Assembly: GCA_037043455.1 (NCBI GenBank)
Contig: JAWPHD010005121.1
Span: 1-64,000, forward strand
DNA from: Cyrtodaria siliqua
Taxonomy: Eukaryota > Mollusca > Bivalvia > Adapedonta > Hiatellidae
Length of the DNA stretch: 64,000 nt
Direction: 5' to 3'
A program made the position numbers and the translations under genes. This document shows positions 1 through 64,000 of this stretch, piece after piece. A model generated the notes under the pieces. The model was given only the letters and a program-made list of their open reading frames with translations. It did no database searches and was not told the DNA's origin. Position 1 is the stretch's first letter; each line of letters opens with the position of its first letter.

Positions 1-930
1 AGACAGTTATGTAATTAACATAAATCAGTGTCTGTATAACTTAATTTTCTCATTTATTTACTTAAAACAATGTTCATGAAATACAAGAAATTAGTATTTC
101 AGATGTATTATTATGGAAATTTGAACATTGCTTGTTGAAATCAAAACATTGCTTGTTGAGAGATTTGGTTGTTGAAATTTGAACATCCCTTGTTAAGAAA
201 CTGGAAAATTGCTTGTTGAATTCATAAAATTGCTTGTTGAAATCAGAACACTGCATGCTCAAATCAGAACGTTGCTTGTTGAAATTTGAATACTGTTTGT
301 TAAGACATTGAAACAATATTGCTTGTTGAAATCAAAACTGCTTTCTGAAATTGAAACATTGTTTGTTGAAATTGGAATACTGCTTGTTGAAATTGGAATA
401 CTGCTTGTTGAAACTGGGATATCCATTGTTGAGTAATTGGAATAATGCTTGTACTTATCAGAACATTTCTTTATGCAAAATAGGAAAATTGCTTTTTGAA
501 ACTGAAACATTGCTTGTTGAGATCAGAACATTGCTTGTTGAACATTGCTTGTTGAACTTTGCTTGTTGAAATTCGAACATCGTTTGTTGACAAATTGAAA
601 ATTGCTTGTTGAATTCAAAACTGCTTTCTGGAATTTAAACATTGCTTGTTAAGATCAGAACATTGCTTGTTGTAAGTGGAACATCCCTTGTTGAGAAATT
701 GAAACATCCCTTATTGAGATCAAAACATTACTTTTTTAAACTGAAACATCTGTTGTTGAGAAATCAGAACATTGCTTGTTGAGATCAGAGCGGAACATTG
801 TTTCATGAAATCAGAACATCACTTGAAAAAAGTAGAACATCGCTTTTTGAAATGGAACATTATTACATGAAATCAGAACATCACTTGATAACATCAGAAC
901 ATTGCTTGTTAAAATCGGAACATCGTCTGA
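1..930. repeat. Degenerate minisatellite built on cattgcttgttgaaatc
   Basis: Loose tandem repetition of a ~20-30-bp unit containing cattgcttgttgaaatcaga, with many variants. The first ~100 bases are non-repeat sequence nearly identical to 17087-17190. The small open frames here are by-products of the repeat. Confidence 0.85.
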
Positions 931-1364
931 TAAAATGATCTTATGCTCTTCTACTAAAGATCTGGCAGCAGTATTATTATACTAAATAGTTTGTTTTTTT
1001 GCATGTATTGTAGATAGCTTGCTTTGAAGGTAAATACAAATACCAGTGTACCAAATACCAGGGTACCAATACCAAATACCAGGGTACCAAATATGAGGGT
1101 ACCAAATACCAAGCAACAGAAGGCTTCCAAGTTCCATAGATGGGTGAGTGAAGGGGATGCTCCACTAGGAAAACATGCAGAAATCCAAATGTGCACCCAT
1201 TTTGTATCTACATACAGGCAGCTTCGCCACTGTGTAGGTAGACGCAAAGTACAAGACACACTCTGACACATTTACACCACTTTAAGGCCTATCAAGTTAT
1301 GGTACAGAACTGAATGTTTATCGGCATAATTGAGGTTAGAGCCACTCTCAGAGAGAGGGAGAGT
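931..1364. repeat. Duplicated non-coding block with accaaatacc repeats
   Basis: Contains gatagcttgctttgaaggt followed by a short tandem of accaaataccagggt, then ctccac...aaacatgcagaaat and acacactctgaca. Related blocks occur at 9670-9830, 30110-30350 and 32260-32370. No gene is seen. It marks the edges of the duplicated units carrying exon G. Confidence 0.65.
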
Positions 1365-1510
1365 TTGTTTGGTGTTTAACAACATTTTCCAGCACATTTC
1401 AGGCTATATATGACGGTAGATTTGTAGTGGAGGCAGACTACCCACCTATTCCTGGGTAGAACCAGAACTGTATATCTCCCAAAATCCATAAGAATCAACA
1501 CTTTTTAGAT
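1365..1510 (-). mobile_element. SINE fragment
   Basis: Shares the 3' body (tatatatgacggt...ggaggcagac...cctgggtagaacca) with the full SINE at 13764-14010 but lacks the tRNA-like head. Truncated copy. Confidence 0.6.
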
Positions 1511-2660
1511 TTACCAAGGAGATATTTTAAAGGCACAATAAGACCATTAAAACTTCTCTAAAGGCATATGATTATAACTTCTTTTAAATGTGCTGAAATT
1601 GTTCAACACTATTGCAAAACAGGATACGTTAAAAAAAGTTCTATTTCTATCTAACAGTTTTCAGAGTGTCGAATTCTGAATGAAAGATCACATCAATGTT
1701 CAAAGAGATGCAGAAAGCTTTCAATGTTAATTTGATCTGATTGGTGGGGTAAATGATGCCATGAAACTATTTTCCTGCACCATCAGTAACTACCGAAAAG
1801 GGGATCCCTTGGCAGCAACAAACACAATCAAGAGATAAAAGTAGCAGTTTTAGTGAGACTGTTCATGAGAGGTAATATAACGTGCAAAACCTCTCACACC
1901 CCTGACACTGGCTTAAGCGTTATTTTGTTTTCAACATTAAAATTAAGAAACAATGGGTTGAAGACTGTGGGAGGAGACGCACAAGATATTTTTACGTCAA
2001 CATAAAGTAAAAAATAACTGATATATAGTTTTGATAAATTTGTCATATTCCACTTTGCCCATATTTGCCTGTAAACATACAGGCAGTGGTTTTACATGTA
2101 CACATACCGGTACCCCATTCCGTGCCACTACTAATGAATTTAATGCAAAACCCAGTATTTTAGGCCATCCTTAAAAAAACATTTGTTTGCTGTTTCCCGA
2201 TCCAGGATTTCATAAATGGGTAGGTAGGTAGGTGATTTTTTTTCGGCCAAGGACATTAAACACCTGAAGAAATTAAAGAAAAATATAGCGAAGATAGCAA
2301 CAAACAAAAATAATATTAAAGAATTCCTATAAACTGTTTTGGGTAGGGCCCTTTTTTCGTGGGTAGGTAGGGAAACAGCAAACCAACAATTCTTTATGGT
2401 CGACCTAATCAGACAGTGTAATTCACAGAGCTCCAGATAAGCAATTATTTTGGGTTATTTCAGCATTCAAATTTAGGAAATTTGAGCATTGAAATAATAA
2501 ATTGGGCTTACAAATCAGCATTGATAATTTATATTAAATGGCATATTTGTGAGTAAAAAGTAACAAGACTGTAACATTTACTCTTTAAAAATTTCAAAAT
2601 CAGAATTGCAGATTTATTTAGCGGGATAGATGTTTTCCTCGTGTGAGATTATAAGAATCT
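1511..2660. other. No gene seen; AT-rich intron or intergenic DNA
   Basis: No coding pattern. Includes a stretch shared with 19150-19250 (ttaccaaggagat, aggcataat) and, at 2160-2400, a repeat with ggtaggtaggt and caaaccaacaa ends that resembles the far right edge (63550-63998). Confidence 0.5.
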
Positions 2661-2664
2661 TTCA

Positions 2665-2800
2665 TGGGTATCCGATGTAGGAAATTCCAACCCGAGGTAT
2701 AAGTGTTTTTATCGGAATTGAGGTTCTGCCGAGGTTCCGATTAAAACACTTATGCCGAGGGTTGGAATTTCCTATCTGAACCAAATACCCATTATAGATT
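2665..2800. mobile_element. Foldback (palindromic) MITE-like element
   Basis: Left arm ggaaattccaacccgaggta and right arm gccgagggttggaatttcc are imperfect reverse complements around a centre near 2730, flanked by gggtatccgatg and catctgaacc-like ends. Typical of a foldback element. No target duplication was resolved. Confidence 0.6.
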
Positions 2801-2967
2801 TTTTTTCTTGCGTATCATAGACATGTTGCACGTTGACGCCGCCAGCTACTAATGTTTTTCATGTTTTCCTGCATACCGGAGGTTGGTGCGCGTTAATTTT
2901 ATCTCTACTCTAGGGTGGGACAGAAACATCTAGCCCCGGTAAAATGACGGATATCCTTGTCCGGTAT

Positions 2968-3425
2968 GCAAGAAAACTCTATCTGACATGACATGTGACT
3001 CATACATGAAATGTCATGACATCACGTTGGTGGCGTTGCCTTATTCTAGCATAAAATCGAATACAGTCATTGAAGTATGCCTATATTAAGCACAAAAATA
3101 ATCCATCATGAGTTTATCCACATAAGATAGGGAAATCTCACCCTCGGGATCAGAACTGCAACCAGGAACTCGGCAGAGCTTCGTCCCTGGTTACAATTCT
3201 GACCCTCGGGTGGGATTTCCCTATCTAACATGGATACTCATAATGGATTCTTATATTCTTGCAAATGTTTTTTGAATGCAGCAACCAATAGCAAAGATAT
3301 AGCCTGCACAAGATTGGGTATTTAACTCAGCACAGCTCGTCCCTGGTCACAATTCTGACCCTCGGGTGAGATTCCCCTACCTCACAAGGATACTCATGAT
3401 GGACTCATAATTATATTCTTATATT
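2968..3425. mobile_element. Foldback MITE cluster (gggaaatctcaccctcggg family)
   Basis: Arms gatagggaaatctcaccctc and ccctcgggtgggatttccc (3128-3235) form a large inverted repeat, with atccatcatgag and ctcataatggatt at the outer ends. A second, partial arm lies at 3330-3410. The same family recurs at 4600-4915, including the upstream atgacatgtgac segment. Confidence 0.65.
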
Positions 3426-3458
3426 TAGCAGAATTGTACCAATACAGCTTTATTTAAA

Positions 3459-4055
3459 ACAAGAGGTCAATGACCTTGAAGCTCTACTGATTGATTTTGA
3501 TTTCAGGAAGTAGTCGCTACAGACTTGTTTTTTGAAAATCTATTTTTAACCGTGGCGGCCGTTTTGAATTTCCGGCCGACCTGAAATTTTGCTAGGATCA
3601 ATTAGACATTAAGAGCAACATTCCTGTGAAGTTTCATGAAAATCCGTCAAGTAGTTTAAGAGGAGTAGTCGCTACAAGTTTTCATTATATAACTCTATGT
3701 AAACAAAGATGGCCGCTGGCAGCCATGTTTAACGTCAAATCAAAACGATTTTCGACAAGGACCAACTTCATGCCATACTGATCATTTTAGAAAAAGTCCC
3801 ATATCAATATCTCTTATAGTTTTGAAGAAGTAGTCGCTACAAACTTATTTATTTCAAATTTATTTTTAGCTGTGGCGGCCATCTTGAATTTCAGGCCGAC
3901 CTGAAATTTTTCTAGGATCAACTAGACATCAAGAGCAACATTCCTGTGAAGTTTCATGAACATCCGTCAAGTAGTTTCAGAGGAGTAGTCGCTACAAGTT
4001 TTTACTATATAACTCTATGTAACCAAAGATGGCCACTGGCAGCCATGTTTAACGT
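3459..4055 (+). mobile_element. Pearl-like element, 3' truncated
   Basis: Starts ACAAGAGGTCAATGACCTTG and contains ~320-bp core units (agtagtcgctacaa twice per unit, ggcggcc...ttgaatttc, gatggccgctggcagccatg). It ends abruptly where the catatgactg minisatellite begins, without the ACGG tract or the 3' hairpin. Confidence 0.75.
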
Positions 4056-4600
4056 CATATGACTGCAGAACAATAATACACTGTTAATATGACTGCAAAA
4101 CACCCTATACCCATAAGTTCCATTGTCATATGACTGTAGTACACTAATATTCTGGACATATGACTGCAAAACACCCCATACCCATAAGTTCCCTGGTCAT
4201 ATGACTGTAGCACACTAATATGCTGGACAAGACTGCAAAACGCCCCATAGCCGTAAGTTTACATGTCATATGATTGCAGAACACTAATATGCTGGTCATA
4301 TGACTGCAAAACACCCCATACCCATTGGTTCCCTTGTCATATGACTGTAGAACACTAATATGCTGGTCATATGACTGCAAAACGCCCCATGGCCATAAGT
4401 TCCCTTGTCATATGACTGTATAACACTAATATGCTGGACATATGACTGCAAAACACCCAATAGCCACAAGTTTCCTTGTCATATGACTATTGAATACTAA
4501 TATGCTTGTCATATAACCGCCAAAAAAAACATACCCATACGGTCTTTTGTCCTATGACTGCAAAACACACCATATCAATAATTTCTCCCATTTCTGCTCA
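4050..4600. repeat. Minisatellite of ~72 bp (gtcatatgactg units)
   Basis: Alternating half-units gtcatatgactgtagaacac+taatatgctg and gtcatatgactgcaaaacac+cccatacccataagttccctt make a ~72-bp period. Another array of the same repeat is at 21180-21670, and a decayed one at 39780-40060. Confidence 0.85.
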
Positions 4601-4915
4601 TGTGAGATAGGCATTTTCCTCATGTGAGATAACTCTATCTTACATGACATGTGACTTATGACGTCATGACGTTACGTCGACGTCGTCTTATTCTGGCGTA
4701 AAATCAGCAAAGTCATTGATTTTATGCCGTTAATAAACACATAATGGGAGAAAAATAATCCATCATGAGTGATCCATGTGAGATAGGGAAATCTCACCCT
4801 CGGGATCAGAATTGCAACCAGGCACTCGGCAGAGCCTCGTCCCTGGTTACAATTCTGACCCTCGGGTGAGATTTCTCTATCTCACATGGATACTCATGAT
4901 GGATTCTTATATTCT
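4600..4915. mobile_element. Foldback MITE, second copy
   Basis: Arms gggaaatctcaccctcggga and ccctcgggtgagatttctc surround a cactcggcagagcctcgtcc centre, as at 3128-3235. Inserted in the minisatellite neighbourhood. Confidence 0.65.
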
Positions 4916-5189
4916 TTTGTTATAATGACTAAAGAACATTTATTAGCCTAATTTTATCTTGTCATACGACTGTAGAACACTAATACACATATTTTCCTTT
5001 CTTATATGCCTTCCACTTACTAGCGTTATTTTCTGTTTTATATTATCGCGACTTATTTGCATAATTTCCTTTAACTTCCTCTAATTAGCGTTATTTTCTT
5101 TGCTAAATGAATTTAAAACTCTAATTAACCATATGTTACTGCTTGGTAAATTTTGTAATTTTTTTTATGAAATGATTAAGAAACTAGAA

Positions 5190-6980
5190 ATTGTTATTGT
5201 CCATGGGACAAAAACGTATGGCTCCCCCACTCGCCCGAACAGGCATAATTGACAACTCTAGGTCCAACCGTTCTCTATTGATCCGAGATCGTATCCCTGT
5301 GACTGTATCTACTATCTGTATCAGTAAGTCCACATAAAAAATCTGTGTGGTTCAGTCAACCCGACCGACTCTATTTTTTTAAGGGGCAACCCCTAAAACT
5401 TTTAATGCAAAAATAAAATAAATTAAAAATTAAAAAAATTAAAAAAGAATTAAACAAAAAAAAATCAATAGTGGTCATCTACTGGGTCATGACCAACCAT
5501 CCTTCCAAGTTTGAGGACCTAGGTCCAACCATTCTCTAGTTATTGATCGGACATCGTTCTGATAGTCAATGTCACCGCCACCTTGACCTTTGACCTAGTG
5601 ACCCCAAAATCAATAGGGGTCATCTACTGGTCATGACCAACCATCCTTCCAAGTTTGAGGACCCTAGGTCCAACCATTCTCTAGTTATTGATCGGACATC
5701 GTTTTGATAGTCAATGTCACCGCAAAGTTTGAGGACCTAGGTCCAACCATTCTCTAGTTATTGATCGGACATCATTCTGATAGTCAAGGTCACCGCGACC
5801 TTGACTGTTGACCTAGTGACCCCAAAATCAATAGGGGTCATCTACTGGTCATGACCAACCATCCTTCCAAGATTGAGGACCCTAGGTTCAACCATTCTCT
5901 AGTTATTGATCAGACATCGTTTCGATAGTCAATGTCACCGCAACCTTGACCTTTGACCTAGTGACCCCAAAATCAATAGGGGTCATCTACTGGTCATGAC
6001 CAACCATCCTTCCAAGTTTGAGGACCCTAGGTCCAACCATTCTCTAGTTATTGATCGGACATCGTTTTGATAGTCAATGTCACCGCAACCTTGACCTTTG
6101 ACCTAGTGACCCCAAAATCAATAGGGGGTCATCTACTTGTCATGACCAACCATCCTTCCAAGTTTGAGGACCCTAGGTCCAACCATTGTCTAGTTATTGA
6201 TCGGACATCGTTTTGGTAGTCAATGTCACCACAACCTTGACCTTTGACCTAGTGACCCCAAAATCAATAGGGGTCATCTTCTTGTCATGACCAACCATCC
6301 TTCCAAGTTTGAGGACCCCAGGTCCAACCATTCTCTAGTTATTGATCGGACATCGTTTTGATAGTCAATGTCACTGCAACCTTGACCTTTGACCTAGTGA
6401 TCCCAAAATCAATAGGGGTCATCTACTTGTCATGACCAACCATCCTTCCAAGTTTGAGGACCCTAGGTCCAACCATTCTCTAGTTATTGATTGGACATCG
6501 TTTTGATAGTCAATGTCACCGCAACCTTGACCTTTGATCTAGTGACCCCAAAATCAATAGGGGTCATCTACTTGTCATGACCAACCATCCTTCCAAGTGT
6601 GAGGACCCTAGGTCCAACCATTCTCTAGTTATTGATCGGACATCGTTTTGATAGTCAATGTCACCGCAACCTTGACCTTTGACCTAGTGACCCCAAAATC
6701 AATAGGGGTCATCTACTTGTCATGACCAACCATCCTTCCAAGTTTGAGGACCCTAGGTCCAACCATTCTCTAGTTATTGATCGGACATCGTTTTGATAGT
6801 CAATGTCACCGCAACATTGACCTTTGACCTAGTGACCCCAAAATCAATAGGGGTCATCTACTTGTCATGACCAACCATCCTTCCAAGATTGAGGACCCTA
6901 GGTCCAACCATTCTCTAGTTATTGATCGGACATCGTTTGTGACACAGACAGACCTACAGACAGACAGACAGAAAGCCATA
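5190..6980. mobile_element. Element with ten ~145-bp tandem units
   Basis: From 5466 to 6945 a ~145-bp unit (aatcaataggggtcatctac, ccaaccatccttccaagttt, gttattgatcggacatcg, ccttgacctttgacctagtg) repeats about ten times. It is followed by a gacagacagacagac microsatellite. Comparison with 21970-21990 and 15430-15470, where matching flanks lie close together, shows that the block was inserted. It has no coding frame. Architecture (core repeats plus tetranucleotide tract) resembles pearl-like elements. Confidence 0.7.
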
Positions 6981-7332
6981 ATTATATCCCTTGATTATTT
7001 CGCATTTCAAATATTAAAATATCATTGAGATAACATACATATTTATATAATTTAATTACCATATTTCTCGTAATAAGAGCACCTCCATTTTCGACATTTT
7101 GAATCCAAAATTCCCACCCAAAAAATTAAAATTCACAAAAAATAAGAGCGCCCCTGGGCATTTTGAAATACATTCATATAATCTTTATCACAAAAAAAAA
7201 CAACTTTTCACCTTATAGCCTCCCAAGAATATAACAAATCTAATTGACTCACAATTTTTCACGAAACAATCATTTTCTTTAAAAACAATTGAATTGAACA
7301 CTTGAACCTTTTACATGAAACTAAAGCGCTTG

Positions 7333-7417
7333 GTGAGTTTAATTATATTTTGATAGACATCCATAATTCTTCCAGATCACCTTTAGTCCCATTAACTATT
7401 TACTCACATAAACTAAC
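7333..7417 (-). other. Conserved intron flank downstream of G4 donor
   Basis: Contains gacatccataattcttcc, agatcacctttagtccc and tactcacataaactaac next to the donor, as in G1, G3 and the 28.9-kb stump. Confidence 0.6.
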
Positions 7418-7670
7418 CTGAAATCTGTTTACGGTGACGTTAGTGTCGAAAATAAATTGAATGGCTAAAGGCCCCATCATCACGGTGGAATTATTCGTGG
7501 CCTGGAGTAGAAGTATCGTCATAAACATCACCTGTGCTTGAAGTCTCCCGCCCCAGTACACAAAACAAACAAATATTAGAAGCGATAGCACTCTGTCCAT
7601 TAGTAGATAGTAATGAAACACTGTTAGGCCCTTAATGTATCCAATCTGTTTAATCTGTTTTGCTTCAGCC
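7418..7670 (-). CDS. ABCC4-like: ABCC4-like alternative exon G4 (TM5-TM6, one codon longer)
   Basis: Fourth copy, 253 bp (still 3n+1), acceptor aaattttacag, donor GTTAGT. It starts A-E-A-K-Q-I-K-Q-I-G-Y-I-K-G-L. TM5 start reads V-F-H-Y-Y-L-L-M-D-R-V-L, one residue longer than I-T-V-K-V-L in G1/G2 and carrying an Asp. The core reads F-V-C-F-V-Y-W-G-G-R-L-Q with Trp in place of Ser. TM6 reads Q-A-T-N-N-S-T-V-M-M-G-P. Both splice sites and the frame are intact. It is the last copy before the left edge; the next exon (linker to NBD1) was not found in 1-7417. Confidence 0.86.
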
Positions 7671-7769
7671 CTGTAAAATTTGGAGGAAAAAAACAAGATA
7701 AAAATGGTAATAGTTTTTGTGTTTAAAAATTGTAATTTTATCAAAATAATGCATTTAAAGACACACAAA

Positions 7770-8376
7770 ACAAGAGGTCCATGACCTTTAAGCTCTGCTG
7801 ATAGGTTTTGATAGCTAGATCAGCATTCCTGTGAAGTTTCATGATTTTCATAAAGTATTTTCAGAGGAGTAGTCGCTACAACTTTTTACTATATAACTAT
7901 GTAAACAAAGATGGCCACTGGCAGCCATGTTTAATGTTGAATCAAAATAAATTTCAACAAGAACCACATCATGTCATGCTGATCAAATTAGAAAAAGTCC
8001 AATATCACTATCACTTATTTTTTTCAATGAGTAGTTGCTACAAATTTGTTTTTTAAAAAGCTACTATTAGCCATGGCAGCAATCTTGAATTTACGGCCAC
8101 CCTGACATTTTGCTAGGATCAACTAGACATTAAGAGCAACATTTCTGTTAAGTTTCATGAAAATCATTCAAGTAGTTTCAGAGGAGTAGTCGCTACAAGT
8201 TTTTATAACTCCATGTAAACAAAGATGACCGCTGGCAGCCATGTTTAACGTCGAATCAAAATGATTTTCAACAAGGATCAACACCATGCCATGTCGATCA
8301 TTTTAGAAATAGTCCCATATTTATATCACTTATAGTTTTCAAGAAGTAGTCGCTACAAACATGTTTTTTTAACATA
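7770..8376 (+). mobile_element. Pearl-like element, 3' truncated
   Basis: Starts ACAAGAGGTCCATGACCTTT about 100 bp to the right of exon G4, with two core units. It ends near 8376 against another repeat family. The ACGG tract and hairpin are absent. Confidence 0.7.
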
Positions 8377-8379
8377 AAT

Positions 8380-9630
8380 CGATCACCTGAGTACTGGCAC
8401 ATTATAAAACTTCTTCGAAATCTTATGGTCATATACAATCTTTGCAAGTTTGGTTAAGATTGTTCAAGAAATGTGGGCTCTGTTGTGTATAGCAAGATTC
8501 ATATAAAGACACTGACAAAGTTTGGTAAATATCAAATACGAAATGAAGGTGCTAGAGTGTAAAACGTTGGGCATGGCCAAATATGACCCCAGGGCCACAT
8601 GTAATATTTCAGAGCTTTGTGGTTTCAGAGAAGAAGATTTTTTAAGTTTTTCCCTAAACAAGTCTATGTAAAACATGACCCCCTGGGCGGGGCCAAATGT
8701 GACCCCACGATCACCATTTGAATAAACTTGGTAGAGGACCACAATCTTTATAGTAAATGCAAAATATTAAACCTCTGGCTCTTGCAGTTTCAGAGAAGAT
8801 TTTTTTTCCCTATATATATATATATATATGTCTATGTAAAACAGTGACCCCCGGGAATATGACTGTAATACATGAGAGTTCTAAACATGTCTATGTTAAA
8901 CATGTGACCCTTGGGGCGGGGTCAAATGTGACCCGAAGTTTACCATTTGAACAAACTTGGTAAAGGACCTTAAGCTGATAGTAAATGCAAAATATCAAAC
9001 CTCTGGCTCTTGTAGTTTCCGAGAAGAAGATTTAAAAAAAAAAAATATCCTATATAAGTGACCCCCGAGGCGGGAACAAATTTGACTCCAGGGTCACCAT
9101 TTGAACAAACTTAGAGGACCATAAGTAGATGCTACATGTAATACATGAGAGCTCTGGGCATTTGATTTCAGAGAAGAAGATTTTTTAAAGTTTTTTTGTA
9201 TATGTCTATATGAAAAACATGCAAAAAAACTCAATATACAAACTTTGGACCCAGGGGCATTTTTGAACCCGGGGACTTCATTTGAACAAATTTGATAGTC
9301 TAGCCATTGGCGATCATTTATAAGAAAAACTGTTGAAATCTGTCCAGCGGTTCTGGAGAAGAAGATTTTTTAAGGTTTCGTCCATATATGGTAATGGCGG
9401 CCATCTTGGATGTCGCGCTGATCTGATTTTAGAAAATCTAAAAAGCATACATCTAAGGATCATCCATATGAAGTTTGGTCAAAATTAGCCAAGCGGTTTC
9501 TGAGGAGAAATTGTTTGAAGAAAAGTTAACGACGACGACTGACGACGTACAAAGAGGAAGAGTGACGGATGAAGAGTGATCGCAATAGATCACCTTGAGC
9601 CATGGCGGCCATCTTGCATTTCCGGCAAAA
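8380..9630. mobile_element. Tandem-unit element, ttgaacaaacttggtagagg family
   Basis: Several ~160-180-bp units share accatttgaacaaacttggt, agcttatagtaaatgcaaa, ctctggctcttgcagtttc and agaagaagattttttaag. The right end has aaaagttaacgacgacgac and gtgatcgcaatagatcac. A paralogous block lies at 28973-30000. Open frames inside (e.g. minus strand 8464-8742) differ between units and are not credible genes. Confidence 0.65.
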
Positions 9631-9828
9631 TGGTCGTAAGTTGTTTCATATAAAACGGGACCTTGGTTTTTTATGCATGTATTTTAGATAGCTTGCTTTG
9701 AAGGTAAATACAAATACCAGGGTACCAAATACCAAGCAACACAAGGCTTCCAGGTTCCATAGATGGGTGAGTGGAGCTTCCACACTGTATAGGCAGACAC
9801 TAACTACAAGACACACTCTTGACAAATT
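9631..9828. other. Duplicated block flanking the hAT insertions
   Basis: tgcatgtattttagatagc and the accaaatacc segment, paralogous to 30075-30335. It carries the left part of the hAT target (gacaaatt, 9821-9828). Confidence 0.6.
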
Positions 9829-11123
9829 CAGGGTCTTCCCCAGGCGCTTTTAGCACAGCGGGCCCTCTGTGCTTGATTTCCAAAAAACCATACCCTGCGG
9901 TGTCTACAAAGCCGCCGCTGTGCTTTGATTGCGTCATACAGCACTTGACTTAAACGCGTGATACACTACTGTCTCAACTGTGTCTGGTAATTGGATCACA
10001 GCCAGAAGCTACTCAGCAAGTGACCTTGTGTATGCGCGTGCACTGGAGTGTGTTATAAGTCGGTGATTACACAGGTTATGTGTTTGAAGCTGTGAACGAT
10101 TAGGGATGTGTGTCATGTTTGATGGTTTATTGGATGCTCGTTAATTAGATAATGTGATAACTGCTGGATAAACAAGGATTAAAATGGGGAAAAGATTAAA
10201 GAGACAGTGTTGGGGTAAAACATGGATGTTTGGAGAGGTGGCGAAAGAACAGAAAAAAAAGCGCTACGCTAATTGTAAAATGTTCACAGTCTCCGTGGGT
10301 AAGTATTAACGAATAACTATAACTAAATAATGAGAACATGTATTTGTGTATATAAACCGAAGATCAGAAGTAATGTTACTTCAGTAATAAATATGAAGCA
10401 TTCACGTGCATCTAGTTCTGCGGGGATAGTAAAGTTTTTTATACGACAGAGTCCGTCTGTTCAGTCTGTGCTCAAGCCTGAACCTATTGGTTTAAACGTA
10501 TTTTATTTTTTCAATGGTTTACAACATTGCATATATACATTGTACAATTACATTAAAGGATTAGAATGAAAGCAAACTGCTTATAGAATTCTTCTCCTAT
10601 GCTTATAGAATTCTTCTCCTGAACCTATTACGTCAGTGTCCGAGCCCGAACCCAGTACGTCCGTGTCCGAGCCCGAACCTAATATGCAAACTACTGTGTC
10701 TGTATCTACTCCCAAGAAGATCAAACAACGATCATCTGGATTTAATCCAGATTGGAAGAACGACTTTCCATGGGTTGATGAGTTTGAAAATGTAAACATT
10801 GTTTGCTTTAGTTTGTAAATTAATTGAAACCCTTTATTTTTAGATTGAATTGATATTTTTTATTGTCTTTTCTTTAAGGGTCCATCACACAAAACAAGAT
10901 TTTGGCTGGTAAAATAGTATTCATTTGTACATGAATCATACATAAATAATGTATAATATAAATAATGTATAATACATGAGTTTAAAACACTCCAGGTATA
11001 CTTCAGAGCCCACCAAGTCAAGAACGCAAATTAAAAAAAATCGATGCAGTAGGCGGGACACCCCACTTCCGCACCAAACCCCTCCAAATACAGCGCCTGG
11101 ATTTTTTCCTGGGGAAGACCCTG
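9829..11123 (+). mobile_element. Nonautonomous hAT-like element 1 (1295 bp)
   Basis: Perfect 16-bp terminal inverted repeats: CAGGGTCTTCCCCAGG at the left and its reverse complement at 11108-11123. The 5-bp target duplication AAATT flanks it (9824-9828 and 11124-11128). The undisturbed paralogous site at 30327-30350 reads gacaaatttataccacttta, which confirms both borders. CAGGG ends and a short duplication fit the hAT superfamily (5-bp type). Only a fragment of transposase is left inside. Confidence 0.87.
10636..10818 (+). pseudogene. hAT transposase N-terminal relic
   Basis: An open stretch inside hAT element 1 encodes a Ser/Glu/Pro-rich lead (S-E-P-E-P repeats), then a basic K-K-I-K-Q-R-S-S-G-F segment and F-N-P-D-W-K-N-D-F-P-W-V, a motif like the W-x-x-x-F-P-W start seen before the N-terminal zinc finger of hAT-type transposases. 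The expected Cys-x-x-Cys follows only as a single Cys before a stop. No catalytic region is present. The motif match is from memory, so confidence is moderate. Confidence 0.45.
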
Positions 11124-11138
11124 AAATTTATACCACTT

Positions 11139-12812
11139 CAGGGTTCTCCACAGGATTATTTTCAAGCATAGTGGCATAGTAGCGCGTGCTGGGGGAGGGT
11201 ACGGGAGGGGGAATCCCCCTCATGTGTTCGATTTTTTTGGCTTCTAGTAACTGCCTGTATTGACGGTGAGGCACTCTTTTGTGTGATATAAGTGATGTTA
11301 GGAAGCCATATATAATTATATATTTATGATAATAAACAATATAATAAATAATCCATGTTTTAAGACTTTTATTTTAAAAAAAATCTCATAAAAATATTAA
11401 CTAAAATAAGTTCATACACAATAATACATACACAATAATACAACACACATCAACACAACATGCAGCATCTGAAATACATACAATAAACAATAATAAATAA
11501 TCTATGTTTTAATACACGATGAAGAAGAAAACATACAAAGATTTATTATAAGTTTATACACAATAATACAACATATACATCAACACATCATGCACACATA
11601 TAATACCATCAACTACACAATATTCATCCCTGGAAATAAAACAGCACATTTGATAATACTTAAAAAATATAACCTTAGCACTCAAATAAATCCAACACAA
11701 GTTAGCCCATTCAATGTCTTGACTTGTACATATTAGCTAGCAGTTCCTATTCAGATGCTTGACCTTCTAGGTCTGGCCATGTGCCATTCTTCCACTGCCC
11801 TGTCATATTCAAACTGATGGAGGTGGGCCCTGCATTGTTACTGCCAGCAGTGCATTGAGAACTCTGTTACACAGAGTTGACCTGTGCTGTCTTAATTCAA
11901 TCTGCTGTTGATGTTTGAAGAAGCAGACCAACAGCTGCAATATTGTACAAGTTTGGGTGAGACTTCTGAAGCTCTCTTTGTAACCTCCCTCACTTGTCTC
12001 CACTCGATCATCATTGAATCTTCATCCTGGTTAAGGTGGCGGGCCAAGGTCTGAAGAAACATATATAAATAATTTAATATATTATAAATATATAATAGAC
12101 CAACACGCTTAATAATAGTAATAACTGAATTATTTTTGTTTTATTTTGTAAGTAATTTCTAGTATTTTTGTTTTCAAAATATTGACAAGCTTTGAAGTAA
12201 ACAGATAAATAAACTACCTTCATTTCTTCTTTTCTTTTTTCAAATGACCAGATATTATCCCACAATTGCTATTTATTTTATTTATTAACGCACAAACTTA
12301 AATCAAATGACAACCAAAACAATTATACTTACTTACGCAAAACAAACAAACTCCTGCACATCACATCTTTCATTTCCGTCTTGAACAATACACGTTAGCC
12401 GATACACAAACTGCCAATATTAACAAACTGTCCAGTTCAACTGCTTTAAGTTACATTCTCACATCCCAATTATCTCCGAATTACTGATTAATCCACAACA
12501 ACCCGACAATCCAATCAACTCGTGATAATTGCAATTTGTTGTCAACAATCCACTAATCACACAGCGTGTTATCGCACGTTCTGCATACTGCATAGATCAG
12601 TCACGTGTTACTTGTGTGTATTGTTTGACGCGAGTTTATGAATTTGTGTACGGTGCGCATAAGGGTTTTTAAAGGCGGCGTTTGCCTTCAGATCAAAGCA
12701 CCGCGCTCTGGTTTTTAAGCATAGCGGCGCAGTTTAGGCACCGCGGGATGTAAGATTTTGGAAGTCAAGCGCAGCGGCTCCGCTATGCTTAAATGGCCTG
12801 TGGAGAACCCTG
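11139..12812 (-). mobile_element. Nonautonomous hAT-like element 2 (1674 bp)
   Basis: Terminal inverted repeats CAGGGTTCTCCACAGG (11139-11154 and reverse complement at 12797-12812), flanked by the 5-bp duplication CACTT (11134-11138 and 12813-12817). Only 10 bp of original DNA lie between the target duplications of elements 1 and 2. The TIR is a relative of that of element 1, not identical. Internally AT-rich with a transposase fragment on the minus strand. Confidence 0.87.
11760..12003 (-). pseudogene. hAT transposase C-terminal relic, frameshifted
   Basis: Minus-strand reading gives L-C-N-R-V-L-N-A-L-L-A-V-T-M-Q-G-P-P-P-S-V and a stop. Shifting by one base near 11815 continues F-E-Y-D-R-A-V-E-E-W-H-M-A-R-P-R-R, which resembles the C-terminal end of hAT transposases. 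It is an inactivated remnant. Confidence 0.5.
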
Positions 12813-13279
12813 CACTTTAAGACAGGTTAAGTTAGGGTACAGAATTGAATTGTTTGACAGCATGATTGAATTATTTAGATCCACTCCCAGAGACAGGATG
12901 CAGATGAATCCAGTAACACCAGGATCACCCTAAATTTTAGTAGTTAATGATATCAACGGATCATTTACATTTCCGGAATTTTACTTCAATAACCCCCCAG
13001 TTAACGGTCCTATCCGACTGACATGATTTAGGTAATTTAGAGCCACTCCCACAGAGAGGGAAGGGGCAAAAAGGATTCCAGGGTCACTCTAAAATTACTG
13101 GGGGCAAATTTTGTCAATAACAGAAAGGGTTTCCAGGGTCACTCTAAAAATGTAATATATTACAATGGTTTGTTTACATTCCCGGAAAATAACTTTAATA
13201 ACCCTCAGTCACCGTTTCTGTTTGATTGACAAATCAGTGAAGGTGCTTAGTTACTCACAAGAGCACACATTTATGTATC
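12813..13279. repeat. Duplicated non-coding block before the 24-bp satellite
   Basis: Contains gacaggttaagttagggtac, taacaccaggatcacc, ggatcatttacatttccgga and ccagggtcactctaaa. Nearly the same block at 32368-32810 also leads into the 24-bp satellite, and part recurs at 30340-30500. Part of the segmental duplication; no gene seen. Confidence 0.7.
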
Positions 13280-13648
13280 CAAACACTTTCAGACTCTAAC
13301 CCACACACTTCCACACACTTTCAGACTCTCTAACCCACACACTTTCAGACTCTCTAACCCCCCACACACTTTCAGACTCTCTAACCCACACACTTTCAGA
13401 CTCTCTAACCCACACACTTTCAGACTCTCTAACTCACACACTTTCAGACTCTCTAACCCACACACTTTCAGACTCTCTAACCCACACACTTTCAGACTCT
13501 CTAACCCAAACACTTTCAGACTCTCTAACCCACACACTTTCAGACTCTCTAACCCACACACTTTCAGGCTCTCTAACCCACACACTTTCAGACTCTCTAA
13601 CCCACACACTTTCAGACTCTCTAACCCACACACTTTCACAATCACAGT
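13280..13648. repeat. 24-bp satellite array 1 (~15 units)
   Basis: Unit cacactttcagactctctaa+ccca, 24 bp, nearly uniform. Minus-strand open frames (repeats of V-C-G-L-E-S-L-K) exist only because 24 is divisible by three. Confidence 0.92.
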
Positions 13649-13763
13649 ATTTGTAAGCTACCTCTATTCCATTTATGAATCAGCAAATTTGTTAAATTCT
13701 CTCGTTACTCACTGATTGATCACAGTGAAACCAAACAGGTACTTAAAGGCATAATCAGATAAG

Positions 13764-14010
13764 TTGGTTGGTTGGTTCTATGGTGTTTTACGTCATTTTC
13801 AACACATGTAAGGTTATATATGACGGTCGATTTTTTGTGCTGGAGGCAGACCAATCACTTTTCCTGGGTAGAACCAGTAACTCCCGCCATCCTAAGAATC
13901 GACACTTCTCACTTACAAGTCAAGCTCCCAGTGGGATTCGAAACTACAGCGGTGAGAGGCGAAGATTTACAATGCAACGTAGTTAACCATTCGGCCACGG
14001 AGACGCGCCT
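13764..14010 (-). mobile_element. tRNA-derived SINE, full length with target duplication
   Basis: The minus strand begins ggcgcgtctccgtggccgaa+tggttaa (A box like tRNA-Leu/Ser) and carries gtttcgaatcccac (B box) about 50 bp on, then a tRNA-unrelated body and an accaaccaacc tail. Perfect 11-bp direct repeats aatcagataag lie at 13753-13763 and 14011-14021. Related copies lie at 38309-38540 and as fragments at 1365 and 18855. The two overlapping plus-strand frames here are not genes. Confidence 0.85.
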
Positions 14011-14074
14011 AATCAGATAAGACCATTAGAACTTTTTTTAAATATACTGAAAGAAAAAAGAAATGCATAATCAA

Positions 14075-15010
14075 ACAAGAGGTCAATGATCTTGAAGCTC
14101 TATTGATTGATTTTGATTTCAGGAAGTAGTCGCTACAGACTCGTTTTTAGAAAAATTGTTTTTAGCCGTGGCGGCCATCTTGAATTTTCGGCCGACCTGA
14201 AATTTTGCTAGGATCAATAAGACACCAACAGCAACATTCCTGTGAAGTTTCATGAAAATCCGTCAAGTAGTTTCAGAGGAGTAGTCGCTACAAGTTTTCA
14301 TTTTATCACTCTATGTAAACAAAGATGGCCACTGAGAGCCATGTTTAACATCGAATCAAAACGATTTTTGACAAGGACCAACATCATGTCATGCTGATCA
14401 TTTTAGAAAAAGTCCCATATCAATATCACTTATAGTTTTCAAAAAGTAGTCGCTACAAACTTGTATTTTGAAAATCTATTTTAAGCCATGGTGGCCATCT
14501 TGAATTTCCGGCCGACCTGAAATTTTGCTAGGATCAATAAGACACCAAGAGCAACATTAGTGTTAAATTTCATGAAAATTCGTTAAGTAGTTTCAGAGGA
14601 GTAATCGCTACAAGTTTTCATTATATAACTCTATGTAAACAAAGATGGCCACTGGCAGCCATGTTTACCGTCGAATCAAAATAATGTTCGACTCGGATAA
14701 CCATCATGTCATGTTGATAATTTTAGAAAAAGTCCCATATCGATATCACTTATAGTTTTCAAGAAGTAGTCGCTACAAACTTGTTTTTTAAAACTCTATT
14801 TTTAGCTTTGGCGGCCATCTTGGATTTCACATCAACATGAATTTTTGCTAGGATCAACTAGACTTTATGGGCAACATTTCTGTAAAGTTTCATGAATATC
14901 CATCCAGTAGTTTCAGAGGAGTTGTCGCTACAAATAAAAGTTTACGGACAGACGGACAACGGACGCCGCACCACGGCATAAGCTCTGCTGATCTCTGATC
15001 AGTCGAGCTA
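14075..15010 (+). mobile_element. Pearl-like element, full length
   Basis: Begins ACAAGAGGTCAATGATCTTG. It has ~320-bp core units, a short acggacagacggacaacgg tract, then gccgcaccacggcataagct and the terminal hairpin ctgctgatctctgatcag...gagcta. It is inserted in a TIR element: actgaaagaaaaaagaaatg lies just to the left. Confidence 0.8.
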
Positions 15011-15540
15011 AAAACAGTACTTTGAAAGAAAAGCAATGCTTTCAACAAACTGCTGTTCCTCAAGATTAAAAGTGATGTCTGGCAATGTCCCTAATAACTC
15101 ACGGTCGAAGTTTATTGAATATTTTGTAATTACCGCAATTTCCTTTTACACTCCATATCTATTTCAATTCCATGCAATTACTGCAGATACATTTTAATTT
15201 AGGGACTTGAGACGATTTGGATGTGATTCTATGTGAAAGTCTTTCACCAATAACTTGTAATGTAAAGACTAAAGACACTGTGGTACATGCTGCATCCACC
15301 AGGAGTTACTGCTTGGCGATTTGGATGGGATTCTATGTGAAATGTTAATCTTTTCACCAATGACTTGTTGTGTAAAGACTAAAGAAACTGTGGTATACAC
15401 TGTATCCACCAGGAGTTACTGCTTGGTAAATTTTGTATTTTTTATGAATTGATTAAATAAGAAATTATTTACCTATATTATCTAACATCTCAACAGCAAA
15501 AAATCACTTAAGTTATTCAATTTTGCTATGAGCCATAAAT
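15011..15540. other. No gene seen; short local duplication
   Basis: A segment with catccaccaggagttactgcttgg occurs twice (15293-15325 and 15402-15427), giving a ~100-bp direct duplication. Otherwise unremarkable AT-rich DNA. Confidence 0.5.
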
Positions 15541-15542
15541 AG

Positions 15543-15985
15543 ACTGAAAAGAAAAAGAAATGCATACTGCTCATCGAATGGTATGGGGCGACATTAGGCC
15601 TGTCCTTTCGTAAAGAAGGTTTAAACATCACCGAACACACCAATGGTTACCCCTTTAACGTTTCATTATCGACAGAATGCGCATTTGGCTCAAGCAGGTG
15701 AGCAAACTTGGGCTTTAAACTTTGCAATCTCTTAACACTAAGCACAATACTGAAATGGCTTGATTTTTTCAAGCTAAACTTCAACATTTACGAATTTTGT
15801 GTAACAAAGTATACTTTGATTAAAAGCTAGGTCTACTACATGACAGATTTGTCCTATCTGTAGTTAGTTGTAGCCCCTTTTTGTACAAACCACATTGAGA
15901 TATCTGGAATATTAAGTGGAATTAGGTGTATATAATAGTGTAGTATAGGCAATTTTTTCATTATGCGTTTCTTTTTCCTTTCAGT
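15543..15985. mobile_element. Short TIR element (actgaaag...aaacgcata family)
   Basis: Left end actgaaaagaaaaagaaatg and right end gcgtttctttttcctttcagt are inverted repeats. A larger relative in the opposite sense lies at 38579-39504. Both enclose a frame for L-L-I-E-W-Y-x-A-T-L-G-L and E-H-T-x-G-Y-P-F-x-V-S-L-S-T-E followed by a GTGAGC donor (15567-15697, plus strand), probably a leftover exon of an unidentified autonomous parent. Confidence 0.6.
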
Positions 15986-16019
15986 ATATAATTTAATTAA
16001 TATGAATTGAATTGGATTT

Positions 16020-16200
16020 TATAGTGGCATCAACAGCTAAGGTCATATGGTGACTTTCCAGCTTCCACTGGTGGAGGAAGACCCCAGGTGCCCCTCCGGG
16101 CAATTTTCCAGCACGGACGAGCACCTGGGTAGAACCACCGATGTTCCGCAAGCCAACTGGATAGCTTCCTCACATAAAGATTCCTAGGCCCCTGAAATTT
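16020..16200. mobile_element. SINE-like or MITE-like repeat fragment
   Basis: ccactggtggaggaagaccc, aggtgcccctccgggc and gcacctgggtagaaccac look like a molluscan short repeat, GC-rich against its surroundings. Only one copy in the window, so the call is by appearance. Confidence 0.3.
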
Positions 16201-16364
16201 AATTAATATGTACTTTGATCACAAAACAAATACTTCACAAAAAAATATAGCTCCCTACGATTATAACAAAAACTCGCCGACTCGTTGAGCTTAAAAAACA
16301 AAAATTACACTCAATATGAGTCCCTGAATTTCATGCGCTTGTACCTTTTATATGGAACTAAAGC

Positions 16365-16454
16365 GCTTTATGAGACTAATTTTATTTTGATCGACATCCG
16401 TAATTCTTCCAGATCACCTCTAGTCCCATTAACTATCTACTCACATGAACTAAC
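16365..16454 (-). other. Conserved intron flank downstream of G3 donor
   Basis: Seven differences from the G4 flank over the 76 bases next to the donor (counted by eye), although the adjoining exon has diverged far more. This is the clearest sign that the flank itself may be constrained. Confidence 0.6.
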
Positions 16455-16704
16455 CTGAAATCTGTTTAGGGTGACGCTAGTGTCGGCCGAAAATTGAATG
16501 GCAAAAGGCGTGAATAGCACAGTAGTCAGATTCACAGCCTGTAGCAGAAGGATCGTCATAAACACCACCTCCGACTGAAGTCTCCCGCCCGAGTACACAA
16601 AACAAACGAACGTTAAAAACGAGATCAGCTTGACTGCTACAAAGAAAGGTCCCACATTTAGGGCCCTAATGTATCCAAGCACTTTAACTTTTTTTGCCTC
16701 ATCC
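16455..16704 (-). CDS. ABCC4-like: ABCC4-like alternative exon G3 (TM5-TM6, most divergent)
   Basis: Third copy, 250 bp, phase 2 in and 0 out, acceptor aaattttacag, donor GTTAGT. It starts D-E-A-K-K-V-K-V-L-G-Y-I-R-A-L-N. Variable parts read V-G-P-F-F-V-A-V-K-L-I-S-F-L-T and Q-A-V-N-L-T-T-V-L-F-T-P-F-A-I. By eye it shares about 57% of residues with G4, yet keeps the F-V-C-F-V-Y-S-G-G-R-L-Q core and an open frame. The changes fall mainly in membrane positions of TM5 and TM6, as expected if it makes a transporter with a different substrate path. Its downstream intron flank remains about 91% identical to that of G4 over 76 bp. Confidence 0.86.
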
Positions 16705-17086
16705 CTGTAAAATTTGAAGAAGAAAACCCGTACAAATGACACACTTTTTTCTGATTGAGATCTGGACATCATTATATCAAATGTATTCAGTTTTTAACAG
16801 ACACGCTATTCTACAAAATTAATGCAAGTCATGCAGACAGTAAAAACAGTTTTCCACAAAAACAAAAACAACTATGCACTGTACAACAATATACAACTAA
16901 ACTATACAATACAAAAATGCTGGAAAAGAATTAAGGTGAGAACAAGAAACCAGGCATTAATTTAAACAAGAAACCAGGTGTTAATGTAAACATGAAACCA
17001 GGTGTTAATGTGAATGAGGAACAAGAACTAATGCAACAACATGACTGTTCCAAAGAACCAAGCCCAAATAAAGTAATGGTGAACTG

Positions 17087-17870
17087 AGACAGTTATGTAA
17101 TTAACATAAATCAGTGTCTGTATAACTTAATTTTCTCATTATTTACTTAAAACAATGTTCATGAAACACAAGAAATTAGTATTTCAGAGAATCAGAGAAT
17201 ATATTATTATGTAAATTTTAACATTGCTTGTTAAAATCAAAACATTGCTTGTTGAGAGATTTGGTTGTTAAAATTTGAACATCACTTGTTGAAATCAAAA
17301 CATTGCTTGTTGAGAGATTTGCTTGTTAAAATTTGAACATCACTTGTTGAAATCAAAACATTGCTTGTTGAGAGATTTGGTTGTTGAAATTTGAACATCA
17401 CTTGTTGAAATCAAAACATTGCTTGTTGAGAGATTTGGTTGTTGAAATTTGAACATCCCTTGTTGAAATCAAAACATTGCTTGTTGAGAGATTTGGTTGT
17501 TGAAATTTGAACATCCCTTGTTAAGAAATTGGAAAATGCTTGTTGAATTCATAAAATTGCGTGTTGAAATCAGAACATTGCATGCTCAAATCAGAACGTT
17601 TCTTGTTGAAATTTGAATACTGTTTGTTAAGACATTGAGACAATATTGCTTGTTGAAATCAAAACTGCTTTCTGAAATTGAAACATTGTTTGTTTGTTGA
17701 AACTGGAATACTGCTTATTGAAACAGGGATATCCATTGTTGAGGAATTGGAATAATGCTTTTTCTTATCAGACACTTCTTTTTGCAAAATAGAAATATTG
17801 CTTTTTTGAAACTGAAACATTGCTTGTTGAGATCAGAACATTGCTTGTTGTAATCAGCGCTTACAATAAG
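17087..17870. repeat. Second copy of the cttgttgaaatc minisatellite with flank
   Basis: Starts with the same ~100-bp unique flank as window position 1 (agacagttatgtaattaac) and continues into the same repeat. It lies 383 bp to the right of exon G3, so flank and array belong to the duplicated unit around the G exons. A pearl-like element interrupts its end at 17882. Confidence 0.85.
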
Positions 17871-17881
17871 AATAACAATAA

Positions 17882-18821
17882 ACAAGAGGTCAATGACCTT
17901 GAATCTCTACTGATTGATTTTGATTTCAGGAAGTCGTCGCTACAGACTTGTTTTTTGAAAAATTATATTTAGCCGTGGCGGCCACCTTGAATTTCCGGCC
18001 AACCTGAAATTTTGCTAGGATCAATTAGACATCAAGAGCAACATTCCTGTGAAGTTTCATGAAAATCCGTCAAGTAGTTTCAGAGGAATAGTCGCTACAA
18101 GTTTTCATTATATAACTCTATGTAAACAAAGATGGCCACTGGCAGCCATGTTTAACGTTGAATCAAAATAATGTTTTACTCTGATAACCATCATGTCATG
18201 CTGATCATTTTACAAGAAGTCCCATATCAATATCACTTATAGTTTTCAAGACGTAGTCGCTACAAACTTCTTTTTTAAAAATCTATTTTTAGCTGTGGCG
18301 GCCATCTTGAATTTCTGGCCGATCTGAAATTTTGCTAGGATTAATTAGACATTAAGAGCAACATTCCTGTAAAGTTTCATGAAAATCCACCATGTAGTTT
18401 CAAAGGAGTAGTCGCTACAAGTTTTTACTATATAACTCTATGTAAACAAAGATGGCCGCTGGCAGCCATGTTTAACGTCGAATCAAAACGATTTTCGACA
18501 AGGACCAACATCATGTCATGCTGATGATTTTAGAAAAAGTCCCATATCAATATCACTTATAGTTCTCAAGAAGTAGTCGCTACAAACTTGTTTTTTAAAA
18601 ACCTATTTTTAGATTTGGTGGCCATCTTGGATTTCACATCAACATGAATTTTTGCTAGGATCAACTAGACTTCATGGGCAACATTTCTGTAAAGTTTCAT
18701 GAAAATCCATTTAGTAGTTTCAGAGGAGTAGTCGCTACAAAAAAAGTTTACGGACAGACAGACGGACAGACGGACGCCGCACCACGGCATAAGCTCTGCT
18801 GATCTCTGATCAGTCGAGCTA
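17882..18821 (+). mobile_element. Pearl-like element, full length
   Basis: ACAAGAGGTCAATGACCTTG start, core units, acggacagacagacggacag tract, gccgcaccacggcataagct and a hairpin ending gagcta. The minus-strand frame 18665-18850 is spurious. Confidence 0.82.
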
Positions 18822-18854
18822 AAAACAACAGATTCTTCACTTGGGTTCACATCA

Positions 18855-19085
18855 GAAGAATTTAGTTGTTTGAATGGAGTTTTACGTCTTTTCTAGCACA
18901 TGCTAGGCCATACACGACGTTCGAATTTTGTGGTAGAGGCAGACCACCCCATTTTACATGGGCAGAATCAGTACTGTATACCTCCCGCCATCCGTAAGAA
19001 CCGACACTTTCTCACTTGACAAGTCGAGCGAGCTCCATGTGGTATTCAAACCTGAGTGGTGAGAGGTGACAATGTTTTAGAAGCA
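18855..19085 (-). mobile_element. Diverged SINE copy
   Basis: Same body as the 13.8-kb SINE (ttttacgtc, cgaattttgtggtagaggca, ctcccgccatccgtaagaac), with a decayed tRNA-like head near 19035-19080. Confidence 0.55.
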
Positions 19086-19179
19086 ATCTGGCACACAGTG
19101 TCTGTAAGCTAAACTTTAAAGTCTATTTATGCATCTGCTGATTTGTCACTCACTCAATGATAACAGTTTTACCAAGGAG

Positions 19180-19325
19180 ATGTTTTAAAGGCAGAATAAG
19201 ACCATTAAAACTTCTTTTAAAGGCATAAGATGACCATTCATGATTATAACTTCTTTTAAAGGCATAAGATGACCATTTATGATTATAACTTCTTTTAAAG
19301 GCATAATAAGACCATTAGAACTTCT
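19180..19325. repeat. Three short tandem units (aaaggcataagatgaccatt)
   Basis: A ~55-bp unit containing gattataacttcttttaaag repeats about three times. A single version is at 1540-1590. Confidence 0.65.
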
Positions 19326-19356
19326 TTCCAAGTTGCATATAACAATCGGAAGTAAA

Positions 19357-20827
19357 ACAAGAGGTCAATGACCTTGAAGCTCTACTGATAGATTTTTGAT
19401 AGCTAGGTCAACATTCCTGTGAAGTTTCATGAAAATCCATCAAGCAGTTTCATAGGAGTAGTCGCTACAAGTTTTCATTATATTACTCTATGTAAACAAA
19501 GATGCGGCCATGTTTAATGTCAAATCAAAATAATTTTTGACAAGGATCAACATCATGTCTTACTGATCATTTTAGAAAAAGTCCCAAATCAATATCACTT
19601 ATAGTTTTCAAGAAGTAGTCGCTACAACTTGAATTTGAAAATCTATTTCAAGCCATGGCGGCCATCTTGTATTTCCGGCTGACCTGAAATTTTGCTAGGA
19701 TCAATTAGACATCAAGAGCAACATTCCTGTAAAGTTTCATGAAAATCCGTCGAGTAGTTACAGAGAAGTAGTCTTTACAAGTTTTTACTAGATAACTCTT
19801 ATGTAAACAAAGATGGCCGCTGACAGCCATGTTTAACATCGAATCAAAGAGATTTTCGACAAGGACCAACATCCTGACAAGCTGATTATTTTAGAAAAAG
19901 TCCCATACCAATATCACTTACAATTTTCAAGAAGTAGTCGCCATAAACTTGTTTTTTGAAAATCTATTTTTAGCCGTGGCGACCATCTTGAATTTCCGGC
20001 CGACCTGAAGTTTTTCTAGGATCAATTAGACATCAAGAGCAACATTCGTGTGAAGTTTCATGAAAATCCGTCAAGTGGTTTCAGAGGAGTAGTCGCTACA
20101 AGTTTTCATTATATAACTCTATGTGAACAAAGATGGCCGCTGGTGGCTATGTTTAATGTCAAATCAAAATAATTTTTGACAAGGATCAACATTATGTCAT
20201 ACTGATCATTTTAGGAAAAGACGCATATCAATATCACTTATAGTTTTCAAGAAGTAGTCGCTACAAACTTGTATTTTGAAAATTTATTTTTAGCCGTGGC
20301 GGCCATCTTGAATTTCCGGCCGACCTGAAATTTTGCTAGGATCATTTAGACCTCAAGAGCAACATTCCTGTGAAGTTTCATGGAAATCTGTCTAGTAGTT
20401 TCAGAGGAGTAGTCGCTACAAGTTTTTACTAAATAACTCTATGTAAATAAAGATGGCCGCTGGCAGCCATGTTTAATGTCAAATCAAAACGATTTTCGAC
20501 AAGGACCAACATCATGTCATGCTGATCATTTTAGAAAAAGTCCCATATCAAGATCACTTATAGTTTTCAAGAAGTAGTCGCTACAAACTTGTTTTTTAAA
20601 AATCTATTTTTAGATTTGGTGGCCATCTTGGATTTCACATCAACATGAATTTTTGCTAGGATCAACTAGACTTCATGGGCAACATTTCTGTAAAGTTTCA
20701 TGAAAATCCATTTAGTAGTTTCAGAGGAGTAGTCGCTACAACAAAAAAGTTTACGGATGGACAGACGGACGGACGACGGACGCCGCACCACGGCATAAGC
20801 TCTGCTGATCTCTGATCAGAAGAGCTA
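19357..20827 (+). mobile_element. Pearl-like element, full length, four core units
   Basis: Starts ACAAGAGGTCAATGACCTTG. Several core units are followed by gacagacggacggacgacgg, cgccgcaccacggcataagc and a hairpin ending agagcta. Confidence 0.82.
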
Positions 20828-21180
20828 AAAAACAATAAAAAAACAAAATTTGAAAAAACAAGAAGTACCTTAGAAGCAAATCGCTTACAACAGTATCTGG
20901 CTATCTGCTACAGTAAGAATACAGTAAGAATTTTAAATAGATATAAAACTAGCTTGTGATAGCTATACTTTATATAAAGTGTGTGCACAAGTCTTCTAAA
21001 TGTGTAATTTCCTTTGTAATGAATGACTTGAGAACACTAACAAGTATAATTTCCTTTGCTTTAACCCTTAATCCGCTTCATATATTTAATGGACTGTTTC
21101 TTCTTTGAATTAAGACCATTCCATTTATGTGACAAAGGGATGTTTTGGGGGGTATGACTGATCAGCAGCTGGACATTGTA
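20828..21180. other. No gene; fragment of ttaaccctta MITE
   Basis: At 21060-21200 lies ttaacccttaatccgcttca, then tttgaattaagaccattcca and agcagctggacattgtaaac, matching the MITEs at 56885 and 60496 but without a clear right end. The rest is featureless. Confidence 0.55.
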
Positions 21181-21975
21181 AACCCTGATCAGCCTGCAAG
21201 TTATGACTGCAGAACTCTACTATGCTTGTCATATGACTGAAGAACACCTCATACTCATAATTTCCTTGGTCATATGACTGCAGAACACTAATATGCTGGT
21301 CATATGACTGCAAAACACCCGATACCCATAAGTTCCCCGTCATATGACTGTAGAACACTAATATGCTGGTCATATGACTGCAAAACACCCCATACCCATA
21401 AGTTCCCTTGTCATATGATTGCAGAACACGAATATGCTGGACATATGACTGCAAAATGCCCCATAGCTATAAGTTCCCTTGTCATATGACTGTAGAACAC
21501 TAATATGTTGGTCATATGACTGCAAAACACCCATACCCATAAGTTCCCTTGTCATATGACTGTAGAACACTAATATGCTGGTCATATGACTGCAAAACAC
21601 CCATACCCATAGGTTCCCTTGTCATATGACTGTAGAACACTAATATGCTGGTCATATGACTGCAAAACACCAATATCTATTTATTAGTGTAATTTATCTT
21701 GTCATACGACTGTAGAACACTAATACACCTATTTTCCTTTGCTATATGACTTTAGAACACTAATAAGCATAATTTCCTTTGTTATACATCTTACTAATTA
21801 ATGAAATTTTCTTTCTTATATGCCTTCCACTTATTAGCGTAATTTTCTTTTTTTATATTACTGCCACTTATTTGCATAATTTTCTTTTTTATATTACTTC
21901 CACTAATTAGCGTAATTTTCTTTGCTAAATGAATTAAAAACTCTAATTAACCATATGTCAATGCTTGACAATGAT
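21180..21975. repeat. gtcatatgactg minisatellite, second array
   Basis: ~72-bp units as at 4050, followed by the same decaying flank (tatgccttccactta, acttatttgcataatttt). Paralogous to 4050-5130 and therefore part of the unit carrying exon G2, as the first is with G4. Confidence 0.82.
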
Positions 21976-22135
21976 TGAATAAGAAATTATATCCCTCGAT
22001 TATTTCGCATTTCAAATATTAAAATATCACTGAGATAACATACATATTTATGTAATTTATATTTCTCGTAATAAGAGCACCTCCATTTTCGACCTTCTGA
22101 ATCAAAAATTCCCGCCCAAAAAATTCAAAATTCAA

Positions 22136-25100
22136 ACAAGAGGTCAATGACCTTGAAGCTCTACTGATAGATTTTGATAGCTAGGTGATCAGCATTCCTG
22201 TGAAGTTTCATAAAAAAATGTCAAGTAGTTTCAGAGGAGTAGTCGCTACAAGTTGAAGTTTTTACTATATAACTCTAGGTAAACATAGATGGCCACTGGC
22301 AGCCATGTTTAATGTTGAATCAAAATACTTTTCGACAAGGATCAACATCTTGTCATGCTGATCATTTCAGAAAAAGTCCCATATCAATATCACTTAGTTT
22401 TCAAGAAGTAGTCGCTACAAACTTTTTTTTTAAAAATCTGTTTTTAGCTATGGCAGCCATCTTGAATTTCCGGCCGACCTAAAAAAAATCTGGGATCAAT
22501 TAGACATCAAGAGCAACATTCCTGTGAAGTTTCATAAAAATGTGTCGAGTAGTTTCAGAGGGGTAGTCGCTACAAGTTTTTACTATATAAATCTATGTAA
22601 ACAAAGATGGCCGCTAGCGGCCATGTTTAAAGTTGCATCGAAATAAATTTCGACAAGGATCAACATCATGTCATGCTGATCATTTTAGAAAATGTCCCAT
22701 ATCAATATCACTTACAGTTTTCAAGAAGTAGTCGCTACAAATTTATTTATTTTGAATCTATTTTTAGCCGTGGCGGCCATTTTGAATTTCCGGCCAGCCT
22801 GAAATTTTGCTAGGATCAACTAGACATCAAGAGCAACATTCCTGTGAAGTTTCATGAACATCCGTCAAGTAGTTTCAGAGGAGTAGTCGCTACAAGTTTT
22901 TACAATATAACTCTATGTAAACAAAGATGGCCACTGGCAGCCATGTTTAACGTCGAATCCAAATAATGTTCGACAAGGATCAACATCATGTCAAGCTGAT
23001 CATTTTAGAAAAAGTCCCATATCAATATCACTTCTAGTTTTCAAGAAGTAGTCGCTACAAACTTATTTTTTAAAAATCTATTTTTAGCTGTGGCGGCCAT
23101 CTTGAATTTCTGGCCGATCTGAAATTTTGCTAGGATCAATTACACATCAAGAGCAACATTCCTGTAAAGTTTCATGAAAATCCGCCAAGTAGTTTCAGAG
23201 GAGTAGTCGCTACAAGTTTTTACTATATAACTCTATGTAAACAAAGATGGCCACTGGCAGCCATGTTTAATGTCGAATCAAAAAGATTTTTGACAACGAC
23301 CAACATCATGTCATGCTGATCATTTTAGAAAAAGTCCCATATCAATATCACTTATAGTTTTCAAGAAGTAGTCGCTACAAACTTGTATTTTAACAAGAGG
23401 TCAATGACCTTGAAGCTCTACTGATTGATTTTGATTTCAGGAAGTAGTCGCTACAGACTTGTTTTTTGAAAATCTATTTTTAACCGTTGCGGCCATCTTG
23501 AATTTCCGGCCGACCTGAAATTTTGCTAAGATCAATAAGACATTAAGAGCAACATTCCTGTGAAGTTTCATGAAAATCCATCAGGTAGTTTCAAAGAAGT
23601 AGTCGCTACAAGTTTTCATTATATAACTCTATGTAAACAAAGCAGCCATGTTTAAGGTCAAATCAAAACGATTTTCGACAAGGACCAACATCATGTCATA
23701 CTGATCATTTTAGAAAAAGTCCCATATCAATATCTCTTATTGTTTTGAAGAAGTAGTCGCTACAAACTTATTTATTTTAAATCTATTTTTTGCTGTGGTG
23801 GCCATCTTGAATTTCCGGCCGACCTGAAATTTTTCTAGGATCAACTAGACATCAAGAGCAACATTCCTGTGAAGTTTCATGAACATCCGTCAAGTAGTTT
23901 CAGAGGAGTAGTCGCTACAAGTTTTTACTATATAACTCTATGTAACCAAAGATGGCCACTGGCAGCCATGTTTAACGTCGAATCAAAATAATTTTCCACA
24001 AGGATCTACATCATGTCATGCTGATCATTTTAGAAAAAGTCCCATATCAATATCACTTATAGTTTTCAAGAAGTAGTCGCTACAAACTTATTTTTTAAAA
24101 ATCTATTTTTAGCTGTGACGGCCATCTTGAATTTCCGGCCGACCTGAAATTTTGATAGGATCAATTAGACATCAAGAGCAACATTCCTGTAAAGTTTTAT
24201 GACAATCCGCCAAGTAGTTTCAGAGGAGTAGTCGCTACAAGTTTTTACTATATAACTCTATGTAAACAAAGATGGCCGCTGGCAGCCATGTTTAACGTTG
24301 AATCAAAACGATTTTTGACTAGGATCAACATCATGTAATGCTGATCATTTTAGAAAAAGTCCCATATCAATATCACTTATAGTTTTCAAGTAGTAGTCGC
24401 TACAAACTTATTTTTTAAAAATCTATTTTTAGCTGTGACGGCCATCTTGAATTTCCGGCCGACCTGAAATTTTTCTAGGATCAATCAGACATCAAGAGCA
24501 ACATTCCTGTAAAGTTTCATGACAATCCGCCAAGTAGTTTCAGAGAAGTAGTCGCTACAAGTTTTTACTATATAACTCTATGTAAACAAAGATGGCCGCT
24601 GGCAGCCATGTTTAATGTTGAATCAAAACGATTTTTGACTAGGATCAACATCATGTCATGCTGATCATTTTAGAAAAAGTCCCATATCAATATCACTTAT
24701 AGTTTTCAAGAAGAAGTCGCTACAAACTTGTATTTTAAAACTCTATTTTTAGCTTTGGCGGCCATCTTGGATTTCACATCAACATGAATTTTTGCTAGGA
24801 TCAACTAGACTTTATGGGCAACATTTCTGTAAAGTTTCATGAATATCCATCCAGTAGTTTCAGCTGTGAAGTCGCTACAAGTTTTTACTATATAACTCTA
24901 TGTAAACAAAGATGGCCGCTGGCAGCCATGTTTAACGTTGAATCAAAACGATTTTTGACTAGGATCAACAATATGTCATACTGATCATTTTAGAAAAAGT
25001 CCCATATCAATATCACTTATAGTTTTCAAGAAGAAGTCGCTACAAACTTGTATTTTAAAATTCTATTTTTAGCTTTGGCGGCCATCTTGGATTTCACATC

Positions 25101-25893
25101 AACATGAATTTTTGCTAGGATCAACTAGACTTTATGGGCAACATTTCTGTAAAGTTTCATGAATATCCATCCAGTAGTTTCAGCTGTGAAGTCGCTACAA
25201 GTTTTTACTATATAACTCTATGTAAACAAAGATGGCCGCTGGCAGCCATGTTTAACGTTGAATCAAAACGATTTTTGACTAGGATCAACATCATGTCATG
25301 CTGATCATTTTAGAAAAAGTCCCATATCAATATCACTTATAGTTTTCAAGAAGAAGTCGCTACAAACTTGTATTTTAAAACTCTATTTTTAGCTTAGGCG
25401 GCCATCTTGGATTTCACATCAACATGAATTTTTGCTAGGATCAACTAGACTTTATGGGCAACATTTCTGTAAAGTTTCATGAATATCCATCCAGTAGTTT
25501 CAGCTGTGAAGTCGCTACAAATAAAAGTTTACGGACAGACAGACGGACAGACGGACAGACGGACAGACGGACAGACGGACGGACGGACGACGGACTCCGC
25601 ACCACGGCATAAGCTCTGCTGATCTCTGATCAGTAGAGCTAAAAATCTATTTTTAGCTTTGGCGGCCATCTTGGATTTCACATCAACATGAATTTTTGCT
25701 AGGATCAACTAGACTTCATGGACAACATTTCTGTAAAGTTTCATGAATATCCATCCAGTAGTTTCAGAGGAGTAGTCGCTACAAATAAAAGTTAACGGAC
25801 ATACAGACGGACGGACGGACAGACGGACAGACAGACGGACGACGGAGGCCGCACCACGGCATAAGCTCTGCTGATCTCTGATCAGAAGAGCTA
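22136..25893 (+). mobile_element. Pearl-like element split by a nested pearl-like element
   Basis: The outer element starts ACAAGAGG at 22136, is interrupted at 23392 within ...acttgtatttta and resumes at 25642 with aaaatctatttttagctttg. It ends with its own acggacggacagacggacag tract and an agagcta hairpin near 25893. The joined target equals the uninterrupted sequence in other copies, so the nesting is exact. Confidence 0.8.
23393..25641 (+). mobile_element. Nested pearl-like element with ~320-bp units
   Basis: Starts ACAAGAGGTCAATGACCTTG and carries about seven core units. The last three are almost identical (agtttcagctgtgaagtcgc variant), which indicates recent amplification. A long (acggacag)n tract at 25530-25590 and a hairpin ending agagcta close it. 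Confidence 0.82.
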
Positions 25894-26057
25894 AAAATAA
25901 GAGCGCCCCTTGGCATTTTGCATAGCTTGCATAGCGCCCGGGCGCTATAATTAGGGGAAATACATTCATATAACCTTTATCACAAAAAAAATACTTTTCA
26001 CCTTGTAGCCTCCTATGAATATAACAAATCTCATTCACAAAACAATCATTTTCTTTA

Positions 26058-27521
26058 ACAAGAGGTCAATGACCTTGAAGCTCTACCGATAGATTTTTGA
26101 TAGCTAGGTCAACGTTCCTGTGAAGTTTCATGAAAATCCATCAAGTAGTTTCATAGGGGTAGTCGCAACAAGTTTTCATTATATAACTATGTAAACAAAG
26201 ATGTCCGCTGGCGGCCATGTTTAATGTCAAATCAAAATAATTTTTGACAAGGATCAACATCATGTCATACTGATCATTTTAGAAAAAGTCCCATATTAAT
26301 ATCACTTATAGTTTTCAAGAAGTAGTCGCTACAAACTTGAATTTTGAAAATCTATTTTTAGCCATGGTGGCCATCTTGAACTTCCGGCCGGCCTGAAATT
26401 TTGCTAGGATCAATTAGACATCAAGAGCAACATTCCTGTAAAGTTTTATGAAAATCCGCCAAGTAGTTTCAGAGGAGTAGTCGCTACAAGTTTTTACTAT
26501 ATAATTCTTTGTAAACAAAGATGGCAGCTGGCAGCCATGTTTAACGTCAAATCAAAACGATTTTTGACAAGGACCAAGATCATGTCATGCTGATCATTTT
26601 AGAAAAAGGTCCCATATCAATATCACTTATAGTTTTCAAGAAGTAGTCGCTACAAACTTGTATTTTGAAAATCTATTTTTAGCTGTGGCGGCCATCTTGA
26701 ATTTCCGGCCGACCTGAAATTTTGCTAGGATCAATTAGACATTAAGAGCAACATTCCTGTAAAGTTTCATGAAAATCCGCCAAGTAGTTTCAGAGGAGTA
26801 GTCGCTACAAGTTTTTACTATATAATTCTATGTAAACAAAGATGGCTGGCCATGTTTAACGTCGAACCAAAACGATTTTTGACAAGGACCAACATCATGT
26901 CATGCTGATCATTTTAGAAAAAGTCCCATATCAATATCACTTATAGTTTTCAAGAAGTAGTCGCTACAAACTTGTATTTTGAAAAATTATTTTTAGCCGT
27001 GGCGGCCATCTTGAATTTCCGGCCGACCTGAAATTTTGCTAGGATCAATTAGACATCAAGAGCAACATTCCTGTGAAGATTCATGAAAATCCGTCAAGTA
27101 GTTTCAGAGGAGTAGTTGTTACAAGTTTTCACTATATAACTCTATGCAAACAAAGATGGCGTATGGCAGCCATGTTTAACTTCGAATCAAAACGATTTTC
27201 GACAAGGACCAACATCATGTCATGCTGATCATTTTAGAAAAAGTCCCATATCAATACCACTTAGAGTTTTCAAGAAGTAGTCGCTACAAACTTGTATTTT
27301 AAAAATCTATTTTTAGCTTTGGCGGCCATCTTGGATTTCCCATCAACATGAATTTTTGCTAGGATCAACTAGACTTCATGGGCAACATTTCTTTAAAGTT
27401 TCATGAATATCCATCCAGTAGTTTCAGAGGAGTTGTCACTACAAATAAAAGTTTACAGACAGACGGACGAAGGACGCCGCACCACGGCATAAGCTCTGCT
27501 GATCTCTGATCAGTCGAGCTA
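26058..27521 (+). mobile_element. Pearl-like element with paralogous empty site
   Basis: Full-length copy from ACAAGAGG to gagcta. The left flank cattttcttta and right flank aaaacaattgaactgaaca join to match the uninterrupted cattttctttaaaaacaatt at 7271-7290 beside exon G4. It inserted after the exon-G unit was duplicated, about 150 bp from the G2 donor. Confidence 0.87.
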
Positions 27522-27582
27522 AAAACAATTGAACTGAACATGAGTCCCTGAATTTCATACACTTGAACCTTTTATATGGAAC

Positions 27583-27673
27583 TAAAGCGCTTGGTGATTT
27601 TAATTATATTTTGATAGACATCCGTAATTCTTCCAGTTCACCTTCAGTCCCATTAACTATCGTGCAAACTAAC
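27583..27673 (-). other. Conserved intron flank downstream of G2 donor
   Basis: Same block as beside the other copies, with small changes (ccagttcacc for ccagatcacc, cttcagtccc for ctttagtccc) and a short change next to the donor, where cgtgcaaac replaces ctactcacataaac. Confidence 0.55.
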
Positions 27674-27923
27674 CTGTAATCTGTTTTTGGTGACGTTGGT
27701 GTCGAAAATAAATCGAATGGCTAAAGGTCCCATCAGCACGGTGGATATATTCATGGCATTGAGCAGAATTATCGTCATAAACACCACCTGTGCTTGAAGT
27801 CTCCCGCCCGAGTACACAAAACAAACAAATACTAGAAGCGATAGCACTTTGACCGTTATATAGTAAGTGAGCACAGTTAGGCCCCTAATGTATCCAATCT
27901 GTTTAATCTGTTTTACTTCAGCC
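27674..27923 (-). CDS. ABCC4-like: ABCC4-like alternative exon G2 (TM5-TM6)
   Basis: Second copy, 250 bp, same phases, same acceptor context (aaattttacag) and the same CAG|GTTAGT donor as G1. It starts A-E-V-K-Q-I-K-Q-I-G-Y-I-R-G-L. Variable parts read V-L-T-Y-Y-I-T-V and N-A-M-N-I-S-T-V-L-M-G-P. Near the end it has R-F-I-F-D-T-N-V-T-K-N-R-L-Q where G1 has Q, I and F. It is closest to G1, about 88% of residues by eye, so these two are the youngest pair. A pearl-like element inserted about 30 bp before its acceptor (27953 onward) could disturb its branch-point region, so usage needs testing. Confidence 0.86.
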
Positions 27924-27952
27924 CTGTAAAATTTAGAGGAGAAAACAAGATA

Positions 27953-28354
27953 ACAAGAGGTCAATGACCTTGAAGCTCTACTGATAGATTTTGATAGCTA
28001 GGTGATCAGCATTCCTGTGAAGTTTCATAAAAAAATGTCAAATAGTTTCAGAGGAGTAGTCGCTACAAGTTGAAGTTTTTACTACATAACTCTAGGTAAA
28101 CAAAGATGGCCAGTGGCAGCCATGTTTAATGTTGAATCAAAATAATTTTCGACAAGGATCAACATCTTGTCATGCTGATCATTTCAGAAAAAGTCTCATA
28201 TCAATATCACTTACAGTTTTCAAGAAGAAGTCGCTACAAACTTTTTTTTAAAAAATCTGTTTTTAGCCATGGCGGCCATCTTGAATTTCTGGCCGACCTA
28301 AAAAAATTCTGGGATCAATTAGACATCAAGAGCAACATTCCAGTGAAGTTTCAT
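27953..28354 (+). mobile_element. Pearl-like element, truncated, beside G2 acceptor
   Basis: ACAAGAGGTCAATGACCTTG begins 30 bp from the first base of exon G2 (on its upstream side). It is cut off at about 28354, before any ACGG tract. Confidence 0.75.
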
Positions 28355-28713
28355 GACGTCACTTGGTAAATATACGTCACGAAGACAAACTCAACAGTAA
28401 TTTTAATGAAATGTTAATTACAACAAACTTACCATGCTCCCAAACCATAAGCATCAGTACACATATAACTTTAATAAGCATCTTGAACAAGCTGAGAACG
28501 TTTGACGTCATACAGCGCAAGCTATATGACCTAAACAATGACTTAATTGTTTGTCACGTGACTACTAGTGTATTGAAACGCAGAACTTTGCATACGGGGG
28601 TGCCCAATGGAACAGCCTGTAAACATAGCAGCCTGATTACCTTGACCTCCGAGATAATATATATCGCCACAACAATAGCGTAAACAATGGGGTTATTGTC
28701 GTGTTAGAATCGA
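28355..28713. other. No recognised gene; 106-codon open frame of unknown standing
   Basis: Plus-strand frame 28363-28683 has no recognisable motif, no paralogue in the window and ordinary composition. It lies between a truncated element and a palindrome. It may be part of a longer mobile element; evidence for coding is weak. Confidence 0.25.
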
Positions 28714-28860
28714 AATAATAAATACCTACATGTATTTTATCGGTGAATAAAATACAGTTAGTCGTTCGGATGCGAATAATTAAATGATTTAATTACTACG
28801 CATCCGAACTCCTAGCTGTATTTTATTCACCAATAAAACACAGGTACATATTTATTATTT
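28714..28860. repeat. Large imperfect palindrome (foldback element)
   Basis: Left arm aataataaatacctacatgt+attttatcggtgaataaaat and right arm attttattcaccaataaaac+acaggtacatatttattatt pair across a centre at aattaaatgatttaatt, with gttcggatgcg and cgcatccgaac inside. Arms are about 70 bp. Confidence 0.8.
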
Positions 28861-28865
28861 CTTCA

Positions 28866-28972
28866 CTAAAGCGCTTGGTGAGTTCAATTATATTTTGATA
28901 GACATCCGTAATTCTTCCAGATCACCTTTAGTCCCATTAACTATCTACTCACATAAACTAACCTGAAATCTG
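28866..28972 (-). pseudogene. Stump of a fifth exon-G copy
   Basis: About 97 bp matching the intron flank of the G exons (ttgatagacatccgtaattc and ttccagatcacctttagtcc both present) run into the donor and the last ten exon bases (ctgaaatctg, 28963-28972). Homology then stops abruptly and a repeat similar to 8700-9560 begins. The rest of the exon, its acceptor and its upstream flank are missing. This is a fifth copy destroyed by a deletion or repeat-mediated exchange. The GT donor remains but there is no exon to use it. Confidence 0.82.
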
Positions 28973-30000
28973 ATTTGACACCAGGGTCACCATTTGAACA
29001 AACTTGGTAGAGGACCATAAGCTTATAGCAAATGCAAAATACTAAACCTCAGTTTTTCTCTATACAAGCCTATGTAAAACTGTGACCCCCAGGGTGGGGC
29101 AAAATGTGACCCCAGGGTCACCATTTGAGCAAAATTGGTAGAGCACCATAAACTTATAGCAAATGCAAAATATTAAACCTCCGGCTCTTGCAGTTTCAAA
29201 AGAAGATTTTTTAAGTTTTTCCCTATGTAAGTCTATGTAAAACTTTGACCCTTGTGGCGGGGACAACTTTGACCCTTGGGTCACCATTTGAACATCTTAG
29301 TAGAGGAACATAATAAGCTGATGCTACATGTAATACATGAGAGTTCTATACATGTCTATGTAAAACATGTGACCCTTGGGGTGGGGTCAAATGTGACCTG
29401 AAGTTTACCATTTGAACAAACTTGGTAAAGGACCATAAGCTGATAGTAAATGCAAAATATTAAACCTCTGGCTCTTGTAGTTTCCGAGAAGAAGATTTTT
29501 AAAAAGAAAATCCTATATAAGTGACCCCTGAGGCGGGGACAAATTTGACACCAGGGTGACCATTTGAACATACTTAGAGGACCATAAGTAGATACTACAT
29601 GTAATACATGAGAGCTCTGGGCCTTGTGGTTTCAGAGAAGAAGATTTTTATATGTCTATATGAAAAACATGAAAACTCTCAATATACAAACTTTGGACCC
29701 CCGGGGCATTTTTGAACCCGGGGACTTCATTTGAACAAATTTGATTGGCGATCATTTTAAAAGAAAAACTGTTGAAATCTGTGCAGCCGTTCTGGAGAAG
29801 AAGATTTTTTAAGGTTTCATCCAAATATGGTAATGGCGGCCATCTTGAATGTCACGCTGATCTAATTTTAAAAAATCTAAAAAGCATACATATAAGGATC
29901 ATCCATGTAAAGTTTGGTCAAAATTAGCCAAGCGGTTTCTGAGGAGAAGTTGTTTGAAGAAAAGTTAACGACGGCGACAGACGACAGACGATGGACGAAG
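28973..30000. mobile_element. Tandem-unit element, second copy, replacing exon
   Basis: Same family as 8380-9600 (accatttgaacaaacttggt; ctctggctcttgtagtttcc). It begins exactly where the fifth exon G copy breaks off and ends at gaagaaaagttaacgacggc. A short pearl-like scrap follows (30010-30065). Confidence 0.65.
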
Positions 30001-30074
30001 AAATAAAACTTATATTTAGCAATGGCGGCCATCTTGTATTTCCGGCCGACCTGAAATTTTGCTAGGATCAAAAT

Positions 30075-30534
30075 GGTTGTAAGTTGTTTCATATAAAACG
30101 GGGCCTTAGTTTTTTATGCATGTATTTTAGATAGCTTGCTTTGAAGGTAAATACAAATACTAGGGTACCAAATACCAAGCAACACAAGGCTTCCAGGTTC
30201 CATAGATGGGTGAGTGGAGGGGATGCTCCACCAGAAAAACATGCAGAAATCAAAATGAGCATCGACTGTGTATCTGCAAATAAGCGGCTTCGACACTGTA
30301 TAGGCAGACACCAACTACAAGACACACTCTGACAAATTTATACCACTTTAAGACAGATTAAGTTAGGGTACAGCATGATTGAATTATTTAGAGCCACACC
30401 CAGACAGACAGGATACAGTAACACCAGGATCACCCTAAATTTTAGTAGGTAATGATATCAACGGTTCATTTACATTTCCGGAATATAACTTCAATAACCC
30501 CCAGTAAACATATTTATTATTTCTTAACTAATGG
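30075..30534. repeat. Duplicated block carrying the uninterrupted hAT target
   Basis: Paralogous to 9640-9828 plus 12813-12990. Across 30321-30350 it reads continuously through gacaaatttataccacttta, the target that two hAT elements occupy in the other block. Confidence 0.75.
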
Positions 30535-30623
30535 CTTGGTGAGTTTAATTATATTTTGATAGACATCCAGAATTCTTCCAGATCACCTTTAGTCCCATTA
30601 ACTACTTACTCACATAAACTAAC
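30535..30623 (-). other. Conserved intron flank downstream of G1 donor
   Basis: Intron sequence immediately 3' of the G1 donor (in the sense of the gene), shared with the other G copies and the exon stump. Candidate splicing-control element or simply part of the duplicated unit. Confidence 0.6.
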
Positions 30624-30873
30624 CTGAAATCTGTTTATGGTGACGTTGGTGTCGAAAATAAATTGAATGGCTAAAGGTCCCATCAACACGGTGGATATAT
30701 TCATGGCATGGAGCAGAATTATCGTCATAAACATCACCTGTGCTTGAAGTCTCCCGCCCGAGTACACAAAACAAACAAATACTAGAAGCGATAGCACTTT
30801 GACCGTTATATAGTAATGGAGCGCAGTTAGGCCCTTAATGTATCCAATCCGTTTAATCTGTTTAACTTCAGAC
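30624..30873 (-). CDS. ABCC4-like: ABCC4-like alternative exon G1 (TM5-TM6)
   Basis: The copy nearest exon F. Minus strand: ctctaaattttacag, G, 83 codons, CAG, donor GTTAGT; 250 bp, phase 2 in and 0 out. The product begins S-E-V-K-Q-I-K-R-I-G-Y-I-K-G-L and ends D-T-N-V-T-I-N-R-F-Q. It matches the MRP4 segment from the basic helix after exon F through TM5, the short outer loop and TM6 to the R-x-Q before the linker. Variable parts read A-L-H-Y-Y-I-T-V (TM5 start) and H-A-M-N-I-S-T-V-L-M-G-P (TM6). The core F-V-C-F-V-Y-S-G-G-R-L-Q is shared. About ten residues differ from G2. The frame is open and the splice sites intact, so it is probably functional. Confidence 0.88.
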
Positions 30874-31021
30874 CTGTAAAATTTAGAGGAAAAAAACAAG
30901 ATAAAATTGGTAATAGTTTTTGTGTTTGAAAATTGTACATTTCATCAAAATAATGCTTTTAAAAAAATATACTATTTTATATTGTATATGAAATTAATGT
31001 AAAAAAAAGATGCACATAGTA

Positions 31022-31789
31022 ACAAGAGGTCAATGACCTTGAAGCTCTACTGATAGGTTTTTGATAGCTAGATCAGCATTCCTGTGAAGTTTCATGAAAA
31101 TCCGTCAAGTAGTTTCAGGGGAGTAGTCGCTACAAGTTTTCATTATATAACTCTATGTAAACAAAGATGGCCGCTGGCGGCCATGTTTAACGTCGCATCA
31201 AAATAATTTTCGACAAGGATCAACATCATGTCATACTGATCATTTTAGAAAAAGTCCCATATCAATATCACTTATAGTTTTCAAGAAGTAGTCGCTACAA
31301 ATCCCAGTATTTTGAAAATCTATTTTTAGCCATGGTGGCCATCTTGAATTTCCGTCCGACCTTAAATTTTGCTAGGATCAATAAGACATCAAGAGCAAGA
31401 TTCGTGTGAAGTTTCATGAAAATCCGTCAAGTAGTTTCAGAGGAGTAGTCGCTACAAGTTTTCATTATATAACTATGTAAACAAAGATGGCCGCTGGCGG
31501 CTATGTTGAACGTCGCATCAAAATAATTTTCGACAAGGATCAACATCATTCCTTACTGATCATTTTAGAAAAAGTCCCATATCAATATCACTCGTAGTTT
31601 TCAAGAAGTACTCGCTACAAACTTGTATTTTTAGCTGTGGCGGCCATCTTGAATTTCCGACCGACCTGAAATGTTGCTAGGATCATTTAGACATCAAGAG
31701 CAACATTCCTGCGAAGTTTCATGGAAATCCGTTGAGTAGTTTCAGAGGAGTAGTCGCTACAAGTTTTTACTAAATAACTGTATGTAAAC
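31022..31789 (+). mobile_element. Pearl-like element, 3' truncated
   Basis: ACAAGAGGTCAATGACCTTG start and two core units, then an abrupt junction with the cttgttgag minisatellite at about 31790. Confidence 0.72.
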
Positions 31790-32215
31790 TGCTTGTTGAG
31801 AACATTGCTTGAAACTGGAACTTCCCTTGGTGAGAAAGTGGAACATTGCCTGCTGAGATCAGAAAATTGCTTGTACAAACTGGAACATCCCTTGCTGAAA
31901 TTGGAACATTGCTTGCCGAAATCAAACAAAGCATGTTGAAATTGGAACATCAATTGTGAAATTGGAACATTGCTTGTTTTTGGAACATTAGTTGTAGAAG
32001 TCAGAACAATAGTTTCTGTAATTGAAACATCCCTTGTTGAGAATAGGAAAATTGCTTGTTGAAATCGAAATATATTGCTTGTCCAGCGATCAGAATATTG
32101 CTTGTTAAAAAATTGGAGCATTGCTGCAAAATTGTTTTCTATCAATGAAACATCCTTTGCTGAGAAATTGGATCATCGCTTTATGAAATCAGAACATTGC
32201 TTGTTGAAATGATCT
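31790..32215. repeat. Third copy of the cttgttgaaatc minisatellite
   Basis: Same loose repeat as at 1-930, joined on the left to a truncated pearl-like element and followed by a block (gatagcttgctttg) that also follows the first copy. It lies to the right of exon G1, as the 17-kb copy lies to the right of G3. Confidence 0.8.
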
Positions 32216-32810
32216 TCTTCTATAGCGCAGGGGGCAGTATAAAGACTAAGTCTTTTTATATGCATCGTTGATAGCTTGCTTTGTATGTGAAAGCTTTGAA
32301 GTTCTGTAAGTGGGTGAGGGGAAGTGGGTGCTCCACCAGAAAAAACATGCAGAAATCAAATTTATACCACTTTAAGACAGATTAAGTTAGGGTACAGAAT
32401 TGAATTGTTTGACAGCATGATTGAATTATTTAGATCCACTCCCAGAGACAGGATGCAGATGAATCCAGTAACACCAGGATCACCCTAAATTTTAGTAGGT
32501 AATGATATCAACGGTTCATTTACATTTCCGGAATTTAACTTCAATAACCCCCAGTTAACAGTCCTATCCGACTGACATGATTTAGGTAATTTAGAGCCAC
32601 TCCCACAGAGAAGGAAGGGGCAAAAAGGATTCCAGGGTCCTCTAAAATTACTGGGCACAAAGGATTCCAGGGTCACTCTAAAATGTAATATATTACAATG
32701 GTTTGTTTACATTCCCGGAAAATAACGCAGTCACCATTCCTATCTGACTGACAAAGCAGTGAAGGTGCTTAGTTACTTTCCCAAGGTCACAAGAGCACAC
32801 ATTTATGTAC
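32216..32810. repeat. Duplicated block before the second 24-bp satellite
   Basis: Paralogous to 12813-13279 (taacaccaggatcacc, tcaacggttcatttacattt, gaaggtgcttagttact). No coding pattern. The 62-107-residue frames here are not conserved between copies. Confidence 0.65.
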
Positions 32811-34086
32811 CCAAACACTTTCAGACTCTCTAACACACACACATACACTTTCAGACTCTCTAACACACATACTTGCAGACTCTCTAACACACACACTTTC
32901 AGACTCTCTAACACAAACACACTTTCAGAGTCTCTAACCAACAAACTTTTAGACTCTCTAACCCACAAACTTTCAGACTCTCTAACCCACACACTGTTAG
33001 ACTCGCTAACACACACTTTAAGACTCTAACCCACGCAATTTCAGACTCTCTAACCCACACAATTTCAGACTCTCTAACCCACATGCTTTCAGACTCTCTA
33101 ACCCACACAATTTCAGACTCTCTAACCCACACAATTTCAGACTCTCTAACCCACACAATTTCAGACTCTCTAACCCACACACTTTCATACTCTCTATCCC
33201 ACACACTTTCAGACTCTCTAACCCACACACACAATTTCAGACTCTCTAACCTACACACTTTCATACTCTCTATCCCACACACTTTCAGACTCTCTAACCC
33301 ACACACTTTCAGACTCTCTAACCCACACACTTTGACTCTCTAACCCACACACTTTCAAACTCTCTAACCCACACACTTTCAGACTCTCTAACCCACACAC
33401 GTTCATACTCTCTAACCCATACACTTTCATACTCTCTAACCCACACACTTTCAGACTCTCTAACTCACGCACTTTCAGAGTCTCTAATCCTCACACATTT
33501 AAACTCTCTAACCCACACACTTTCAGACCCACACACTTTCAGACTCTCTAACCCACACACTTTCAGACCCACACATTTTCAGACTCTCTAACCCACACAC
33601 TTTCAGACCCACACAGTTTTAGACTCTCTAACCCACACACTTTCAGACTATAACCCACACAATTTCAGACTCTCTAACCCACACAATTTCAGACTCTCTA
33701 ACCCACAAACTTTCAGACTCTCTAACCCACAGAATTTCAGACTCTCTAACCCACACAATTTCAGCCTCTCTAACCCACACAATTTCAGACTCTCTAACCC
33801 ACACACTTTCATACTCTCTATCCCACACACTTTCAGACTCTCTAACCCACACACACAATTTCAGACTCTCTAACCCACACACTTTCATACTCTCTATCCC
33901 ACACACTTTCAGACTCTCTAACCCACACACTTTCAGACTCTCTAACCCACACACTTTCAGACTCTCTAACCCACACACTTTCAAACTCTCTAACCCACAC
34001 ACTTTCAGACTCTCTAACCCACACACGTTCATACTCTCTAACCCACACACTTTCATACTCTCTAACCCACACACTTTCAGACTCTC
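32811..34086. repeat. 24-bp satellite array 2, left part (~52 units)
   Basis: Same unit as at 13280, with variants (acaatttcag, catactctctatccc, ctttcagacccacac) arranged in recurring blocks, so a higher-order pattern is present. It is continuous in origin with 37347-38190 and is interrupted by a mobile element carrying a TAA target duplication. Confidence 0.9.
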
Positions 34087-34089
34087 TAA

Positions 34090-34741
34090 GGGGGCACTCC
34101 TCAGTTTCGCATGAATGTTCATGGTGTAAATCAGAAAGAAATCAACTAAGCATCTTTTAGGTCCATGGATGGTCTTTATAATAATTATGAAGCACATGTT
34201 TGATGTTTTTTTCAGTTTTGATTACTTCTAAGTTTATTTTGGTGTATTGGAATATGCATTCTTTGGGTTTTTTGGAGGCTATAAATAGAAAAATGTGAAC
34301 CAATCAAAAACTTCCTAAAAGTAGTTAAAATGGCTGATTTTCACTGACGAGGAGATCAGCGTGGAATAACTTTTTAAAATGCCGGACTAGGTATGTAAAA
34401 TTTAGCATTTCCTGATATGCAAGAGCATTATGAGTGCAGACATGACCCTGATATGTGTAGGAAATTTTTTTATTTTTATTTATTGACATTTGAAATATTG
34501 CTAAAATTGCATTTTTAGCATGTTTTAAGGGGTGGGGTAATCTTAAAGAAATGGGACTAAAGTTGTACAGAAAATGCTTTTTGATACTTTTATTTGGTAT
34601 GGAAACATGGGTAATTTTATTGTCTTCTAAGAAATGTATGACACAATGATGATGTGATTTATTTTTGCTCAAGGATTCAGGCTAAGAGCTTGTCATGTGT
34701 TTGATGATTGAGAAATGTACATTAAACTGTTGAGTGCCCCC
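34090..34741 (+). mobile_element. Harbinger-like MITE copy, left
   Basis: Starts GGGGGCACTCCTCAG, ends CTGTTGAGTGCCCCC. TAA at the left, TTA at the right. It carries a minus-strand frame of 115 codons identical to that in the right copy. The identity reflects recent duplication, and no family was recognised. Confidence 0.7.
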
Positions 34742-35842
34742 TTAAGGGTCAAACCTTTTTTTACTAAAACAGTCAAATGAAGGATTTTTTGTCTGTATTT
34801 CAACATATTTTCAAAGTTTGTTACCATTCGGTTTGTTTGCGAAGAGAACTACTTCGGTTAGAATGTAATTTGTCGATAAGGCAAACCCGCATTGCTACGA
34901 AACCCAGATTATGAACACCTCGGTAAAATATGTATATTGTAATACTCCGCGATGCACCGTATCTTGAGATATCTCGATATATGTCTAATTTATCTTGAGA
35001 TACTCCATGTTGAGATATCACATTTTATCTTGAGATATCTCAATTTATATTGAGATATTTGTATTGAGATATCTCAATTAATCTCAATATATCTCAAGTT
35101 ATCTTGAGATAACTATCTTGAGATATCTTAAGTTGTTTTGAGATAATTATCTTGAGATATCTCAATGTGTCTTGAGTCATTGATATCACAAAATAAATAG
35201 AGATATATCTTACAATTTCTCAAGATGTATCGCAACTTATCGTGAGATATCTAACTTGCGATATCTCAAGATCCCATGTGTCTTGCGGTTGGTATATGCA
35301 ATTTTAGTAGGATTTTCTAAGTCTGAGGTGGGCTTTTTGCCATTTAAAAACTAACCATTGGTGTAATTCTTGGGTTTGCCATAACACTGTTTCAATATAT
35401 GTACAGTTTGCTAATGGTAACGTCCCATTTAAGTACTGGTTGCTATGGTATTTTGATGTCATAGTAAAATGACGTTAAACATAGAATAGCATGTGGGGTG
35501 ACGTCATGTCACATGACGTCATTATGTCGTGTCGCGTTAAAATAAAAAAAAATCGCATAAGATAGCGGCTTTATATAAATCGGGTTATAGGAGGCAACTT
35601 TTTAGAGAGGAAATGAATTCTGATTGCAAATTTCAGACCTTTTTCATGCTATGGAAAAAAACAGACCGAAAGAAAAAAGTTTGCGAAAAAGCTGTTAAAA
35701 AGGCTATTTCAGTGTTATCTTAAAAAGGTGCTGTTAGGCCAATTTTTGGACAATCGCAATAATACGTATGTCAAGACGTCCGGAATAAATTCGCGAAATG
35801 GAAAAAGGGGCGTTTCAATTTTTTTTGACGGACAACTTTCCC
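34742..35842. repeat. Interior of composite with clustered gagatatctc palindromes
   Basis: From about 34965 to 35280 short palindromes of the type ttgagatatctcaa repeat irregularly (atcttgagatatctcaat, cttgagatatctta and others), able to form many small hairpins. The rest contains acgtcatgtcacatgacgtc (another palindrome) and no gene. Confidence 0.65.
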
Positions 35843-36039
35843 TTAAAGCTGTACAGTCCCTATTTTAACAGGTTATAACTCATGAATATGAATGAGTCAC
35901 GTGTGAAGTAGTTTCAAATCGACAAACACCCCAAAAGTCGGTATATAAGGAGAAATCGATACGTAAAATTTCACATTTTTATTTAGCCTCCGTACAGTTA
36001 ACATCGATAAATATACAGCTCCAGAATATATGTGATAAA

Positions 36040-36125
36040 ATAATAATTGCCCGGAACGGGATTTGAACCACAGCCTTGCACTTGTAATATTTGAAAGATG
36101 TACGCTGAACCTCTAGACCACTGCT
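36040..36125 (-). tRNA. tRNA-like sequence, probably SINE head or relic
   Basis: The minus strand has tggtctagaggttcagc (A-box-like) and gtggttcaaatcccgttc (B-box-like) with plausible spacing. A clean cloverleaf was not obtained by hand, so this is more likely a pol III promoter relic than a working tRNA. Confidence 0.3.
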
Positions 36126-36413
36126 ATTTATTGGTATTTTGTAGCATTTTTAATACTAAATAGGCATTAAGTAATAACAAGAGCGCGCACACAAACTCAT
36201 CAACCGCTAAATAACAAGTCGAGATATGGTTGATTTGAAGTGAAGTATTAGTTGCATATTGATAAGATACAATATTACACCAGGCAATGTTAATTTACAC
36301 GTGCGACAATATGGACTGCATATTTATTGATCCATCATTTATTAATAGTTGCGTTCAAATATGTTGTTATTTTGCCTCATAATATATGGTAGTTAGTATA
36401 CTGTTTTTCTCAA

Positions 36414-36487
36414 GTAGCGTCATAGTACAGTGGATAGAGCACAGGACTTGGAATCAGAAGATCGTGTGTTCGAACCCCGAAAGAAGC
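36414..36487 (+). tRNA. tRNA-like sequence, probably SINE head or relic
   Basis: catagtacagtggatagagc (A box) and gtgtgttcgaaccccg (B box) are correctly spaced. The anticodon stem pairs poorly. It lies inside a TIR element. Confidence 0.35.
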
Positions 36488-36691
36488 TAACTTTTTTTTT
36501 GTAAAAAATTCTGTTACCTGTGTATAGGTACGATGTGCACTGGTCGATGTATATACAGTAAATGATTTCCTTCGCTATATTTGCTCGCTTAAATACCCGA
36601 TTTCGACATGAGCTGGTGAACATGAAGTTACAAATAAAGACACGCCTACAAAGAAGAAAAATCGATTGATATAGGGACTCTGTAGCTTTAA

Positions 36692-37343
36692 GGGGGCACT
36701 CCTCAGTTTCGCATGAATGTCCATGGTGTAAATCAGAAAGAAATCAACTAAGCATCTTTTAGGTCCATGGATGGTCTTTATAATAATTATGAAGCACATG
36801 TTTGATGTTTTTTTCAGTTTTGATTACTTCTAAGTTTATTTTGGTGTATTGGAATATGCATTCTTTGGTTTTTTTGGAGGCTATAAATAGAAAAATGTGA
36901 ACCAATCAAAAACTTCCTAAAAGTAGTTAAAATGGCTGATTTTCACTGACGAGGAGATCAGCGTGGAATAACTTTTTAAAATGCCGGACTAGGTATGTAA
37001 AATTTAGCATTTCCTGATATGCAAGAGCATTATGAGTGCAGACATGACCCTGATATGTGTAGGAAATTTTTTTATTTTTATTTATTGACATTTGAAATAT
37101 TGCTAAAATTGCATTTTTAGCATGTTTTAAGGGGTGGGGTAATCTTAAAGAAATGGGACTAAAGTTGTACAGAAAATGCTTTTTGATACTTTTATTTGGT
37201 ATGGAAACATGGGTAATTTTATTGTCTTCTAAGAAATGTATGACACAATGATGATGTGATTTATTTTTGCTCAAGGATTCAGGCTAAGAGCTTGTCATGT
37301 GTTTGATGATTGAGAAATGTACATTAAACTGTGGAGTGCCCCC
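36692..37343 (+). mobile_element. Harbinger-like MITE copy, right
   Basis: Starts GGGGGCACTCCTCAG, ends CTGTGGAGTGCCCCC, with TAA at both sides. Almost identical to the left copy. Confidence 0.7.
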
Positions 37344-38190
37344 TAACTCACGCACTTTCAGACTCTCTAATCCACACACATTCAAACTCTCTAACCCACA
37401 CACTTTCAGACCCACACACTTTCAGACTCTCTAACCCACACACTTTCAGACCCACACACTTTCAGACTCTCTAACCCACACAATTTCAGACTCTCTAACC
37501 CACACACTTTCATACTCTCTATCCCACACACTTTCAGACTCTCTAACCCACACACACAATTTCAGACTCTCTAACCCACACACTTTCATACTCTCTATCC
37601 CACACACGTTCAGACTCTCTAACCCACACACTTTTAGACTCTATAACCCACACACTTTCAAACTCTCTAACCCACACACTTTCAGACTCTCTAACCCACA
37701 CAATTTCAGACTCTCTATCCCACACACTTTCAGACTCTCTAACCCACACACACAATTTCAGACTCTCTATCCCACACACTTTCAGACTCTCTAACCCACA
37801 GACTTTCAGACTCTCTAACCCACACACTTTCAGACTCTCTAACCCACACACTTTCAAACTCTCTAACCCACACACTTTCAGACTCTCTAACCCACACACG
37901 TTCATACTCTCTAACCCACACCATTTCATACTCTCTAACCCACACACTTTCAGACTCTCTAACTCACGCACTTTCAGACTCTCTAATCAACACACATTCA
38001 AACTCTCTAACCCACACACTTTCAGACCCACACACTTTCAGACTCTCTAACCCACACACTTTCAGACCCACACACTTTCAGACTCTCTAACCCACACACT
38101 TTCAGACCCACACACTTTCAGACTCTCTAACCCACACACTTTCAGACCCACACACTTTCAGACTCTCTAACTCACACACTTTCACAGTCA
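37344..38190. repeat. 24-bp satellite array 2, right part
   Basis: Continuation of 32811-34086 after the composite element. Ends with alternating cactttcagacccaca and cactttcagactctctaa units. The flank (acagtatttgtaagctacct) is shared with 13648, the end of array 1. Confidence 0.9.
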
Positions 38191-38308
38191 CAGTATTTGT
38201 AAGCTACCTCTATTCCATTTATGCATCTGCGAATTTGTTAAAATGTCTCGTCACTCACTGGTTGATCACAGTGAAACCAAACAGGTACTTATAGGCATTA
38301 TCAGATGA

Positions 38309-38543
38309 GCTGGTTGCTTGTTTGTATGGCATTTTACGACGTTTTCAACACATGTATGGTTATATATGACGGTCGATTTTTTGTGGTGGAGGCAGACTTT
38401 TCCTGGGTAGAACCAGTACTGTACACCTCCCGCCATCCGTATGAATCGACACTACCTCACTTAAAGTCGAGCTCCCAGTGGGATTCGAACCCACAGCGGT
38501 AAGAGGCGAAGGTTTACAACACAACGACGTTAACCATTCATAT
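38309..38543 (-). mobile_element. tRNA-derived SINE, second copy
   Basis: Minus strand carries gtgggttcgaatcccactgg (intact B box) and the same body as 13764-14010. The A-box end is shortened (gttaacgtcg). The flanking atcagat...aatcagataag remains as a weak target repeat. Confidence 0.78.
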
Positions 38544-38578
38544 AATCAGATAAGAGCATTAGAACTTTTTTTAAATAT

Positions 38579-39504
38579 ACTGAAAGGTAAAAGAAACGCA
38601 TAATCAAAAAACTGCCTATACTACACTATTTTATTGTATACTTTCATATTGTCCCATTTAGTTTGCATTGAGCTAAGCGTGCAATATTCTACGATATTGC
38701 ACGGGACATTTTGCTCGTGCTTGCTAAGAGCCGCGAAATAGAAATAAGGAACTACTTTCAAATAAAAATAACGGAATCCTTCCTATAGTGTCAACAAAAA
38801 AATACGTGTTTTTTTTCAACCTTTTATGGCAAAAATTGATAAAATAACTGAAATGGTCACTCACCCACTGTTTTTAACGTTATCGAATGGTAAACAAACT
38901 TTAGAAAATGGCTTGTTGTTTTTAATGACGTCATCCGACGTCGACGTCGTTTTCGCGCAAAATAATCATCCACACAAAATGAAACTGAATAGCAAGATAG
39001 GAATTCCATCAAAAGCTATAAAAATATCACAAATACAATGAAAAGTAATAGTCATACAATTAACATTGATCGAAAACAATATGAAAGTATACAATAAAAA
39101 GCTTGTCGTCCTTTGCCAAAACAACTCGTTCCAAGTAATATTTAGCCATACAAATTCAATAACCTATAATACACACCTAATTCCACGTAATATTCCAGAT
39201 ATATTTTAACATAAAAAGGGCTACAGCTAATTACAGAAAGGACATCTCCGTCATGTAGTAGACCTTTTAATAAAAGCTTGCAACGTTTAAAGCCTAAGTT
39301 TGCTCACCTGCTTGAGCCAAATGCGCATTCTGTCGATAATGAAACTTTAAAGGGGTACCCACTGGTGTGTTCAGTGCTGTTTAAACCTTCTTTCGAAAAG
39401 CACAGGCCTAATGTCGCCCTGTACCATTCGATTAGCAGTAGCATATTAAACATACAATATATAGCGTAAATGCCCATTATGCGTTTCTTTTTTTTTATTT
39501 TCAC
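38579..39504 (-). mobile_element. TIR element, larger relative of 15543-15985
   Basis: Left actgaaaggtaaaagaaacg and right gcgtttctttttttttattt are inverted. The minus strand encodes the same L-L-I-E-W-Y-R-A-T-L-G-L and G-Y-P-F-K-V-S-L-S-T-E-C-A-F-G segment ending at a GTGAGC donor (39308-39440). No known transposase was recognised. Confidence 0.6.
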
Positions 39505-39578
39505 GATATACGGTCAACTAGATTGTGTGAATTGTACTTTCTCTACAATGTGTACACAATAGTCTTCTCTTGTGTAAT

Positions 39579-39756
39579 TAACATGTCGCCAGTTGTCAAT
39601 CATTTATCCATTTCAACCAATCAAACCAGAACGATACCTCCGACAAACAACATTAGTTGTATAAAGCATGTGCAACTATGTTATATAAATTATTGTCAAT
39701 ATACTCCGACATCAACAATAGGGCGGAGATATCTAAGTACTGGCGACATGTCAATT
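39579..39756. mobile_element. Small TIR element (acatgtcgccagt ends)
   Basis: Left ttaacatgtcgccagttg, right tactggcgacatgtcaa, about 175 bp. No target duplication resolved. Confidence 0.5.
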
Positions 39757-39779
39757 TCCTTTATAAGCATAATTTCCCT

Positions 39780-40075
39780 CGTCATATGACTGCAGAACAC
39801 TAATATGCTGGTCATGTGACTGTAAAACACACTATAGTTTACCCATAATTTCTCTTGTCATATGATTTAAGAACACTTATGCTTGTCATATGACTATAGA
39901 ACACCCCCATACCAATAACTTCCCTTGTCATATGACTACAGAACACTAATATGACTGAAGGACATGCAATACACATAATTTCTCTTGTCACATGACTGTT
40001 CAATGCATAATTTCTCTTGTCATATGACTGTTCAACACATATAAACATAATTTCCTTTGTTATAATTACTTTAAA
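39780..40075. repeat. Decayed gtcatatgactg minisatellite
   Basis: About five degenerate units of the 4050/21180 repeat (cttgtcatatgactgcagaa). Confidence 0.7.
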
Positions 40076-40129
40076 ACACTGATTAGCATAATTTCCCTTG
40101 TCATATCATTTTAGTACTCTAATACACGT

Positions 40130-40795
40130 GTTCCTGTACATGTGTATTAGTATTATTTCCTAATTAGTGTACTTTTCTTTGTTATATGTGTAAGTTTCTT
40201 GTTAGATGACTTACACTAGGTAGTGTACATTCCTTTGTTATATGACTTACACTAGGTAGTGTACATTCCTTTATTATATGACTTACACCAGTCAGTGTAA
40301 TTTCCTTTGTGTAATTTTCTTTGTTCCATAACTAACACCAGTTGGTGTTATTGTCTTTGTTATACAACTTACACTAGCTAGTGTAATCTCCTTTGCTATA
40401 TGACTTACACTAGCTAGTGTAATTTTTTTTTGTTAAATGACTTACAATAGCAAGTGTAAGTTTCTTTGTTACATGACTTTCACTAGGTAGTGTAAGTTTC
40501 TTTGTTTTAAGTGTAATCGCTTTTGTTATATGACTTACACTATTTAGTGTAAGTTTCTTTGTTTTATGACTTACACTAGTTAGTGTAATCACTTTTGTTA
40601 TATGACTTACACTATTTAGTGTAATATCCTTTGTTATATGACATACACTAGTTAGTGTAAATTCCTTTGTTATATGACTTACACTAGTTAGTGTAAATTT
40701 CTTTGTTATATGACTTCCAACAGTAAGTATAAAATGTCCTTTGCTATATGACTTACAATAGTTAGTGTAATTTCTTTGGTTAAATTACTAGAACA
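40130..40795. repeat. Minisatellite of palindromic ttacactagttagtgtaa units
   Basis: About 17 units of ~38 bp (cctttgttatatgact+tacactagttagtgtaa), each with a near-perfect palindrome. The minus-strand frame here is a by-product. Confidence 0.85.
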
Positions 40796-41401
40796 CTAGT
40801 TACTTAGTACTATGATTCAACTGATGTTTGGCAGATCACAATCAGTCTCTAGATTATAAAAGACAAACCACAGGTTCAATTATAAGGTAACATTTGATGA
40901 TTACATTTGACATTTAACCTAAAATATGTAATGTTTGTATTTGTATACACAGAGAATATTATGTCAGTGCGTTTTAATAGCAAGTTTATTAGGCGAGGCT
41001 CAGGAAACAAGGGATGTCGATGTTTTGTATCCATTTATCTTTGCATCCATATATATATCTTTCGATTATCCATATTTCTGCTTAGTTTATTCAACAGAAT
41101 ATTACACATGATGTGGACTCCGCCATATTGTTTTTTTCCACGACGCGTATGATGTCAGCTAACGTTATGTACAATATACACTGAGGTATTCCGCCTGCTT
41201 AAAAAAATCTCCCACAAATCAATACTGATTTTATATCATTTCTATAATAAGGTGAAGATGGCATTCGGGTGTATACTTTCCAGAATAAATGAAAAAACTT
41301 CCTATTTTTGTTAATCTTGTTTTGCAATCATGCGTTCCTGATTCTAGGCTATATCTAGCAGAGGTAAAGCATAACTTACAGCATGCTGCTTGCATAGTCA
41401 T

Positions 41402-41672
41402 GTAGAGAACAAATTAGAAGCAATGCTCGTGAAACATGCGGTTTGATCGAGTACAAATAAGAAGCAATGCACATGCAACATGCAGTCTGATTGAGTACAA
41501 ATAAGAAGCAATGCACGTGCAACATACGGTTTGATAAAGGACAAATTAGAAGCAATGCTCATACAACATGCAGTTTGATGGAGTACAAATAAGAAGCAAT
41601 GCACGTGCAACATGCAGTTTGATAGAGTACAAATAAGAAGCAATGTACGTGCAACATGCAGGTGATGGTACA
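41402..41672. repeat. ~45-bp minisatellite (gaagcaatgcacgtgcaaca)
   Basis: Six units of gaagcaatgcacgtgcaaca+tgcagtttgatagagtacaaata. The 96-codon minus-strand frame arises because the unit is a multiple of three. Confidence 0.85.
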
Positions 41673-42240
41673 AGGGAAAAGCATGCATAACAAGAAGCTG
41701 ATATTTATGTATTTATTGGCAAGAACAGCTTACATGCAGACATAAGACAGAATATTTAAATAAATTTCTTACAAGTTTGACCTCGAGTAAGATCAAGTGG
41801 TCAAAATATTAAGTTTTAGAAGTTGTTCAATTTAGAATTATCTATAAATTTAACAGAAAGTTTTCCAAAAAAGGATTTGTGAAGAACTTTAGTTTATAAT
41901 ACTGCAACTATGTCTGTTGCCTGTCCGCAAGCAGATCTTGTAAATGGGACACATTACACAAATCGAGAGGTCAATGGGAAACTACTGTATCTTGTTCTAT
42001 TGTTTTATACAATTACAATAGCATCGCGTCATCTCGAAATACGTTGCTGCAAACAAATTTATGCAAACTGTATCGTTGAAACATTCAATCTATTGTCGTA
42101 TGTGAGCCCAAGGGTTTTCAGCTTTTTTATCAAGATTTAACTTAGAAGACTGCAATGCAACAACTTCTTCCAAACCATGCTATAATTAATAATGATTATA
42201 TTAAATGTGGTTTGCAGAAAAACCACATCTATTGGGCCAA
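41673..42240. other. No gene seen
   Basis: AT-rich. A 76-codon plus-strand frame at 41910-42140 has no recognised motif and no splice or promoter support. Confidence 0.4.
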
Positions 42241-42244
42241 CAAC

Positions 42245-42718
42245 TTCTCCACTGAGATATGTGACACAGTCGCATAAAATTGATGGTTCAATTTCAAAAG
42301 TAAGCAACAAAATACAATAATGAAAGTGTGCTGAGATATGTGACAATGACACAGTCGCATAAAATTCTTTGTTCAATTTCAAAAGTAAGCAACGAAATAC
42401 AATAATGGAAGTGTGCCGACTGAGATATGTGACAATGACACAGTCCCATAAAATTCTTTGTTCAATTTCAAAAGTAAGCAACAAAATGCAATAATGAAAG
42501 TGTGCTGAGATATGTGACAATGACACAGTCACATAAAATTCTTTGTTCAATTTCAAAAGTAAGCAACAAAATACAATAATGGAAGTGTGCCGACTGAGAT
42601 ATGTGACAATGACACAGTCGCATAAAATTCTTTGTTCAATTTCAAAAGTAAGCAACAAAATGCAATAATGAAAGTACGCTGACTGAGATATGTGACAATG
42701 ACACAGTTGCATAAAAAT
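42245..42718. repeat. ~84-bp minisatellite (gagatatgtgacaatgacac)
   Basis: Five to six units with gagatatgtgacaatgacac, gttcaatttcaaaagtaagc and caaaatacaataatgaaagt. The unit length alternates by a few bases. The 194-codon minus frame is a repeat by-product. Confidence 0.85.
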
Positions 42719-42837
42719 CAAGTATCATACGGAGTTTAAACCAGCTTGTATATAATTGAATAAAGGTAATAAAACTAGAGTTTATATATATATAAATACA
42801 TGAATGGTGTACTGGTGCAATATAACCAACACTTATT

Positions 42838-42925
42838 AACTCTTAGCCTGCTTAGCACGCTAAGGGCGACTACAACAGCCTTTGCAGCCAGTGTAAACCC
42901 AGATCAGCCTGCGAGTAACTATGTA
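42838..42925. mobile_element. Fragment of ttaaccctta-type MITE
   Basis: ttagcctgcttagcacgcta and aacccagatcagcctgcgag match the family at 56885 and 60496. Confidence 0.5.
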
Positions 42926-43225
42926 TTTCCAATTGTAACTGTTATAATCACAAATTCTCTATTTAAATGGATACTGGAAATAGCAATGTATCAAAAACAC
43001 TGCACCCTGAACTAGAATACAGGTGAGGGAAATAATGTCATGGTTGAACAAATAAATTGCCTTAAAGGGACACATAACAATCTTGATTTGTGTATAACTT
43101 GCGGTTCAGTTTTGCATTATTTTCGAATTATTATTAATAATTATTCACTGTTCAAGGCAAATTGTTCTTGCAAAGTACTGTACTAACTGTTGATTATATT
43201 GCACCAGTAATATATTTATATACCA

Positions 43226-43462
43226 GGGCCCAGTTGTTCAAAGACCGGTTAGCTTAATCCTTTTTCAGTGTAAATTTTCAAAGTACATTCTCATAAAAAT
43301 ATATTTTGTACTACTAAAAGTTTTTAATTTGTATTTCTTCATAACAAAATGCTTTCACATCCTCATTTCTGGCAGTAATATTCATTCATAGGAAATTCAC
43401 AGAGATTTGAAATTTTGACTTAACGCTTGGTTAAGTTAACCGATCTTTGAACAACTGGGCCC
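43226..43462. mobile_element. MITE with gggcccagttgttcaaag TIRs
   Basis: Left gggcccagttgttcaaagac+cggtta, right taaccgatctttgaacaact+gggccc, 237 bp, no coding capacity. Confidence 0.8.
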
Positions 43463-44590
43463 AGTAAAATAAAAAAAGAAACTTGGAAGATGCATGAGTT
43501 TTATTTAAATATATGCGAACAGGTTTAAAAGTCAAAATGAGACTGGATTAATTAATTGAGGTGTCATAAATGATTATGCATCAACACGACCGTGTGCGCC
43601 TTTAAGTTTTGACCACATATATGAAGACTGTTTACATTAAAGTCAGAATATGCTTATTGTTAACCTTAACGGAGATGATAGAGACTTTGTGTCATGTATT
43701 TGTGTATAATACTGCAGTCAAATTTGCATTAAATCTCCCGATGTACCCAGCCGTTATTAGAAACAACTGATTAGAAATGTACACTTCGTTAAAAAGGCAC
43801 GCTGACTTTTTAACTCTTGTATTAACATAAACATTATCTGTGCTATAAATAAACCATTTGGATCTGCACACGTCCTGTGTTGTGCTTAGCGTCAGTGCAG
43901 TGTGTAGGGGATACAGCGTAATTAGTACACGAATATTTATTCCGCATAGTGTGTACAGTTTAATTTGATATCAGTTTATTTGTTAGCGTAATTCTCTAAA
44001 TTGTATCCCTTCCGAGTGCTTGGTCAACTGTTTCAGTTTATGTGTTAATAAGCATATTCTGCCTTTAAAAGGATGATGAGTGATCACTTTACCAAACAAT
44101 AAGTGAGTTCTATTCAATAACAATATTCAATAATATAAAGCCACCATTAGTATGTGTATAAACATATACTGAAAAAAAAAGGTTTAGCACGATCTTTTGC
44201 ATATCTAGCTTAAAGAAACTGAATGTTTATTTTATAATGTGAAGTATTTGATAACTAGGTGTTCTTGTTTTTCACTTATTATGTGTGATTCAAAGTAAGT
44301 ATCAGAGTTATCTCCTATTTATAGAAAACCACATTTTTCACATTAAAAATAAGAATATTAACAAGAACAGGGTTAAACTTTATTAATAACTATTCTGGGT
44401 TTCGAGTGACAAAAAACACAAAAACAATTGACATTAACCTTGTCATTATAATGAAATTACGAACCAAAGTTTTAAATTTTAAAATTATCTCCCTTTATAT
44501 TGAAATAGAACGAAATTATAATTTCTGTAAAGCATGTAAATTAAAACATGTCGCTACCTTTTTCGCAGATATCGTTTAAAAATAATGTCC
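43463..44590. other. No gene seen; AT-rich
   Basis: A motif tatgcttattgttaacctta+acgg at 43650 also closes the window at 63979, so a dispersed repeat end is likely. Nothing else is identifiable. Confidence 0.4.
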
Positions 44591-44596
44591 TGCATA

Positions 44597-44680
44597 TACT
44601 TGTTAATTATGTTAATTATATTGTTAATGGCGGCTGAATACTTGTTAATTATGTTAATTATATTGTTAATGGCGGCTGAA
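44597..44680. repeat. Direct 42-bp duplication
   Basis: tacttgttaattatgttaat+tatattgttaatggcggctgaa occurs twice back to back. Confidence 0.85.
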
Positions 44681-44996
44681 GAATATAGCCTTGAATCTGT
44701 TCAATGGGATTTACCGTGTTGTTTATGTGCTAAACTTTTTTTTTTATCAGTATATATAAAACTGCATATTCAGCGCTCAATGTGCCTATAATCATAATAG
44801 TCTGACTCTAGAATAGGCCTCTCATGGGTTTTACTGGTAATGATGTAGGTACAAACAACGCTACAGCGTTCAGCACGTGCAACTTAAACAAGGAAAATAA
44901 GTGTTCTGCAACATTTGTTTTTAACCCTCAGCCTGCTATGAATGCAGCATAACAGACTGTCCTTTCTTTAAATTTAGACCAATCCATTTATATCAG

Positions 44997-45310
44997 TCTA
45001 TTAAATCATTTTAGAATTATTTTTTGTTCAGAATTTGCCATATCTGAAAGTCAAGAAACACATTTTAATACTCAATGAGTAATGCAAACATCCGAAATAT
45101 CCTTTTATACGCAAACAAATATAAACTCACTGTTTTCTGAGAACACATCGTTTCCTATATAGGACTCACTGGGTTTTGAGAACACACTGAGTTGCTTGTT
45201 TTGAAGAAAATGAATATTTTAAGTGTTTGCATTCCTCATTGAGTAATGAGTTTCTTGACTTTCTGATATGGCAAATTCTAAACAAAAATAATTCTAAAGT
45301 GATTTAAGAG
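44997..45310. mobile_element. Foldback MITE with ~110-bp arms
   Basis: Left arm tctattaaatcattttagaa...gccatatctgaaagtcaag, right arm cttgactttctgatatggca...attctaaagtgatttaag. A second copy lies at 58064-59577. Confidence 0.78.
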
Positions 45311-45480
45311 ACTGTTTTATGTTACAAAGGGATGTTTTGAACAAATGACTGATGAGCAGCCAGACATTGTAAACCCAGATCAGCATGCGAGTTACTCGCT
45401 GGCTGATCTGGGTTTACAATGAACACAAAGGCTATTGTGGTCGCCCTCAGCAGGCTAAGGGTTACTAGGACAGTTGACTT
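45311..45480. mobile_element. ttaaccctta-type MITE relative with inverted halves
   Basis: gtaaacccagatcagcatgc and ggctgatctgggtttacaat lie in inverted orientation, with caggctaagggtta at the right. Same family as 56885. Confidence 0.5.
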
Positions 45481-45717
45481 AGCATGTATGTACCTACATC
45501 GACAACCCATTCAGACCCATTCTGGATAAAACCCATTATTACTAAAGACGAGTGTGAAGAGTCAAGATTGTTCTAAACTACTGTATAAAGAAAAGTAAAT
45601 AATGTTAAAAAACAAATATTTTGTGACATGTGAATACAAGTATTATAAATACAAAAGATTTAAAGTGTATATTATAAAAGTGTTTATATTTAACAGTATT
45701 ATATGTACCAGGAACAG

Positions 45718-48700
45718 GGCTCGAAAATCCCACTCGTCTGCTCGCAATGTGTTTTAGTTTCAGAGTTGTGCGAGTAATATTGCATGCAGAAAGCTTTTTT
45801 TTTCAGCAAATTCTTTTTAGTGCATATGCGGTCATTTGTCAAAAATATCTCCTTTATAATAAGACACAACATACATTTTTTCATATCCTACCATTTAATT
45901 GTCACTTTTCAGGATGAGTGGAAATTTAAATGTCATTTAACCCACAGGACGAGTAGACATTTAATTGTCACTTTTCAGGATGAGTGGAAATTTAAATGTC
46001 ATTTAACCCACAGGACGAGTAGACATTTAATTGTCACTTTTCAGGATGAGTGGAAATTTAAATGTCATTTAACCCACAGGACGAGTAGACATTTAATTGT
46101 CACTTTTCAGGATGAGTGGAAATTTAAATGTCATTTAACCCACAGGACGAGTAGACATTTAATTGTCACTTTTCAGGATGAGTGGAAATTTAAATGTCAT
46201 TTAACCCACAGGACGAGTAGACATCTAATTGTCACTTTTCACGATGAGTGGAAATTTAAATGTCATTTAACCCACAGGACAAGTAGACATCTAATTGTCA
46301 CTTTTCAGGATGAGTGGAAATTTAAATGTCATTTAACCCACAGGACGAGTAGACATCTAATTGTCACTTTTCAGGATGAGTGGAAATTTAAATGTCATTT
46401 AACCCACAGGACGAGTAGACATTTAATTGTCACTTTTCAGGATGAGTGGAAATTTAAATGTCATTTAACCCACAGGACGAGTAGACATTTAATTGTCACT
46501 TTTCAGGATGAGTGGAAATTTAAATGTCATTTAACCCACAGGACGAGTAGACATCTAATTGTCACTTTTCACGATGAGTGGAAATTTAAATGTCATTTAA
46601 CCCACAGGACAAGTAGACATCTAATTGTCACTTTTCAGGATGAGTGGAAATTTAAATGTCATTTAACCCACAGGACGAGTAGACATCTAATTGTCACTTT
46701 TCAGGATGAGTGGAAATTTAAATGTCATTTAACCCACAGGACGAGTAGACATTTAATTGTCACTTTTCAGGATGAGTGGAAATTTAAATGTCATTTAACC
46801 CACAGGACGAGTAGACATTTAATTGTCACTTTTCAGGATGAGTGGAAATTTAAATGTCATTTAACCCACAGGACGAGTAGACATCTAATTGTCACTTTTC
46901 ACGATGAGTGGAAATTTAAATGTCATTTAACCCACAGGACAAGTAGACATCTAATTGTCACTTTTCAGGATGAGTGGAAATTTAAATGTCATTTAACCCA
47001 CAGGACGAGTAGACATCTAATTGTCACTTTTCAGGATGAGTGGAAATTTAAATGTCATTTAACCCACAGGACAAGTAGACATTTAATTGTCACTTTTCAG
47101 GATGAGTGGAAATTTAAATGTCATTTAACCCACAGGACAAGTAGACATTTAATTGTCACTTTTCAGGATGAGTGGAAATTTAAATGTCATTTAACCCACA
47201 GGACGAGTGGATATCTAATTGTCACTTTTCAGGATGAGTGGAAATTTAAATGTCATTTAACCCACAGGACAAGTAGACATCTAATTGTCACTTTTCAGGA
47301 TGAGTGGACATTTAAATGTCATTTAACCCACAGGACAAGTAGACATCTAATTGTCACTTTTCAGGATGAGTGGAAATTTAAATGTCATTTAACCCACAGG
47401 ACGAGTGGATATCTAATTGTCACTTTTCAGGATGAGTGGAAATTTAAATGTCATTTAACCCACAGGACGAGTGGATATCTAATTGTCACTTTTCAGGATG
47501 AGTGGAAATTTAAATGTCATTTAACCCACAGGACGAGTAGACATCTAATTGTCACTTTTCAGGATGAGTGGAAATTTAAATGTCATTTAACCCACAGGAC
47601 AAGTAGACATTTAATTGTCACTTTTCAGGATGAGTGGAAATTTAAATGTCATTTAACCCACAGGACGAGTAGACATCTAATTGTCACTTTTCAGGATGAG
47701 TGGAAATTTAAATGTCATTTAACCCACAGGACAAGTAGACATCTAATTGTCACTTTTCAGGATGAGTGGAAATTTAAATGTCATTTAACCCACAGGACAA
47801 GTAGACATCTAATTGTCACTTTTCAGGATGAGTGGAAATTTAAATGTCATTTAACCCACAGGACGAGTAGACATTTAATTGTCACTTTTCAGGATGAGTG
47901 GAAATTTAAATGTCATTTAACCCACAGGACGAGTAGACATTTAATTGTCACTTTTCAGGATGAGTGGAAATTTAAATGTCATTTAACCCACAGGACGAGT
48001 AGACATTTAATTGTCACTTTTCAGGATGAGTGGAAATTTAAATGTCATTTAACCCACAGGACGAGTAGACATCTAATTGTCACTTTTCACGATGAGTGGA
48101 AATTTAAATGTCATTTAACCCACAGGACAAGTAGACATCTAATTGTCACTTTTCAGGATGAGTGGAAATTTAAATGTCATTTAACCCACAGGACGAGTAG
48201 ACATCTAATTGTCACTTTTCAGGATGAGTGGAAATTTAAATGTCATTTAACCCACAGGACGAGTAGACATTTAATTGTCACTTTTCAGGATGAGTGGAAA
48301 TTTAAATGTCATTTAACCCACAGGACGAGTAGACATTTAATTGTCACTTTTCAGGATGAGTGGAAATTTAAATGTCATTTAACCCACAGGACGAGTAGAC
48401 ATCTAATTGTCACTTTTCACGATGAGTGGAAATTTAAATGTCATTTAACCCACAGGACAAGTAGACATCTAATTGTCACTTTTCAGGATGAGTGGAAATT
48501 TAAATGTCATTTAACCCACAGGACGAGTAGACATCTAATTGTCACTTTTCAGGATGAGTGGAAATTTAAATGTCATTTAACCCACAGGACAAGTAGACAT
48601 TTAATTGTCACTTTTCAGGATGAGTGGAAATTTAAATGTCATTTAACCCACAGGACAAGTAGACATTTAATTGTCACTTTTCAGGATGAGTGGAAATTTA

Positions 48701-51700
48701 AATGTCATTTAACCCACAGGACGAGTGGATATCTAATTGTCACTTTTCAGGATGAGTGGAAATTTAAATGTCATTTAACCCACAGGACAAGTAGACATCT
48801 AATTGTCACTTTTCAGGATGAGTGGACATTTAAATGTCATTTAACCCACAGGACAAGTAGACATCTAATTGTCACTTTTCAGGATGAGTGGAAATTTAAA
48901 TGTCATTTAACCCACAGGACGAGTGGATATCTAATTGTCACTTTTCAGGATGAGTGGAAATTTAAATGTCATTTAACCCACAGGACGAGTGGATATCTAA
49001 TTGTCACTTTTCAGGATGAGTGGAAATTTAAATGTCATTTAACCCACAGGACGAGTAGACATCTAATTGTCACTTTTCAGGATGAGTGGAAATTTAAATG
49101 TCATTTAACCCACAGGACAAGTAGACATTTAATTGTCACTTTTCAGGATGAGTGGAAATTTAAATGTCATTTAACCCACAGGACGAGTAGACATCTAATT
49201 GTCACTTTTCAGGATGAGTGGAAATTTAAATGTCATTTAACCCACAGGACAAGTAGACATCTAATTGTCACTTTTCAGGATGAGTGGAAATTTAAATGTC
49301 ATTTAACCCACAGGACAAGTAGACATCTAATTGTCACTTTTCAGGATGAGTGGAAATTTAAATGTCATTTAACCCACAGGACGAGTAGACATTTAATTGT
49401 CACTTTTCAGGATGAGTGGAAATTTAAATGTCATTTAACCCACAGGACGAGTAGACATTTAATTGTCACTTTTCAGGATGAGTGGAAATTTAAATGTCAT
49501 TTAACCCACAGGACGAGTAGACATTTAATTGTCACTTTTCAGGATGAGTGGAAATTTAAATGTCATTTAACCCACAGGACGAGTAGACATCTAATTGTCA
49601 CTTTTCACGATGAGTGGAAATTTAAATGTCATTTAACCCACAGGACAAGTAGACATCTAATTGTCACTTTTCAGGATGAGTGGAAATTTAAATGTCATTT
49701 AACCCACAGGACGAGTAGACATCTAATTGTCACTTTTCAGGATGAGTGGAAATTTAAATGTCATTTAACCCACAGGACGAGTAGACATTTAATTGTCACT
49801 TTTCAGGATGAGTGGAAATTTAAATGTCATTTAACCCACAGGACGAGTAGACATTTAATTGTCACTTTTCAGGATGAGTGGAAATTTAAATGTCATTTAA
49901 CCCACAGGACGAGTAGACATCTAATTGTCACTTTTCACGATGAGTGGAAATTTAAATGTCATTTAACCCACAGGACAAGTAGACATCTAATTGTCACTTT
50001 TCAGGATGAGTGGAAATTTAAATGTCATTTAACCCACAGGACGAGTAGACATCTAATTGTCACTTTTCAGGATGAGTGGAAATTTAAATGTCATTTAACC
50101 CACAGGACAAGTAGACATTTAATTGTCACTTTTCAGGATGAGTGGAAATTTAAATGTCATTTAACCCACAGGACAAGTAGACATTTAATTGTCACTTTTC
50201 AGGATGAGTGGAAATTTAAATGTCATTTAACCCACAGGACGAGTGGATATCTAATTGTCACTTTTCAGGATGAGTGGAAATTTAAATGTCATTTAACCCA
50301 CAGGACAAGTAGACATCTAATTGTCACTTTTCAGGATGAGTGGACATTTAAATGTCATTTAACCCACAGGACAAGTAGACATCTAATTGTCACTTTTCAG
50401 GATGAGTGGAAATTTAAATGTCATTTAACCCACAGGACGAGTGGATATCTAATTGTCACTTTTCAGGATGAGTGGAAATTTAAATGTCATTTAACCCACA
50501 GGACGAGTGGATATCTAATTGTCACTTTTCAGGATGAGTGGAAATTTAAATGTCATTTAACCCACAGGACGAGTAGACATCTAATTGTCACTTTTCAGGA
50601 TGAGTGGAAATTTAAATGTCATTTAACCCACAGGACAAGTAGACATTTAATTGTCACTTTTCAGGATGAGTGGAAATTTAAATGTCATTTAACCCACAGG
50701 ACGAGTAGACATCTAATTGTCACTTTTCAGGATGAGTGGAAATTTAAATGTCATTTAACCCACAGGACAAGTAGACATCTAATTGTCACTTTTCAGGATG
50801 AGTGGAAATTTAAATGTCATTTAACCCACAGGACAAGTAGACATCTAATTGTCACTTTTCAGGATGAGTGGAAATTTAAATGTCATTTAACCCACAGGAC
50901 GAGTGGATATCTAATTGTCACTTTTCAGGATGAGTGGAAATTTAAATGTCATTTAACCCACAGGACGAGTGGATATCTAATTGTCACTTTTCAGGATGAG
51001 TGGAAATTTAAATGTCATTTAACCCACAGGACGAGTAGACATCTAATTGTCACTTTTCAGGATGAGTGGAAATTTAAATGTCATTTAACCCACAGGACAA
51101 GTAGACATTTAATTGTCACTTTTCAGGATGAGTGGAAATTTAAATGTCATTTAACCCACAGGACGAGTAGACATCTAATTGTCACTTTTCAGGATGAGTG
51201 GAAATTTAAATGTCATTTAACCCACAGGACAAGTAGACATTTAATTGTCACTTTTCAGGATGAGTGGAAATTTAAATGTCATTTAACCCACAGGACGAGT
51301 GGATATCTAATTGTCACTTTTCAGGATGAGTGGAAATTTAAATGTCATTTAACCCACAGGACAAGTAGACATTTAATTGTCACTTTTCAGGATGAGTGGA
51401 AATTTAAATGTCATTTAACCCACAGGACGAGTGGATATCTAATTGTCACTTTTCAGGATGAGTGGAAATTTAAATGTCATTTAACCCACAGGACAAGTAG
51501 ACATTTAATTGTCACTTTTCAGGATGAGTGGAAATTTAAATGTCATTTAACCCACAGGACGAGTAGACATCTAATTGTCACTTTTCACGATGAGTGGAAA
51601 TTTAAATGTCATTTAACCCACAGGACAAGTAGACATCTAATTGTCACTTTTCAGGATGAGTGGAAATTTAAATGTCATTTAACCCACAGGACGAGTAGAC

Positions 51701-54484
51701 ATCTAATTGTCACTTTTCAGGATGAGTGGAAATTTAAATGTCATTTAACCCACAGGACAAGTAGACATTTAATTGTCACTTTTCAGGATGAGTGGAAATT
51801 TAAATGTCATTTAACCCACAGGACAAGTAGACATTTAATTGTCACTTTTCAGGATGAGTGGAAATTTAAATGTCATTTAACCCACAGGACAAGTAGACAT
51901 CTAATTGTCACTTTTCAGGATGAGTGGAAATTTAAATGTCATTTAACCCACAGGACAAGTAGACATCTAATTGTCACTTTTCAGGATGAGTGGAAATTTA
52001 AATGTCATTTAACCCACAGGACAAGTAGACATCTAATTGTCACTTTTCAGGATGAGTGGAAATTTAAATGTCATTTAACCCACAGGACGAGTGGATATCT
52101 AATTGTCACTTTTCAGGATGAGTGGAAATTTAAATGTCATTTAACCCACAGGACAAGTAGACATCTAATTGTCACTTTTCAGGATGAGTGGAAATTTAAA
52201 TGTCATTTAACCCACAGGACGAGTAGACATCTAATTGTCACTTTTCAGGATGAGTGGAAATTTAAATGTCATTTAACCCACAGGACAAGTAGACATTTAA
52301 TTGTCACTTTTCAGGATGAGTGGAAATTTAAATGTCATTTAACCCACAGGACGAGTGGATATCTAATTGTCACTTTTCAGGATGAGTGGAAATTTAAATG
52401 TCATTTAACCCACAGGACAAGTAGACATTTAATTGTCACTTTTCAGGATGAGTGGAAATTTAAATGTCATTTAACCCACAGGACGAGTGGATATCTAATT
52501 GTCACTTTTCAGGATGAGTGGAAATTTAAATGTCATTTAACCCACAGGACAAGTAGACATTTAATTGTCACTTTTCAGGATGAGTGGAAATTTAAATGTC
52601 ATTTAACCCACAGGACGAGTAGACATCTAATTGTCACTTTTCAGGATGAGTGGAAATTTAAATGTCATTTAACCCACAGGACAAGTAGACATCTAATTGT
52701 CACTTTTCAGGATGAGTGGAAATTTAAATGTCATTTAACCCACAGGACGAGTAGACATCTAATTGTCACTTTTCAGGATGAGTGGAAATTTAAATGTCAT
52801 TTAACCCACAGGACAAGTAGACATCTAATTGTCACTTTTCAGGATGAGTGGAAATTTAAATGTCATTTAACCCACAGGACAAGTAGACATTTAATTGTCA
52901 CTTTTCAGGATGAGTGGAAATTTAAATGTCATTTAACCCACAGGACAAGTAGACATCTAATTGTCACTTTTCAGGATGAGTGGAAATTTAAATGTCATTT
53001 AACCCACAGGACAAGTAGACATCTAATTGTCACTTTTCAGGATGAGTGGAAATTTAAATGTCATTTAACCCACAGGACGAGTAGACATCTAATTGTCACT
53101 TTTCAGGATGAGTGGAAATTTAAATGTCATTTAACCCACAGGACGAGTGGATATCTAATTGTCACTTTTCAGGATGAGTGGAAATTTAAATGTCATTTAA
53201 CCCACAGGACGAGTAGACATCTAATTGTCACTTTTCAGGATGAGTGGAAATTTAAATGTCATTTAACCCACAGGACGAGTAGACATCTAATTGTCACTTT
53301 TCAGGATGAGTGGAAATTTAAATGTCATTTAACCCACAGGACAAGTAGACATTTAATTGTCACTTTTCAGGATGAGTGGAAATTTAAATGTCATTTAACC
53401 CACAGGACAAGTAGACATTTAATTGTCACTTTTCAGGATGAGTGGAAATTTAAATGTCATTTAACCCACAGGACAAGTAGACATCTAATTGTCACTTTTC
53501 AGGATGAGTGGAAATTTAAATGTCATTTAACCCACAGGACAAGTAGACATCTAATTGTCACTTTTCAGGATGAGTGGAAATTTAAATGTCATTTAACCCA
53601 CAGGACGAGTAGACATCTAATTGTCACTTTTCAGGATGAGTGGAAATTTAAATGTCATTTAACCCACAGGACGAGTGGATATCTAATTGTCACTTTTCAG
53701 GATGAGTGGACATTTAAATGTCATTTAACCCACAGGACAAGTAGACATCTAATTGTCACTTTTCAGGATGAGTGGAAATTTAAATGTCATTTAACCCACA
53801 GGACGAGTAGACATCTAATTGTCACTTTTCAGGATGAGTGGAAATTTAAATGTCATTTAACCCACAGGACGAGTAGACATCTAATTGTCACTTTTCAGGA
53901 TGAGTGGAAATTTAAATGTCATTTAACCCACAGGACAAGTAGACATTTAATTGTCACTTTTCAGGATGAGTGGAAATTTAAATGTCATTTAACCCACAGG
54001 ACAAGTAGACATTTAATTGTCACTTTTCAGGATGAGTGGAAATTTAAATGTCATTTAACCCACAGGACAAGTAGACATCTAATTGTCACTTTTCAGGATG
54101 AGTGGAAATTTAAATGTCATTTAACCCACAGGACAAGTAGACATCTAATTGTCACTTTTCAGGATGAGTGGAAATTTAAATGTCATTTAACCCACAGGAC
54201 GAGTGGATATCTAATTGTCACTTTTCAGGATGAGTGGACATTTAAATGTCATTTAACCCACAGGACAAGTAGACATCTAATTGTCACTTTTCAGGATGAG
54301 TGGACATTTAAATGTCATTTAACCCACAGGACGAGTGGATATCTAATTGTCACTTTTCAGGATGAGTGGACATTTAAATGTCACTTTTTGGGTCGAGTGG
54401 ACATTTAAATGTCACTTACCCCTCTGGCCGAGTTGACATATAAATGTCACTTGACCCTTCCGGACGAGTGGGCATTTTCGAGCC
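45718..54484. mobile_element. Inverted-repeat-bounded element containing the 66-bp satellite
   Basis: ggctcgaaaatcccactcgt at 45718 and the reverse complement of ggacgagtgggcattttcga (54462) match over ~22 bp with one indel. They lie just outside the array at each side. This suggests that the array grew inside a TIR element (hAT-like CAGGG at the left). No target duplication was found, so the element class is open. Confidence 0.5.
45892..54386. repeat. 66-bp satellite array, ~128 units, higher-order organised
   Basis: Unit catttaattgtcacttttca+ggatgagtggaaatttaaat+gtcatttaacccacagg+acgagtaga, 66 bp, itself made of two diverged ~33-bp halves (ggatgagtgg/ggacgagtag starts). Six variable sites define subtypes (ttt/tct, gac-g/a-ag, cagg/cacg, aaa/aca, agaca/ggata). 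Subtype patterns repeat every 330 bp locally (cac variant at 46241, 46571, 46901) and every 1518 bp, i.e. 23 units (46571, 48089, 49607). It stays open for 2874 codons on the plus strand only because 66 is divisible by three. It lies in an intron of the ABCC4-like gene, on the opposite strand. The right end decays into single ~33-bp units (54387-54470). Confidence 0.93.
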
Positions 54485-54542
54485 GTTGTCTCAAGTTCTG
54501 TATCTTTACCTCGTTTCAGTTGAAATACTCATAATGTCCAAC

Positions 54543-54733
54543 TTAAAAGGGACAAACGGCAATCATGGTGTTTTTTTTAATAACGCGACGTTCTATGGCA
54601 GAATTATGAAAAACCTAAAAAACTCCCAAATTTTATTACCTTTTACTCTATTCTATGAAAGCAGAATTAAAATTAAATAAATCGAGGTGTATTTTTAATG
54701 CTCGATGACTACAATTGCCGCGTGTCCCTTTAA
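54543..54733. mobile_element. MITE with ttaaagggacac TIRs, copy 1
   Basis: Left ttaaaagggacaaacggcaa, right attgccgcgtgtccctttaa, 191 bp, 70 bp from exon F. Confidence 0.75.
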
Positions 54734-54801
54734 ACTGCAAACCGCAAGAAAGTTAGCATGAAGCGATCGATTAAATTGTGCGCTAAACAACTGTCACCTA
54801 C

Positions 54802-54927
54802 CTTCTGATCTTGGCGACTAAGTCTCCGAATGGTTTCTCCCAACAATACATCTTAATGACACGCATACCGGCGATGATCTCGTTCATGACGCGTACACGC
54901 TCATCCGTGTGCTTCGCTGTCTTCTGT
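54802..54927 (-). CDS. ABCC4-like: ABCC4-like exon F (intracellular helix after TM4)
   Basis: Preceded by aacattcacag and followed by GTAGGT. After completing Arg it encodes [41 protein letters not shown], then AG. The D-E/A-R-x-R-x-M-N-E-I/V-I-x-G-x-R-x-I-K-M-Y-x-W-E motif is diagnostic of ABCC proteins. The residual AG needs one base from the next exon, and every G copy starts with G, restoring Arg. This is the last constitutive exon before the alternative cassette. The intron between it and G1 is about 23.9 kb. Confidence 0.93.
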
Positions 54928-55024
54928 CTGTGAATGTTTAAAACATTAGTATTGGGGATAATAAAACAATTTTAGGGAATCTTAAGTACATACCTATATA
55001 GAAAAGGTATAGCACCTAAGTTTT

Positions 55025-55340
55025 CATTGCGGTGGCATAATGGTTATGTAGAGCGTCTGCCTCGCATGTCGGACGGTGTTGGTTTAAGCCCGGGCTAGGT
55101 CACACCAAAGATTTAATAAAATGGTTCACATTACGTGTTCCGAGTATTAACTTTCACACCCCATCAAACTCCTTCTCCAAAAGCTATAACGGGGTTGGCT
55201 GGGGTAAACGTGTTTTATTGTCGCAATGTGTGTTATGAAATCCTGCTAATATAAGTTTCCCCATCGCTTAATGGAATTAAGGCGGGACCACGTAATGAAG
55301 CAGTTTCCTTGCTTGAGGGTCATCAAGTGCATCAAAATAC
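55025..55340 (+). mobile_element. tRNA-derived SINE-like repeat
   Basis: ggtggcataatggttatgta (A-box-like) and ggtttaagcccgggc (B-box-like) head, followed by a non-tRNA body. Different family from the 13.8-kb SINE. Confidence 0.5.
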
Positions 55341-56121
55341 CTTATGTCTTTAATTTAGAATACATGTCTGCTTTTTTTTTTAAACATGCTTTCATATCAA
55401 TGGTGTTTTAATATTTTTAAGTTTTCCTGATATGTCTTCGTATTTGTATGACACATATGGAATCTAGCATGTTTGCCAATGATGAATTGCCTTGTGCTTT
55501 TTACTTATTTGTTACATATTTGTACATACACACACAACCATAGAAATTGCAAGTAACTTTTTCGTTTTGCCAGTTACAAAAAATACAACTGGCGAAATGT
55601 TGCCAGTCCAAATTGTTGCTAAATCTGAACCCTGTACAGTACCATGCACAAGTCACAAAAACTTTACTTACAATGCAAAATAAGGCCATAATAAATTAAT
55701 TGCTAGATTCTTATCCCCAACCGCCACCGTTTTTTTATGCTGCCCCGGTAATTTTTATTTCTTCAAAAAAAAAAAAAAAAAAAATTGCTGGATTCATACT
55801 ATTAAAAATGTGTTTTCAATGTTGGAAGTACTCAGTAGTATGTTTTACTATTTTTGCCTTGTGCCGAGGCCATTTTCTGTTTGTGTTATAAAATAAAAAA
55901 TAATATTTCACCCCAAGCCCCTATTTTAAACTAAATTTGGATGAGAAACTAGTTTATTATGGCCTAATCTTTCTTTTTTTTTATGGAAAAGATTCAAGGC
56001 AATTTCCCCGCTAAAATTCATGGCTTCAACTGTCTGTGCTGCAAAATACTGTATTTCCCTAATAGTAGCGCATTTTCATAGCAACCAAGTGCTACTATTT
56101 GAGGAAATACGGTAATCATGT
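55341..56121. other. Intron E-F interior; no further feature
   Basis: AT-rich with a 20-base A run at 55764-55783. ggaaatacggtaatc at 56104 resembles the end of a small dispersed repeat. No exon-like segment seen. Confidence 0.45.
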
Positions 56122-56176
56122 TCAGATTACATTTTGATTACACCAAGATGATCCAGAAGACATAATAGTCAGATAC

Positions 56177-56340
56177 CTGAATTTGGAGAACAGCTTTCCC
56201 ATCCACCCCTGTACTGGCACTAACAATAAAAGTACAGCAAATCCAGCCAGCGTTGACGGCCCCAGCTCACGCCAAAGTATGGCTAACACAGCTATAGCTT
56301 CTAGAGGTCCTATCCACAAGAAGTGGAGAAATATCACAGC
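56177..56340 (-). CDS. ABCC4-like: ABCC4-like exon E (TM3-TM4)
   Basis: Preceded by gaaatttcag and followed by GTATCT. It encodes 54 codons plus two bases, from A-V-I-F-L-H-F-L-W-I-G-P-L-E-A-I-A-V through L-A-G-F-A-V-L-L-L-L-V-P-V-Q-G-W-M-G-K-L-F-S-K-F. These are TM3 and TM4, with the family motif F-x-H-x-L-W-x-G-P-L-x-A-I and the G-x-A-V-L-x-x-x-x-P-x-Q-x-x-x-G-K pattern. The exon leaves AG to be completed as Arg in exon F. An orphan unit of the 66-bp satellite lies about 110 bp upstream in the same intron. Confidence 0.92.
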
Positions 56341-56451
56341 CTGAAATTTCACAAAAGGGTTCCTGGTAAGAAACTAACCTGCTAAATAATGACATAATTA
56401 CACTACAAAACTGTTTATCAAAACTATCTTTAAAGCTCAGAAAGAATCCTG

Positions 56452-56541
56452 TATAATAAGACACAACACACATTTTTATATATCATATCCTACCATTTAA
56501 TTGTCTCTTTTCAGGATGAGCGGAAATTTAAATTTCATTTA
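56452..56541 (+). repeat. Orphan copy of the 66-bp satellite's left edge
   Basis: gtataataagacacaacaca, atcctaccatttaattgtc and tcttttcaggatgagcggaa match 45857-45945, including ~35 bp of non-repeat flank plus one unit with several changes. A lone duplicate of the array's beginning, beyond exon F and 110 bp from exon E. Confidence 0.85.
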
Positions 56542-56884
56542 TATAATAATGCATATGTGCCAATTAAAAGTATATTTATTCACCGGTTCTTAAAATACCC
56601 GTGATTGAATAATGGTATGCACAAAAAATAAGTTATGGGTTGGTAACTCTTTATTAGACGCTCCAGTTTTGGGGTCTGGTCCGGCTGGTTAAATCCATTT
56701 ATACTGTCTACAGGGTTTGAATTCTCAAACTATGTAAGTTAGCATACCTCATTGCCAGTAGGTTTAGAAATGGTGTACATATGTTGCAAAATTTAGCTGT
56801 TGTTTACCGTATATGGAGTATTCATCAATATTGATAATTACTGATTACTAATCACAGTATCAGTCAACATACTGAACCATTGAG

Positions 56885-57040
56885 TTAACCCTTAACCCCC
56901 TACATAAATATAATGAACTGTTCTTTCTTTGAATTAAGACCATTACATTTATGTGACAAAGGGGTGTTTTGTGAAAAATGACCAATCAGCAGCCAGACAT
57001 TGTAAACCCTGATCAGCCTGCTATGCGGGTTAAGGGTTAA
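56885..57040. mobile_element. MITE with ttaacccttaaccc TIRs, copy 1
   Basis: Left ttaacccttaaccc, right gggttaagggttaa, 156 bp, interior ctttgaattaagaccatta and agcagccagacattgtaaac. Confidence 0.8.
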
Positions 57041-57446
57041 TATTCCATGCAACTGCCTTACTTTTATTTAAAGGGTTTACATCAGGCTTTGGGCAAAAAA
57101 TAAAAAGCAAAAAATAAAAGTCTACGATATGACCAATTTAAACGGAGAATCAGTCAAAAAAAAAAGATAGAACATTAGAAGTTTATATAATAAAGCGCAT
57201 TAATTAATAATTATAAATTCTTTTCAGGCCTTAGAGAATTACCCAAGTTATAAATAGTTGTAACGCTAATCAACTTGGCGATATCTACAAATACCACTTT
57301 TGTGCTGCGTTATCGATGCTATATATATATATATGCATTTGTTGGGTTTGAAATAACAGGAAGTCTGTACTTCAACAAACCCACAAACATCGACATTGAA
57401 ACAGACTCTAATATGATAAACACTTAGACCAAAGACAAAGGAATAC

Positions 57447-57536
57447 CTGATCAAATCTATTGACATCGTTTGACATGAGGTTTACAATTTGACCCGTGGT
57501 GGTTTTACTCAGCCCTGCATTACTCAACCGTAATGA
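57447..57536 (-). CDS. ABCC4-like: ABCC4-like exon D (intracellular loop 1)
   Basis: A 90-bp exon between attttgcag and a GTATTC donor. Its 30 codons read [20 protein letters not shown], then [10 protein letters not shown]. The [17 protein letters not shown] block is one of the most conserved parts of ABCC transporters, the intracellular loop contacting the nucleotide-binding domain. Phase is 0 on both sides, so skipping would delete 30 residues without a frameshift. Confidence 0.92.
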
Positions 57537-58154
57537 CTGCAAAATAAGAGAAATACATAATTATATATATATATATATATATATGTGTGTATCTGAAAAT
57601 AATTGATTACCATACTTTGGCGTTCTCCAGTAAACAATTAACCTATAAAACACTAATATATCAATGAATGAGGATGGACAGCCAAAGCAGTGCATTTAGT
57701 GACATCAAACTCAAACTCACTGTGTGTAGTGTGGGTTGGAGTCTTGACGTTTCTCTTTTTGTTACTTTAAACCGCCATGCAACCAAAAAGCACTAATAGT
57801 GGTGCGAACACGGACAGCAGAATTTGCCAGTAAACTTTAACTGCACCATTTTATTCTTAACTTTCATATAACCTAAAATGGGTCTTTCTGCAGTTATTTA
57901 CATTCTTAATGCTGAAAGACTTTAATTCATTTGCACAATTTGAAAACATTTCAATAAAAGTTGTATTTTTGACTTCTCGTAAAAGCTGTATGCATTACAA
58001 ATGCCTTCAAGTTGCCATGCATTGTACTGATAGAATTCTGAAGAAATAATCCATTTTAAATAGTCTATTAAATCATTTTAGAATTAGTTTTTGTTTAGAA
58101 ATTGCTGTATCAGAAAGTCAAGGAACTCATTACTCAATGAATAATTGCAAACAC

Positions 58155-58458
58155 TTAAAGGGACACATGGCAATCTTGTTTTTTAAAAACTAGCGGTGTC
58201 CGGTTAGTTTTTCTACATAAATTGTATTTATTCAATCATTAATGTTAATTATAAGAATTGTATTAGCCATTTGTTTTTGCATATTCTTACTTTTTGATAG
58301 CATTGCACCAGTACTATATTAAAACTTATAGTATAATAAGACAAAATAGTGAATACTTAAAATTTATTTAAATTTAACCAGGGTAAAAGTAAAAATTATA
58401 CTGATATAAATCGAGACACCAATTTCAAATACTTCAAGATTGCCGTGTGTCCCTTTAA
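58155..58458. mobile_element. MITE with ttaaagggacac TIRs, copy 2
   Basis: Left ttaaagggacacatggcaat, right attgccgtgtgtccctttaa, about 304 bp, nested. Confidence 0.78.
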
Positions 58459-58617
58459 AATATTTTTCTTCAAAACATGGAACTCGAGAACACGCAGAGT
58501 CCTATACAGGAGACACTCAGTGTGTTCTCAGAACACAGTGAGTTCCATTTTTGCATAAAAAGGATTATTACTCATTGAGTAATGAGTTTCTTGTATTTTT
58601 GATATGGTAAATTCTAA

Positions 58618-59554
58618 ACAAGAGGCCCAAGAGGGCCTGTGGACGCTCTTGGGCGCTCTACTGGCTCTTATAACATCAATGAAGCGAGTGGCTGCAATTT
58701 ACGTTTTTTTTGAAAGATTTTGGGAAAATACAGCATTTTTAACTAAATCAAGGGCCAAAACTAAAGAATCTGGTAAAGTTTGGTAAAGATCAGATGAAAA
58801 ATGAAGGCCCTACCATATTAACGAGGCAAATTATAGCATTTTAACTAAACAAGAGCCATAACTCCTCTGTTACTTGTCCGATCTGGCTGGTTTTCGAACT
58901 TGGTCAATGGAGCTAAAAAAATAAAAAAATTACCCCCGGTAAACAAAAAAAAAATCGTAAAATCTGGCAAAGTTTGGTAAGTGAAGGACCTATCGTACTA
59001 ACGAGGCAAATTATAGCATTTTTAATGAAATCAAGGTCCATAACTCTTCTGTTACTGGTCCGATCTGGCTGCTTTTTAAACTTGTTCGAGCTTTCATTGA
59101 CATTAACAATCTGATAAAGTTTGGTAAAGATCGGATGAAAAATGAAGGCCCTATTGTCTTAATGAGGCAAAATATAGCATTTTTAACTAAATCAAGGGCC
59201 ATAACTCTGCTGTTACTGGTCCGATATGGCTGGTTTACAAACTTGTCCAAGGTTTCATTGACATTAACAATCTGATCAAGTTCGATAAAGTTCAGATGAA
59301 CAATAAAGCCCCTATCGTCTTAACAAAACAATATATAGCATTTTTAACTAAATCAAGGGCCATAACTACGCTGTTTCTGGTCCAATATGGCTGGTTTTCT
59401 AACTTGTCCGAGCTTTCATTGATATTAACAATCTATTAAAGTTTAGTAAAGATCGGATGAAAAATGAAGGCCCTATCGTCTTAACGAAGTAAAAGTTAAC
59501 GGACAGACGACGGACGACGGACACCACACCATCCCATAAGCTCTACTGGCCCTA
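58618..59554 (+). mobile_element. ACAAGAGG-type element, second family
   Basis: Starts ACAAGAGGCCCAAGAGGGCC, has ~150-bp internal units (aactaaatcaagggccataa, gatcggatgaaaaatgaagg), an acggacgacggac tract and cccataagctctactggccc at the end. Same layout as the pearl-like family with different core. The right junction is 45 bp from the exon C donor. Confidence 0.78.
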
Positions 59555-59598
59555 ACAAAAAACAGTTCTAAAATGATGAATGTTTGAGTAATAGCCAC

Positions 59599-59814
59599 CT
59601 TTCTGTACAACAAAGAACAGCAGGCTATTCTCATTTTCATGCCTATACGCTGCACAGTGAAGAAATAAGGATGATGTGATATAGCAAGCATGAGAGCACA
59701 CAGGCTGACTCCCATAGCGTACAGGTAGCTCTCCGTCTTGGACACGTTGGAGTTGGGAGTGAAGTAGCGGATAAGGCCACCGAGCAGCAGGGGCTGGACT
59801 ACTTTTGTGGCTTC
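59599..59814 (-). CDS. ABCC4-like: ABCC4-like exon C (TM1-TM2)
   Basis: It is preceded by a ttttgcag acceptor and encodes exactly 72 codons, from E-A-T-K-V-V-Q-P-L-L-L-G-G-L-I to M-K-M-R-I-A-C-C-S-L-L-Y-R-K, then a GTGGCT donor. It covers the second half of TM1, an extracellular loop with a potential N-glycosylation site (N-V-S), and TM2 through H-H-P-Y-F-F. The K/R-x-R-x-A-x-x-x-L-I/L-Y-R-K motif is typical of ABCC proteins. The donor is weaker than the others but the boundary after Y-R-K agrees with the family. Phase is 0 at both ends. An ACAAGAGG-type element lies only 45 bp from the donor. Confidence 0.9.
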
Positions 59815-59965
59815 CTGCAAAAAAGAACACAATAATTACTGAAATTATTTTAAAACAACAACAAAGGAGGGTCACATCCTCGCATCATATAATTGTATCT
59901 AACATGTTTAATAAATATATTATTTAACAATCACTTATGTAAGATCCTCTATATTTATGTCTTAC

Positions 59966-60086
59966 CTCTAAAAACAGTACTATGCCAATTAACAAATACT
60001 CTAGTCCAAAGATTCGAAATAAGGCACGGAATAAGCTCGGTTTTCGCTTGCCGTCTTTTGTCTTTTCTACTTCTTTCAGCCATTCC
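59966..60086 (-). CDS. ABCC4-like: ABCC4-like exon B (pre-TM1 and TM1)
   Basis: The minus strand shows a ctatttttcag acceptor, one base completing the Met codon from exon A, and 40 codons ending Leu-Glu before GTAAGA. The product has a basic linker (E-W-L-K-E-V-E-K-T-K-D-G-K-R-K-P-S-L) and then a hydrophobic helix (F-G-L-E-Y-L-L-I-G-I-V-L-F-L-E), the start of TM1. In MRP4 the equivalent segment links the N-terminal elbow to TM1. Length is 121 bp, leaving phase 0. Confidence 0.87.
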
Positions 60087-60154
60087 CTGAAAAATAGAAA
60101 GCATTTTAAGTTTAAGCACAACTTAAAAAGGCTAAACTCAAGGTAGAAAGGCAT

Positions 60155-60495
60155 TTGTAATTAGCATGATTAATTAAGGATTCAGATCAAATAAAATCAA
60201 TTTATTTATTTCAGTTTGTATAACAATACCTTCTTCATATTTGATTGACGGATTTGCAAAACAAACATTAAAAATATCACATCAGAACAAAAAAAGGTCC
60301 ATTTAAATATGGGAAGCTCCTGAATAATATATATATATTTGCATACCTATTAATTGCTATCAGACAATTTTACTTTCAATCAACCCAACAGACTCTATAC
60401 CACAATTACATGGAATAAGAAATACTGTTTTCGAAATAGCTATTCTTCTTTTCCAAGACAAAAAAATATATTAATTATTATCAAGTCACCATGCT
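60155..60495. other. Intron A-B; nothing identified
   Basis: AT-rich, includes a short ta repeat (60329-60340). No exon-like segment. Confidence 0.4.
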
Positions 60496-60698
60496 TTAAC
60501 CCTTAACCCACTACATATATACATGTATATATTGGACTGTTCTTTCTTTGAATTAAGACCATTCCATTTATGTGACAAAGGGGTGTTTTGGGGAAAATGA
60601 CTGATCAGCAGCCGAACATTTTAAACCCTGATCAGCCTGATCTCTGTTTACAATGGCTGCAAAGGCTATTATAGTCGTGCTAAGCGGGTTAAGGGTTA
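60496..60698. mobile_element. MITE with ttaacccttaaccc TIRs, copy 2
   Basis: Left ttaacccttaacccac, right gcgggttaagggttaa, 203 bp. Interior as copy 1 plus caatggctgcaaaggctatt. Confidence 0.8.
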
Positions 60699-60959
60699 AT
60701 CCAGTATCATTTACTGAATCCAGTATCATTCTGACTTTAAACATGCTTGCATTTATATAATTGAAAAGGTTACCATCTGGAGCATCACAAGGCAATTATT
60801 GGTCCATGTTGTAAAGGGGTGTGGTAATAATGAGGACAAGTTTCTCATGATAGACCTTTGATCGACTGACACCAAAATGAACTGTGGTAATCTCGTCATC
60901 AATGGCCAATCTACTCATCAGATATGAGGAACGCGACTGAAAACGTGGAAGAGTTAGAG

Positions 60960-61475
60960 TGTGGATAAGGTTTTTCATAACCAGGTCATGGCGACCTGGA
61001 CCTAAGACCCCAAAATGAAAGGTGGGTACCCTGTCATGATTGTCAACTTTAATGAAGTGGCTACAGATGTTGAGTTGTCATGTAGATAAGGTTTTTCATA
61101 ACCAGGTCATGGTGACCTTGACCTATGTCCCCAAAATGGTAGGGGGGTACCCTGTCATGATTGTCAACTTTAATAAAGTGACTACAGATGTTGAGTTGTC
61201 ATGCAGATAAGGTTTTTCATAACCAGGTCATGGCGACCTTGACCTATGACCCCAAAATGAAAGGAGGGTACCCTGTCATGATTGTCAACTTTAATAAAAG
61301 TGACTACAGATGTTGAGTTGTCATGCAGATAAGGTTTTTCATAACCAGGTCAAGGCAACCTTGACCTATGACCCCAAAATGAAAGTGGGGTACCCTGTCA
61401 TGATTGTCAACTTTAATGAAGTGGCTACATATGTGGAGTTGTCATGCGGATAAGGTTCATCGAATGATGCGACTT
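60960..61475. repeat. ~120-bp tandem array (ggtttttcataaccaggtca)
   Basis: Four units with ggtttttcataaccaggtca, ccttgacctatgaccccaaa, accctgtcatgattgtcaac and gatgttgagttgtcatgcag. Resembles the core of the 145-bp element at 5190 in its ccttgacc...gacccc motif. Confidence 0.82.
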
Positions 61476-62455
61476 GAACTTTGACCTTCTGATCCGGAAA
61501 TAAATAGGGATCATCCTGTTATCATGACCAGTTTACCGCTTACATTTATGAACGTGGCTGGCTTCCACAGCTAAAAAATGATGGTTCTTTATGACTTTTA
61601 CCCATAGTTATGAAACGCAAACCAAACAGAATGATAAGTATCTAATTAAATAAAATATAAAATTAAAATTTGGAGTTTCATTTTATTTTTTTTCGTTAAT
61701 CCACCACAGGTTTTCATATATTGCTGATGCAATAAAATCAACAATTAGTAAATGCAAAACCAGGAAATAAATATAGTTTATCAACTTCAAATACAGGATC
61801 TTCAGACTTAAAGTACTATTATTTTTCCTATAATATGACTAAAAGGCACTCATACATTGTGTTTAAAAATAACAATGACGAAAAAAAAAAGAAAAAAAAT
61901 ATTACTTAGTTATCGTGTCACCTAATGACTAAGCCTGGAAAGTCCAAAGTATAAATACCACAAACTTTTTTATCAAACATGCCTATAGAGCCATCCAGCT
62001 GTAAAGGCTAAGGCCAAAAATAAGTAAAATATATTTGTTACTGATCTTCCACCGACCCCAATTTTAAGCCCCGACTCTAAACTTTTTCTGCCCCCCAACC
62101 CAACCTCACACAATAAAATAAAGTTGTTTAAGTGAAGTGTTTTAAGGTGTGTCAGTTTTATAGAGGACCTGGTCCGACCACCCATATTATGTTCAAGACA
62201 CATTATGTGAATTTAGTATACCGGTAGTAAGGAATAAATCTACCTATCCTAGTTTTTTGGAGAACAAGACCAGTAAGACCTACTTTTGTTTTTTGGCTTT
62301 AGGGACACACAGCAAGCTTGAAGTTTATATTGAGCATTAAAATTAGCATCTCGTTTCATAATATAAATGATCTGTAAATATGGAAGTTATGTAGGAAACT
62401 CACATGACGATGCGAGTTTAAAAACAAATCAAGATTTCCCATGTTAAATACTAAC
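61476..62455. other. Intron A-B, right part; no gene
   Basis: AT-rich. A possible end of the gggacac MITE at 62300 (tttagggacacacagcaagc). A minus-strand 76-codon frame (61973-62203) lacks support. Confidence 0.45.
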
Positions 62456-62566
62456 ATTTCTAGCCTATGGCCAAGTCTGTCTGATTGATCCTCCTGTACA
62501 ACATTGTACATGTCCTCGACCTCGAGTTGTCGTACATATCCGGCCTTGAACAGTGGGTTTAACCAC
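62456..62566 (-). CDS. ABCC4-like: ABCC4-like exon A (N-terminal segment)
   Basis: Reading the minus strand, a tttttgcag acceptor is followed by one base and then codons for W-L-N-P-L-F-K-A-G-Y-V-R-Q-L-E-V-E-D-M-Y, then N-V-V-Q-E-D-Q-S-D-R-L-G-H-R-L-E. This is the hallmark N-terminal stretch of short MRPs (MRP4 type), including the E-x-D-M-Y and P/Q-E-D-x-S motifs. The exon is 111 bp and ends AT before a GTTAGT donor. The split codon AT|G joins exon B as Met. It enters needing two bases from an upstream exon, which must lie to the right. No convincing start exon was found between here and the window end. Confidence 0.88.
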
Positions 62567-63998
62567 CTGCAAAAAATACGTGGAATTATGTATATCTATG
62601 TTATACTGAAACACATTTTCTTGAAGAATGCACTGTCACAGTGCCAATCATGCAGCCTTTTTTCTGCATGGTAGTTTTTGAAAAACCGTGGCCAAAATTA
62701 GGTGAAAAAAAGTTAGCAACACTTGAATGAGAGCAGTTTGGCACTTGGCACCTGTTAGCAAACTATTTGGCACACCATGTTTGCATATTTGTAAAGCCAG
62801 TCTTCAATGTCGGCCTAATACACAGTATATACATGTAGTTGTCCGTTGTCACACAAAGCTTCTCGGGTTACCTCTGTCAGCTAAGCCTTCGAGTGTGATT
62901 TATACATGTATATGTACATGTAGTTTGTTCTTGTAATCGATGTTAAATAACTAAACTTTATACAATTTTTATTTATCAGTTATTTACTTGTCTGTTTTAA
63001 ATTTCCAGTATATTTTTCCTGTTCCTTTATCATTTATTACATATTACACAAATACAATGTCTCATTAAGTCATTTTGTCATTGACAAACAATCTGTCTTT
63101 ATTGTCCTTTAAAATCACTCTATTATGCAGTGCTGCACATTTTTATATAATCAGCTCAGTTTTGGTTAAGTAAGCGCTTTGAGCATCTGAATCACTGAGA
63201 AGTACAATGTACTATATTTGCATGGGAGATTTAACAATTGTAAAGCAAAGACGGATAAGTCACCGGTGTGCTACTTGCAATTAAAACTGTTACAAATGGT
63301 AAAATATAATAAACACGTTGTTTACGGAGAACAAACAAGGCTCGTATACACTAAAGTGGTTATCCCACCGACAACAGCCAACGTTTACAAAATATGTACA
63401 CAGTTTCTAACTCTACTGACGACGAGGTATATATATAACTTACATATTTCTAGAATCAAAATGCTATAGACAAGTAATATAAACGGCTTTAGCCAGCCAG
63501 GCCAAACCTCAAAACTTGAGCGTCGAACTGAGTTTACCAACTCACAATAATTCATTTTAGACTTAAAAGGAAAAAGTGTTGTTTCCGCTGACCTGACCGA
63601 CCCTACTATTTAGCCGCCGACCCTAACTTTTTTTATCGCAAAAAAACAACAAACTTTGAACCCATGAACCAAGGTTTCTTATGGAGATAAAAAATAAAAA
63701 AGTAAAAATATTCCTCCAGTTAGATTTGAACCCATGACCCCTGGGGTTTCCAGTGTACATTACCAAATATTGAAAAAGGGCCATACCATGAATTATCTAG
63801 GTAGTAATACCTTCCCCAGTATTGTTTTTCACATTTCAAGTGTTTTTTCATTAACAAAAATAAGGTCATTAATAATAAAAAATAAAAAAACGTTTTGCCT
63901 ACCTACCAACCCTATTTTTTTTGAAGCCATTAGCGGAAACAAACCATTTGTTTTGGCCTTATGCATATTAGTCGAATATGCTTATTGTTATCCTTAAC
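62567..63998. other. Intron upstream of exon A; dispersed repeat at edge
   Basis: No plausible first exon found. From about 63550 a repeat with gaccctaactttttttatcg and ctacctaccaaccctatttt resembles 2160-2400 in opposite sense. The extreme end (tatgcttattgtta...cttaacgg) matches 43650. Confidence 0.45.
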
Positions 63999-64000
63999 GG

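Follow-up and report, generated by a model that had tools for sequence, protein, structure and literature searches.

Fourteen probable copies of a TM5-TM6 exon form a candidate mutually exclusive array in an ABCC4-like gene of the bivalve Cyrtodaria siliqua

Can a single transporter gene encode a series of different pumps by choosing among tandem copies of one exon? The question is raised by the first 64 kb of a Cyrtodaria siliqua contig (JAWPHD010005121.1, here C5121); this whole stretch of 64,000 nucleotides is referred to as the window. A sequence-only reading had proposed that an ABCC4-like gene carries four minus-strand copies of the exon encoding TM5-TM6, used as a mutually exclusive splicing cassette. 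The coordinates of all four copies (c1-c4, Table 1) were verified. Each is open in one frame and stop-free in the common phase, each is preceded by the acceptor aaattttacag and followed by the donor GTTAGT, and a tblastn search with 120 homologues (E <= 0.01) found no further ABCC exon between them.

Copies c1, c2 and c3 are 250 bases long and c4 is 253; in every one the codon split at the acceptor is finished by the first base, and the exon closes on a whole codon. The translation of c1 was aligned by phmmer to residues 306-386 of bovine MRP4/ABCC4 (8swn, 8sx7; E 1.3e-4), and c2, c4 and c3 have 88%, 79% and 58% protein identity to c1, respectively. Open AG-250/253-GT stretches are not rare on their own: counted over both strands, 29 of the 846 AG/GT pairs with this spacing in the window are open. 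At the level of sequence comparison a chance origin of c1-c4 is excluded because homology comes together with common phase, strand and order, and not because of the open frame alone. With these four copies the gene would make at least four transporters.

Table 1. Positions of gene features and related sequences in the window
Feature	Position	Strand	Basis or remark
Constitutive exon E2 (WLNPLFK...)	62456..62566	-	acceptor/donor and homology
Constitutive exon E3	59966..60086	-	acceptor/donor and homology
Constitutive exon E4	59599..59814	-	acceptor/donor and homology
Constitutive exon E5	57447..57536	-	acceptor/donor and homology
Constitutive exon E6	56177..56340	-	acceptor/donor and homology
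Constitutive exon E7, final exon ahead of the array, ends in phase 2 (AG|)	54802..54927	-	acceptor/donor, frame
Variant exon c1, TM5-TM6, type A	30624..30873	-	splice sites, homology, frame
Intronic flank of c1, common to c2-c4 and the relic	30524..30623	-	+17..+87 is a dispersed repeat
Relic with the 3'-terminal 13 bases of the exon, its donor and the flanking intron, without exon body	28862..28975	-	sequence match
Variant exon c2, type A	27674..27923	-	splice sites, homology, frame
Variant exon c3, type A, closest copy to Dreissena at 62% identity	16455..16704	-	splice sites, tblastn, frame
Variant exon c4, type A, one additional codon	7418..7670	-	splice sites, homology, frame
Contig-end tandem array	1..814	-	resembles, at 74%, the array whose start is 382 bases upstream of c3; next copy after the break is c5

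The constitutive exons in the window are preceded by E1 (C5121:78999-79073), which lies beyond it, begins with MDESLKHH and aligns to residue 1 of the ABCC4-like protein P0002. ABCC4-like proteins are the nearest named relatives by identity. No N-terminal TMD0 of the kind found in long ABCCs (MRP1, dMRP) was recognised upstream of E1 as far as C5121:84000, and the order TMD1, NBD1, TMD2, NBD2 is kept across C5121 and a second contig, C1342. Judged by homology and by this short layout without TMD0, the gene is ABCC4 (MRP4)-like.

The common downstream exon expected by the earlier reading is absent from the window, because the window begins at base 1 of its contig; the gene runs off this end. 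Its continuation is likely to be C1342. The last 773 bases of that contig match the c3 unit at 93%, its end sits 92 bases upstream of a further copy, c5, and the gap predicted between the two contigs is about 290 bases. C5121 and C1342 are separate contigs, and the inferred join crosses a tandem array of ambiguous register. Ten more copies (c5-c14) are present on C1342, all bounded by AG and GT, 250 or 253 bases long and stop-free, with a split codon, AGA or AGG, that specifies Arg. They are followed by the common exon E9 (C1342:274877-274987; phase 0) and then by the NBD1, TMD2 and NBD2 exons. Over both contigs the copies of the array very likely number 14 instead of four. Copies also die in this array: one degenerate copy and one weak fragment were seen on C1342, and the window holds a relic of 114 bases.

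These observations could also be explained if C1342 carried the 3' portion of another gene, a paralogue, in which case the gene of the window would have the four copies found here. A paralogous gene does lie upstream on C5121 (NBD1 at 136.8 kb to NBD2 at 107 kb) and an E4-like exon is present on contig C6066; ABCC4-like genes are therefore clustered here. We nevertheless consider a second gene improbable, as the two contigs break off within one repeated unit, oriented alike in both, at the short predicted distance given above, and C5121 has E1-E7 whereas the 65 kb of C1342 examined hold E9 onward without E1-E7. Moreover, the eight genome matches to A- and C-type exons, among 31 candidates scored, all fall on these two contigs. 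A collapse of haplotypes or of separate gene copies into one locus by the assembly is far less probable still. Tandem arrays abound in the region, and C5121 and C1342 each end beside one, but c1-c4 are all on one contig, c2-c4 diverge from c1 to 58-88% protein identity, and the constitutive exons are not repeated between copies. None of 40 scored matches in a genome search placed c1, c2 or c4 on another contig, and the same segment is swapped in a scallop, Pecten maximus.

Taking C1342 as the likely continuation, we joined the exons in different combinations. All 14 copies are on the same strand and are entered in phase 2 and left in phase 0; at the junction of E7 with c1-c4 the codon is AG|G (Arg). 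E7 joined to any one copy and E9 is open in 14 of 14 combinations. A stop in frame appears in each of the 182 ordered pairs of copies, joined with E9 included, and in each of the 364 triples in genomic order, and the omission of all copies (E7 to E9) gives an in-frame stop as well. As stops result from every such pair and triple (and hence from longer joins) and from the omission of all copies, read-through is limited to mRNAs with a single copy.

For clusters of mutually exclusive exons, Pillmann et al. 2011 (PMC3228551) look for similar length, conserved splice sites and reading frame, homology, and a single copy per mature mRNA. The last of these is a prediction here, on which the in-frame stops and the scallop isoform pair bear indirectly. 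As to the others, all 14 copies are of 250 or 253 bases, all have AG..GT with phases 2/0 and no stop, and all are matched by profile A4, which was built with c1-c7 and scores c8-c14, outside it, at E 6.5e-22 to 1.2e-7. As far as gene anatomy goes, the mutually exclusive cassette is strongly backed by common length class, phase, splice sites, homology, in-frame stops and the scallop isoform pair; the proposal was incomplete in stating four copies where 14 are very likely. Overall, we hold with good confidence that this is a 14-copy ABCC4-like array, ten copies being on the likely continuing contig, from which a single copy is predicted to enter any one mRNA and in which unlike copies would retune the pocket. 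Splicing control would pick the copy, and wrong splice products would be cleared by nonsense-mediated decay.

A tree of 41 segments, comprising the 14 own copies and 27 of 34 chosen homologues and drawn without Haliotis rufescens, Physella, Biomphalaria and Pinctada, rejected the own copies as a single clade (p-AU 5.1e-6); 31 of the 34 homologue segments had been cut out by pattern and three by eye. On these sequences a single origin of the copies within this species is rejected, and exon types A, B and C would predate it. For types D and E no relative was detected at E <= 0.001 among 1417 candidates from the protein database. Purifying selection was found in c8-c10 (p 9.5e-5) and, with uncorrected values, in c6-c7 (p 0.008) and c3-c5 (p 0.013). 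There was no sign of it among c1, c2 and c4, in which nonsynonymous and synonymous rates are similar (p 0.74-1.0). These three copies probably arose when type A expanded locally in recent times, and they may be duplicates in decay.

The rate data are what would be expected if c3 (and c5-c14) were the real alternatives, with c1, c2 and c4 being recent intron duplicates that are skipped and drifting. Dreissena is also closest to c3 (62% identity, against 35-40%), copies are evidently lost from the array, and an open frame is quite probable under neutral drift: in neutral simulation 19-73% of frames stayed open over 13-65 substitutions (a fraction of 0.40-0.73 for 13-33). On the other side, c1, c2 and c4 retain the open frame, phase, acceptor, donor and Arg codon, and their sole length change is a whole codon. 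We regard this explanation as unlikely, though the most serious of those considered. The simulation also ruled out open frames as proof of function.

If all 14 copies serve as alternatives, as we favour, what would change in the protein? Residues F324, L363, L367 and F368 are named as pocket residues of human MRP4 in PMC10202912, and the corresponding positions are all within this exon and vary among the copies. Because of this, copy choice would be expected to retune the TM5-TM6 part of the pocket. A point against the reading is that in 8 of the 14 copies predicted TM5 or TM6 has no 19-residue window with a hydropathy as high as 1.6, the usual cut-off. The substrate range of ABC pumps is usually altered by gene duplication. 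Here, if the reading is true, one gene would alter part of its ligand pocket through exon choice, its many predicted pumps may differ in cargo, and the 14 natural variants at human MRP4 ligand-binding positions would form a ready structure-function series.

The earlier reading had pointed to Drosophila as precedent; the nearest one is in other molluscs, and not in the fly alone. Isoforms X1 and X2 of Pecten maximus (P0008, P0009), of the same ABCC4-like family, are both 1444 aa long and differ at 21 positions, every one of them within residues 300-383, which correspond to the TM5-TM6 segment. In Pecten the swap was observed at the level of database isoforms only, and both are of type A. The comparison covered equal-length pairs among 120 proteins; seven pairs had <100 differences, and the Pecten pair, which alone differs solely in this segment, is the only direct same-species case observed. 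Clustering of the protein database at 90% identity conceals pairs of this kind. A search for A and B isoforms of the same gene in oysters returned two proteins, one being the query, and no report of this isoform swap in mollusc ABCC4-like genes was found among the listed entries of an open library, judged by titles and abstract openings. In their abstract, Yue et al. 2017 reportedly count Mollusca as one of the phyla in which MRP1 exons were duplicated.

Drosophila MRP (CG6214; variable exons 4 and 8) is likewise an ABCC gene with a tandem series of homologous internal exons that are used singly, as is predicted here. According to PMC6071210, the fly MRP cluster has 8 exons, and Yue et al. 2017 is cited there for independent MRP exon duplications across phyla. 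As described in PMC6185855, long ABCCs possess TMD0 and have dMRP as their orthologue in the fly, whereas the present gene is short and ABCC4-like with likely 14 copies. We tentatively suggest, as an idea still on the doubtful side, that bivalves keep an old many-exon ABCC4-like array swapping the TM5-TM6 pocket wall, with at least three types (A, B, C) kept across bivalves and lineages adding new ones, giving one gene 14 pumps against 8 in fly MRP. Tissue- or toxin-dependent choice would then underlie the multixenobiotic resistance of filter feeders, for which the array would be a candidate basis.

How a copy might be selected was approached through the introns. A flank of ~90 bases 3' of c1-c4 seemed more conserved than the exon itself. 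Its +17..+87 part matches at least 34 other places in the genome at 80-93%, among 40 matches listed, and ~79 bases of it are missing at c5; these two observations rule out the flank as an array-specific splicing selector, while a dispersed-repeat flank may have been co-opted for splicing. A consensus fold of the flank (18 pairs, one with a two-sided change) was unconvincing. When the four flanks were scanned for a docking site by duplex formation with either array end, the best energies lay within or near the shuffled range (three shuffles each, scanned at half density). The c2 flank against the upstream intron reached -35.0 compared with -32.5, below all three of its own shuffles. Sites near 33770 and 2965 came up repeatedly as partners of each of the four flanks, which are near-copies and so not independent. 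Complementary k-mers between the flanks of the 14 copies (nine groups) and the 3 kb at either end of the E7-c1 intron or the whole c14-E9 intron did not exceed shuffles; among common motifs only one 7-mer (downstream flanks, 6 of 9 groups) exceeded the shuffle maximum of 5. These scans and k-mer tests, made in one species only, revealed no convincing docking/selector pairing.

Insect Dscam genes share with this gene a large array of homologous exons with one exon per mRNA, the latter being predicted here. They differ in their docking/selector pairing, for which no convincing competing-pairing signal was seen here, and in that the reading frame itself penalises double inclusion in this gene. 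If confirmed, this would be a case of one-of-many splicing enforced by reading frame alone.

Profile searching of a second contig, C1342, on which the ABCC4-like gene of the window likely continues, revealed ten additional copies of the TM5-TM6 exon (c5-c14; E 1.2e-34 to 1.2e-7). The profile used (A4, 25 segments) was run on C1342:271673-331672, retrieved as six stretches; c5, c6 and c7 had first been detected with BLAST and are included in the profile, while c8-c14 are outside it. In the window only the copies c1-c4 exceed noise, and they match their description in the sequence-only reading; no copy was found with A4 in positions 64001-84000 of the same contig (C5121). All ten copies on C1342 are bounded by AG and GT, are 250 or 253 bases long and contain no stop. 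Each starts with A or G, which completes the split codon as AGA or AGG, in either case Arg. A genome search with exons of types A and C (queries c3, c7 and c9; 31 candidates scored; the type letters A-E are labels introduced here for sequence classes) gave 8 matches, all on C5121 or C1342.

Exons of the ABCC4-like gene located outside the window
Feature	Location	Strand	Remarks
E1 (MDESLKHHNPNPILKANPLSKLFFW)	C5121:78999-79073		beyond window
c5	C1342:331331-331580	minus	splice sites set
c6	C1342:324973-325222	minus	splice sites set
c7	C1342:318919-319168	minus	splice sites set
c8	C1342:306674-306926	minus	splice sites set
c9	C1342:292704-292953	minus	splice sites set
c10	C1342:289706-289955	minus	splice sites set
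c11	C1342:283802-284054	minus	splice sites set
c12	C1342:283201-283453	minus	splice sites set
c13	C1342:282569-282818	minus	splice sites set
c14	C1342:279892-280144	minus	splice sites set
E9, common exon (TFLLLDELPVDESK...)	C1342:274877-274987		phase 0

Two further hits of the same profile are likely dead members of the array: a degenerate type-B copy (C1342:289062-289388, E 1.3e-4) and a fragment resembling type C, which scores weakly (C1342:318726-318914, E 0.05). Of the variant exon, a relic at 28862-28975 of the window retains no more than the final 13 bases, with donor and flank.

Exons E2-E7 are present on the minus strand of the window, are spliceable and form one open frame. The window covers bases 1-64000 of C5121, a contig of 170305 bases in an assembly of 2.88 Gb and 26948 contigs. 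The gene continues past base 1 of this contig, and therefore the common downstream exon expected by the sequence-only reading could not fall within the window; such an exon, E9, is present on the likely continuation. It is followed on C1342 by exons of NBD1, TMD2 and NBD2, as far as 250 kb. Ranked by identity, the closest proteins that carry a name are ABCC4-like and come from bivalves, making a bivalve the likely source: Ruditapes at 77% (covering 93% of the query), Dreissena at 75%, Mya at 72% and Mercenaria at 71%; the row with the best E-value in the homologue search was a deer protein with 45% identity. Upstream on C5121, beyond the window and on the same strand, there is a paralogous ABCC4-like gene (C5121:106981-136977), and an E4-like exon with 81% identity to Dreissena (C6066:150598-150831, on a further contig) is perhaps its 5′ part.

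When the genome was searched with c1 and its flank, one additional exon was found, 92 bases from the end of C1342. The last 773 bases of this contig align to the c3 unit at 93% as two separate blocks. The alignment begins 94 bases upstream of the c3 exon, and some 79 bases of the c3 downstream flank, lying between the blocks, are absent from C1342. A tandem array beginning 382 bases upstream of c3 is matched, at 74%, by bases 1-814 of C5121. These contig-end matches put the missing piece at about 290 bases, provided that the unit resembles that of c3. The sequence case for joining the contigs is strong, falling short of proof because the register of the array is ambiguous.

Every copy has a length of 1 mod 3, and two consecutive copies consequently shift the frame. 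A stop was found in all 182 ordered pairs of copies, including the 91 in genomic order (81 within the second copy, the remainder in E9). All 364 triples that follow genomic order stop as well, which means that larger sets stop too. Skipping of all copies leads to a stop four codons into E9. A single copy between E7 and E9 is open in 14 cases out of 14. This analysis defines what is readable and says nothing of what is spliced; mis-joined products would presumably be removed by decay. According to the available text of PMC3228551, mutually exclusive exon clusters are predicted from similar length, splice sites, frame and homology, all of which are found in the array.

A tree built from 41 segments scatters the species' own copies over several positions. 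Type A, to which c1-c4 belong, groups with sequences from Dreissena and Mya (100/97), and c9 groups with others from Mercenaria and Mya (99/92). The grouping of c8 and c10 with a paralogue from Mya is less firm (92/84), and c14 is a long branch of unsure placement. A single clade of all own copies was rejected (p-AU 5.1e-6). Scattering and rejection together indicate that the exon types likely predate the species. Types D and E have no relative at E <= 0.001 in the protein database. The variant segment diverges strongly in 34 chosen homologues, close relatives included. Isoforms X1 and X2 of Pecten maximus (1444 aa each) differ at 21 positions, all within residues 300-383. Among 120 proteins there were 7 equal-length pairs with <100 differences, and the Pecten pair alone has its differences confined to the variant segment; the comparison covers equal-length proteins only, and the 90% identity clustering of the database conceals such pairs. 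Yue in 2017 reportedly placed Mollusca among the phyla with MRP1 exon duplication.

Overall, the cassette reading was largely right. Beyond what it could see, the array is very likely bigger, more ancient and closer to the isoforms known from molluscs. The fly MRP cluster has 8 exons, and independent MRP exon duplications across phyla are credited to Yue 2017 in the same source (available text of PMC6071210). MRP exon arrays themselves are already known, and the present one is a large new case; no paper on it was among the matches listed in the open literature (titles and abstract starts, subscription journals being mostly outside).

The PGE1 pocket of human MRP4 includes F211, F324, L363, L367, F368, M990, G991, W995 and R998 (available text of PMC10202912). 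Four of these nine residues map to the variant exon by alignment to bovine MRP4, where the letters at these numbers are identical. The 14 copies carry F, G, L, S, T, W or Y at position 324 and A, F, H, M, R, V or Y at position 368, the alignment of far types being approximate. Two hydrophobic stretches are kept in every copy, with best 19-residue means of 1.2 to 2.2; in 8 of the 14 one of them is below the cut-off of 1.6. We infer that the copies would differ in transport.

Synonymous and nonsynonymous changes were compared in 12 copy pairs. Synonymous change was in excess in c8-c10 (p 9.5e-5), c6-c7 (0.008), c3-c5 (0.013) and c1-c3 (0.045), and c8-c10 alone remains after correction for 12 tests. 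The other 8 pairs, including all three among c1, c2 and c4, gave no significant difference; these three copies may be diversifying or decaying.

A search for docking/selector pairing around the array gave none that was convincing. Most of the conserved sequence that flanks c1-c4 on their 3′ side is a dispersed repeat, missing at c5: on the donor side of c5 (C1342:331331) most of this element is gone, though c5 has 93% protein identity to c3, a loss that we read as excision or gene conversion. Arrays of 320-base units, possibly bivalve pearl-type elements, occur throughout the exon array (window 14117-14933, 17924-18740, 19409-20741, 22193-23384 and 23435-27444), and related blocks sit upstream of c1, c2, c3 and c4. 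The E7-c1 intron contains a 66-base tandem array (window 45892-54383; 128.7 copies, 97% matches) falling in a plus-strand frame open for 2876 codons. On the minus strand of this intron, two 118-codon open stretches of identical translation, 2.6 kb apart (window 34325-34681 and 36927-37283), are a recent duplication.
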